A DNA stretch of 43,942 bases, taken from positions 1-43,942 of the forward strand of contig JAFZVN010000018.1 in the NCBI GenBank assembly GCA_017617805.1. Reading direction: 5' to 3'. This stretch comes from Bacteroidaceae bacterium. Lineage in GTDB: Bacteria > Bacteroidota > Bacteroidia > Bacteroidales > Bacteroidaceae. The position numbers were made by a program, and so were the translations under genes. Below are positions 1 through 43,942 of this stretch, in pieces. Within the stretch, counting starts at the first letter, position 1. Every line of letters starts with the position of its first letter. Below the pieces are notes generated by a model, which was not told the origin of the DNA, did not search any database, and worked only from the letters and a program-made list of their open reading frames with translations.

Positions 1-23
1 GACCCCCGAAGGGGGAGGGCTTA
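1..23. repeat. Half of a C/G-rich palindromic repeat at the window edge
   Basis: CCCCCGAAGGGGGAGGGC is a self-complementary core closely related to the palindrome inside purF at 18205-18237. It reads in frame as PPKGEGL ahead of the DUF3987 protein. The rest of the copy would lie left of the window. Confidence 0.5.
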
Positions 24-1844
24 CGCGATGTGGAAGATAACGTAAACGATAACCTTAACGCTAACTCTCAACTGTCAATTGTCAACTCTCACCTGTCAAC
101 TGAACGAACCTTGTACATCTTTGACGCTTGCATGCGTGAGGCTGGCTTGCAGGAGAATGACTTGGTGGAGGAAGGTGGCAGGCACAATGCGCTGAAGAGC
201 ATCCTGAGTGTGGGAGCCACACAGCTGCTGACCAAAGAGGAACTGATTGGGGTGTTGCAGGTGAGGATGGCGGCTAACTGGCAGGATGCGAACATCCAGA
301 CGCTGGTGAATGACTTCTATCAGAAATATACGGATTCGAGCCAGAAGATGACCCAGTTCCAACGCAAGGTGTTTGCCAAGAGCAGAAAGCTTAACCTTAA
401 CGATAACCTTAACCTTGACGAATCCTCGCCGGATGGTCTCCCCATTACGGGGGAGATGTCCGAAGGACAGAGAGGGTCTTCTTTTACGAAAATGCCTATG
501 GGCATCAAAGACTCCATCGAGGCGGTAGGTCCTCAACTGGAAATGCCTGTCTTGACCGCCATCTGTCCATGCATCGGGGCATTGGCTACGGGTGTGGTGC
601 TGGATGTGCATGCTCAGAAGAAAGGGCTGAACCTGATCTCCTACATCGCTGGCGACTTCGCCTCGGGCAAGGGAAGCATAGACCCTGTGGTGGAGGCTTG
701 GATGAGCGAGGTGATTGCACTCGACAAGATGTATCAGCAGCAGGAGGAGGAATACCGCAACAAGAAAAAGGCGGCGAAGAACAAGAAGGAGCAGCCAGAG
801 GAACCCAATCTGCCTGTGCGCTACATCACCCTGAACAACACGGTGGCGAAGCTGGCTGAACGTCTGGCGAACACCGAAGGGAAACATGCCTTCTCGTTCA
901 CGCCTGAAGCGGACACGGTGGCGCAGAAGTGGCGTTCGGTCATGAGCGACTTCTCGGTGATGTTGCGACAGAGCTACGACGGCAGCAAGTTCGAAAGGGA
1001 AGCCAAGAGCGTGGAGGCGGTGAACGTGCACATCGACAAGCTGTTGTGGAATGTATGCATGTGTGGAACTCCCGATGCCCTTTATCGTGTGGTCTCAAAC
1101 TATACCGACGGATTTCAGAGCCGAATCGCCATCGCCCGCACGCCCGACAACACCTTCGCACCCTTGGAGGAGAAGCCTCATGTGTTGACCGATCGTCAGA
1201 GGAGCCGCATCCAGCAGATTGCCCACTTGCTGCCGCTGATGCAAGGGGAGGTGGTGCTGCCTAAACTGGAGGCGAAGGGTCGTGAGTGGCTGGAGAAAAT
1301 TCGCTTGGAGACGATGAAGAACGATGATCGTACCAAGGCTCGCCAGCGCATCCGCGTGTGTGTGACCGCCCAGCGAATGACCTGCTGCGTGATGCTCTGC
1401 AAGGTGTGCGAGATGCTCATCCAGAAGCATGGTCTCAACGGCGCGGAAACCATCTTGAAGCAATGCCCCAACCGATGGAAAGAAGTGCTCCTGAAGGCGC
1501 AGACACCTCAGATGCTGGAAATCTATGACGTGATCGCTGACTCGCTCCTGGAAAATGCCCTCTTCTTCTTCCGCGACCGCATTGAGAACGCTTTCAGCAG
1601 CCGTGACTATGCAGGTTGTCTGAGCGGCGAACGTACGAAACGCGGCAAGAACGACTCGATCTATGAGCGACTGGATGTGCAGTTCACCTTCGAGCAGGCC
1701 ATGCAGCACAGCGTGGCTGTCAAAGGGGCAGGAGTGACTCGCAACACCGTGATACAGATGTTGAAGAACTGGCAAAGACAGGGGCTTATCGTACAAACGG
1801 AAACAGGAAAGTTTCGGAAGATCGAGAGTGTCTTGAAAGTTTAG
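3..1844 (+). CDS. DUF3987-type protein, 5' end outside or uncertain
   Basis: The C-terminal part resembles the DUF3987 proteins that Bacteroidales carry beside VirE/primase-like genes. A segment starting near TLYIFDACMREAG has the EEGGRHNAL and MSVGA-like pattern of the linker that precedes DUF3987. It is followed by a P-loop-like GDFASGKGS, a Lys/Glu-rich charged stretch, and a C-terminal winged-helix-like end (TRNTVIQMLKNW). The frame is open to the left window edge. The first usable start inside is a GTG at 30, so the true N-terminus may lie outside; relatives usually have more N-terminal sequence. The N-terminal peptide NVNDNLNANSQLSIVNSH and an internal segment encoded at 385-482 come from short repeats (separate entries), not from the family. 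The small P5-like gene follows 41 bp downstream. The function is unproven; a role in DNA metabolism of mobile elements is an inference. Confidence 0.6.
   Translation, partial: PPKGEGLRDVEDNVNDNLNANSQLSIVNSHLSTERTLYIFDACMREAGLQENDLVEEGGRHNALKSILSVGATQLLTKEELIGVLQVRMAANWQDANIQTLVNDFYQKYTDSSQKMTQFQRKVFAKSRKLNLNDNLNLDESSPDGLPITGEMSEGQRGSSFTKMPMGIKDSIEAVGPQLEMPVLTAICPCIGALATGVVLDVHAQKKGLNLISYIAGDFASGKGSIDPVVEAWMSEVIALDKMYQQQEEEYRNKKKAAKNKKEQPEEPNLPVRYITLNNTVAKLAERLANTEGKHAFSFTPEADTVAQKWRSVMSDFSVMLRQSYDGSKFEREAKSVEAVNVHIDKLLWNVCMCGTPDALYRVVSNYTDGFQSRIAIARTPDNTFAPLEEKPHVLTDRQRSRIQQIAHLLPLMQGEVVLPKLEAKGREWLEKIRLETMKNDDRTKARQRIRVCVTAQRMTCCVMLCKVCEMLIQKHGLNGAETILKQCPNRWKEVLLKAQTPQMLEIYDVIADSLLENALFFFRDRIENAFSSRDYAGCLSGERTKRGKNDSIYERLDVQFTFEQAMQHSVAVKGAGVTRNTVIQMLKNWQRQGLIVQTETGKFRKIESVLKV
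385..482. repeat. In-frame composite repeat inside the DUF3987 gene
   Basis: Two repeat types lie side by side in an open frame. First comes an array of TTAACC/TTAACG hexamers (about 385-418), coding KLNLNDNLNL. Then comes a palindromic element (about 431-482) containing GGTCTCCCCATTACGGGG and ending GAGAGGGTCTT. The second part matches the element lying after the HU-like gene at 21246-21287, which has the same CCCCATTACGGG core and the same GAGAGGGTCTT end. It adds a low-complexity loop before the DUF3987 core. Confidence 0.65.
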
Positions 1845-1885
1845 CATGTCATGATTGTCAAAGTCATTATTGTCATTTTCAAAAT

Positions 1886-2329
1886 ATGAAAAATAAATAT
1901 TTACCGAGGGGTTTGCGCAATCGCAACCCCCTCAACATCAGAAAGAGTGACCAGCTTTGGGCAGGTCAGACAGGGAATGACGGTGCGTTCTGCATCTTCC
2001 TGAGTAATGAATATGGCTATAGGGCGGCCTTCCGCATCCTGAAGACCTACAATGTGAAGTACCACATCTATTCGGTGCGAGAAATCATCAGCAGGTGGGC
2101 ACCTCCGAATGATGGGAACAACACACGTGCCTACATCGAGAGAGTCTGTGCCCTCTCAGGACTCCGAGAGACGGACATCATCGTGGTGCAGCCCAGTGAT
2201 GGCGACCCTTACAATGTCGTGATGCTAGTATGGGCAATGGCGATTGTGGAGAATGGTGAGAGGTACAAGAAACTCATTGATAGAGGCGAAATCTGCAAAG
2301 GATATGACCTCGCCTTTGGACAAAGATAA
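1886..2329 (+). CDS. P5-like structural/lytic protein (phage endolysin-type)
   Basis: A 147-aa protein. The N-terminal pattern RGLRNRNPLNIRKS-x3-W, a following F-L-x-x-EYGYRAAFRIL, then IISRWAPPNDGNNTRAYIERV is that of the family often annotated as structural protein P5 in Bacteroidales. These resemble phage muralytic proteins (G/RNxxNIR, then WAP-x-x-N-x-T-x-x-Y). No signal peptide is visible. It lies 41 bp after the DUF3987 gene on the same strand and converges on sprA, whose stop codon begins 4 bp away. In Bacteroidales, lysozyme- or amidase-like genes commonly sit beside DUF3987 genes, so this pair may be a small conserved mobile or prophage-derived unit. The enzymatic activity is inferred, not shown. 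Confidence 0.65.
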   Translation: MKNKYLPRGLRNRNPLNIRKSDQLWAGQTGNDGAFCIFLSNEYGYRAAFRILKTYNVKYHIYSVREIISRWAPPNDGNNTRAYIERVCALSGLRETDIIVVQPSDGDPYNVVMLVWAMAIVENGERYKKLIDRGEICKGYDLAFGQR

Positions 2330-2333
2330 TAAG

Positions 2334-5300
2334 TTACCTCACCAATGAGAATTTCATGCTGACACCGAAGTCGGCAGTGGTGGTGGGGTAGGCGGATTGG
2401 GAGACGAGGGGAACGTTGCGCTGCCAGTCGAAGAAGCCGGAGAGGGTGAGGAGGCGGCTGAAGGTATAGTCGGCCTGCATGGTGAGCTTGTAGGCAGTGG
2501 CTCCGCTGGTGGCTGTGGTGACAGCTGTCTGGATGTTGCGGTTGAGGGCGTTCTGCAGACGATAGGAGAAGTCGGCCTTGACGTTGAGGTCGTGGCTGAT
2601 GGTGCTTCGTGTGCGAGCGTTGGTGTTGCTGCTCTTGGTGTCCTCTTTCTTGTTTTTGGACTTCGACTTCGATTTGCGTGCTTCGTTGCTCTGGATGGAC
2701 TTGGCACCAAAGAGGTTGAGGTCTTTGATCTTATAGCCCAAGCCAATCACAATGTCGTTGGAGAAGTTCTCCGTGAGTGCCACGCTGGTCATGGAGAGGT
2801 TGAGCGTGCGGGTCTTGTTGTATTGCAGTTTGGCTGTGAGTCCGCTGTTGAAGGACATATCCACACCGATGAAAGGCGAGAAGGACTCGTTGATGCTGAC
2901 GGTGGACACGTTGTACATGGAGCTTGGGATGGGGTTGCCGGTGGTCACATTGCTGATGAAGCCCCAGTCACCCATGTATTCCATGAAGTTGGAGTAGGAG
3001 TTGTAGGCGCCAACGGAGTAGATGCTCTTGTAGGCGTGGTTGATGTTGAACGACTTGACGTGGTCGCCCAACCAAGGGATGAGTTTGGTCAGACCTGCAT
3101 ACTTCACACTCCAGTTTGGCATCAGACGTTTGAGGGCTGGGAAAATGTCGAGCGGTGTGGATGCCGCATTTCCTCCGCAGTAGGCTGAGAGGAAGGCGGG
3201 TACCATCACATCGGCTGAGTAGAGTTCCACACCTCCATTTTCTGGGTTGTAGGCCTTGCCTGCCCATTCTGTGCCAGCACTCTTCGGATAGGTGGCCGAT
3301 GCGTATTTCTGCTCCAGACGCTCTTGGATGACGGACATGTTCTTGAGGAACTTGTCGAAGTGCTTGGAGTGGTAGTTGTTGTTGATGTTGCCACCTGACT
3401 CGAAGGCTGAACCGAAGGAGATGACGGTCATGGAGAATGAACCGCTCTGGGTGGTAGGCATGCCGTCGTACATGAACTGGATGCGCTTCGACTTGTTCAC
3501 GGTGCGTACAGCGTCGAGGTCAATCTTGAAGTCCTTGAAGGGTTCGAGGGTCGCCTTCAGTTGCAGGTCTTCCATCGCTGCTGTGCTGGCAGGGGTGGTG
3601 ATGTTGGAGTCGTTCTGCATCAGCCATCCGTTGCGTGCAGCTTGATCGATATAACCATCACCCACAGCACCAAAGGCAAAGCCCAAGCCTGGCGAGAGGA
3701 CGCCATTCACGTGCTTCTGTCCGAAGGCGTCGCCCACTTCGGTGCGGAAGCCTGGCAGGGTGAGGGAGTAGGTGTTGCGATAGGAGATGCTGGCTGTTCG
3801 CAGGGTCATGAGACCACGAGCGAACACCTGTGCGGTCTTGTACCACGTGAGGTTTTCGAGCGGCTGCTTTGCCACCACGTTAATCTTCACAGGGATGCTG
3901 TCGTGGTTCTTCACCTTGATGGTGTTGGCATCGACCTTCTTGTATTTCAGTTTGTAGGTCTTGCCCTCGGCGGTGGTGGCACGTACCACGAGACGTTTGG
4001 AGTTCTGTCCGTGCTTCACTTCCACATCGGTGGAGTCGTTGAGTGCCACTTCCTTTGAGAATCCTTTGCTCTTCTTGTCGTCTTTCGCTTTCGCGTTCTT
4101 GTCGTTTTGAGCCTTGGCATTCTTATCGTTCTTGTTGTTCTTCTGGTCTTGTCCCTTGGCATCCTCCGTGCCCTCAGCCTCCTTCTTGTCCTTCGAGGTC
4201 TTTGTGTCCTTGGCAGCAGTCTTGGCATTCTTGCTGGCTGTGGTTCGGCTGTTGCTCTTCTTCGTGTTGCCAGAGAGTCGCTTCTCGGTATCTGCCAAGA
4301 ACTTCCACTTCTTGTAGAGGGTCTCGAAGTTGAGTTGACCGTTCAGGTTGACGGTACGCTGGGTATTGACGGTGTGGCCCAATGAGGTGCCATCTTCGAG
4401 TTCTGTGCCTCGTGTCCAGTTGTAGTTGGCATTGTAGGAACCATCGGCTGTCATCCAGTCGAAGAGCGGAATCTTGTTGAGCGGCACTTGGTAGGAGCCT
4501 GTGAAGGTGCTGCGATAGGTGAGTGGACGTCCAAACGATTTGAGGCTTTGCTTCACAGAGTCTTTCCATGCGCTGTACTCGTCAGGATAGAGGTGTTTGT
4601 TCACCACCACGTAGGGTTCCTCAATCTCTGCATGGGTGGAAGAGGTCCATGACATCTTCATGGCCTTGAAAATGTCCCAACGCACGGTGAGGTCACGATT
4701 CCAGAGGAACTGATCAGAGAAGGTGACAGGCAGTTTGGTGCTGCTGTTGTCGATGTCACGCTCCTGGAACTCGTAGTAGTTGCGTGTGATGTCGGTGTTG
4801 AACGAGACACTCTGAGGCAACCACTGCAGGTTTTGTGCCTTCACGATGTCGAGCCACTTCGACTTGCCCTTCAGGTTCTTGAATGGTTCGAGCGGCTTGT
4901 ACTTGGGCGAATAGTTGTAGGAGAGGTTGAACTTCCAATTCTCCTCATTCTCATAGACGGTGGTCTCACCAGTCTTGTAACGCTGGCTGTAGCTGTAGCT
5001 GACGGTGAAGTTGGCTGGGTCGAAAGGCAGCGGCTTGCGGCTCTGCACACCACTTCTCCAGTTGCTCAGCGAGAAGTTCTTGTTCTTCACCACACTTTCT
5101 GTCAGGTTGCTGAGCGAGTCACGTGCGGCCTTGTTCTCACACTCGTCGAGGGCATCCTTCAGAAGCATGTCGGTGTCGAACGGATTGTATTTGGGCGAAA
5201 TCTTCTGCCAAGAATAAGAGTAGTAGAACGGCAGGTTCATCTTCCACTTCTCAGGGAAGAACTTGCCTAACTCAATCTGGGTGGTGATGCCCCATTCGTA

Positions 5301-8300
5301 GAGGTTGTCGTTGCGACGTTCAGTCACACCTTCCTCAATGCCACCAAAACCTGCTGTCTCCACGTGACCAGTCACATTGACAGAACCGAGGTCGGACAAC
5401 TGCACGTTCAGGTTTCCTTGTGCAGCCCAACCGCCTTCGTTGGAGTAATCCTGCATGCGCAGCTCATTCACCCACACTTCCACGCTACCTGTGCGACGTC
5501 CGTTGTTGCGCACACCAATCATCATGGTCTTCACCTCGCCCAAAGACGGATTGCCGACAATGCTGATCTTGTTGTTGGGACGGTTCTCGTCGTAGATGTA
5601 GTAGAGTTGGGTGTAGCTGGCTGTGCCATTGGCTCTGGCCTTGTTGCGCTCGTGCTTCAGGTTGGTGAAGGCTGAGAAGTCGATGTCGAGCATGTTCTCC
5701 TCTGGCCACACCGCCTTACAACCTTGTGTGGTGTAGGTGTCGTAGTGACCCGCAGGTGTGAGTTTGAGTGGAATCTCATACTCGTAGTAGTTGCTCTTGT
5801 AGTCGCTACCGATGCGGAAGAAGATGCTCATCTGGTTGTCTTGCAGTTCTGTGTCGCTGGTTGGCGCATTGGCATGAACGAACATCTGCAAGTGCTTGTA
5901 GTGACGTAGGTCTTTGTTCAGATTCTTATAGACGGCACGTGCATCGCCTGTGGCAAGGTTCTCCACCGTCAGCGCCAACGCTGCCTCGTTCTGCTGGGTG
6001 AGCTGAGGCTGTGAGGGGTCGAGAATACGGGTGATGCCAGGAGGCAATACATAGTTGACAGGGGTCTTGTCGTTGTGCTCCTCGATGTTGACGGAGGAAG
6101 GAACCATGCTGCCGCTCACGCTGGGCTTGTCGCCAGAGAAGAGTTGCTGGGTATAGTTGCGCCATTCACCCTTCACCAAGTCGAGATTGGCCAGACGTAC
6201 CACGACAGGCTCTTCGAAGCCCGTCATGTACATACGCATGAAGCGGATGCTGGAGAAGTCGCTGATGCTGCCTTCCTTGCCTTCGTATTCTTCCACAGGA
6301 ATGCGGAACTGGTACCAGGTGGCTTTCTCCTTGTTGCCATTGCGGAGCGACACACTGGTCTCTCTCGAACCCACAATGAAGTTTCTGCCCACAACCATAT
6401 CCTCTGGTCGGAGGCTGACATGATACTCGAAGAAGTTCTCGTACTCGTTCATCGTGTAGTCGGAATTGACATCCTCTGCATCAGGTGTGCTCTTGTAGGC
6501 GGTTGAGTAACTTTCTTGTGACTCGCTGGTGTTGGGCGAGTTGCCTTCAGGCGAGTTGATGCGCTTGTAGCGGTCGAGGATGGACACACGGTTGGCATCG
6601 AAATCGCTGCCTCTGAAGTAGTGGTAGTCATCGCCTGCAGGGTCAGCGTAGATGGAGTCGTAAACAGCTTGGCTCACCTTGTCCTTGATGGCGTTCAGGT
6701 AGTCGGCATAGATGCCATAGGTACGTTCGTCGGCATCAGCAAGACCATTCAAACCAATATCTTGGCGTTGACGGGCACCACTCTCGTTGGAGAAGGAATA
6801 AACCACAGACTTCTCGCTGGGCACACGTCCCCAAGTGGTTTCTGTGTAGGTGGAGGCACTGTTGACGGGCATACCGCTCTCGTAGAACTTCTTGCCATCC
6901 TTCAGCACATCCTCGCTGATGTCGCCCAAGTTGATGTAGAAGTCACCTCCAAAACGATGGTCGTTCTTTGAGTAGATGAAGGGATCGAGCATCCAGAACT
7001 CGATGTACTGCACATTGCTGCTCTCGAAGTCGCTCTGGTCAATCTTTCGCATCATACCGCCCCACCGTTGCTTGGGATTGTTCAGGTGACCTTTCTCATC
7101 TACATCGGTGTCGAGGTTGTAAGGACCACGCTCGTTGGGATAGTAAGCCATATTGAGGATGGACAGCGTGTTGCTCTCGCCCATGTTGGTGTCGCGATTG
7201 GGATAGACCTCACGTACATAAACCTCACGCACATAGTGGTTGGAGAGCTGGTCGAGGTCGTTCTTGATGTGGGCAGGTGTGAGCGATGAGGAACGGCGTG
7301 TGAAGAGAGGCTCGATGTTGTACCAAGCCAAGCGAGCACGGTTGTAGCCGTATTTCACATCGTTCGACAGTTTGCCGTATTGCAGATGGGATGGGGTAGA
7401 GGAGAGCGTCCATTCCTTCGGATTGCTTACGTCAAGGGCTGTTCGTGTGTCTTCGAAGTCATCCAGATAGGAAGCGTTACCCTGTGTCTCCTTCGATTCG
7501 CCTGCCTTCAGTTGGGCATATTCGCCTGTGAAGGAAATGGAAGAAGGCGCACTGAGGTTGAGGAATGGCAGTTTGTCCAGCATGTTCGTCAACCACTGCG
7601 AGTTCTGTTTCCAGTTCATGTGGAATCCCCAGATGGTGTTGTTGAGCGGCTCTGAACCCATCGTCACTTTGGAGTAGAGCGGCTTCTCGCTCACCTTCAT
7701 CCAAGTACCTCCGATGTTGAAGTTCTTGGTGAAGTCGTATTCCCAGTTCACACCCATCATCGTCTTGCGCATGAAAGTGATGGCATCCACATTTTCGAGG
7801 CTCACGCTCACATTCGTTCCTGCATCGATGATGCTCTGGTTGATGATGGTCACATCGCCTGTAGAATAGCTGACGGTATAGTCGGTGTTTTCTGTCAGGG
7901 TCACACCACCAGCCGTCACAATGACAGAACCCTGGGGAATGTAGCCATCCGACACATGGATGACACTTCCGCTGGAGGCCTTGTATTCACCCACCAGCGA
8001 GAATTTGTTCTTTTCGGCAATCTGCTTGGCGACGGTCTTGGTCGAGTCGTACAGCTCGTCGTAGCAGTATTTGTCAGCAATGGCGTCATTGCCTATCTTC
8101 TGTCGCAGCCAATCACCAAAGGGTTCCACCACAGGGAAGATGACACGTCCTGTCTGTGACTGAATCGTGTAGCCTTCGATGAAGTCGAATCGACCGTTTG
8201 GATTGGTCTTGTCGTTGTCGTCCAAGCGGTCGAGGTTCAGCATCTTCAGCAAGGTGGTCTGCTTGAACTTCTCCTCTGGAATGTAGTTGAGGTTCACACC

Positions 8301-9932
8301 TGTGGTGTCGCTCAGATACTTGATGTCCATCTTGAACTTCTCTCGCTGAATGGAGACGGCTCGCAGGTCATACACGTTCTTCATCATCAAGTCCCAGTTA
8401 CCCATTCTGGGTGAGTTGCTGGTGTTCTTCAACAGCTTCACATACAGCGCCTTGTCGTTGTCCTTCTGGTCGGCTGAGAACTCACCCACCTGATAGGTCT
8501 GACCATTGTAGGTGTATTCGTAAGCCACTGCCAACACCTGATTGGCTTGAAGGGTTGTCTTCAAACTCACATAACCCAAATGCTGGTTGAGGGTGTAGTC
8601 GGACGAAGAGAGCAGACGGGCATTCTCCACCTTCTCATACTCGATACCACCTTGCATCACAGGGTCTAAAACCACGCTGGTTTGATCCATGTTGCGAGCA
8701 TCGTTGTAGGTGCTCACCATCTGTGAGTAGAGCGTGTTGCTGCCGTTGCTGGGCACGTTGCTGCCAGAGCCTACCCAAGTGCCGTTGGTGATTTTCTGAT
8801 TCTCAGCCAAATCCACCAAACCGATGATGTTACGTGTGTTTTGGGTCTCACCACCTGTGTTAGTAATCCACAACTCGATGCGGTTGATGGTGATACCGCT
8901 GGTGATGTTTGGAAGGGTAGAGCAGGCACGGTCGTAGGTGTCGTGGAAATAGTGAGCGAGGAAGAAATGACGGTTTTCGTCATATTCGTAAGCCTGAATC
9001 TCGTAGGTGGCCAATTGATTGCCTCCTCGGCTGTTGACGGTGGTCGATTGCGATTTCTTCTGACTGACAACGGTTTGCAGTTTCAGTTTGCCAAATTGCA
9101 GGTCTGTTCTGATACCAAACAGGGCTTGCGAACCCTTGATGAGGCTCGAATTGGTGGGGAAATCCACATAACCACCCTCCAATTTCTTCACAATCTCATC
9201 TTCCTTGCCTTCGTAGGCGAGTTTCAGGTTTTTCTTGTCGAAATCGAAAGTGGATTCCGTGTTGTAATTGATGTTGAAGCCCATCTTGTCGCCCACTTTG
9301 GCATCGACGCTCATGTTGATTTTCTCGTCAAAGTCAAAGGCTTTGGTCTTGCGGCTACGTTCGGAGAGCGAAGGGTTGTCCGTGAACTTGTAACTGTAGC
9401 CAAACTTCAATTCCGCACTACCTCGTGTGCTGATTTGCACACCACCAGGACCGAAGATCTTCTCGGCAGGACCTAAGTCGAAGTGCATGTTGCTGAAGTC
9501 GAACTTGTCCTTGCCCTTCGTCACAAACAGCGAGTCGTTCCTTACCTTGAAATAATCACGGAATGACTTCTTCTCATTCCATCTCAAATACTCCTCTGGT
9601 GTCATCATCCAAGGCTGACTCAGGAACCCATCGCCCAATTTTGTTCCGACTTTGTAAAGTCCTGATTTCTCGTCATATACGGCAGTGTCAGGCTTTAGGT
9701 TCTCAGGGTCTTGCAAGTCCATCGAGAACTGTTCTCCATGCAGATCGTTGGGGTAATCTGTCTTCTTCACCTTTACCGTGTCAGGAGCCTCTTGTGGACT
9801 TGGCGTTGTCGTAGTTTTCTCAGACACAAAAAGTTCTGACGAGAACACATGGCTATTGCTCACTTCCGCAATAGCACTCATGCTCGTCATAACCAATAAG
9901 ATATATAATATATTTCGAAGTGTCTGCTTCAA
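2334..9932 (-). CDS. sprA: SprA/Sov, type IX secretion system outer-membrane translocon
   Basis: A very large protein of 2532 aa, matching SprA (about 2400-2500 aa). SprA is the giant beta-barrel through which type IX cargo crosses the outer membrane of Bacteroidetes. The N-terminus (MKQTLRNILYILLVMTSMSA, then IA) is a signal peptide with likely cleavage near residue 22. The body has many Tyr/Trp-rich beta strands and ends with a strand closing in FSLVR, as expected for a barrel. The chosen start is TTG: no ATG lies between it and the upstream in-frame stop, and the next ATG would destroy the signal peptide. Residues about 1885-1960 form a Lys/Asn/Asp/Ala-rich low-complexity insert, and a second Lys/Ser-rich patch lies near the C-terminus. 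The gene is divergent from the radical-SAM gene. Confidence 0.93.
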   Translation of the reverse strand: MKQTLRNILYILLVMTSMSAIAEVSNSHVFSSELFVSEKTTTTPSPQEAPDTVKVKKTDYPNDLHGEQFSMDLQDPENLKPDTAVYDEKSGLYKVGTKLGDGFLSQPWMMTPEEYLRWNEKKSFRDYFKVRNDSLFVTKGKDKFDFSNMHFDLGPAEKIFGPGGVQISTRGSAELKFGYSYKFTDNPSLSERSRKTKAFDFDEKINMSVDAKVGDKMGFNINYNTESTFDFDKKNLKLAYEGKEDEIVKKLEGGYVDFPTNSSLIKGSQALFGIRTDLQFGKLKLQTVVSQKKSQSTTVNSRGGNQLATYEIQAYEYDENRHFFLAHYFHDTYDRACSTLPNITSGITINRIELWITNTGGETQNTRNIIGLVDLAENQKITNGTWVGSGSNVPSNGSNTLYSQMVSTYNDARNMDQTSVVLDPVMQGGIEYEKVENARLLSSSDYTLNQHLGYVSLKTTLQANQVLAVAYEYTYNGQTYQVGEFSADQKDNDKALYVKLLKNTSNSPRMGNWDLMMKNVYDLRAVSIQREKFKMDIKYLSDTTGVNLNYIPEEKFKQTTLLKMLNLDRLDDNDKTNPNGRFDFIEGYTIQSQTGRVIFPVVEPFGDWLRQKIGNDAIADKYCYDELYDSTKTVAKQIAEKNKFSLVGEYKASSGSVIHVSDGYIPQGSVIVTAGGVTLTENTDYTVSYSTGDVTIINQSIIDAGTNVSVSLENVDAITFMRKTMMGVNWEYDFTKNFNIGGTWMKVSEKPLYSKVTMGSEPLNNTIWGFHMNWKQNSQWLTNMLDKLPFLNLSAPSSISFTGEYAQLKAGESKETQGNASYLDDFEDTRTALDVSNPKEWTLSSTPSHLQYGKLSNDVKYGYNRARLAWYNIEPLFTRRSSSLTPAHIKNDLDQLSNHYVREVYVREVYPNRDTNMGESNTLSILNMAYYPNERGPYNLDTDVDEKGHLNNPKQRWGGMMRKIDQSDFESSNVQYIEFWMLDPFIYSKNDHRFGGDFYINLGDISEDVLKDGKKFYESGMPVNSASTYTETTWGRVPSEKSVVYSFSNESGARQRQDIGLNGLADADERTYGIYADYLNAIKDKVSQAVYDSIYADPAGDDYHYFRGSDFDANRVSILDRYKRINSPEGNSPNTSESQESYSTAYKSTPDAEDVNSDYTMNEYENFFEYHVSLRPEDMVVGRNFIVGSRETSVSLRNGNKEKATWYQFRIPVEEYEGKEGSISDFSSIRFMRMYMTGFEEPVVVRLANLDLVKGEWRNYTQQLFSGDKPSVSGSMVPSSVNIEEHNDKTPVNYVLPPGITRILDPSQPQLTQQNEAALALTVENLATGDARAVYKNLNKDLRHYKHLQMFVHANAPTSDTELQDNQMSIFFRIGSDYKSNYYEYEIPLKLTPAGHYDTYTTQGCKAVWPEENMLDIDFSAFTNLKHERNKARANGTASYTQLYYIYDENRPNNKISIVGNPSLGEVKTMMIGVRNNGRRTGSVEVWVNELRMQDYSNEGGWAAQGNLNVQLSDLGSVNVTGHVETAGFGGIEEGVTERRNDNLYEWGITTQIELGKFFPEKWKMNLPFYYSYSWQKISPKYNPFDTDMLLKDALDECENKAARDSLSNLTESVVKNKNFSLSNWRSGVQSRKPLPFDPANFTVSYSYSQRYKTGETTVYENEENWKFNLSYNYSPKYKPLEPFKNLKGKSKWLDIVKAQNLQWLPQSVSFNTDITRNYYEFQERDIDNSSTKLPVTFSDQFLWNRDLTVRWDIFKAMKMSWTSSTHAEIEEPYVVVNKHLYPDEYSAWKDSVKQSLKSFGRPLTYRSTFTGSYQVPLNKIPLFDWMTADGSYNANYNWTRGTELEDGTSLGHTVNTQRTVNLNGQLNFETLYKKWKFLADTEKRLSGNTKKSNSRTTASKNAKTAAKDTKTSKDKKEAEGTEDAKGQDQKNNKNDKNAKAQNDKNAKAKDDKKSKGFSKEVALNDSTDVEVKHGQNSKRLVVRATTAEGKTYKLKYKKVDANTIKVKNHDSIPVKINVVAKQPLENLTWYKTAQVFARGLMTLRTASISYRNTYSLTLPGFRTEVGDAFGQKHVNGVLSPGLGFAFGAVGDGYIDQAARNGWLMQNDSNITTPASTAAMEDLQLKATLEPFKDFKIDLDAVRTVNKSKRIQFMYDGMPTTQSGSFSMTVISFGSAFESGGNINNNYHSKHFDKFLKNMSVIQERLEQKYASATYPKSAGTEWAGKAYNPENGGVELYSADVMVPAFLSAYCGGNAASTPLDIFPALKRLMPNWSVKYAGLTKLIPWLGDHVKSFNINHAYKSIYSVGAYNSYSNFMEYMGDWGFISNVTTGNPIPSSMYNVSTVSINESFSPFIGVDMSFNSGLTAKLQYNKTRTLNLSMTSVALTENFSNDIVIGLGYKIKDLNLFGAKSIQSNEARKSKSKSKNKKEDTKSSNTNARTRSTISHDLNVKADFSYRLQNALNRNIQTAVTTATSGATAYKLTMQADYTFSRLLTLSGFFDWQRNVPLVSQSAYPTTTADFGVSMKFSLVR

Positions 9933-10037
9933 ACCGTTCTGCTGTCTTGAGAGGCTCCAAGAGCCCGTTCATACATACTTCTAAGATAAGAAACGTAAAA
10001 AACCTCACATTATTGTATAAATATCGTTTTTTTGCAC

Positions 10038-10045
10038 TACCTTTG
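10038..10045 (+). promoter_or_regulatory. Bacteroidetes -7 element of the radical-SAM gene
   Basis: TACCTTTG fits the TAnnTTTG consensus and lies 19 bp before the chosen ATG at 10065. A weak -33 candidate, ATTG, is at 10012-10015. This position rules out the longer upstream start at 10032. Confidence 0.6.
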
Positions 10046-10064
10046 CCAACGAAAAAGAGATACG

Positions 10065-11369
10065 ATGCTGACAGAAAAGACATTGGAGAAGTTGCGGATA
10101 TTGGCTGAATCGGCGAAGTACGACGTATCGTGCTCGTCGAGTGGTACTGTGCGTGGTGGTAAACAAGGCATGGTGGGCAATACGGTAGGTGGTGTCGGCA
10201 TCTGTCATTCGTTTGCGGATGATGGGCGTTGCATTTCGCTATTGAAAGTGATGCTGACCAACTACTGCATGTATGACTGTGCCTATTGCATCAATCGGAG
10301 GAGCAACGACATCCAACGTGCCACACTGGCGGTGCATGAGTTAGAGGAGATTGTGATGGAGTTCTATCGAAGAAACTACATCGAAGGACTCTTTCTGAGC
10401 AGTGGGGTGGTGAGGAACCCAGACTACACAATGGAACGTCTGGTGGCCATTGCCAAGGATTTGCGGACGGTGCATCGCTTCAATGGCTACATCCATCTGA
10501 AGAGCATCCCTGGAGCCAGTCGTGAGTTGCTGAGTGAGGCAGGAAAGTATGCTGACCGCATGAGCGTGAACATCGAGATTCCGAATGAGACGTCGCTCAA
10601 GCTTTTGGCACCAGAGAAAGACCATAAGAGCGTGTTCACACCCATGAAGTTCATTCAGCAGGGCGTGTTGGAGAATAAGGAGGACAGGAAGCACCTGCGG
10701 CATGTGCCCAGATTTGTGCCTGCTGGACAGAGCACGCAGATGATTGTTGGAGCAACCAATGAGACGGACAGGGACATCCTCCACATGTCGTCGGCGATGT
10801 ATGGACAACCCACCATGCGACGTGTATATTATTCTGGTTATGTGAGCGTGAACACGTATGACCCTCGTCTGCCTGTGTTGAAACAGCCGCCGTTAGTGCG
10901 CGAGAACCGTCTCTATCAAGCCGATTGGCTCATGAGGTTCTATCAGTTCAAGGTGGAGGAAATCGTGGATGAGGCCAATGCGAATCTCGACTTGGAGGTA
11001 GATCCCAAGTTGGCGTGGGCATTGCGACATCCTGAGCAATTTCCAGTTGACATCAACAGAGATGACTACGAGCGCATCCTTCGTGTGCCTGGCATCGGCG
11101 TGAAATCTGCCACCCTCATCGTCAACTCTCGTCGCTTCAACCGCCTCACCTCCTATCATCTCAAGAAGATGGGTGTGGTGATGAAGAAGGCCAAGTATTT
11201 CATCACATGTCACGAACTTACGGACGGCTATGCCAATCCCATCGTCGGCATCAACGAACTGCATCCTGAACGGCTCAAACCGCTCCTCATCTCGAAAGCG
11301 CAACAGAAGAAAGCCGCGGCGGAATTGCAGTTGACACTGGATTTTGGAGAAGAAGAAAAATCGGATTGA
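10065..11369 (+). CDS. Putative DNA modification/repair radical SAM protein (TIGR03916 type)
   Basis: A 434-aa radical-SAM enzyme. C68-x3-C72-x2-C75 (CMYDCAYC) binds the 4Fe-4S cluster that cleaves S-adenosylmethionine. A helix-hairpin-helix around residues 333-360 (core VPGIGVKSA) suggests binding to DNA. This combination defines the family named putative DNA modification/repair radical SAM protein, which is nearly always next to a DUF4130 protein, as here 19 bp downstream. The ATG at 10065 was chosen because a -7 promoter element precedes it and the family start MLTEKTLEKL follows. The substrate is unknown. The family assignment is firm; the role in DNA chemistry is an inference from the HhH and the partner. 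Confidence 0.85.
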   Translation: MLTEKTLEKLRILAESAKYDVSCSSSGTVRGGKQGMVGNTVGGVGICHSFADDGRCISLLKVMLTNYCMYDCAYCINRRSNDIQRATLAVHELEEIVMEFYRRNYIEGLFLSSGVVRNPDYTMERLVAIAKDLRTVHRFNGYIHLKSIPGASRELLSEAGKYADRMSVNIEIPNETSLKLLAPEKDHKSVFTPMKFIQQGVLENKEDRKHLRHVPRFVPAGQSTQMIVGATNETDRDILHMSSAMYGQPTMRRVYYSGYVSVNTYDPRLPVLKQPPLVRENRLYQADWLMRFYQFKVEEIVDEANANLDLEVDPKLAWALRHPEQFPVDINRDDYERILRVPGIGVKSATLIVNSRRFNRLTSYHLKKMGVVMKKAKYFITCHELTDGYANPIVGINELHPERLKPLLISKAQQKKAAAELQLTLDFGEEEKSD

Positions 11370-11388
11370 CTAGTAAAATGAGCATGAG

Positions 11389-12171
11389 ATGTTAGTGTAT
11401 ATCTTCGATAGAACCCTTGACGGACTCCTCTCCGCTGTCTTCGACGCCTTTTCACTGCATCAGCAACCTGAGATGCTGGTGGGGAAGGGTGAACCTCTGC
11501 CTTTGTTCTGTGATGAAGTGCATGAGGTGGAAACGGCTGATGACAGGGCACAACGAGTGTGGGCTGGATTGGAGAAACGGGTGTCGAAGGAAGCCATGAG
11601 GTTGTTGTCGGTGAGTTATCTGTCAGAATTGTCGGAATTGGACACGCCTCTGTTTCATTATATATGTAAGGTGTTTCAACAGACAAAGGGAGCACGGAGC
11701 ATAGAGAGGAACTTCTCTGACCCCGATGTGCTGGCTGTGACAAACATCTTCAGAAAGGTGATGCACGAGCGATTGAGGATGATGCAGTTTGTTCGTTTCC
11801 AGAAGACGAAGGACGGGACTTATCTGGGTGTGGTGTCGCCTGATCACAATGTGCTGCCTTTGGTGGTGGCGCATTTTCAGGATCGGTTTGGTGACCAGCC
11901 TTGGCTCCTGTATGATGCCAAGCGTCGCTATGGTTTCTACTATGACCAACAGGAAGTGACACGCATCACGTTTCAGGATGAGGATACCATACCCTTCGAC
12001 CTTGATAGTGGTAAACTGAATGACGAGGTGTTGAGCGAGGATGATAAACTCTTTCAGGAACTCTGGCGCACCTACTTCAAGGCCATCTGCATCCGCGAAC
12101 GCATGAATCCGAAGAAACAACTGAACGATATGCCTCGTCGCTATTGGAAATATATGACAGAGAAGCAATGA
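11389..12171 (+). CDS. DUF4130 protein, partner of the radical SAM enzyme (TIGR03915 type)
   Basis: A 260-aa protein opening with the family signature (I/V)FDRTLDGLLSAVFDAF. It continues with LSELDTPLFHYICKVF, DPDVLAVTNIFRKVMHERLRMMQFVRF and a C-terminal NPKKQLNDMPRRYWKYMTE. These blocks match DUF4130/TIGR03915, described as a probable DNA metabolism protein; a similar domain is fused to uracil-DNA-glycosylase-like proteins of the UdgX type in other bacteria. It follows the radical-SAM gene by 19 bp, so the two are co-transcribed. The biochemical role is not known. A repeat tract and then vsr follow. Confidence 0.83.
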   Translation: MLVYIFDRTLDGLLSAVFDAFSLHQQPEMLVGKGEPLPLFCDEVHEVETADDRAQRVWAGLEKRVSKEAMRLLSVSYLSELSELDTPLFHYICKVFQQTKGARSIERNFSDPDVLAVTNIFRKVMHERLRMMQFVRFQKTKDGTYLGVVSPDHNVLPLVVAHFQDRFGDQPWLLYDAKRRYGFYYDQQEVTRITFQDEDTIPFDLDSGKLNDEVLSEDDKLFQELWRTYFKAICIRERMNPKKQLNDMPRRYWKYMTEKQ

Positions 12172-12173
12172 GG

Positions 12174-12233
12174 GTTTAGAGTTTAGGGCTTAGAGTTTAG
12201 AGTTAAGGTTAGGGTTGACGTTAAGGTTAAAAA
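12174..12233. repeat. Short tandem repeats between DUF4130 and vsr
   Basis: The whole spacer is made of TTTAGAG/TTTAGGG heptamers followed by TTAAGGTTAGGGTT-like hexamers, ending directly before the vsr ATG. The same units occur inside carA (15014-15052) and, as TTAACC, inside the DUF3987 gene. Confidence 0.75.
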
Positions 12234-12234
12234 A

Positions 12235-12744
12235 ATGGCAGATAAGATGACTCCCCAGCAGCGCAGTAATTGCATGCGCAGGATCAGGTCGAAGAACACG
12301 CGACCTGAGATGCTGGTGCGCCGTTTCCTGTTCAGTCATGGTTTCCGTTATCGCATTCATGCCAAGACCTTGCCGGGCACTCCAGACTTGGCGATTGTTG
12401 GCCTTCGTACATGCATCTTCATCAATGGCTGTTTCTGGCATGGACATGAGGGTTGTTCCATGTATCGGACACCTCAAACCCACGTGGACTTCTGGACACA
12501 TAAGATACTTCGCAATCAGCAGCGTGACCAAGAAAATCGTTTGGCGCTGAAGGAGCAAGGCTGGCATGTGGTGGAGATTTGGGAGTGTCAACTCAAGCCC
12601 AAAGAAAGGGAGAAGACCTTGCAGGGCCTTCTCCGTACCTTAAATTATATTGTCCTTGAAAATCGAGGAGCCAAAGTCACTTATCATTTTGATGAAGACG
12701 AGGAGATGAGCCTTGCCGCAGAGTTCCCTGCCGAAGAGAACTGA
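12235..12744 (+). CDS. vsr: Very-short-patch mismatch endonuclease
   Basis: A 169-aa Vsr protein, a nicking endonuclease that acts 5' of the T in T:G mismatches arising from 5-methylcytosine deamination. The start MADKMTPQQRSNCMRRIRSK is typical. The metal-binding aspartate is D51 in LPGTPDL, and the active-site/zinc region is C66, H69, H71 and C74 in NGCFWHGHEGC. WECQLKPKEREKTLQ follows, and the C-terminal tail DEDEEMSLAAEF looks like the family's Bacteroidales tail, so the gene seems complete. No cytosine methyltransferase gene lies beside it, although Vsr usually accompanies one. It converges on the truncated carB, with 24 bp between stop codons. Confidence 0.93.
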   Translation: MADKMTPQQRSNCMRRIRSKNTRPEMLVRRFLFSHGFRYRIHAKTLPGTPDLAIVGLRTCIFINGCFWHGHEGCSMYRTPQTHVDFWTHKILRNQQRDQENRLALKEQGWHVVEIWECQLKPKEREKTLQGLLRTLNYIVLENRGAKVTYHFDEDEEMSLAAEFPAEEN

Positions 12745-12768
12745 TCTGATGGCAAAGCCATTCTCGAT

Positions 12769-14466
12769 TTACACATACGACAGATACAAGTAATTCGTTT
12801 GGGCTGGATATTCGGCAGCGAGGGTGTCGATTTGGTTGACCACAGGAACGATGCCGAGTTCCTTGCGCCACTTACGCACGATGAGACCTGCCTCCTCCAT
12901 GTTCATGTCGGCCTCAAGACCGATGGCACGAGCAATCTGGAAGTCGGAGAAACCATATATTTTGGCTTCGTGCAGCAACTCCGCAAACTCTGGTGCCTCG
13001 ATGTATTCCAGCAGCTCTGTGGGTTCCATGTATTCAATCATCTCTGAGAAATGCACGAACTCCTTCAGTCGATCGTTGATGCCGACGATGTGCTTCAGCT
13101 TCTGCAAGAACCAGCGATCAATCTTCGTCAGTTCGTGAATCTGTTCAATGCCATAACCCAACTGCATAGCTTTCGCAATGGCGAAGATACGCGTATCAGT
13201 CGGTTCGTGGAGGGCATTGGCGATGTCTGGGATCTTGATTTCGTGGTTATCGACAAAGCCGTGCATACCTTGACCAATCATACGCAGACCTTTCTGGAGT
13301 GCTTCCTCGAAGGTGCGACCGATGGCCATCACCTCGCCCACGCTCTTCATCGACGAACCCAACTGACGCTTCACCCCATGGAACTTCGTCAAGTCCCAAC
13401 GAGGAATCTTCACAACCACATAGTCAAGGGCAGGTTCGAAGAAGGCACTCGTGGTCTTGGTGACGGAGTTCTTCAGTTCGAAGAGTCCATAGCCGAGACC
13501 AAGTTTAGCTGCGACGAAGGCAAGTGGATAACCTGTGGCTTTCGATGCCAATGCTGACGAACGGCTGAGTCGGGCATTGACTTCGATGACACGATAATCT
13601 TCCGACTCAGGATCGAGGGCATACTGCACGTTGCACTCGCCGACGATGCCGATATGGCGGATGATCTTGATAGCCAGCGCACGAAGTTTATGATATTCGG
13701 AGTTGGTGAGTGTCTGCGAAGGAGCCACCACTATCGACTCGCCTGTGTGAATGCCGAGTGGGTCGAAGTTCTCCATGTTGCAGACCGTGATGCAGTTGTC
13801 GTAGCAGTCACGCACCACCTCGTATTCGATTTCCTTCCAGCCTTTCAGCGACTTCTCCACCAACACCTGGGGAGAGAACGAAAAGGCTTCCTCGGCCTGC
13901 GACATGAGTTCCTCGTCGTTGTCGCAGAAACCAGAACCAAGACCACCCAGAGCGTATGCGGCTCTCAAGATCACAGGGAATCCCAGTTCATGTGCCGCTT
14001 TCTTCACTTCTTCTACCGTCGAACAGGCCTCGCTCTTGATGGTCTTCACACCAATTTCGTCAAGACGCTTCACGAACAGGTCGCGGTCTTCGGTGTCGAT
14101 GATGGCTTGCACAGGAGTGCCCAAGACCTTCACATGATATTTCTCCAGCACACCCTTCTCATACAGTTCCACACCGCAGTTCAGCGCCGTCTGTCCGCCA
14201 AACGAGAGCAAGATGCCATCAGGACGTTCCTTCTCGATGATGCGTTCCACGAATTCGGCCTTCACAGGCTGGAAATACACCGTGTCTGCCACGCCTTGCG
14301 AGGTCTGCACCGTAGCCACGTTGGGGTTGATGAGCACCGACTGGATGCCCTCCTCCTTCAGCGCCTTCAGTGCCTGGGCACCTGAATAGTCGAACTCGCC
14401 TGCCTGGCCAATCTTCAGGGCGCCGCTGCCCAAGAGCAGCACTTTCTTGATATTCTTCTCCATCAT
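12769..14466 (-). CDS. carB: Carbamoyl-phosphate synthase large subunit, N-terminal half only
   Basis: CarB normally has about 1070 residues: two ATP-grasp halves plus an allosteric domain. This gene has 565 codons. It covers the carboxyphosphate (first) ATP-grasp half ([60 protein letters not shown]) and the oligomerisation segment ([26 protein letters not shown]). It stops in TNYLYLSYV just where the second half should begin with Y-N-G. After the TAA at 12769-12771 the frame reads IENGFAIRS, which could be a short decayed remnant of the normal continuation. No second half is present, because vsr occupies the next DNA. It overlaps carA by 4 nt (ATGA). Isolated CPS halves of some CPSases can dimerise and work, but a damaged gene, an assembly fault or a second half elsewhere are all possible. 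Confidence 0.85.
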
Positions 14467-15656
14467 CCTAACATTTTTACGAATTCGTCAAACAAAAACT
14501 CTGTGTCAACGGGGCCTGAGCATGCCTCTGGATGGAACTGAGCCGACATCCAGGGATGGGTCTTGTGTCGGATGCCCTCGTTCGAGCCGTCGTTCATATT
14601 CACGAAGAGCGGTTCCCAATCGGCAGGTAACGTCTTGTCATCCACCGCATAACCATGATTCTGCGAAGTGATGAAGCATCGGTTCGTGCCCACTTCACGT
14701 ACTGGCTGATTGTGCGAACGATGGCCGTATTTCAATTTGTAGGTCTTGGCACCAGCGGCACGAGCCAGCAGTTGGTTGCCCAGGCAGATGCCCATGCAGG
14801 GACGAACGTTCTCATTGCTCAGGAACGCTCTGATATGCGCTACCGTCGCCTCGCAACGTTCAGGGTCGCCAGGGCCATTGGCGAGGAAAAGTCCATCGAA
14901 GTCCAGCGTGTTGAAGTCATAATCCCAAGGCACGCGAATCACTTCCACACCCCGTCGGATGAGACATCGGATGATGTTCGCCTTCACGCCGCAATCAACC
15001 AAGACTACCGTCTTTAGTTTAGAGTTTAGAGTGTAGAGTTTAGAGTTTGCTATCGCTGTCATGTCTGGTTTGTAGGTGATGACCTCCTTACAGCTCACTT
15101 TCTCCACCCAATTCACACTTCCGTAGTCTTGAGTCGTGGCAGTGGTTTTGTTTGTTGCGATGCCATCACAACAGACGGAACTACTGCCAATCACCACACG
15201 CCCCATCATCACGCCGTGCTCTCTCAGTACCTGCGTCAGTCTTCTTGTGTCGATGCCCGTGATGCCAGGCACTTGCTCGCGTTTCAGCCACGATGCCAGC
15301 GATTCTTTCGCATTCCAATGCGAATACTGCTCGCTGTAGTCGGTCACAATCAACGCCTTGGCATGGATCCTGTCACTTTCCATGAACAGGGGCAGGCTGT
15401 TCGCTCCTACCCCTGTGTCTGGCACGCCGTAATTTCCAATCAGCGGAAATGTCGTCACCAATATCTGACCTGCATAACTTGGGTCTGTCAGGCTCTCTGG
15501 ATAGCCCGTCATGGCGGTGTTGAACACCACTTCGCCCACCGTCTCTGTCAAGCCTGAACCCTGTTCGCCTGTCTGCTGCCCTTCGTAGCCAAACGACCAG
15601 CCGCAGAACTCCGAACCATCGTCAAGAATCAGTTTTGCTTCTCTCTTTCTGTTCAT
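14463..15656 (-). CDS. carA: Carbamoyl-phosphate synthase small (glutaminase) subunit
   Basis: A 397-aa glutamine amidotransferase subunit that releases ammonia from glutamine for carbamoyl phosphate synthesis (pyrimidines and arginine). The N-terminal CPSase domain ([20 protein letters not shown]) is followed by a class I amidotransferase domain with nucleophile C291 ([10 protein letters not shown]) and H375/E377 (FHPEA). Residues about 197-216 ([15 protein letters not shown] and neighbours), between SCKEVITY and [14 protein letters not shown], are encoded by a TTTAGAG repeat and have no counterpart that I know of in the family. It lies 18 bp after asnB and overlaps carB by 4 nt, so asnB-carA-carB is one transcription unit. 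Confidence 0.93.
15014..15052. repeat. In-frame TTTAGAG tandem repeat within carA
   Basis: A run of TTTAGAG-like heptamers in an unbroken frame codes [14 protein letters not shown]. The same unit fills the spacer before vsr. Confidence 0.75.
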
Positions 15657-15674
15657 CTTTATTATTAATGTATC

Positions 15675-17387
15675 TCAATATGCCTGTTCATGTACTCCCT
15701 TCACGGCACGACCGCTGGGGTCATTCATGTTCTTGAACGCTTCGTCCCACTCCAAGGCGATGGCCGTTGAGCATGCCACAGATGCCTCCTGGTTCACGCT
15801 CCGTGCGGCAGATGCGCTGGGGAAATGCTCCTCGAAGATGCTGCGGTAGTAGTATTCCTCCTTGCAGAGTGGTGGATTGATAGGGAATCGTTCGGCCGCA
15901 TGTGCCATCTGCTCGTCGCTGACCGCCTCCGATGTAATCTTCTTCAGGGTATCAATCCACGAATAGCCCACGCCGTCGCTGAACTGCTCCTTCTGACGCC
16001 ATGCGATGCTCTCGGGCAGCATGTTGGCAAAACCTTCACGCACCACACCCTTCTCAATCGTCTTCCCTGGACACATCTTCAATGCAGGATCGATGCGCAT
16101 GGCGATGTCGAGGAACTCCTTGTCGAGGAACGGCACACGACCCTCGATGCCCCAAGCCATCAGCGACTTGTTGGCACGCAGACAGTCGTAGAAATGCAGT
16201 TTGCCCAACTTGCGCACAGTTTCCTCATGGAACGCTTTCGCATCGGGCGCCTTATGGAAGTAGAGATAGCCGCCGAAAATCTCGTCGGCACCTTCGCCGC
16301 TGAGCACCATCTTGATACCCATCGAGCGGATGACGCGTGCCAACAGGTACATCGGCGTGGAGGCACGGATGGTCGTCACGTCGTAAGTCTCGATATGGTA
16401 GATGACGTCGCGGATGGCGTCAAGACCTTCCTGAATCGTATAGTTCACCTCGTGATGCACTGTGCCGATATGCTCCGCCACCTCGCGAGCCTTCGCCAAG
16501 TCGGGAGCACCCTTCAGACCCACGGCGAACGAGTGCAGACGAGGCCACCAAGCATCGTGCTCATCGTTCGTCTCGATACGCTTGGCAGCATAGAGCTTCG
16601 CGATGGCCGACACCACCGACGAATCCAGTCCGCCCGAGAGCAAAACACCGTATGGCACATCGCTCATCAGCTGACGCTTCACCGCCGCCATCAGACCTTC
16701 TTTCACCAGCTGCACAGCCTCCTTGCGGTCGCTGGTTGACCACTTCATCCCCTCATATTGCATCCAGTCGCGCTGATACCAACGTTTAAGGCCCAACTTT
16801 TCATTCTTCAATTTTTCAATTTTACTCGTCGCATAATGTCCTGGCAGGAAAGGCTCATACTCGCACTGACCCTCCAAGGCCTTCAGTTCACTCGCCACAT
16901 AGATGGTGCCGTCTTGGTCGTGTCCTATATATAAAGGTATGACGCCGATAGGGTCGCGCGCCACAAGGAAATCGTCCGTCGCTGAGTCGTAGAGCACAAA
17001 CGAGAAGATGCCGTTCAGTTCGTCGAGCATCTCCTCCATGGGACGTCCCTGCGCCACAGCCTCCTGATACAGCGCCAGGATGACCTCGCAGTCCGAACCC
17101 GTCTGGAAATCATACTGTCCAGCGAACCGGCGGCGAATCTCCTGATGGTTGTATATCTCACCATTCACCGCCAGCACCACCTTGCCATCCCTCGAATACA
17201 GGGGCTGACCGCCCGAAAGCGGGTCAACGATGGCCAGACGCTCATGCGCCAGCACCGCCCGTTCACTGCTATACACCCCGCTCCAGTCGGGACCGCGATG
17301 CCGAATCTTCGCCGACATCTTCAACGCCTGCTCACGCTTCTGGTGGGCATCGCCTTTCATTTTGAGTATTCCTACAAATCCGCACAT
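15675..17387 (-). CDS. asnB: Asparagine synthase (glutamine-hydrolysing)
   Basis: A 570-aa AsnB. It makes asparagine from aspartate, ATP and glutamine. The N-terminal class II glutaminase domain begins MCGFVGI with catalytic C2, and RLAIVDP, NGEIYNH and SDCEVI follow. The synthetase domain has the pyrophosphate loop SGGLDSS (251-257) and the GEGADEIFGGY motif. Residues about 188-201 (SKIEKLKNEKLGLK), before RWYQRDW, are repeat-encoded and appear to be an insertion in the linker between the two domains. The gene has its own promoter in the 145-bp gap after purF and leads into carA 18 bp on. Confidence 0.95.
   Translation of the reverse strand: MCGFVGILKMKGDAHQKREQALKMSAKIRHRGPDWSGVYSSERAVLAHERLAIVDPLSGGQPLYSRDGKVVLAVNGEIYNHQEIRRRFAGQYDFQTGSDCEVILALYQEAVAQGRPMEEMLDELNGIFSFVLYDSATDDFLVARDPIGVIPLYIGHDQDGTIYVASELKALEGQCEYEPFLPGHYATSKIEKLKNEKLGLKRWYQRDWMQYEGMKWSTSDRKEAVQLVKEGLMAAVKRQLMSDVPYGVLLSGGLDSSVVSAIAKLYAAKRIETNDEHDAWWPRLHSFAVGLKGAPDLAKAREVAEHIGTVHHEVNYTIQEGLDAIRDVIYHIETYDVTTIRASTPMYLLARVIRSMGIKMVLSGEGADEIFGGYLYFHKAPDAKAFHEETVRKLGKLHFYDCLRANKSLMAWGIEGRVPFLDKEFLDIAMRIDPALKMCPGKTIEKGVVREGFANMLPESIAWRQKEQFSDGVGYSWIDTLKKITSEAVSDEQMAHAAERFPINPPLCKEEYYYRSIFEEHFPSASAARSVNQEASVACSTAIALEWDEAFKNMNDPSGRAVKGVHEQAY
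16801..16825. repeat. In-frame CTTCAATTTTTCAA repeat within asnB
   Basis: TCATTCTTCAATTTTTCAAT codes the peptide KIEKLKNEK on the minus strand. It is the same repeat type as 19055-19086 in purF (units of TTGAAGGA, TTGAAGAG). Confidence 0.6.
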
Positions 17388-17417
17388 GTCATTTTGCTTT
17401 TATGTTCGTGTTTTAAT

Positions 17418-17524
17418 AATCAAATTGTTTTCGATTTTTTGAAATCGGTTGCAAAATTACAAACTTTTCAAATATCTCACAAGCAATTTGATAAAAAATA
17501 CTTATTTTTACGAGCATTTTGTTT
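17418..17524 (-). promoter_or_regulatory. asnB promoter region, duplicated upstream of pyrG
   Basis: The minus strand carries the -7 element TAATTTTG (17452-17459 on plus) with CTTG as a -33 candidate 20 bp upstream. All 107 bp align without a gap to 20977-21083 upstream of pyrG, including an identical 30-bp core at 17442-17471. Confidence 0.75.
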
Positions 17525-17532
17525 GTTTTTTA

Positions 17533-19359
17533 TCACAGTTGCAACTTCAGCACCTGCTCGACGTAGTTGACGAAGGCTGCGTTGCAGAGACGGATGCCGC
17601 CAGGGGTGGGATAGTGACCGGTGAAGTACCAGTCGCCAGGATGGTTGGGACAGGCGTGGTGCAGACCTTCGATGCTTTGATAGACGAGTTCGATGGGAGC
17701 CGTCATGCCCTCGGGACGAAGCATCTCGACAATCTTCTGGTTGATCTCATCGACGGTGAAGGGGGCGTAGATGGCGCGAACGTGATTCACGCAGTTGACA
17801 GTTGATAGTTGACAGTTTGCAGCCGATTTGCAATTGCGGTAGGTTTCTGCAATGAGGTTTTGCATGCCACGTTCCTGGATGAGGGCGATGGCGGCACGGA
17901 AGGCGCAGAGTTCCTCGAGGTGGGACATGTCGATGCCGTAGTAGTCGGGGTAGCGAATCTGGGGAGAGGAGGATACCATGACAATCTTCTTGGGATGGAG
18001 ACGGTCGAGAATCTTGAAGATGCTCTCCTTCAGCGTCGTGCCTCGAACGATGGAGTCGTCGATGATGACGAGATTGTCCTCGTAGGGTGTGAGCGAGCCG
18101 TAGCTGATGTCATATACGTGGGCGGCGAGGTCGTTGCGTTCGGCTCCTTCGGCGATGAAGGTGCGGAGCTTGATGTCTTTCCAGACTACTTTCTCGATGC
18201 GCACGGCCCCCTCCAACCTCCCCCGAAGGAGGAGGCTCTGTCTCACACCGTCGGTCATGCCATGGAATGCGACCTCGGCGGTGTTGGGAATATAAGAGAA
18301 GACGGTGTGGGCCACATCGCCATCGATGGCTTGCATGATGGCTGGCGTGAGTTGCTCACCAAGGCGTTTGCGCTCTAAATAGATGTCGCGGTCGGAACCT
18401 CGGCTGAAGTAGATGCGTTCGAAGGAACAGGCACTGAGTTGCTGCGTCGGAAGGATTTGTTCCTTGCGGATCTCGCCACTCTTGTGGACGATGAGCGACT
18501 GTCCGGGCATCAGCTCCTGAATGTCATCGACCTGCAAATCGAAGGTGGTCTGAATGACGGGACGCTCGGAAGCCACGACCACCACCTCGTCATCTTGATA
18601 GTAGAAAGCGGGACGGATGCCCCAAGGGTCACGCACGGCGAACATTTCGCCCGAGCCTGTCAGTCCGCACATCACGTAGCCGCCGTCGTAGTGGCTCATC
18701 GTGGTCTTCAGCACGTTCGCCATCTCTACATTGTTTTCTATATAAGTGGTGATGTCGGTGCCCTCAAGTCCCTGCTCCTTGGCCTCGACAAAGAGGCGCT
18801 CCACCTCGCGGTCGAGACGATGACCCATCAGTTCGAGCGTGATGTAGGCGTCGCCATAGATGCGGGGAGATTGCCCCTGTTCGGTCAGGAACTGAAAGAC
18901 CTCCTCGATGTTGGTCATGTTGAAGTTGCCGCACAGACAGAGGTTCTTGGCTCGCCAGTTGTTCCTCCTCAGAAACGGATGGACGTATTGCAAACCGCTC
19001 TTGCCTGTGGTCGAGTAGCGCAGATGCCCCATGTAGAGTTGTCCGGCGAAGGGAGAATTGAAGGATTGAAGAGTTGAAGCATTGAGGTTCTTCTCTGCTT
19101 CTTTGATGCGATTAAATATGATGGTAATAGCATCCTTGCCCAACGCTTTCTCGCGGAACATATATTCCTCGCCTGCCGGAGCATCGAGGTTGACACATGC
19201 CACGCCAGCACCTTCCTGGCCACGGTTGTGCTGCTTCTCCATCAGCAGATAGAGCTTGTTCAGTCCCCAGCGCCATGTGCCGTACTTTCTCTCGTAATAG
19301 TCCAGTGGCTTCAGCAGGCGAATCATCGCCACGCCACACTCATGCTTCAGTTGTTCCAT
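17533..19359 (-). CDS. purF: Amidophosphoribosyltransferase-type glutamine amidotransferase
   Basis: A 608-aa PurF-family protein (first step of purine synthesis: PRPP plus glutamine). It starts MEQLKHECGVAM, so C8 would become the N-terminal nucleophile after removal of a short propeptide. HNRGQEGAG, MGHLRYSTTGKSG and RDPWGIRPAF are class II glutaminase blocks, and NLVIIDDSIVRGTT (about 430-440) is the PRPP-binding motif. The ATG at 19359 overlaps the end of pyrG by 20 nt; a longer in-frame extension through pyrG has no family match. It belongs to the longer Bacteroidetes PurF form. Three variable regions are repeat-encoded: about residues 92-102 (NASTLQSFNS), 375-386 (QSLLLRGRLEGA, where relatives have a longer helical segment) and 514-522 (NCQLSTVN). 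The core motifs are intact. Confidence 0.9.
   Translation of the reverse strand: MEQLKHECGVAMIRLLKPLDYYERKYGTWRWGLNKLYLLMEKQHNRGQEGAGVACVNLDAPAGEEYMFREKALGKDAITIIFNRIKEAEKNLNASTLQSFNSPFAGQLYMGHLRYSTTGKSGLQYVHPFLRRNNWRAKNLCLCGNFNMTNIEEVFQFLTEQGQSPRIYGDAYITLELMGHRLDREVERLFVEAKEQGLEGTDITTYIENNVEMANVLKTTMSHYDGGYVMCGLTGSGEMFAVRDPWGIRPAFYYQDDEVVVVASERPVIQTTFDLQVDDIQELMPGQSLIVHKSGEIRKEQILPTQQLSACSFERIYFSRGSDRDIYLERKRLGEQLTPAIMQAIDGDVAHTVFSYIPNTAEVAFHGMTDGVRQSLLLRGRLEGAVRIEKVVWKDIKLRTFIAEGAERNDLAAHVYDISYGSLTPYEDNLVIIDDSIVRGTTLKESIFKILDRLHPKKIVMVSSSPQIRYPDYYGIDMSHLEELCAFRAAIALIQERGMQNLIAETYRNCKSAANCQLSTVNCVNHVRAIYAPFTVDEINQKIVEMLRPEGMTAPIELVYQSIEGLHHACPNHPGDWYFTGHYPTPGGIRLCNAAFVNYVEQVLKLQL
17794..17818. 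repeat. In-frame GTTGACAGTTGATA repeat within purF
   Basis: Units of GTTGACA/GTTGATA code NCQLSTVNC on the minus strand. The same repeat in the other orientation (TCAACTGTCAATTG) opens the DUF3987 gene around 66-103. Confidence 0.7.
18205..18237. repeat. C/G-rich palindromic repeat inserted in frame in purF
   Basis: CCTCCCCCGAAGGAGGAGG forms a hairpin core and is preceded by GGCCCCCTCCAA. It codes SLLLRGRLEGA. It is related to the copy at the left window edge. Confidence 0.65.
19055..19086. repeat. In-frame TTGAAGGA/TTGAAGAG repeat within purF
   Basis: ATTGAAGGATTGAAGAG followed by TTGAAGCATTGAG codes LNASTLQSFNS on the minus strand. It replaces a loop just before the conserved PFAGQLYMGHLRYST block. 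Confidence 0.65.
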
Positions 19360-20950
19360 CGATGCAAGCTTTGATAAAGTCCATAAATAGAGGATGCGGA
19401 TGCAATACCGTCGAGGAGTACTCGGGGTGGAACTGCGTACCGATATACCAGCGCAGGTCAGGAATCTCCACAATCTCCACCAAGTTGGCGACAGGGTTGA
19501 TGCCCACACACTTCATGCCCTTCTGCTCAAACTCCTCCTGAAATTGGTTGTTGAATTCATAGCGGTGGCGATGACGTTCCTGGATGAGTTCCTTCCGTCC
19601 GTATGCCTCCCATGTCCGACTGCCCTCAGCGAGTTGGCAATCGTAGGCGCCGAGTCGCATCGTTCCGCCCATCTGTGTGATGCTCTTCTGCTCCTCCATG
19701 ATGTCTATCACGTTGTGGGGGGTGGGTCTCATCTCAGCACTGTTTGCATCCTTATAGCCCAACACATTCCGTGCGAACTCGATGACCATCATCTGCATGC
19801 CCAGACAGATGCCGAACGTGGGGATGTTGTGGGTGCGACCATACTCAGCCGCGATAATCTTCCCCTCGATGCCACGCTGTCCGAAGCCCGGGCAGATGAG
19901 CAGACCAGCCATGCCATCGAGTTGCTTTGCCACGCTCTCTTCAGAGATTTCCTCGCTGTTGAGGAAATGAATCTTCGTCTTTACATTATTATATATGCCC
20001 GCCAGATTTAGGCTCTCGCGTATGCTCTTATAAGCATCCTGCAAATCGTACTTGCCGACCAGCGCCACATGCACTTCGCGCGAGGCCTCACGCTGCTTGT
20101 CGAGGAAGTCATGCCAAGACTTCATGGCAGGAGTCTCGCCCACAGGGATGCCGATCTTCCGCAGGATAGCCGCATCGAGTCCTTGGCGTTGCATGCTCAC
20201 AGGCACCTCATAGATGCTGGGCATGTCCTCGCTCTGAACCACACATTCCAAATCGACATTACAGAACGATGCCACCTTCATGCGGAGCGAGTCGTCCAGA
20301 TGCCGTTCCGTGCGCAGCACCAAGATGTCGGGCTGTATTCCCATGCTCTGCAGTTCCTTCACCGAGTGCTGTGTGGGCTTCGTCTTCAGCTCGCCAGCCG
20401 CCTTCAGATAGGGCACGTAAGTCAGATGCACACACACGGCATCCCGTCCCAACTGCCAGCGCAACTGTCGGATCGCCTCCATGAAGGGAGCGCTCTCGAT
20501 GTCGCCGATGGTTCCACCCACTTCGGTGATGACAAAGTCCAGTTCCTCATCCACTTCCTCCCTCAGCATCCGGCGCTTGATCTCATCCGTGATGTGCGGA
20601 ACCACCTGAATCGTCTTCCCCAGATAGTCGCCATGACGTTCGCGGTCAATCACCGTCTTGTAGATGCGGCCCGTGGTGATGGAATTGTTGCGCGAGGTTC
20701 GGATGCCCGTGAAGCGTTCGTAGTGGCCGAGGTCGAGGTCGGTCTCCATACCATCGTTGGTTACGTAGCACTCACCATGCTCATAAGGATTGAGAGTGCC
20801 CGGGTCGATGTTGATGTAAGGATCGAACTTCTGGATGGTGACCTTGAAGCCACGTGCCAAGAGAAGCTTGCCAATGCTGGCGGAGATGATCCCCTTGCCT
20901 AAGGAGGAAACGACTCCACCGGTGACGAAGATGTACTTTGTGTTCATCAT
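19340..20950 (-). CDS. pyrG: CTP synthase
   Basis: A 536-aa CTP synthase, which converts UTP to CTP with ATP and glutamine. The N-terminal synthetase domain begins KYIFVTGGVVSSLGKGI and carries DPYINIDPGTLNPYEHGE. The C-terminal class I amidotransferase domain has nucleophile C382 in FGICLGMQMM and the FHPEY histidine/glutamate pair. The length is normal and no repeat insertion is seen. The start could be the first or second of two adjacent ATGs. Its 3' end overlaps purF by 20 nt, so pyrG-purF is one unit starting from the promoter at 20977-21083. Confidence 0.96.
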   Translation of the reverse strand: MMNTKYIFVTGGVVSSLGKGIISASIGKLLLARGFKVTIQKFDPYINIDPGTLNPYEHGECYVTNDGMETDLDLGHYERFTGIRTSRNNSITTGRIYKTVIDRERHGDYLGKTIQVVPHITDEIKRRMLREEVDEELDFVITEVGGTIGDIESAPFMEAIRQLRWQLGRDAVCVHLTYVPYLKAAGELKTKPTQHSVKELQSMGIQPDILVLRTERHLDDSLRMKVASFCNVDLECVVQSEDMPSIYEVPVSMQRQGLDAAILRKIGIPVGETPAMKSWHDFLDKQREASREVHVALVGKYDLQDAYKSIRESLNLAGIYNNVKTKIHFLNSEEISEESVAKQLDGMAGLLICPGFGQRGIEGKIIAAEYGRTHNIPTFGICLGMQMMVIEFARNVLGYKDANSAEMRPTPHNVIDIMEEQKSITQMGGTMRLGAYDCQLAEGSRTWEAYGRKELIQERHRHRYEFNNQFQEEFEQKGMKCVGINPVANLVEIVEIPDLRWYIGTQFHPEYSSTVLHPHPLFMDFIKACIDGTTEA

Positions 20951-20976
20951 TTTGTTCTATTTGTTTGTGTTCAGAC

Positions 20977-21083
20977 AATCAATTTGCTTTCGTTTTCACA
21001 AAATCGGTTGCAAAATTACAAACTTTTCAATTATTCCACAAACATTTTGACAACAAACATTCATTTTCTCAAGCATTTTGTTT
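20977..21083 (-). promoter_or_regulatory. pyrG-purF promoter region, duplicate of the asnB one
   Basis: The minus strand has TTTG, a 20-bp spacer and TAATTTTG (21011-21018 on plus). The region is gaplessly alignable over 107 bp to the asnB promoter region, with 21001-21030 identical. Confidence 0.78.
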
Positions 21084-21116
21084 TCCAGAGGAGCAAAGAT
21101 GAAGATAAACCACAAA

Positions 21117-21213
21117 AATAATCCTTCAAATCCTTATCATCTACCGCGCAGCGGTGTAGTGAAAAATAACTACGCCGATAAATCGGCAGATTGAGGGGAT
21201 TTGGAGGATTATT
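21117..21213. repeat. MITE-like 97-bp element with 17-bp terminal inverted repeats
   Basis: The ends AATAATCCTTCAAATCC (21117-21133) and GGATTTGGAGGATTATT (21197-21213) are inverted copies with one mismatch. Inside are smaller palindromes: the CTACCGC/GCGGTGTAG region at 21141-21159, GTAGT/ACTAC, and GCCGAT-AA-ATCGGC at 21174-21187. There is no coding sequence. Confidence 0.6.
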
Positions 21214-21245
21214 AATCAATCGTAGTCGAAGGGATCACCCCGCAT

Positions 21246-21287
21246 GGTCTCCCTCCCCATTACGGGTGAGGGTTGGGGAGAGGGTCT
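21246..21287. repeat. C/G-rich palindromic repeat at the end of the HU-like gene
   Basis: CTCCCTCCCCATTACGGGTG followed by AGGGTTGGGGAGAGGGT folds on itself and sits 2 bp after the HU-like stop codon. It could serve as its terminator, though there is no clear T run. It shares CCCCATTACGGG and GAGAGGGTCTT with the intragenic element at 431-482. Confidence 0.6.
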
Positions 21288-21288
21288 T

Positions 21289-21792
21289 CTACCCTCCGAA
21301 GTCGCCGGCGTCTGGGTCGCCTCCGAATCCGCCACCTTCTGGTGGAGGACCGTCATTGCCCTGGTCATTGCCAGAGTCGCCACCCTCTTCGGCATCTTGC
21401 TGACCCTCTGCTGTGGGCACCTCGACAAAGCGGAACTCCTTCTCATTGTTCAGACGCGAGGTCAATTCGGTGGCAGGCTCAAACAGCACGGTGATCTTGG
21501 CACCAGCGCTCGTCACCAACTTCTTGTCCGTCTGGCTCTTGCCCTGAACGCGCAGCTTGAACGTGCCCAAGCCGTCAATGCTCACAGCGTTACCATTCAA
21601 CAGTTCGTCAATGATAGACTGTGGGAAATCAGCAAACACTCCGTTGATTTCACCCACTGAGAATGTGCTTCCACGAGCCATGCGCTTGGCCAGCTGCGTC
21701 TCCGTGACGGTGGCGATGCGTGTCCATTTGGGATAATAGATAATCTCTTTGGTTTGAAGGTTCACGCCCTTCATTTTAATCAGACTAATCAT
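21289..21792 (-). CDS. HU-like DNA-binding protein with Gly/Asp-rich tail
   Basis: A 167-aa protein. Residues about 1-125 resemble the Bacteroidetes HU-type family: KWTRIATVTETQLAKRMARGSTFSVGEINGVFADFPQSIIDELLNGNAVSIDGLGTFKL has its N-terminal helices and the GLGTFKL turn that leads into the DNA-binding arms. From about residue 128 the protein is an acidic, Gly-rich low-complexity tail (EEGGDSGNDQGNDGPPPEGG and on). Such proteins bind and bend DNA and often accompany DUF3987-type loci in Bacteroidales. Directly upstream lies a six-unit 22-23-bp repeat array, a possible binding region for this protein. No good TAnnTTTG promoter is visible right before it. Confidence 0.82.
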   Translation of the reverse strand: MISLIKMKGVNLQTKEIIYYPKWTRIATVTETQLAKRMARGSTFSVGEINGVFADFPQSIIDELLNGNAVSIDGLGTFKLRVQGKSQTDKKLVTSAGAKITVLFEPATELTSRLNNEKEFRFVEVPTAEGQQDAEEGGDSGNDQGNDGPPPEGGGFGGDPDAGDFGG

Positions 21793-21836
21793 AGCTGTAC
21801 TTTTTTAAATGGTTAATAAATGGTTGATTATTTTGT

Positions 21837-21960
21837 CCATGCTCATGACCATCTCCGTTCATGATACATGATTCACTCCATTCATGATACATGATTCGAC
21901 CCATTCATGATACATGACCGATTTCATTCATGCTCATGACCCGTTTTGTTCATGCTCATG
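21837..21960. repeat. Iteron-like array, six 22-23-bp units
   Basis: Units start at 21837, 21859, 21882, 21905, 21928 and 21950. Each has an inverted core, either TCATGATACATGA (three units) or CATGCTCATG (three units), with a partly conserved CATT before and CC/TTC after. The spacing is close to two helical turns. A degenerate unit (TTCATACTCATG) is at 22011. The array ends about 45 bp upstream of the HU-like start. It looks like a multi-site protein-binding region; it is too short per unit for a CRISPR array. Confidence 0.7.
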
Positions 21961-22060
21961 GCTTATTCAATCCAGGCGGAGGCCGCCCTCCTTTATCATC
22001 GCTTGTTTGATTCATACTCATGTTGTTTATTTCTAATATGCTTCGCTCAAGTAAGTGTCT

Positions 22061-22269
22061 TCTTTGGAAAAAGAGGCGCGAAGCACCTTTGGAGAACAAC
22101 AAACTACGGCGGCCTACCACAGCCTTCATGAGAATTGCCGAAAACCGCCAATGCTCACGCCTCCTGTGGAGTGTGAGCGTTCGGCCTTCTTGTTCTCATG
22201 CTTCAGAATTGTGGTAGTTTCCCGTAGTCTTGAAAAACTTTAGGCTCTCTTTTCCCAAAAGATTTGATT
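22061..22269 (-). ncRNA. Candidate structured RNA, about 200-nt rod-like hairpin (6S-like)
   Basis: One long imperfect inverted repeat is centred on 22166. Pairs from outside in are TCTTTGG..AAGAG (22061-22075) with CTCTTTTCCCAAAAGA (22247-22262); then a large asymmetric internal bubble; ACTACGG (22103) with CCGTAGT (22222); CTACCACA (22114) with TGTGGTAG (22210); CATGAGAA (22127) with TTCTCATG (22193); CCGAA (22138) with TTCGG (22180); GCTCAC (22153) with GTGAGC (22173); and CTCC-TGT-GGAG at the tip. TAAATTTG, a -7 element on the minus strand, lies at 22276-22283, just upstream of the right arm, which favours minus-strand transcription. Size, closing stem, central bubble and long terminal arm recall 6S RNA. 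The identity is an inference; a DNA cruciform or attC-like site is the alternative. Confidence 0.5.
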
Positions 22270-22275
22270 CGATTG

Positions 22276-22283
22276 CAAATTTA
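22276..22283 (-). promoter_or_regulatory. -7 element in front of the rod-like RNA candidate
   Basis: TAAATTTG on the minus strand matches TAnnTTTG. The best -33 candidate, ATTG, is only 17 bp upstream, so the promoter is of moderate quality. Confidence 0.45.
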
Positions 22284-22364
22284 CATGAAATCTTACAATC
22301 CAATTGGAACCAATTTGGGAGAATTATCATCACCTGCGAAGTTACGAAATGCCACAAGAAAGAT

Positions 22365-22396
22365 CCTCGGCGAACCCAAGAAAAGGGTCGCCGAGG
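22365..22396 (-). terminator. Hairpin terminator of the DUF3791/DUF3990 operon
   Basis: CCTCGGCGAACCC and GGGTCGCCGAGG form a 12-bp stem with one bulged A and an AAGAAAA loop. It lies 40 bp after the last gene of the minus-strand operon and is followed by a T-rich stretch (ATCTTTCTT). Confidence 0.6.
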
Positions 22397-22436
22397 GCAA
22401 AAGTCTTTAGCCCAATATCGTTATCACATTTATATA

Positions 22437-22673
22437 TTATAGAGCTTCGATGTCTTTCGTGGAGAGATTCATCAGTTCATATAGATACGCAGGACTTTGT
22501 ACGTAGAGTTCGCCCTCTTCGTCCTGCAATGCTGGCATCAACGGAGAGTTATAGACTCGCTCCATCGCTTCTTCGATGGAACAGCCCGCATCTTCCATCA
22601 CATATTTGACCAGTTCGCTCAACGCATAGTCTATCAGATAAGTTGCTATTTGATGATGAGTAGGTTGGTTCAT
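22437..22673 (-). CDS. Small protein, third gene of the DUF3791/DUF3990 module
   Basis: A 78-aa acidic protein (MNQPTHHQIATYLIDYALSE at the start) that seems all-helical, with no signal peptide or membrane segment. I do not recognise a characterised family. Its start overlaps the DUF3990 stop by 4 nt (ATGA), so translation is coupled, and it ends the operon before a hairpin terminator. Being small, acidic and coupled to a predicted ADP-ribosyltransferase, it could be an antitoxin or an immunity/chaperone partner; that is an inference from context only. Confidence 0.7.
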   Translation of the reverse strand: MNQPTHHQIATYLIDYALSELVKYVMEDAGCSIEEAMERVYNSPLMPALQDEEGELYVQSPAYLYELMNLSTKDIEAL

Positions 22674-23158
22674 AGAGTTTCTACGCTTGTTTTGTGGAGG
22701 AAGCGCAGGGCTTGCTCCGTTCCGAAATAATATTGCTGGTCGAGGTATCTGTCCTGCAACTGCTCGGCTGCCTGTTCGGGCGTGTAGATGCCTTCACGGA
22801 AATTGGTGAGTTGGAGGACAACGCCATCATCGGCTATTGGCCCGATGACAATGTCGTAATCGTGAATGGGTGCCACGGCTTTCCTGTCGCGGTTGGCATC
22901 CACAAAGAGAAGCCATTCTACGCAGGCTTTCTCGGGGAAGATTTTCACTTTCAAATCAGACTGCAAGGCTTTGTCATCCAGTTCGTAGGCAATCAAAGTG
23001 GCTGTGCCTCCGAAGAGACGTGCCTTCTTCTGTGCCATGCGGATAGCAGTGTTCTTGTCGGGCGTCAGATAGAATCCCTTGCCGAAGTCCTTGTGCCGCA
23101 AGCCTCGGGTGAGGTCAATCGCCTCAATGTCCTGATTGGTTCCGTGATAGAGTGTCAT
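22670..23158 (-). CDS. DUF3990 protein, predicted ADP-ribosyltransferase-like
   Basis: A 162-aa protein. Its N-terminus MTLYHGTNQDIEAIDL and the block DFGKGFYLT (residues 24-32) are the DUF3990 signature. They resemble the NAD-binding start of the ADP-ribosyltransferase fold (YHG, then GxGFYLT). It overlaps the preceding DUF3791 gene by 4 nt and the following 78-aa gene by 4 nt. The family is widespread in Bacteroidetes and Firmicutes next to DUF3791 and has been suspected to be a toxin. No direct activity is known to me, so a toxin role is an inference. Confidence 0.85.
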   Translation of the reverse strand: MTLYHGTNQDIEAIDLTRGLRHKDFGKGFYLTPDKNTAIRMAQKKARLFGGTATLIAYELDDKALQSDLKVKIFPEKACVEWLLFVDANRDRKAVAPIHDYDIVIGPIADDGVVLQLTNFREGIYTPEQAAEQLQDRYLDQQYYFGTEQALRFLHKTSVETL

Positions 23159-23370
23159 GCCAATGCCCCTCCATTCTTTTGACAGACGATGAGCAAATCA
23201 TCGATGGTCTCGTCCATTGATTGCAGGTGTTCCACATCGTAGAACTCAATCAGGAATGCCAGACCCTTGTGCTTATGCAAATAGCGAAACGCCGCTTGCC
23301 GTGTCATGGAGAAGCGCCGTCCGAAGGCTTGTATGCATGCCGTCAAGAATGGAATCTCGTATTTGCTCAT
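23155..23370 (-). CDS. DUF3791 protein
   Basis: A 71-aa protein starting MSKYEIPFLTACIQAFGRRF and containing FLIEFYDVEHLQSMDETIDDL, the DUF3791 pattern. The ATG at 23370 was chosen because a textbook -7/-33 promoter lies just upstream; the frame is open further but lacks family match there. It is first in a three-gene operon and overlaps DUF3990 by 4 nt. By analogy with two-gene toxin modules, the first small gene could be the antitoxin and repressor acting on the palindrome in its promoter, but no helix-turn-helix is obvious to me. Confidence 0.82.
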   Translation of the reverse strand: MSKYEIPFLTACIQAFGRRFSMTRQAAFRYLHKHKGLAFLIEFYDVEHLQSMDETIDDLLIVCQKNGGALA

Positions 23371-23384
23371 CTGTCTGTTGTTAA

Positions 23385-23427
23385 ATGTTTCGGTTGCAAA
23401 GATAAAGCTTTCGGCCGAAACATCAAA
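23385..23427 (-). promoter_or_regulatory. DUF3791 operon promoter with palindromic operator
   Basis: On the minus strand: TTTG (23424-23427), a 19-bp spacer, and TATCTTTG (23397-23404). The spacer contains the perfect 12-bp palindrome TTTCGGCCGAAA (23409-23420). A half site repeats past the -7 as ATGTTTCGG on plus (23385-23393), inverted relative to CCGAAACAT (23415-23423). A bound repressor would cover the core promoter. Confidence 0.75.
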
Positions 23428-23533
23428 CGAATTGGGGTAACAAAAACAATTATTGGACTCAATTATTGTCAATTGTTGGTGATTATTGTTTTTCCAAGCC
23501 TTAGGAGAAGGTGAAGGAGCAATTTTCCATAGC

Positions 23534-23575
23534 AAAAAAAATCCCCCTCCCTCCTATGGGTGAGGAAGGGGGAGG
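23534..23575 (-). terminator. Palindromic repeat acting as porin terminator
   Basis: An imperfect C/G-rich hairpin (CCCCCTCCCTCCTATGGGTG and its pairing arm) lies 13 bp after the porin stop. On the minus strand it is followed by eight Ts, as in an intrinsic terminator. It belongs to the same C/G palindrome type as 21246-21287. Confidence 0.65.
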
Positions 23576-23588
23576 AGACTGGTCTGGG

Positions 23589-24296
23589 TTATGGACGCAA
23601 AGTAAACCCGAAGACCAAGTATGCATGCTGACTGCAGGGGTTCGCAATGAACTCTCCGAAGACAGGGATGCTGAACGAGTCAGTCACCTTGATGTCCTTT
23701 GTGGCACGAAGCGCGAGGTTGGTCACGGCGAAGTCCTCTGTGCCATACACGGCTTGTGCTCCGAAGGGAACGAAACCAGCTGTGGCAGTCCAGTCGCAGG
23801 TGACGAGTTTGAATGGGGCGCTGAACTCGAAGTAGGAACTGTAGGCTCGCTTGCCATTCAGTTTGTAGTCGTTGCCAGTGAAGTTTGTGTACCACTGGAA
23901 GGCGACAGGACCGAAATCGTAACCAACGTTACCTTCGAAGATGTGGTTGGTGCCGTGGGCATCGTACTTGAAGTAGCGGCCTTCAGGATCGAGACCACCG
24001 CTGAACCAGTAGTCGCAGATTCCGATGTTGAAGCCTCCGATGGTGTAGCCGACCGTCAGGTCTAACTCTCTTGTGTCGTCAGAGTCCGTCAGTCCTGTGT
24101 TGCCCCACGCGCTGAGAGAAAATCCCTTGTAGCCGATGCCGAGGGTGGGTTGGAATCCTGTGTGTCCCAGTTCTTGACCACGCCAGATGTAATGGCTCAC
24201 CACATCTGCCTCGACGGTTGTCTCTACTTTATCTTGTGCCTTGATGGCAGTCGCTCCGAGGAGTGACATCAATCCGAAAAACAAAATCTTTCTCAT
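23589..24296 (-). CDS. Outer-membrane beta-barrel protein, TorF-type putative porin
   Basis: A 235-aa protein with a signal peptide (MRKILFFGLMSLLGATAIKA, then Q). A mature chain of alternating beta strands follows, opening VETTVEADVVSHYIWRGQEL and ending in an aromatic/hydrophobic strand (YLVFGFTLRP). The N-terminal DVVSxYIWRG is the mark of the TorF/TIGR02001 putative porins. It lies 98 bp after amtB but has its own promoter. Together with glnK and amtB it suggests a channel for ammonium or small nitrogen compounds across the outer membrane; the substrate is an inference. Confidence 0.8.
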   Translation of the reverse strand: MRKILFFGLMSLLGATAIKAQDKVETTVEADVVSHYIWRGQELGHTGFQPTLGIGYKGFSLSAWGNTGLTDSDDTRELDLTVGYTIGGFNIGICDYWFSGGLDPEGRYFKYDAHGTNHIFEGNVGYDFGPVAFQWYTNFTGNDYKLNGKRAYSSYFEFSAPFKLVTCDWTATAGFVPFGAQAVYGTEDFAVTNLALRATKDIKVTDSFSIPVFGEFIANPCSQHAYLVFGFTLRP

Positions 24297-24326
24297 AATT
24301 TCTTTCTTTTTTTGAATGCGGCTGCA

Positions 24327-24358
24327 AAGTTACGGCTTTTTTATTGCGGCAGCAAATT
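24327..24358 (-). promoter_or_regulatory. Porin promoter
   Basis: The minus strand reads TTTG (24355-24358), a 20-bp spacer and TAACTTTG (24327-24334), matching the Bacteroidetes consensus. Confidence 0.75.
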
Positions 24359-24394
24359 TTTCATACTTCTCTTTTACTTTTACCTTTACTTCAA

Positions 24395-25651
24395 TTAGTT
24401 ATAGCAGCTTTCTCCATGCTCATAGATGTCGAGACCTTCTTCTTCGATGCGGGCATCCACACGCAGGCCGTGCAGCTTCTTGATGCCATAGAAGAGGACG
24501 ATTCCGCAGGCTGCTGCCCAGAGGTCGATGACGAGGATGCCGAAGCACTCAGCAGCGAAGAATCCCCAACCACCTCCGTAGAAAGCACCATTGCTGGTAG
24601 AGAGCAGACCCGTCAGCAGTGTACCGAGAATACCGCACACACCATGCACTGAGCTGGCACCCACAGGGTCGTCGATGTGCAGTTTGTGGTCGATGAACTC
24701 GATGGCGAACACGAGCACGATACCGCAGACGAAGCCGATGATGACGGCTCCAACAGGAGAAACGAGGTCGCAACCAGCCGTGATGCCTACAAGACCGGCC
24801 AGGATGCCGTTGAGCGTCAGAGAGAGAGAAGGCTTGCCATACTTAATCCAAGTGAGGAACATTGTGGCCACACCGCCTGCCACTGCTGCGAGGTTGGTGG
24901 TCAGGAACACGTGAGAGATGGCTACACGGTTCACTTCACCACTGGCTGCCAACTGGCTACCTGGGTTGAATCCGAACCATCCGAGCCAGAGGATGAACAC
25001 ACCGAGGGCTGCCAAAGCGAGGTTGTGACCAGGGATAGCGCGGCTCTTACCGTCCTTGCTGTACTTGCCAAGACGTGGGCCAAGGGCAATGGCACCGATC
25101 AGCGCCAGTACACCACCCACTGAGTGAACGATGGCAGAACCTGCAAAGTCGTGGAACACATCGCCGAACGTGGTCATCATGAAGGAGTCGGCTGCATCGT
25201 TGCAAAGCCATCCGCCACCCCAAGTCCAGTGACCTTCAACAGGATAGATAATCAAAGAAATGAAAGCGCTATATACTAAATACATTGAGAACTTTGTGCG
25301 CTCGGCCATAGCACCAGAAACGATTGTGGCGCTGGTGGCACAGAATACGGTTTCGAAAATCAGGAAACCCTCTACAGGCAGTTCGCCATCGTAGAAAGAG
25401 AGGTCGCCCCAGTTAGGCATACCGATGAAACCTCCGAGAAGGTCGCTGCCGAACATGAATCCGAAGCCTATGAAAAAGAACAAGAGTGAGCCGAACATGA
25501 AATCGACGAAGTTCTTCATCAGGATGTTCGCTGCGTTCTTCGAACGTGTGAATCCTGCCTCACACAGGGCAAATCCTGGTTGCATCCAGAAGACCAACAT
25601 GGCTGCCAATAGCATCCATACAGTATCGAGTGATAATCCTATTTCGTTCAT
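24395..25651 (-). CDS. amtB: Ammonium transporter
   Basis: A 418-aa inner-membrane ammonium channel of the Amt family with many hydrophobic segments. The N-terminal region WMLLAAMLVFWMQPGFALCE, the signature DFAGSAIVHSVGG (about residues 165-178) and the late HGVCGILGTLL are Amt marks; the two pore histidines appear in VHS and VHG. No signal peptide precedes the first membrane segment. It follows glnK by 34 bp, the usual pairing in which P-II protein blocks the channel when nitrogen is plentiful. It is transcribed from the glnK promoter. Confidence 0.95.
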   Translation of the reverse strand: MNEIGLSLDTVWMLLAAMLVFWMQPGFALCEAGFTRSKNAANILMKNFVDFMFGSLLFFFIGFGFMFGSDLLGGFIGMPNWGDLSFYDGELPVEGFLIFETVFCATSATIVSGAMAERTKFSMYLVYSAFISLIIYPVEGHWTWGGGWLCNDAADSFMMTTFGDVFHDFAGSAIVHSVGGVLALIGAIALGPRLGKYSKDGKSRAIPGHNLALAALGVFILWLGWFGFNPGSQLAASGEVNRVAISHVFLTTNLAAVAGGVATMFLTWIKYGKPSLSLTLNGILAGLVGITAGCDLVSPVGAVIIGFVCGIVLVFAIEFIDHKLHIDDPVGASSVHGVCGILGTLLTGLLSTSNGAFYGGGWGFFAAECFGILVIDLWAAACGIVLFYGIKKLHGLRVDARIEEEGLDIYEHGESCYN

Positions 25652-25685
25652 AATTGTGTTGTGTTTTTTGTGTTTTTACTCTTAA

Positions 25686-26033
25686 CTATTTCTTGTCTCG
25701 AAGTACCGTGTCGCCGTTTTCTCCCGTGCGGATGCTCCAGGTGTCTATCATATCGCTGACGAAGATACGTCCGTCACCAATTTCTCCCGTATGCGCCACC
25801 CGCAGGATGACCTTCACCGTCGGCTCGACGAACTGGTCGCGGCACACGATGGTCAATGCCACGCGCTCGATCACGTCGGTCGAATACTGCACGCCGCGAT
25901 AGATTCTCTCTTGGCGGCTCTGACCGATGCCGTGCACGTTGTGGTACTCAAACCAGTCGATGTCCGAACTGAGCAAGGCTTCCTTGACCTCCTCAAATTT
26001 GGTCTTTCGGATAATTGCTTCAATCTTTTTCAT
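25686..26033 (-). CDS. glnK: P-II nitrogen regulatory protein
   Basis: A 115-aa P-II trimer subunit that senses 2-oxoglutarate and ATP/ADP and regulates AmtB. The N-terminus MKKIEAIIRKTKFEEVKEAL and the C-terminal GEIGDGRIFVSDM block are typical. The T-loop reads GIGQSRQERIYRGVQY. Its tip tyrosine (Y50) is kept, but the usual RGAEY is RGVQY, so uridylylation as in enterobacteria should not be assumed. It is the first gene of glnK-amtB. Confidence 0.94.
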   Translation of the reverse strand: MKKIEAIIRKTKFEEVKEALLSSDIDWFEYHNVHGIGQSRQERIYRGVQYSTDVIERVALTIVCRDQFVEPTVKVILRVAHTGEIGDGRIFVSDMIDTWSIRTGENGDTVLRDKK

Positions 26034-26102
26034 ACCTTAATAAATTTAGAAGTTTGTGTTGTTTTTGAACTCGTGTTTGTGTCCATTGCAATGAAACTGG
26101 TG

Positions 26103-26133
26103 CAAAGGTAAGGACTTTTCATGAATTGACAAA
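26103..26133 (-). promoter_or_regulatory. glnK-amtB promoter
   Basis: The minus strand has TTTG (26130-26133), a 19-bp spacer and TACCTTTG (26103-26110), a textbook match. The spacer contains TGAAAAGT, as do the asnB and pyrG promoters at nearly the same place. Confidence 0.82.
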
Positions 26134-26212
26134 CAATTTGAAAGGTTTTTTACGCAAAAACTAACATAAATCAATAAAATTATGCTTTTTCGTAAACTTT
26201 TGCTCTCATTTT

Positions 26213-26244
26213 CTTGTTTATTCTATCAAAATGCCGTACCTTTG
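26213..26244 (+). promoter_or_regulatory. dapF operon promoter
   Basis: CTTG (26213-26216), a 20-bp spacer and TACCTTTG (26237-26244). The dapF ATG is 48 bp downstream of the -7 element. Confidence 0.75.
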
Positions 26245-26292
26245 CATCGTCATTCAAAAAAAGGATAGCCGCAACACAAAAATTGAGTCAAT

Positions 26293-27144
26293 ATGAAACA
26301 AAAAGTACACTTCACGAAGATGCACGGTGCAGGCAACGACTACATCTATGTTGACACATTATTATATAATATAGCAGTGCCATCGATGGTAGCCCGCACA
26401 TGGAGCGATCGCCACAAAGGCATCGGTTCGGATGGACTGGTGCTGATCGGACGCTCGCCACTTCCTGAAGCGGACTTCACGATGCGCATTTACAATGCAG
26501 ACGGCTCAGAAGCCATGATGTGTGGCAACGCCAGCCGCTGCGTGGGCAAATATCTATACGACAAAAACCTGACCACACAAACACAAATTCGTCTGCTCAC
26601 CCTGTCTGGTGTCAAGGTGCTCAACCTGCATCTTGCCCCAGAAGGCGTGGTGGACTCAGTCACGGTTGACATGGGCGAACCTCTCTTGAAGAACGACAAA
26701 CAATTCACGCCCGACACATTCAAGTCCAGCAAATACGCTCTCCCTGCTGGCACCTTCGTCTGCATGGGCAATCCCCATTACGTCATCTTTGTCGATGACG
26801 TTGATGCCGTGGATGTAGCCTCTGAAGGTTTCCGTTTGGAGCATCACCCCGTCTTCCCCGAGCGCTGCAACATTGAGTTCGCGTCCGTGGTTGGCGATTC
26901 TTCCGCTGGCACTCCCACCATCATCCGCACCCGCGTTTGGGAGCGAGGCAGTGGCATTACTATGGCCTGTGGCACAGGAGCTTGCGCCACCGCAGTCGCA
27001 GCCTTCATGACGGGTCGTGCTGGTCGTTCCACGCGCATCCAAATGGATGGCGGTACGCTTGACATCGAATGGCGCGAATCCGACAACCACATCTACAAGA
27101 CTGGTCCTGCCGAATTTGTCTTCGAGGGCGACATTGAAATCTGA
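26293..27144 (+). CDS. dapF: Diaminopimelate epimerase
   Basis: A 283-aa DapF, which converts LL- to meso-diaminopimelate for lysine and peptidoglycan. Both catalytic cysteines are present: C77 in MMCGNASRC and C226 in [10 protein letters not shown]. The N-terminal [13 protein letters not shown] and the middle [10 protein letters not shown] are family blocks. It is the first gene of the plus-strand run and is 19 bp from dapL, its pathway neighbour. Confidence 0.96.
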
Positions 27145-27163
27145 ACAAGCAAATACAAAAGAT

Positions 27164-28390
27164 ATGATCAATGAGAATTTTCTGAAACTGCCAGGCGCCT
27201 ATCTCTTTGCAGAGATTGCCCAGAAGGTGAAAGCTTTCAAGGAGGCGACCCCCGATGCTAATGTCATTAGCCTCGGTATTGGCGACGTGACCCAGCCGCT
27301 GGCACCAGCCGTGGTGGAAGCCTTGCACAAGGCTGCCGACGAACTGGCCAGTGGAGCCACTTTCCGTGGTTATGGTCCTGAGCGCGGCTACGACTTCCTG
27401 CGCGAGGCCATCGTGGAGCACGACTTCAAGGCAAGAGGCATCAACATCGAGCCTGACGAAATCTTCATCAACGACGGTGCCAAGAGCGACACTGGCAACT
27501 TCCAGGAGTTGTTGTCAGAAGATGTCCGCATCGCTGTGACCGATCCCATTTATCCCGTTTATATAGATTCTAATGTGATGGGCGGTCGAACTGGAAAACT
27601 GGGCGAAGACGGACGTTGGTCGAACGTCGTTTATCTGCCATGCTGTGCTGCAAACGACTTTGTGCCAGAACTGCCACAGCCACGTGAGAAGGTCGATGTC
27701 ATCTACCTCTGCTACCCCAACAATCCGACAGGCACCACACTTTCTCGGAAGGAGTTGCAACGTTGGGTACAATATGCGTTGGAGCACGATGCGCTCATTT
27801 TCTATGATGCAGCTTACGAAGCCTATATTCAGAACGACAACATTCCTCATAGCATCTACGAGATTCTTGGTGCCAATCGTTGTGCAGTCGAGTTCCACAG
27901 CTTCTCCAAGACTGCAGGTTTCACAGGTGTTCGCTGTGGTTACACCGTGGTGCCTCGCAAAGTGAGTGCAGCCAGCAAAAAAGGAGAGCGCATTGCGCTG
28001 AACCCTCTTTGGAACCGTCGCCAATCCACCAAGTTCAACGGAACAAGTTACCTCAGCCAGCGTGCTGCGGAAGCCATCTATACTCCAGAGGGAAAGCAAC
28101 AGATACAAGCCACCATCCACTACTATATGGAGAATGCCCGTCTGATGCGTGAGACGCTCACTGGCATGGGATTCACGGTTTATGGTGGAACAGATGCTCC
28201 TTACCTTTGGGTTCGCACGCCCGATGGATTCTCTTCATGGGGATTCTTTGAGGAAATGCTCCACAAGGCACAAGTGGTCTGCACGCCAGGTGTGGGCTTT
28301 GGGCCTGCAGGCGAAGGATATGTACGCCTCACTGCTTTCGGTCAGCATGAAGCTACAGCAGAGGCATTGGAAAGAATCAAAAATATGTAA
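27164..28390 (+). CDS. dapL: LL-diaminopimelate aminotransferase
   Basis: A 408-aa PLP enzyme that makes LL-diaminopimelate directly from tetrahydrodipicolinate, bypassing the acylated intermediates. MINENFLKLPGAYLFAEIAQ is the standard N-terminus, the PLP lysine is K249 in SFSKTAGFTG, and CYPNNPTGT is conserved. The ATG at 27164 is chosen over an upstream extension that would overlap dapF. Its product is the substrate of DapF, the gene 19 bp upstream. gltB starts 17 bp downstream; glutamate is the amino donor for DapL, which fits the gene order. Confidence 0.95.
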   Translation: MINENFLKLPGAYLFAEIAQKVKAFKEATPDANVISLGIGDVTQPLAPAVVEALHKAADELASGATFRGYGPERGYDFLREAIVEHDFKARGINIEPDEIFINDGAKSDTGNFQELLSEDVRIAVTDPIYPVYIDSNVMGGRTGKLGEDGRWSNVVYLPCCAANDFVPELPQPREKVDVIYLCYPNNPTGTTLSRKELQRWVQYALEHDALIFYDAAYEAYIQNDNIPHSIYEILGANRCAVEFHSFSKTAGFTGVRCGYTVVPRKVSAASKKGERIALNPLWNRRQSTKFNGTSYLSQRAAEAIYTPEGKQQIQATIHYYMENARLMRETLTGMGFTVYGGTDAPYLWVRTPDGFSSWGFFEEMLHKAQVVCTPGVGFGPAGEGYVRLTAFGQHEATAEALERIKNM

Positions 28391-28407
28391 CATATTGAAA
28401 GATAAAA

Positions 28408-31400
28408 ATGAAACAGCAAGGGTTATATAACGAAGCGTATGAGCACGATGCCTGTGGCGTCGGCATGGTTGTGAACATTCATGGAGGCAAGAGCCACGAG
28501 TTGGTTGACAACGCTTTGAAGGTGTTGGAAAACATGGAGCATCGTGGTGCAGAGACGCGTGACAAGACAGGTGACGGTGCTGGTATCTTGGTGCAGATTC
28601 CCCATGAGTTTATTCTTCTCCAGGGCATCCCCGTGCCCGAGAAAGGAAAATATGGAACAGGATTGGTCTTCCTGCCCAAAGAGACCAAAGCCCAAGAGGG
28701 TATCTTGAGCGTAATGATTGAAGAGATTGAGCGTGAAGGTCTCTCATTGATGCACATGCGGAGTGTGCCAACATGTCCAGAAGTGCTGGGTGTGGGTGCA
28801 CGAGAAGTGGAACCTGACATCAAGCAAATCTTCGTCACTGGCGTGAGTGAGGATCAAGTGGAGACGTTCGATCGTATTTTATATAAGGTGAGAAAGAGAA
28901 TCGAGAACCGCATCACCGATGAGGACTTCTACATCTGCTCGCTCAACAGCAAGAATATTATCTATAAGGGAATGCTTACCAGCGGACAATTGCGCCGCTA
29001 TTTCCCTGACTTGTCAAGTCCCTACTTCACAAGTGGCTTGGCATTGGTTCATTCACGTTTCAGCACCAACACCTTCCCCAAGTGGAAGTTGGCACAGCCT
29101 TTCCGTTTGTTGGCTCACAACGGCGAAATAAACACCATTCGTGGTAACCGTGGTTGGATGAAAGCCCGTGAGAGCGTGCTGAGCAGTGAGGCATTGGGCG
29201 ACATCAAAGACATTCGTCCAATTGTTCAGGAGGGCATGAGCGATTCTGCCAGCCTCGACAATGTCTTTGAGTTCCTGATGATGAGTGGTCTCAGCCTGCC
29301 ACAGGCGATGGCCATCCTTGTGCCAGAGAGTTTCAACGACAAGAATCCTATCAGCGAAGACCTGAAAGCATTCTATGAGTATCATTCTATCCTCATGGAA
29401 CCATGGGATGGTCCTGCTGCCTTGCTGTTCTCCGATGGTCGTTATGCAGGTGGTATGCTTGACAGAAACGGTCTTCGTCCCAGCCGCTACACCATTACTA
29501 AGAACGGCATGATGGTGGTGGCTTCTGAGGTTGGTGTGATGGATTTTGAACCTGGTGATGTCGTGAGCAAGGGACGTTTGCAACCTGGTAAGATTTTGCT
29601 TATCGACACACAGGAAGGCAAGATATTCTACGATGGTGAGATCAAGGAGAAGTTGGCGAAAGCATATCCTTATCGTGAATGGTTGAGCACGAACCGCATC
29701 CAGTTGGAAAAACTGAAGAGCGGCAGACATGTGGAGAACGCGGTGGAGAACTACGAGCGTAAACTCATCAATTTCGGATTTGGTCAGGAGGACATCGACA
29801 AGACTGTGGTGCCTATGGCAACGGCAGGACAAGAGCCTGTGGCTGCAATGGGAAATGATACGCCATTGGCTGTCATCAGCGACCGTCCTCAGATCTTCTT
29901 CAACTACTTCCGTCAGCAGTTTGCCCAGGTGACGAACCCTGCCATCGACCCGATTCGTGAGGAGCTGGTGATGAGCCTGACCGAGTACATCGGTGCAGTT
30001 GGCACGAATATCTTGACACCTGATGCTTCGAACTGTAAGATGGTTCGTCTGCCACAGCCTGTGCTGACAAACACGCAGTTGGACATCCTCTGCAACATCC
30101 GCTACAAAGGCTTCAAGACGAAGAAACTCGCCATGCTTTTCGACATCGAGAAGGGTGCCAGCGGACTTCGTCAAGCCATCGAAGACCTCTGCCATGAGGC
30201 TGAGGCAAGTGTGGACGAAGGTGTAAACTATATCATTCTTTCAGATAGAGACATCGATGAGAAGCGTGCTGCCATTCCAAGTCTTTTGGCGGTAAGTGCT
30301 GTCCATCATTACCTCATCAGTGTGCAGAAACGAGTACAGACCGCGCTGATTGTGGAGAGTGGTGAAATTCGCGAGGTGATGCATGCGGCATTGTTGCTGG
30401 GTTATGGTGCCAGCGCCATCTGTCCTTATATGACCTTTGCTGTTCTCGACGATCTGGTGAAGAAGCACAAGGTTCAAGAGGACTATGCGACGGCTGAGGC
30501 TCATTATATCAAGGCTGTTGACAAGGGCCTGAAGAAGATTATGTCGAAGATGGGCATCTCGACGATTCGTTCGTATCGTGGTGCGAAGATTTTTGAGAGC
30601 ATCGGCTTGAGCGAAGATTTGCTGAGAAGATATTTTGGCACAGAAGTGAGCACCATCGGTGGCATTGGATTGAAGGAGATTGCCCGCGATGCCATCCGTC
30701 TGCACGATGAGGCGTTCAAACCTGCGGAAATTAACGAGTTCCTGCCCAACAACGGTCAGTTCTCCTATCGCAAGGACGGCATTCTGCACGCTTGGAATCC
30801 AGATACGATTGCCAATCTCCAGATTGCCACGCGTCTTGGCTCTTACAAGAAGTTCCAGGAGTGGGAGAAAATGGTGGACGAGAAAGAAAAGCCAATCTTC
30901 ATCCGCGATTTCTTCACGTTCAAGAAAGCTGAGAAGCCCACACCTATCAAGGAGGTGGAGAGCGTGGAATCCATCGTGAAACACTTCGTCACAGGTGCTA
31001 TGTCGTTCGGAGCTTTGAGCATTGAGGCACATGAGGCATTGGCTTTGGCGATGAACAAACTGGGTGCAAGAAGCAATACAGGTGAAGGTGGTGAGGACAA
31101 CGCGCGTTACCACACTGAGGTGGATGGCGTGAGCCTCTCCAGCAAGACCAAGCAGATTGCCAGCGGTCGTTTTGGTGTGACGGCTGAGTATCTGGTGAAT
31201 GCGGAAGAGATTCAGATCAAGGTGGCACAGGGTGCAAAGCCTGGTGAAGGCGGTCAACTTCCTGGCTTCAAGGTGAACAAGATTATCGCCAAGACAAGAA
31301 ATGCTATTCCAGGCATCAGCCTGATTTCTCCTCCACCACATCATGATATTTATAGTATCGAGGACTTGGCACAGCTGATTTTCGATCTCAAGAACATCAA

Positions 31401-32892
31401 CCCGACGGCTGCGGTGAGTGTGAAACTCGTCGCTGAGAGTGGGGTAGGAACCATTGCTGCTGGTGTGGCAAAGGCAAAGGCTGACCTCATTGTCATCAGC
31501 GGTGCTGAGGGTGGTACGGGTGCAAGTCCTGCCAGTTCGATGCGTTTTGCCGGCATCAGCCCTGAGATTGGTTTGGCTGAGACCCAGCAGACGTTGGTCA
31601 TCAATGGTTTGAGAAATCAGGTTCGCCTTCAGACCGATGGTCAGCTGAAGACTGCAAAAGACGTTGTCATCATGGCGATGTTGGGTGCAGACGAGTTCTC
31701 GTTCGGAACGCTGCCGCTGATTGTGCTGGGCTGCGTAATGATGAGAAAATGTAACACAAACACCTGCCCTGTGGGTGTGGCAACGCAGGATGAGCGATTG
31801 AGAGAACGTTTCAGAGGAAAGGCTGAGTACGTGGTGAACTTCTTCACGTTCCTCGCCGAGCAAGTGCGCGAATACCTGTCTGAGATGGGTGTCCACAGCC
31901 TCAAGGAGATTATCGGTCACACTGAGTTCATCGATGTGAACACTGCCAATGCTACTGACAAGCAGAAGACGATTGATTTCGCTCGATTGCTCCATCAGCC
32001 CGACACCGACAAGCCTCTCTATTGGGATCGTGGCGAGTTCACGAAGGTGAGTGGTGTGAAAGACGAGGAAATCATCCGTGCTGCACAGAAGGCTATCGAG
32101 AACAAGGAAGAGGTGAGCCTCGACTATGCCATCAAGAATACCGACCGCGCCGTTGGCACGATGCTCTCAGGTGTGATTGCCAAGAAGTATGGTGAGGCAG
32201 GCTTGCCAGAAAGCACCATCAAGATTAAGTTCAAAGGTTCTGCAGGGCAATCGTTTGGCGCATTTGCTGTGAAAGGCCTGGATCTCCGCCTCGAAGGCGA
32301 GACGAACGATTACTTCGGCAAGGGTCTTTCTGGTGGTCGCATCAGCATCTTGCCTCCAGCTCGTAGTGGCGAGGGCTTCCATGCAGAAGACAATATCATC
32401 GCCGGCAACACGGGTCTCTATGGTGCCACGAGTGGTGAACTCTACGTGAACGGTAAGGTAGGTGAGCGTTTCGGCGTTCGAAACAGCGGTGCCATTGCCG
32501 TCATCGAAGGTGCAGGCGACCATTGTTGCGAATACATGACTGGCGGTCGCGTGGTGGTGCTGGGCAAGACGGGCAGAAACTTCGCCGCAGGTATGAGTGG
32601 AGGTGTCGCCTACGTTTACGACCCTGACCATACGTTCGACTATTTCTGCAACATGGACATGGTGGAGCTGGGACTTGTTGAGGACAGTGTGAGCCGCAAG
32701 GAATTGCTCGAACTGATCCGTCAGCACTATCTCCACACAGGCAGTGCCTTGGCTGGACGCATGCTCGATGACTGGAACCGTGTGATTGAGGACTTCATTC
32801 AAGTCGTTCCTATTGAATACAAACGCGTATTGCAAGAAGAGCAGATGGCGAGACTTCATGAGAAGATTGCGGATATACAAAGGGATTATTAA
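28408..32892 (+). CDS. gltB: Glutamate synthase large subunit
   Basis: A 1494-aa GOGAT alpha subunit, which makes two glutamates from glutamine and 2-oxoglutarate. A 15-residue propeptide precedes the nucleophile C16 (HDACGVGMVVN), giving a class II glutaminase domain. The central and FMN-binding domains follow (SGAEGGTGASPASSMRFAGI). The 3Fe-4S cluster cysteines are C1109, C1115 and C1120 (CVMMRKCNTNTCPVG). The C-terminal GXGXG-like beta-helix contains GGRVVVLGKTGRNFAAGMSGG. The length is normal. gltD lies 27 bp downstream. Confidence 0.97.
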   Translation: MKQQGLYNEAYEHDACGVGMVVNIHGGKSHELVDNALKVLENMEHRGAETRDKTGDGAGILVQIPHEFILLQGIPVPEKGKYGTGLVFLPKETKAQEGILSVMIEEIEREGLSLMHMRSVPTCPEVLGVGAREVEPDIKQIFVTGVSEDQVETFDRILYKVRKRIENRITDEDFYICSLNSKNIIYKGMLTSGQLRRYFPDLSSPYFTSGLALVHSRFSTNTFPKWKLAQPFRLLAHNGEINTIRGNRGWMKARESVLSSEALGDIKDIRPIVQEGMSDSASLDNVFEFLMMSGLSLPQAMAILVPESFNDKNPISEDLKAFYEYHSILMEPWDGPAALLFSDGRYAGGMLDRNGLRPSRYTITKNGMMVVASEVGVMDFEPGDVVSKGRLQPGKILLIDTQEGKIFYDGEIKEKLAKAYPYREWLSTNRIQLEKLKSGRHVENAVENYERKLINFGFGQEDIDKTVVPMATAGQEPVAAMGNDTPLAVISDRPQIFFNYFRQQFAQVTNPAIDPIREELVMSLTEYIGAVGTNILTPDASNCKMVRLPQPVLTNTQLDILCNIRYKGFKTKKLAMLFDIEKGASGLRQAIEDLCHEAEASVDEGVNYIILSDRDIDEKRAAIPSLLAVSAVHHYLISVQKRVQTALIVESGEIREVMHAALLLGYGASAICPYMTFAVLDDLVKKHKVQEDYATAEAHYIKAVDKGLKKIMSKMGISTIRSYRGAKIFESIGLSEDLLRRYFGTEVSTIGGIGLKEIARDAIRLHDEAFKPAEINEFLPNNGQFSYRKDGILHAWNPDTIANLQIATRLGSYKKFQEWEKMVDEKEKPIFIRDFFTFKKAEKPTPIKEVESVESIVKHFVTGAMSFGALSIEAHEALALAMNKLGARSNTGEGGEDNARYHTEVDGVSLSSKTKQIASGRFGVTAEYLVNAEEIQIKVAQGAKPGEGGQLPGFKVNKIIAKTRNAIPGISLISPPPHHDIYSIEDLAQLIFDLKNINPTAAVSVKLVAESGVGTIAAGVAKAKADLIVISGAEGGTGASPASSMRFAGISPEIGLAETQQTLVINGLRNQVRLQTDGQLKTAKDVVIMAMLGADEFSFGTLPLIVLGCVMMRKCNTNTCPVGVATQDERLRERFRGKAEYVVNFFTFLAEQVREYLSEMGVHSLKEIIGHTEFIDVNTANATDKQKTIDFARLLHQPDTDKPLYWDRGEFTKVSGVKDEEIIRAAQKAIENKEEVSLDYAIKNTDRAVGTMLSGVIAKKYGEAGLPESTIKIKFKGSAGQSFGAFAVKGLDLRLEGETNDYFGKGLSGGRISILPPARSGEGFHAEDNIIAGNTGLYGATSGELYVNGKVGERFGVRNSGAIAVIEGAGDHCCEYMTGGRVVVLGKTGRNFAAGMSGGVAYVYDPDHTFDYFCNMDMVELGLVEDSVSRKELLELIRQHYLHTGSALAGRMLDDWNRVIEDFIQVVPIEYKRVLQEEQMARLHEKIADIQRDY

Positions 32893-32919
32893 GAACAAGA
32901 AAAAGATAAAGACAAAGAT

Positions 32920-34278
32920 ATGGGAAATCCAAAAGCATTTCTGACTGTGCCTCGCAAAGAGGCTGGCTATCGCCCTGTGAATGACCGCATTCACGACTTT
33001 GGCGAGGTCGAACAGACTCTGAACACGAAAGATCGCCAGGAGCAGGCGAGCCGCTGTATGGATTGCGGCGTTCCCTTCTGCCACTGGGCATGTCCACTTG
33101 GCAATAAAGACCCCGAATGGAACGACGCACTCTATCGCGGCGAGTGGGAAACGGCCTACAAGATACTCAAGAAGACCAATCCGTTCCCTGAATTCACTGG
33201 CCGCATCTGTCCAGCGCTCTGTGAGAAGGCTTGTGTGCTCTATCTCACCACGGGCGATGCTGTGACCAACCGTGAGAACGAGTGTGCTATCGCTGAGCGA
33301 GCTTATCAGGAGGGATATGTCACCATCGAGCATCCAAAAAGGAATGGGAAGAAGGTGGCCATCATCGGTGCAGGTCCTGCCGGACTCGCTGCCGCCAATG
33401 CGCTCAACTACATGGGCTACGAGGTGACTGTCTTCGAGAAGAACGAAGCCGCTGGCGGTCTGCTCCGCTATGGCATCCCTAACTTCAAGCTCAACAAGAA
33501 GATCATCGACCGCCGCATCCAGGTGATGGAGCAGGAAGGTGTCACGTTCCGTTATGGCCAAGATATTCAGAGTGATGCAATATCATCGCAGTTCTCTAAA
33601 GACTTCGATGCTGTCATCCTCTCCACTGGCACTCCTACCGCCCGCGACCTCAAGGCTCCAGGGCGTGACCTCAAAGGCGTACACCTTGCCCTCGAACTGC
33701 TCTCCCAGCAGAACCGTGTTCTCGCTGGCATGGAGTTCTCGAAGGAAGAGCGCGTTACCGCGAAAGGCAAGAATGTCCTCGTCATCGGTGGTGGCGACAC
33801 GGGTTCTGACTGCATCGGTACAGCACATCGACAGGGTGCCAAATCTGTCACCCAGATTGAAATCATGCCTAAACCCCCTGTGGGTCACAACCCCAACACT
33901 CCTTGGCCTAACTGGCCTGTCATCCTCAAGACAACCTCATCCCACGAGGAGGGCTGTATCCGTCGTTGGAACATCAACACGCTCGAATTCTTGGGTGAAG
34001 AGGGTCATGTGACAGGTGTCCGCGTTCAGCCTATCGATTGGAAACCCAATCCAGAAGGGGGACGTCCTATTATGGTTGAGGCTGGTGAACCAGAAGTGAT
34101 CAAGGCCGAACTGGTGCTGCTCGCCATGGGATTCCTCAAGCCTGAGCATCCTCAGTACCCAGAGAACGTGTTCGTCTGTGGTGATGCAGCCAACGGAGCC
34201 AGCCTCGTAGTGAGAGCTATCGCATCAGGCAAGCAAACCGCTGATAAGGTTCACGCTTTCCTCAACGCTTCCCATTAA
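32920..34278 (+). CDS. gltD: Glutamate synthase small subunit
   Basis: A 452-aa GOGAT beta subunit that passes electrons from NAD(P)H to GltB. The N-terminal 4Fe-4S cysteines are C46, C49, C54 and C58 (CMDCGVPFCHWACP) plus C97, C101 and C105 (CPALCEKAC). The FAD site is VAIIGAGPAGLAAA (about 146-158) and the nucleotide site VLVIGGGDTGSDC (about 285-297). It follows gltB on the same strand, and the glutamine synthetase gene follows after 61 bp, giving a GS-GOGAT cluster. Confidence 0.96.
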   Translation: MGNPKAFLTVPRKEAGYRPVNDRIHDFGEVEQTLNTKDRQEQASRCMDCGVPFCHWACPLGNKDPEWNDALYRGEWETAYKILKKTNPFPEFTGRICPALCEKACVLYLTTGDAVTNRENECAIAERAYQEGYVTIEHPKRNGKKVAIIGAGPAGLAAANALNYMGYEVTVFEKNEAAGGLLRYGIPNFKLNKKIIDRRIQVMEQEGVTFRYGQDIQSDAISSQFSKDFDAVILSTGTPTARDLKAPGRDLKGVHLALELLSQQNRVLAGMEFSKEERVTAKGKNVLVIGGGDTGSDCIGTAHRQGAKSVTQIEIMPKPPVGHNPNTPWPNWPVILKTTSSHEEGCIRRWNINTLEFLGEEGHVTGVRVQPIDWKPNPEGGRPIMVEAGEPEVIKAELVLLAMGFLKPEHPQYPENVFVCGDAANGASLVVRAIASGKQTADKVHAFLNASH

Positions 34279-34339
34279 TTTCCATCATTTTTATTAAATC
34301 ACATTATTCACATATATATTCACTTAAACAAACACAATT

Positions 34340-36559
34340 ATGGCAAACGAACTTAGATTTCAAGTTGTCGGCGAGGCTTTCAAGAAGAAGCCCCTCGACG
34401 TGATCGCACCGAGTGAAAGACCTTCCGAGTATTTCGGCAAGCATGTCTTCAACCGCGAGAAAATGTACAAGTATCTGTCGAAGGACGTTTACGAGAAGAT
34501 GATTGATGTCATCGACAACGGCGCCCGTCTCGATCGCAAGGTGGCCAACGCTGTAGCTGAGGGCATCATGAAATGGGCGAAGGAGAATGGCGTGACTCAC
34601 TATACACACTGGTTCCAGCCCCTCACCGAAGGTACTGCAGAGAAACACGACTCTTTCATCGAACACGATGGCAAAGGCGGTATGATTGAAGAGTTCAGCG
34701 GCAAGCTGCTCGTTCAGCAGGAGCCTGATGCCTCTTCCTTCCCATCGGGGGGTATCCGTTCCACTTTCGAGGCACGTGGATACTCTGCTTGGGATCCAAC
34801 ATCTCCAGTCTTCATTATCGACGACACACTCATCATCCCTACCGTATTCATCTCTTACAGCGGTGAATCGCTCGACTACAAGGCTCCTCTGCTTCGTGCC
34901 TTGAAGGCTGTTAATATCGCTGCTACTGAGGTTTGCCACTACTTCGATCCTGAAGTGAAGAAGGTGACTTCTAACCTCGGTTGGGAACAGGAATACTTCC
35001 TTGTGGATGAGGGTCTCTATGCTGCACGTCCAGACCTGCTGCTGACGGGTCGCACCCTTATGGGTCACGACTCTGCCAAGAACCAGCAGATGGATGACCA
35101 CTACTTCGGTTCTATTCCAGAGCGTGTGGCTGCTTTCATGCGCGATCTCGAAATCCAAGCCCTCGAACTTGGCATCCCTTGCAAGACTCGTCACAACGAG
35201 GTTGCTCCTAACCAGTTCGAGTTGGCTCCTATCTTCGAAGAAACCAACCTCGCTGTTGACCACAACATGCTCTTGATGTCGCTCATGAAGAAGGTGGCTC
35301 GCAAGCATGGTTTCCGTGCCTTGCTCCATGAGAAGCCCTTCGCAGGCATCAACGGATCTGGTAAGCACAACAACTGGTCGCTTTCGACAGACAACGGCGT
35401 GCTGCTCCATGCTCCTGGCAAAACACCTGAGCAGAACCTCCGCTTCGCTGTGTTCATTGTCGAGACCCTCATGGGTGTCTATAAGCACAACGGTCTTTTG
35501 AAGGCCAGCATCATGAGTGCTACTAACGCACATCGTTTGGGTGCCAACGAGGCTCCTCCAGCCATCATCTCATCTTTCCTCGGCAAGCAGCTCTCTGAAC
35601 TCCTCGACCACATCGAGAAGGCCGATAAGGAAGACCTCTTCACAATGGACGGCAAGCAGGGCATGAAGCTCGACATTCCTGAGATTCCTGAACTGCTCAT
35701 CGACAATACCGACCGCAACCGTACTTCTCCATTCGCCTTCACTGGTAACCGTTTTGAGTTCCGTGCTGTAGGTTCTGAGGCTAACTGTGCCAGCGCCATG
35801 ATTACCCTCAACAGCGCTGTGGCTGAAGCCCTTGTCAACTTCAAGAAGCGTGTGGACGAGCGTGTGGCAGTCATCAGCAAGAACTTCGAGAACTCTGAGC
35901 ATAGTGCTACCTTCCATGCTATCATCGACGTGCTCCGTGAGGACATCAAAGCCTGCAAGCCTATCCGTTTCGACGGCAATGGCTACAGCGAAGAGTGGAA
36001 GGCAGAAGCTGCCAAGCGTGGTCTTGACGTGGAGACTTCTTGCCCAGTCATCTTCGAGCGTTATCTCGACCCAGAGAGCATCGCTATGTTCGAGAGCCTT
36101 GGCGTGATGACCAAGAAAGAGCTTGAAGCCCGTAACGAGGTGAAGTGGGAGACTTACACCAAGAAGATTCAGATTGAGGCTCGTGTCTTGGGTGACCTCT
36201 CGATGAACCACATCATCCCTGTGGCTACTTCTTACCAGAGCCAACTCCTCCGCAACGTGGAGCGCATGCGCAATGTCTTCCCTGCTGAGAAGGCCGATGA
36301 GCTCAATGCTCGCAACCTCAAGCTTATCGAGGATATCGCCCGTCGTACGGCTACCATCGAGACACAGGTGGAAGAACTTGTTGCTGCTCGCAAGGTTGCC
36401 AACAAGATTGAAGACGAGCACAAGAAGGCGATTGCCTATCACGACACCATCGCTCCGATGTTCGACACCATCCGTCGTCAGATCGACAAGCTCGAACTGG
36501 TTGTTGACGATGCCATCTGGCCATTGCCAAAGTACCGCGAACTGCTCTTCATCCGTTAA
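34340..36559 (+). CDS. glnN: Glutamine synthetase type III
   Basis: A 739-aa type III glutamine synthetase, the large form common in Bacteroidetes and some cyanobacteria. The markers are FGKHVFNREKMYKYL, THYTHWFQPLTEGTAEKHDSF, EFSGKLLVQQEPDASSFPSGG, GWEQEYFLVDE, KTRHNEVAPNQFELAP and LHEKPFAGINGSGKHNNWS. The last carries the ATP/glutamate-site residues. The 61-bp gap to gltD has no clear TAnnTTTG, so it is probably read from the upstream operon or from an atypical promoter. A strong hairpin follows the stop. Confidence 0.95.
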   Translation: MANELRFQVVGEAFKKKPLDVIAPSERPSEYFGKHVFNREKMYKYLSKDVYEKMIDVIDNGARLDRKVANAVAEGIMKWAKENGVTHYTHWFQPLTEGTAEKHDSFIEHDGKGGMIEEFSGKLLVQQEPDASSFPSGGIRSTFEARGYSAWDPTSPVFIIDDTLIIPTVFISYSGESLDYKAPLLRALKAVNIAATEVCHYFDPEVKKVTSNLGWEQEYFLVDEGLYAARPDLLLTGRTLMGHDSAKNQQMDDHYFGSIPERVAAFMRDLEIQALELGIPCKTRHNEVAPNQFELAPIFEETNLAVDHNMLLMSLMKKVARKHGFRALLHEKPFAGINGSGKHNNWSLSTDNGVLLHAPGKTPEQNLRFAVFIVETLMGVYKHNGLLKASIMSATNAHRLGANEAPPAIISSFLGKQLSELLDHIEKADKEDLFTMDGKQGMKLDIPEIPELLIDNTDRNRTSPFAFTGNRFEFRAVGSEANCASAMITLNSAVAEALVNFKKRVDERVAVISKNFENSEHSATFHAIIDVLREDIKACKPIRFDGNGYSEEWKAEAAKRGLDVETSCPVIFERYLDPESIAMFESLGVMTKKELEARNEVKWETYTKKIQIEARVLGDLSMNHIIPVATSYQSQLLRNVERMRNVFPAEKADELNARNLKLIEDIARRTATIETQVEELVAARKVANKIEDEHKKAIAYHDTIAPMFDTIRRQIDKLELVVDDAIWPLPKYRELLFIR

Positions 36560-36580
36560 GGGTAAGCCTATTTCATACCG

Positions 36581-36616
36581 AACAGTGGGAAGTCAATTGC
36601 TTGGCTTCCCACTGTT
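36581..36616 (+). terminator. Terminator after glnN
   Basis: AACAGTGGGAAG and CTTCCCACTGTT pair perfectly over 12 bp with a 12-nt loop, 21 bp after the glnN stop codon. The T tract after it is weak. Confidence 0.72.
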
Positions 36617-36686
36617 GATTTGTGCAAAAAACACGTGCTGGAAGAAGAAATATTCATCTTTCTGGTGTTAATAACGAAAAAATGCC

Positions 36687-36694
36687 TACCTTTG
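36687..36694 (+). promoter_or_regulatory. -7 element of the alkD operon
   Basis: TACCTTTG matches TAnnTTTG. It lies 30 bp before the GTG at 36725 and inside the longer open frame, which rules out earlier starts. Confidence 0.65.
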
Positions 36695-36724
36695 ACACCA
36701 ATTAATGCTAAAACCACTGATGAG

Positions 36725-37477
36725 GTGAAGGCACAAGAAATTATTGAGTATATGGAGTCGCTGCGCAATGAGGAGCAGCGACAGGTGCTGATGCGGTTCT
36801 TCAAGACGGCTCCAGGCGAGTATGGCTATGGCGATGAGTTCTTGGGGCTGAAGGTGCCGCAGACGAGGGAAGTGGTGAAGGCGGCTTGGGATCTTCCGTT
36901 GAGCGAGGTGCCCGAGCTGCTGATGTCGCATTGGCACGAGGTGAGGCTCTGTGGATTCTTGATTCTTGTGTCGAGATTCGAGAAACTGGCAACCAAAAGG
37001 TTGGAAAACAATGCTGAAGCCATTACGAAACGCGATGAGATTGTGACGATGTACTTGCAATATGCCGAGCAGGCCAACAACTGGGATTTGGTCGATCTCT
37101 CCGTACACAAGATACTTGGACATTGGCTTCTGTTGCCCACGAATTTGGGCGATAAGGAAGATAAGGTAAAGGTGCTCGACAAACTTGCAGCCAGTCCCTG
37201 TCTTTGGAAACAGCGCATGAGCATCGTCTGTTCGTGGAAGACCTCGCAGCAAGGCGATCCTTCATGGTGCCTCCGCTATGCGGAAATCCATCTGCATCAT
37301 CCTCACGACCTCATGCACAAGGCTGTCGGCTGGATGCTACGCGAGATGGGCAAGCGTGTTTCGATGGACTTGCTTCGCGACTTCCTCCATCAGCATGCCC
37401 ATGAGATGCCTCGTACCATGCTCCGCTATGCCATCGAAAAGATGCCAGAGAAGGAAAGACAGGAGTGGATGAGTTGA
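36725..37477 (+). CDS. alkD: DNA alkylation repair protein, AlkD-like
   Basis: A 250-aa HEAT-repeat DNA glycosylase of the AlkD type, which removes N3- and N7-alkylated bases. From the GTG at 36725, the substrate-contacting residues known in the family are W120 and D124 (NNWDLVDLS), R164 (WKQRMSIV) and W203 (HKAVGWMLREMGK). NEEQRQVLMRFFKTAPGEYG is the family N-terminus. The GTG was chosen because the promoter -7 element lies upstream of it, which makes the apparent ATG at 36620 unlikely. It leads a run with the epimerase-like gene, greA and the exporter. Confidence 0.87.
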   Translation: MKAQEIIEYMESLRNEEQRQVLMRFFKTAPGEYGYGDEFLGLKVPQTREVVKAAWDLPLSEVPELLMSHWHEVRLCGFLILVSRFEKLATKRLENNAEAITKRDEIVTMYLQYAEQANNWDLVDLSVHKILGHWLLLPTNLGDKEDKVKVLDKLAASPCLWKQRMSIVCSWKTSQQGDPSWCLRYAEIHLHHPHDLMHKAVGWMLREMGKRVSMDLLRDFLHQHAHEMPRTMLRYAIEKMPEKERQEWMS

Positions 37478-37507
37478 AAAAATGTCGTTATTAATTCAAA
37501 GATAATT

Positions 37508-38380
37508 ATGATAGAACTTAGCAATGAACAGCTGACCATTAAGGTCGCAGAAATGGGAGCAGAACTCCAGAGTATTATTGACAATAAGGGACATGAGTAC
37601 CTTTGGCAGGCCGATCCGCAGTATTGGCCTCGTCATTCGCCCATCCTGTTCCCTATCGTATGCAGCGTGGAGAACGACACCTATACGGTTGATGGGAAGG
37701 AATATCACTTGCCACGTCATGGATTTGCCCGCGACACCGAGTTTTCCGTCGTGAGCCAGTCGGACAAGCAGGTGTTTCTCTCCTTACGCGACAGCGAAGA
37801 GACGTTGAAGGTTTATCCGTTCCATTTCAGACTCAATGTGAATTACACCATCAACCAGAACCGTGTTTTCGTTGTTTGGCACGTGGAGAACACAGGTAAG
37901 CAGGAGATGCATTTCCAGATTGGTGGTCATCCAGCTTTCTATGCCCCAGGTTGTGAGGCTGGTCAGCCTTTGAAAGGTGTGTTGCGTGTTGACAACAAGG
38001 GACAATTGCAGGGGTTGAAGAGCCATATTGACGGTTCGGTAGAGATGGAAGAGATTGGAATTGACTCGCAGGATGGTCTCATCCACTTCGATGATGAGTT
38101 CTTCGCCCACGACTCCGTGAAACTGCACAAGAGCCAGACAAGTAGCGTGGAACTGCTCAATCCTGATGGTAGCGTGGCTGTGAAACTGGACTATAGTTGT
38201 CCCATCATCGCTTTCTGGAGCCCTTATCAGAAGAACGCTCCATTCATCTGCCTCGAACCTTGGTTTGGCGTAGGTGATCCTCGTGGCTACAAGGGCGAAT
38301 TCAAGGACAAGCCAGTAATCAATCATCTGCTGCCTGGCGCTTCGTTCCTGGGTCAGTACGTCATCACCATCGGTGAATAA
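37508..38380 (+). CDS. Aldose 1-epimerase family protein (LacX-like)
   Basis: A 290-aa protein of the galactose mutarotase-like fold. ELSNEQLTIKVAEMGAELQS opens the fold. PRHSPILFPIVCSV and LPRHGFARDTEF carry the conserved HGFAR, GGHPAFY holds the second catalytic histidine, and CLEPWFGVGDP the glutamate. It is closer to the LacX/YeaD-like group than to classical GalM. It probably interconverts sugar anomers; the exact sugar is not predictable. It lies 30 bp after alkD and 30 bp before greA. Confidence 0.85.
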   Translation: MIELSNEQLTIKVAEMGAELQSIIDNKGHEYLWQADPQYWPRHSPILFPIVCSVENDTYTVDGKEYHLPRHGFARDTEFSVVSQSDKQVFLSLRDSEETLKVYPFHFRLNVNYTINQNRVFVVWHVENTGKQEMHFQIGGHPAFYAPGCEAGQPLKGVLRVDNKGQLQGLKSHIDGSVEMEEIGIDSQDGLIHFDDEFFAHDSVKLHKSQTSSVELLNPDGSVAVKLDYSCPIIAFWSPYQKNAPFICLEPWFGVGDPRGYKGEFKDKPVINHLLPGASFLGQYVITIGE

Positions 38381-38410
38381 TTGAGCCCATTCATAGGGAA
38401 AGCTGCAACT

Positions 38411-38875
38411 ATGGAATATATGTCTCAAGAGGGCTACGACAAGTTAGTGGCCGAACTGCACCAGTTGGAATATGTGGAATATCCCAAGGTCAAGGAAGCG
38501 CTTATCGAGGCTCGTGAAAAAGGAGATCTCAGCGAGAACTTCGAGTATCATGCCGCCAGACGTGAGCAGTCACGACTCTTAGGTAGAATACGTTTCAAGC
38601 AGAAAGTCTTGGAGTATGCGAGAGTCATCGACACGAACCGACTTGCCTCAGACGTTGTAGGCTTGCTCACCAAGGTCGATTTGACCAACTTGGGGAATCA
38701 ATGCCAGATGACCTATATGATTGTCAGTCCGCATGAGTCCAATCTGCAAGAAAAGAAGATTTCCATCAAGTCGCCCATTGCTCAAGCTCTCTTGGGCAAG
38801 AAAGTTGGCGATATCGTAGAGGTGCATGTTCCAGCAGGTGTCCAAAAGTTCCGCATTGACAAGATTCAATTGTAG
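38411..38875 (+). CDS. greA: Transcription elongation factor GreA
   Basis: A 154-aa GreA, which makes backtracked RNA polymerase cleave its transcript. MSQEGYDKLVAELHQLEYVE and EAREKGDLSENFEYHAAR form the coiled coil, with the acidic D and E of GDLSENFEY at the tip. The FKBP-like C-terminal domain includes SPIAQALLGKKVGDIVEV. The ATG at 38411 gives the family length; an upstream TTG would add ten residues without support. Confidence 0.95.
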   Translation: MEYMSQEGYDKLVAELHQLEYVEYPKVKEALIEAREKGDLSENFEYHAARREQSRLLGRIRFKQKVLEYARVIDTNRLASDVVGLLTKVDLTNLGNQCQMTYMIVSPHESNLQEKKISIKSPIAQALLGKKVGDIVEVHVPAGVQKFRIDKIQL

Positions 38876-38892
38876 GCAACGGATCGGGGATC

Positions 38893-40056
38893 ATGAAAAA
38901 AGCATTGATGACATTGGCTTTGGGCACGTTTGGATTAGGCGTGACAGAGTTTGTGATGATGGGAATCCTGCCTTTCATGGCTGCGGATTTCGGCGTGAGC
39001 ATTGCTGAGGCAGGACACCTTATTTCCAGTTATGCCTTGGGTGTCTGTGTGGGAGCTCCGTTGATGGTCGCTTTTATGCGTACTTGGCGGTTGAAGAAGA
39101 TTGTCGCCCTCCTCATGTGCGTCTTTTTTGTGGCTTCAGTCGGTATGGCGTTATGCCCGGAATACTACTCCATGCTTGCTATGCGCTTTGTGGCAGGATT
39201 GCCGCATGGAGCTTATTTCGGTGTGGCCAGCATCATAGCTGATCGTCTGTCACATGGAGGAAAATCAGCCACAGCGGTTGCCATCATGTGTTCGGGCATG
39301 TCTGTCGCCAATCTCATCGGCATCCCGTTCGGCACATTCATTTGCCAAGTAGCATCATGGCGTTACATCTTTGTATTTAGTGCCGTGTGGGGACTTGCCA
39401 CCTTGTTCTCCATCTGGCGTTTCATCCCTTCAATGGATGCCTTGCCAGATGTAGGCGCCAAGGGGCAGTTCCGCTTCTTGAAATCGCTTGCCCCTTGGCT
39501 CCTGATTGCTGCGACGTTGCTGGGCAATGGCGGTATATTCTGCTATTTCAGTTATTACGCCCCCTTGCTTACTGATCATTCAGGCATCAGTGCAACGTTC
39601 TTGCCGCTGATGTCGGTCATTGCAGGTGCAGGAATGGTGGTGGGCAACATGACTGGTGGAATGCTCAGCGACAGGATAGGTCCAGGGCATACGGGTCGAT
39701 TGCTGCAAATCATCATGTTCGCAAGTCTGCTGAGTATTTTCTTGTTCAGCCACATTGCATGGCTCAGCGTGTTGCTGATGTGCATCACCACTTTCTGCCT
39801 GTTTGGAGTGGGCTCTCCTCAACAACTGCTCCTGCTTCGATTCAGTAAAGGTGGTGACCTGTTGGCTGGTTGCATGGTGCAACTTGCCTTCAATTTCGGC
39901 AATGCCGTTGGTGCCTATCTGGGTGGCATCCCTCTGACCATAGGGTATGACTACAACTACACAACCGTTCCTGGCATCATCATGGTTGCCATCGGCATCC
40001 TCTGCTACACCATCTTTTGCCATCGATACGAGCGATTGGCAAAAAGATTTCTATAA
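38893..40056 (+). CDS. MFS drug/sugar efflux transporter, AraJ-like
   Basis: A 387-aa inner-membrane protein with about 12 hydrophobic segments and no signal peptide. LGTFGLGVTEFVMMGILPFM is the start of the DHA1/AraJ-like group. The loop 2-3 motif is partly kept, and MRFVAGLPHGAYFGVASIIAD in segment 4 is typical of these proton-driven exporters. It is 17 bp after greA. The exported compound is unknown. Its last codons (LAKRFL and stop) lie in a 24-bp sequence repeated 287 bp downstream. Confidence 0.85.
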   Translation: MKKALMTLALGTFGLGVTEFVMMGILPFMAADFGVSIAEAGHLISSYALGVCVGAPLMVAFMRTWRLKKIVALLMCVFFVASVGMALCPEYYSMLAMRFVAGLPHGAYFGVASIIADRLSHGGKSATAVAIMCSGMSVANLIGIPFGTFICQVASWRYIFVFSAVWGLATLFSIWRFIPSMDALPDVGAKGQFRFLKSLAPWLLIAATLLGNGGIFCYFSYYAPLLTDHSGISATFLPLMSVIAGAGMVVGNMTGGMLSDRIGPGHTGRLLQIIMFASLLSIFLFSHIAWLSVLLMCITTFCLFGVGSPQQLLLLRFSKGGDLLAGCMVQLAFNFGNAVGAYLGGIPLTIGYDYNYTTVPGIIMVAIGILCYTIFCHRYERLAKRFL

Positions 40057-40350
40057 CTAAGCACTTGATAAATACACTACATATCTCTCTAATATTCGAA
40101 TCATAGCAAGGGGGTAGCAAGGGGGTAGTAAGGGGGTAGCAAGGGAGATGGAAGGGAGATGGAAGGGGGAACGGCTCCTTCTGATAGCAGTGGGCTAGTG
40201 TACGGATAGTGTAGCGCTATCGTAGGGATATCCAAGCTATATCGTAGCATAGGCGTAGCGTAGATGTAGCATAGGCGGAGCTTATACCCTCGGAGTGGCT
40301 CGGCAAAAATTTGCGCCATAGTTATACAAAAAGATTTCTATAGTTAAGCA
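40040..40350. repeat. 24-bp direct repeats flanking a repeat-rich block
   Basis: CAAAAAGATTTCTATA followed by ACTAAGCA (40040-40063, the 3' end of the exporter gene) recurs as CAAAAAGATTTCTATA followed by GTTAAGCA (40327-40350), 22 of 24 bases alike. The 263 bp between them hold the 11-bp repeats and no gene. Confidence 0.65.
40104..40277. repeat. Degenerate 11-bp tandem repeats, G-rich
   Basis: G runs begin at 40110, 40121, 40132, 40143, 40154 and 40165, exactly every 11 bp (GGGGGTAGCAA, GGGGGTAGTAA, GGGAGATGGAA). A second cluster has GTAGC at 40244, 40255 and 40266, again 11 bp apart (GTAGCATAGGC, GTAGCGTAGAT). The first four G runs fit a G-quadruplex motif with 6-nt loops. Confidence 0.75.
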
Positions 40351-40360
40351 GAAAATTTGT

Positions 40361-40505
40361 TTCCCCTAAGGGTAACAAGTGTTCCCCCTAAGGGAAAATC
40401 AACCCGCTTCCTGACGATTGACCACCCGCTTCCCGTCGGTGGGCCGCTTGCTTCTTGATGGTTGACCGCTTGCAAGAAGCAGGCGCCCCGTCTGCTTCTT
40501 GCAAG
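40361..40505. repeat. Palindromes in the spacer before the fic gene
   Basis: Two TTCCCC(C)TAAGGG copies lie at 40361-40372 and 40382-40393. Further on, CTTGCAAGAAGCAG (40469-40482) and CTGCTTCTTGCAAG (40492-40505) pair perfectly over 14 bp with a 9-nt loop. Variants of CCGCTT and of TTGACC recur between 40400 and 40470. No coding sequence is evident from 40057 to 40737. Confidence 0.65.
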
Positions 40506-40661
40506 AGAACTCTCAGGTGAGATGGCATAATGCTTCGTTTTTATGTCATTAATAGCATTTGGAATTGGGAAAAAGGGCGTAAATAGTGAGAAAAATGGCT
40601 ATTTGGTGAGATTAAACATTAAATAGGGCGTACTTATGTGTTCTATTTCAAGAAAAATGAG

Positions 40662-40669
40662 TACCTTTG
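40662..40669 (+). promoter_or_regulatory. -7 element upstream of the fic gene
   Basis: TACCTTTG matches TAnnTTTG and lies 68 bp before the ATG. No clear TTTG -33 is present at the right distance. Confidence 0.5.
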
Positions 40670-40737
40670 TAATCATAACAACCGCAATTTTATCATGGAT
40701 GACGACATCAATCTTTTGTGAGACAGCCTAAAAGAGA

Positions 40738-41769
40738 ATGAAAGAAGAACTAAAAAAACGCTTTCTTGCAGCCCTCAAAGAATACCATTCGTTGGGAATT
40801 GCTGAACAGATAGACTACCAGAAGTTCTATCTGTACTCCATCATTACTCATTCCACAGCAATTGAGGGTTCTACAGTAACGGAAATCGAGAACCAGCTTC
40901 TGTTTGATGAGGGCATCACAGCAAAAGGTCGCAGTCTGCAGGAGCAGATGATGAATCTCGATCTGAAAGCTGCATACGAGCACTCTATGCAATTGGCTCA
41001 TCAGCATACAGACTTCTCCATAGATATGCTGAAAGAACTGTCTGCCATTGTGATGAAGAATACAGGTGCATCATACAATACGGCACAAGGCTCGTTCGAT
41101 GCCTCTAAAGGCGATCTGCGTCTCGTAGGTGTGACGGCAGGCATCGGTGGACGTTCCTATATGAATTACCAAAAGGTGCCTGCCAAGTTGGCGGAATTAT
41201 GTCAGTTGCTTAATCAACGTCGGCAAACACTGTTGAATGGTACTGACATTATTGAGCAATATCTCCTGAGTTTTGATGCTCATTATCAGTTGGTAACCAT
41301 TCATCCTTGGGTGGATGGCAATGGTCGCATGTCTCGATTGGTGATGAACCATCTGCAATATGAGTTCGGATTGGTTCCCGTGAAAATCGTCAAGGAAGAC
41401 AAAGCCGAATACATACAGGCTTTGGTTGATTCACGCGAACAAGAGTCACTTGAACCCTTCCGTGAGTTTATGATGGAGGAGCATGTGCGAAATATCTGCA
41501 AAGAGATAGAAGAATACAAGAAATCACAAGCCGATGACCCGATAAAAGTCACTTCTGACCCGATAAAATCATTCTCTGACCCGATAAAAGATCGCCTATA
41601 TCAAGCTGTTTTACAGGATGGGACCCTCAACTACGCTGAGTACGCAGCTATCGTAGGTGCATCAGAAGCCACAGTGAAACGTCGCCTTGGAGAGTTGAAA
41701 AAAGAGGGGATTATCATTCGAGTTGGGAGCAATAAAACTGGTCATTGGGAAGTTGTGAATCGCAGTTGA
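40738..41769 (+). CDS. Fic family protein with N-terminal inhibitory motif and C-terminal wHTH
   Basis: A 343-aa Fic protein, which probably transfers AMP from ATP onto a target protein. The Fic motif is HPWVDGNGRMSR (189-200), with the catalytic histidine H189. The self-inhibitory (S/T)xxxE(G/N) helix is S39-T-A-I-E43-G44, so the protein carries its own brake and needs no separate antitoxin. A linker holds three 7-residue repeats with DPIK at about 267, 274 and 281. A winged-helix domain follows (NYAEYAAIVGASEATVKRRL), suggesting DNA binding. The target is unknown. It is 22 bp before the HNH gene and may share its transcript. Confidence 0.9.
   Translation: MKEELKKRFLAALKEYHSLGIAEQIDYQKFYLYSIITHSTAIEGSTVTEIENQLLFDEGITAKGRSLQEQMMNLDLKAAYEHSMQLAHQHTDFSIDMLKELSAIVMKNTGASYNTAQGSFDASKGDLRLVGVTAGIGGRSYMNYQKVPAKLAELCQLLNQRRQTLLNGTDIIEQYLLSFDAHYQLVTIHPWVDGNGRMSRLVMNHLQYEFGLVPVKIVKEDKAEYIQALVDSREQESLEPFREFMMEEHVRNICKEIEEYKKSQADDPIKVTSDPIKSFSDPIKDRLYQAVLQDGTLNYAEYAAIVGASEATVKRRLGELKKEGIIIRVGSNKTGHWEVVNRS
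41536..41589. repeat. Three 21-bp in-frame repeats in the fic gene
   Basis: GACCCGATAAAA occurs at 41536, 41557 and 41578, exactly 21 bp apart, coding DPIK every seven residues in the linker between the Fic and wHTH domains. Confidence 0.85.
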
Positions 41770-41791
41770 CCATTTTCGCAAAGTCACGAAA

Positions 41792-42766
41792 ATGGTAGTA
41801 AAGAAAGAGAAACAAAACGAAAAAGATATGGGTATGGACTACGACGGCAGATTTATCATGCAGAAGACGGTGGACTGGTCGCTGTTGAATGACGGGATGA
41901 CCATTATCTGCGATGAGGTTTCTTTGGCTCGGCAGAATCGATGCAAGCATCATTCTGCTCTCGCTTTGCGAAACGTTCCGGTGTCGGCATGTGCGCTGCT
42001 GAAGGCTTGGGACGAGTCCATTTTGACGCATGGGGTAGGCAAGGACATCAAGGTGCTGATTGATGGCGAGTTCTATGATGCCAAGTTGAAGAACCAGAAT
42101 TTTGAGCAGAGTAACTGGGCAGGTCATAAGGATGTAATTCAAATCCGCTATGGACGGCAATCAGCATTGGCTGTGAAATTGAGAGCCGTTTTCAAAAAGA
42201 GTTACGACTATCTGTTTGCTCAGAAGCAGTTGCTGGGAAAGAGCAAACGACAGATTCTTTTGCCCGATGACATCCACGAATACATGCGGCTGTATCTGAC
42301 CACATCGAGTGACGTGCTGTGCATGGAGTGTTGTGCTGATGCCGACTATCAGCAGTTGGCTAACACCCTCAACTCTGTTCCCGAGGAAGTCTATGAGGCG
42401 AGCGATGACGACAAGTTCTTCATGGCAGATAAGACGGCCTCTGTGGTTCAGAAGGAACTGCTGGTGAAGTACCGCAAGATAGACCGCAGCATCATTCGCA
42501 TGCTCAAGGAGTTCTACGGCTATCGCGACGAGATAAGTGGCGAGAAGATTGGCGAGCAATATGGCGACAGCGTGGTGGAAGCTCACCACATCGACTACTT
42601 CACCCGTTCGCAGAACAACGATTCCACAAATATTATAATCATCAGCCCAAATTTCCACCGCATCATCCACAAGAACAACCCACACTTCAACCGTGAGAAA
42701 TTCCAGTTTGAATTTCCAAATGGTGAAGTACTGAGATTGAAGTTGTATGAGCATTTGAAAATGTAA
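41792..42766 (+). CDS. HNH endonuclease
   Basis: A 324-aa protein with a C-terminal HNH nuclease domain: E263-A-H265-H266 (VVEAHHIDYF), N280 (STNIIII) and H289 to H293 (PNFHRIIH) supply the metal site. The zinc-binding CxxC pairs of many HNH proteins are absent. The N-terminal part (residues about 20-130, with LLNDGMTI, KVLIDGEFYDAKLKNQNF and HKDVIQIRY) looks like a DNA-recognition domain of restriction-type HNH proteins; that reading is an inference. Translation may start at 41792 or at the MGMDYDGRF methionine at 41828. It follows the fic gene by 22 bp and precedes a zinc-ribbon nuclease by 14 bp. No methyltransferase lies beside it. Confidence 0.8.
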   Translation: MVVKKEKQNEKDMGMDYDGRFIMQKTVDWSLLNDGMTIICDEVSLARQNRCKHHSALALRNVPVSACALLKAWDESILTHGVGKDIKVLIDGEFYDAKLKNQNFEQSNWAGHKDVIQIRYGRQSALAVKLRAVFKKSYDYLFAQKQLLGKSKRQILLPDDIHEYMRLYLTTSSDVLCMECCADADYQQLANTLNSVPEEVYEASDDDKFFMADKTASVVQKELLVKYRKIDRSIIRMLKEFYGYRDEISGEKIGEQYGDSVVEAHHIDYFTRSQNNDSTNIIIISPNFHRIIHKNNPHFNREKFQFEFPNGEVLRLKLYEHLKM

Positions 42767-42780
42767 ACTATTTACGATTA

Positions 42781-43942
42781 TGGAAAAACAAACCACTGAG
42801 GAATTCATCAAGAAAGCCCAAGCGGTACATGGGGATAAGTGTGATTATTCGAAGGTGGAGTATGTGAACTCGACTTCAAAGATATGCATTGTGTGTCCCG
42901 AACATGGGGAGTTTTGGCAAATACCAACTTCTCATCTGAGAGGTAGAGGATGCCCCCATTGTGGAAGAAAAAGCAGAATTATGAAAGGATGTTCTTCAAA
43001 GGAAGAATTTATAAATAAAGCGAGATCCATACATGGAAATAAGTTTGATTATTCTAGAGTTGACTATATTAATTCAAAAACAAAGATATGTATTGTGTGT
43101 CCCGAACATGGGGAGTTTTGGCAAATTCCGAATTCTCATCTTTTAGGAAAGAGTTGTCCCCTATGTAGTAAAAAAAGTAGCGCAAAACAACGTTCAAATA
43201 CACAGGAAATCTTTTTTAAGCGTATTAAGGCAAAATTTGGAAACAAGTTTGATTATTCTAAGTCCGTATTTAATGGATGGAATAATCCTATTATAATAAC
43301 TTGTAAAAAACATGGAGATTTTCAGACTACGCCCAAGCATCATCTAATGGGAGATGGCGGATGTCCACATTGTCGTATACTAACTGTCTCAAATAAACTA
43401 AGAAAGGGTATAGAACTGATTAAAGAAACACTTGTTGAAAGGTATGGGGATGACATTGTTTTAATTTCTACAGAGTATTCAAATGTTAGAAAACCTTTGG
43501 TTTTGGAATGTAAAAAGCATGGACAATTTGTCACAACATGGGCTCTTATTCGGAGAGGGTCTTGCTGTCCAGCTTGTGGAATTGAGAATAGAGCCCTAAA
43601 AAGGAGTCTCGGACAAGAGGAGTTTGAACGAAGATCAAACCTAATACACCACAATAAGTATTCATATGAACTCGCTGTCTATAAAGAAGAAAAAAGCAAG
43701 GTTTGGGTTAGATGTCCAGAACATGGTTATTTCGAAATTATGGCAGAGCATCATATGGCAGGATTTGGATGCCCAATTTGTTCGTTTACTAGAGGTGAAC
43801 AAGCTGTTTATAACTATTTATCTGAACACAACATACAATTTGATTATCAATATGAATTTGCATCTTCTGATCTTTTTAGTAATAATACTAAGTTCAGGGT
43901 TGATTTTTGGCTGAAACAATTAAATGTTATCATTGAGTATAA
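42781..43942 (+). CDS. Five-repeat zinc-ribbon protein with PD-(D/E)XK-type end (partial)
   Basis: The reading frame is open from the ATG at 42781 to the window edge (at least 387 codons; the 3' end is missing). Five repeats of about 60-70 residues each have the form HGxKxDYSxVxY, then CPEHGxF, then HHLxGxGCPxC. The Cys/His pairs are at 39/42 and 58/61, 107/110 and 126/129, 175/178 and 195/198, 244/247 and 263/266, and 312/315 and 331/334. This is the DUF723-type repeat of phage and bacterial proteins. From about residue 337 (TRGEQAVYNYLSEHNIQFDY, then FRVDFWL, then VIIEY) it enters a Vsr-like PD-(D/E)XK nuclease fold with G-E, D and E residues. The DNA becomes distinctly A/T-rich after about 43000. 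A homing- or defence-type nuclease is likely. Confidence 0.8.

Follow-up and report, generated by a model that had tools for sequence, protein, structure and literature searches.

Rickettsia palindromic elements (RPEs) are described as several families of short palindromic repeats that occupy intergenic DNA as well as unrelated metabolic genes, where they are inserted in frame (PMC10969869). Heptamer direct repeats of the unit TAACTGA are recorded in Beggiatoaceae, cyanobacteria and five Bacteroidetes in the excerpts of PMC4679880 used here, which also cover the cyanobacterial STRR and LSSR repeats; such 7-nt tandem units are patchy by species and mostly intergenic, and the TAACTGA type has one dominant unit, with a minority of copies in open reading frames (ORFs), where stop codons limit orientation, and intragenic sets mostly at protein ends. 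REPs stand mostly downstream of genes and occasionally inside them, and REP/BIME and intrinsic terminator-like repeats form hairpins at gene ends and between convergent genes, according to the sections consulted of PMC3733652.

We compared these systems with the repeats of a 43,942-nt stretch of Bacteroidaceae DNA, here called the window, and of related genomes. The repeats include a palindromic element that, at about 120 nt and in many copies per genome, fits the roughly 150-bp palindromic repeat expected of an RPE. By description the two also share palindromic families, intergenic copies and in-frame insertion in unrelated metabolic genes, whole elements being found in pyrG and carA of relatives and not in the window. 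They differ in the Bacteroidales host, the tandem-heptamer arms and the frequency of half-copies; coding copies here often consist of an arm only, and no encoded peptide is conserved across families. The element resembles RPEs, but with slippage-prone heptamer arms. Like the TAACTGA-type repeats, tandem 7-nt units exceed chance (235 period-7 arrays in 1.53 Mb against 12 in Markov sequence, the most of any period tried), are patchy by species and are mostly intergenic, with stops limiting the orientation of the minority in ORFs. Unlike them, they comprise many related units, occupy internal sites of core enzymes and serve as hairpin arms; TAACTGA is absent from the 60 distinct exact units listed and is not the dominant unit. 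The element shares with REP/BIME and terminator-like repeats a hairpin structure at gene ends and between convergent genes, and differs in its length, its heptamer arms and a mismatched distribution of RAYT genes, a strong PF01797 match occurring in one of nine carriers. In literature searches judged mostly from listed entries and confined to openly available papers, we came across no description of these repeats from Prevotella.

Repeat arrays lie in frame in four genes of the window

A preliminary description of this DNA had placed short tandem repeats inside carA, asnB, purF and a DUF3987 gene and in the spacer before vsr, and Tandem Repeats Finder (TRF) detects arrays at all of these places, exact or displaced by a few bases, six intragenic and one in the spacer. 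All four genes stay open across their arrays, as had been claimed. At a threshold of at least 16/21 lag identities, the window holds four period-7, four period-6 and one period-8 arrays, against means of 0.05, 0.1 and 0.03 (maximum 1 each) in 100 order-3 Markov shuffles. The repeats are real, but the four fixed unit types first proposed are not: units vary inside each array, and 8-nt and 6-nt arrays occur besides 7-nt ones.

carA (14463..15656, minus strand; 397 aa) encodes the Pfam domains CPSase_sm_chain (residues 9-153) and GATase (218-395) and carries internal inserts in an alignment of 20 CarA proteins. Its heptamer array (15016..15048, minus; 7 nt, 4.7 copies) sits in the linker between the two domains and is of ACTCTAA type on the coding strand, one unit, CTCTAC, sidestepping an in-frame TAA. 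In a search of array borders for the core octamer GCGGTAGC, which stands before many arrays, the adjoining GCGATAGC (15049..15056, minus) differed from it by one mismatch. The neighbouring asnB (15675..17387, minus; 570 aa; Pfam Asn_synthase; 64 orthologues found) contains an 8-nt array (16794..16823, minus; 3.9 copies) encoding IEKLKNEKLG, an insert in the alignment that includes seven residues without counterpart in E. coli AsnB (1ct9). The product of purF (17533..19374, minus; 613 aa) matches only glutaminase families in Pfam, and weakly, and its identity is backed by its PDB relatives; the expected domains are found in the carA, asnB and DUF3987 products. Three alignment inserts in PurF correspond to a TCAACTG heptamer array in frame (17792..17817, minus; 7 nt, 3.7 copies; NCQLSTVNC), an 8-nt array (LNASTLQSFNSP; 19054..19085, minus; read by TRF as 8 or 16 nt) and a GC-rich in-frame segment encoding QSLLLRG (18220..18240, minus), from a region with a 31-nt match at L089:17408-17438.

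The DUF3987 gene (30..1844, plus; Pfam DUF3987), whose ORF starts 30 nt from the window's edge so that its N terminus may be incomplete, contains a mixed hexamer/heptamer array (36..102, plus; TRF 36-65, 12 nt, and 63-102, 7 nt, 5.7 copies) and a TTAACC/TTAACG hexamer array (390..416, plus; 6 nt, 4.5 copies). A paralogue at L097 is 55/69 identical with nine gap columns across the first array, against 347/369 in the flanks, and is longer by 6 bases at the second. Other palindromic families besides the heptamer hairpin element, passed over in the preliminary description, also sit in frame: a GC-rich palindromic repeat in the same gene (429..482, plus) is 54/54 identical at L093:7357-7410. An array assigned to neither strand (12171..12230; TRF rows of 7, 14, 12 and 6 nt) fills the gap between a DUF4130 gene and vsr (12235..12744, plus; Pfam Vsr). 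It had been ascribed to the same units as the genes, and TTTAGAG and TTAAGG types are indeed seen there, though not all four types.

Heptamer arrays are dispersed through the genome and its relatives

The suggestion that the process is genome-wide is borne out: over 442,542 bases of the window's own genome, window included, we counted 66 heptamer arrays, and 27 fall inside ORFs under a crude ORF model. Pfam domains were found in nine of ten such ORFs scanned, including ATP synthase gamma, Mur ligase, methyltransferase, UDP-galactopyranose mutase, GH88 and GH30. In 2.15 Mb of this genome we counted 22 copies of the pattern AGTTTAGAGTTTAG and none of its reversed control, a control that does turn up in 12 of the 61 genomes, with up to 16 copies; CAACTGTCAACTG occurs 52 times, its reversed form (55) being no true control as the unit reads the same backwards. 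Backward patterns are in general not independent controls for mirror-like heptamers. The units share a consensus skeleton, TSAANNN (for example TCAACTG, TGAAAAG and TAAACTC), and AANNNTS is matched by 26 of the 60 distinct heptamers, against a mean of 10.2 and a maximum of 17 in 200 shuffles. TSAANNN matches number 109 in the window's genome and 124 in that of L047, against 84 and 134 for the backward form, a poor control that is frequently as common as the forward one; in isolates they number 111 (complete genome of P. communis E15-14) and 175 (P. ruminicola KHT3), each against 9.

Across 81 loci, we found 63 heptamer arrays inside carA, pyrG, asnB, purF or carB. None has a stop in frame 0, whereas the other two frames contain stops in 44 and 43 arrays, counts that are conditioned on open ORFs and include a few weak arrays. 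Every codon that a perfect array would turn into an in-frame stop is altered (52/52), and mismatches are more frequent at these codons than elsewhere (0.42 versus 0.17). Among 119 internal inserts of at least 6 aa in the five genes, 36 have period 7, compared with 6/527 background windows. Most orthologues are shorter than the window's proteins (PurF, 613 aa against a commonest length of 579; AsnB, 570 against 554), and the PurF of KHT3 (L078) also carries a heptamer insert.

Relatives differ in presence, absence and copy number. A difference of 28 nt, equal to four units, separates isolates L069 and L074; sisters L058 and L030 carry a TCACCTC and a TCAATG array at the same carA site, and L019, a sister of L013, has none at the carA site. 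Near-identical stretches recur in different genes, carA and pyrG of L013 having stretches of 41 and 45 nt in common with one mismatch each, and L051 pyrG and L008 carA one of 43 nt, also with one mismatch. Distant orthologues with loops of the same length, or units at chance level, would have spoken against the proposal that repeats are seeded and then tolerated as protein segments; most orthologues proved shorter and the window and 1.53-Mb Markov comparisons both gave an excess. With sister sites empty or differently filled, stretches common to two genes, stop-free frames and an array in the CarA interdomain linker, that proposal is largely supported, and alignments suggest that the inserts occupy loops.

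A hairpin element with heptamer arms

Part of the process, overlooked in the preliminary description, is a defined hairpin element of about 120 nt, (TGAAAAG)n-AAATTTGCTACCGC-loop-GCGGTAGCAAATTT-(CTTTTCA)n, in which one heptamer family makes up the arms. It is carried by 9 of 61 genomes searched, all among the 37 of the genus, with a reversed control of 0; a strict core pattern gives 13 copies in the window's genome and 2-17 in the eight others. The 57-nt core, common to 33 copies, contains GTAG/CTAC and a hairpin, and 59 of the 66 arms match the heptamer consensus at 15/21 or better, against 23 of 20,000 random sequences. A model of the element matches inside L051 pyrG (E 1e-13), where a whole copy lies in frame, and inside L013 carA (E 7e-11), where a whole copy is split around a conserved CarA block. 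A search for a perfect full stem in the genomes of L013 and L008, whose genes hold halves, found none. Against the window the model gives no match at E <= 1; only arms or half-copies are seen there, and the carA array is tied to the element by the single near-match to the core octamer. Of 238 arrays, 33 have that octamer on the inner side and 5 on the outer, against a random value of 4.7; the arrays likely have several origins, because 205 lack it.

Element copies often stand at gene ends, between convergent genes, and two of them fold strongly (z -9.9 and -13.6); the window's carA array gives no folding signal (z -0.69). Covariation of the arms, considered as proof of a selected RNA, was weak by mirror identity (0.734 for own arms against 0.702 shuffled, a value reached in 14 of 1,000 shuffles), was not seen over the inner 29 nt (0.525 versus 0.592) and by RNAalifold gave a double change in just 1 of 22 pairs; we do not use it as such. 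Seven element loci gave nothing at the Rfam gathering threshold, only sub-threshold hairpin and snoRNA matches.

Repeat-built segments in everyday enzymes

In rumen Prevotella, everyday enzymes retain in-frame heptamers as added protein, and some of these heptamers are the arms of a hairpin that looks mobile. To our knowledge, most known cases of in-frame repeat elements in metabolic genes come from Rickettsia, which lives inside cells and is hard to manipulate. The same outcome is now seen in free-living gut bacteria, in dozens of related species and several isolates, with one linker occurring filled, empty and refilled; the rate at which repeats build protein segments thereby becomes directly countable. 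For annotation, the added residues of these enzymes should be recognized as derived from repeats.

Origin of the arrays

The best explanation, and probably the correct one, is that dispersed heptamer repeats, partly from the palindromic element, are copied, kept in frame and then reshaped. At least one heptamer family belongs to the element, two inward-facing arms flanking AAATTTGCTACCGC-loop-GCGGTAGCAAATTT. Presence/absence differences and near-identical pieces in different genes show that whole or half copies reach new places. Intergenic copies at gene ends may act as long hairpins resembling two-way terminators; intragenic copies would survive only in frame and stop-free, as observed, and, to judge from alignments, in variable linkers or loops. 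Comparison of relatives shows later gain and loss of whole units and rapid overwriting of unit types, for which slippage and gene conversion may be responsible. Through selection, the spread of repeats would thereby come to supply proteins with new segments.

A more specific version is possible but doubtful: a heptamer array with TTTGCTACCGC at its end would form a mobile half-palindrome, which a putative enzyme would insert as opposite-orientation pairs around any sequence, conserved enzyme blocks included, with selection repeatedly lengthening core-protein linkers. The conserved segment of L013 CarA would then act as the element's loop. Of 26 array pairs at most 160 bp apart, 14 are inverted, 5 direct and 7 neither. 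We dropped the reading of each gene's arm pair as one transposon copy, because amino-acid constraints at both sites could also fix orientation. In a comparison of 14 close pairs, no consistent target-site duplication was noticed.

Local slippage alone, in which an AT-rich linker seed expands and a 7-nt preference makes similar units recur, is an unlikely alternative to dispersal by copying. Isolates do differ by whole units, units vary and most arrays lack the border octamer; heptamers are moreover the commonest long-repeat class in most genomes, with slippage as the cause, in the work of Mrazek (2007) as cited in the excerpts of PMC4679880. Slippage does not supply the copying needed to explain how two genes of a single genome come to hold near-identical 41-45-nt pieces with a common border, why the octamer border is oriented or why 33 copies have the same core.

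Mobilization by a RAYT-type tyrosine transposase, as for GTAG-tagged REPs, is improbable. The element core contains GTAG/CTAC and a hairpin, and its placement is comparable to that of REPs downstream of and inside genes as outlined in PMC3733652. However, our PF01797 search of the 61 genomes gave strong matches (E <= 1e-15) in 5 of 37 genus genomes (G004, G014, G019, G024 and G033), several genomes being incomplete, and just G019 is among the nine carriers; the window's genome, 66% complete, has one weak partial match. We rejected RAYT as the mover on this mismatch.

We give still less credence to the idea that a defence reverse transcriptase resembling telomerase (DRT10, for instance) makes tandem repeats that then integrate into the chromosome. 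According to PMC12632851, DRT10 synthesizes tandem repeats of DNA that differ in motif and in length, which would fit. Among 12 hand-picked genomes, however, RVT_1 (PF00078) was not found in five (G000, G003, G022, G009 and G011), three or four of them rich in arrays, whereas array-poor G023 and G032 each have several matches; many unit types also stand side by side in one genome. Two 3.6-kb reverse transcriptase loci examined (L107 and L108, of 11) contained no tandem 6-8-mer with at least eight successive matches, and the distribution over the 12 genomes led us to reject this mover.

Least credible of all, the loops might be ancient protein parts that merely look repetitive, or artefacts of metagenome assembly given the window's fragmented genome, but the inserts are missing from most orthologues and the named isolates, P. 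ruminicola KHT3 and the completely sequenced P. communis E15-14, carry arrays genome-wide.

Heptamer arrays interrupt core enzymes in frame

TRF finds an array at each place where the preliminary description had reported repeats, the window's host genes (carA, asnB, purF and the DUF3987 gene) stay open through them as it had claimed, and the repeats exceed chance: the window holds four period-7 arrays, whereas Markov sequence averages 0.05. Its four unit types gave way to a heptamer family. In the best 80 of 592 candidate loci encoding a PurF relative, ORFs were assigned to PurF (80), PyrG (77), AsnB (64), CarA (36) and CarB (33). The window's PurF, whose relatives come from rumen Prevotella and Prevotellaceae, has 613 residues against a commonest length of 579, and its AsnB 570 against 554; in alignments with orthologues the extra residues fall between conserved blocks, as had been predicted.

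Across 81 PurF, 64 AsnB, 78 PyrG, 29 CarB and 20 CarA sequences (excluding longer CarA ORFs that were fused or ran on), we counted 119 internal inserts of at least 6 residues. Period 7 marks 36 of these and period 6 or 8 a further 8, and 17 have an exact inverted repeat of at least 9; 51 carry any of the three, compared with 6, 2, 5 and 13, respectively, of 527 background windows. Many of the other 68 are, by eye, GC-rich palindromes of other families. In-frame GC-rich palindromes of the CCCCTCC..GGAGGGG type, found in pyrG or asnB of loci L023, L026, L040, L052, L065 and L066, are a second insert family in core enzymes. The DUF3987 gene has an in-frame GC-rich palindromic repeat at window 429–482, identical at 54/54 positions to a second place in the same genome (L093:7357–7410); loci L082, L096 and L088 are named with it. 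Two more inserts in the window's CarA (residues about 26–37 and 159–176) are longer than in most relatives in the alignment.

Selection on arrays inside genes

The five genes hold 63 period-7 arrays in 81 loci, a few of them weak (carA 26, pyrG 16, asnB 10, purF 9, carB 2). Stops are absent from the reading frame and occur in 44 and 43 arrays in the other two. A perfect version of every array would place stops at 52 in-frame codons; each of the 52 is altered, as in the window's carA array (CTCTAA to CTCTAC), and mismatches per base reach 0.42 at would-be stop codons versus 0.17 elsewhere. Both sets of counts presuppose that the genes are open. Selection at the protein level acts on arrays inside genes. 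In the own-genome sample 27/66 arrays lie inside ORFs, although the crude ORF model used assigns 93% of sequence to coding, so non-coding sequence is strongly enriched. The ATP synthase gamma gene of L095 contains three arrays, at about residues 50–90 and 196–208. In a GH88 gene (L084:2185–3522), a TGAAAAG-type array in the first codons reads as the hydrophobic part of a signal peptide (MKKSLFHLSKEWIIRFFTFQFSLFTLCVSAQ).

A heptamer family of related units

In 1.53 Mb (80 loci, own-genome stretches and the window), 235 arrays have period 7, compared with 12 in Markov sequence, and the counts for periods 6, 8 and 9 are 78 versus 12, 86 versus 6 and 131 versus 16. Of the 60 different exact heptamers, 26 match the skeleton AANNNTS (equivalently TSAANNN), where shuffling gives a mean of 10.2 and at most 17. 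Among 238 looser arrays, 116 reach a fit of at least 0.75; after column permutation the mean is 59.9 and the maximum 70. The four-unit skeleton occurs in 168/295 Bacteroidia genomes, with a backward control often equally high, so this count shows heptamer arrays in general and not the skeleton alone. The skeleton exceeds the control in nine of ten named genomes, and the complete P. communis E15-14 chromosome has 111 matches against 9. AGTTTAGAGTTTAG is present in 22/37 genomes of the genus and 1/24 others, its backward control being non-zero in 12/61. A 7-nt TAAATTG/TAAATCG array followed by TCAAAT recurs across several species (L013, L015, L049, L067, L072, L082, L095 and L098), possibly as a leader motif common to them.

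Some arrays form the arms of a hairpin element

Of 26 neighbouring array pairs, 14 are inverted, 5 direct and 7 neither. The octamer GCGGTAGC, allowing one mismatch, lies at the inner side of 33/238 arrays, where 4.7 are expected at random, and on the outer side of 5, where 4.2 are expected; 20 of its 46 exact copies are within 30 nt of an array. The pattern AAWTTTGCTACCGCN{8,38}GCGGTAGCAAAWTT occurs in 9/61 genomes, all of this genus (control 0), with 13 copies in the window's own genome, an assembly of 2,145,273 bases in 92 contigs that is 66% complete, and 2–17 in other carriers. Exactly 57 nt is the length of 23 of the 33 distinct copies read with flanks. Although the arms are not part of the search pattern, 59/66 agree with the heptamer consensus in at least 15 of 21 positions (random 23/20,000), both arms doing so in 28/33 copies; fold z for two copies is −9.9 and −13.6. 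Nine of 18 copies lie between convergent genes, 5 between tandem and 2 between divergent genes, and 2 at an edge, against 20/130 convergent own-genome gaps; intergenic copies are probably terminator-like.

A covariance model built from 32 copies, run on the window and 80 loci, matches pyrG of L051 (E 1e-13) and carA of L013 (E 7e-11), and more weakly two intergenic-looking places (L001, E 0.005; L052, E 0.23). It has no match in the window; its 11 places in the own-genome sample all lie elsewhere. At the inner end of the window's carA array stands GCGATAGC, one mismatch from the octamer. In L013 carA, a conserved CarA block sits between the element's halves, which share 41 nt (left) and 45 nt (right) with their counterparts in L013 pyrG, one mismatch each; a 43-nt stretch of L051 pyrG recurs in L008 carA with a single mismatch. 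Searched for a perfect stem, the L013 and L008 genomes have none, P. communis has six, whose loops are unrelated, and the L051 genome has one.

As candidate movers, a full-length Y1 transposase is found in 5/37 genomes of the genus, one of which carries the element, and RVT_1 is missing from the window's genome, G003, G022, G009 and G011 among 12 searched, absences that incomplete assemblies weaken alike. Passages of PMC4679880 describe heptamer direct repeats, chiefly intergenic, those of a review (PMC10969869) in-frame palindromic elements in Rickettsia, and those of PMC3733652 REPs; our literature searches found no account of these repeats in Prevotella. In kind this is ordinary selfish-repeat biology; in form it is new and unusually rich.

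Arrays turn over between close relatives

The carA linker is short and native in some species; in others it is filled by arrays, of which there are at least six heptamer types. On a PurF+PyrG tree (FastTree, no support values shown), sisters L013 and L019 differ by presence of the carA array, in L013, and L058 and L030 by its unit (TCACCTC versus TCAATG). Among 14 close pairs, a 36-nt pyrG insert in L013 is missing from L008, as are 33-nt asnB and 42-nt carA inserts of L068 from L070, and one intergenic array is four units (28 nt) longer in one X. ruminicola isolate than in another. Against a DUF3987 paralogue (L097), flanks are 94.0% identical (347/369), the first array is 79.7% identical (55/69) with 9 gap columns, and the hexamer array has 6 gap columns. 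Separately, a 72-nt palindromic insert distinguishes isolates L063 and L069, and TRF reports an 11-nt tandem repeat (TAGCAAGGGGG) at window 40104–40167, directly 3′ of an MFS-like gene.
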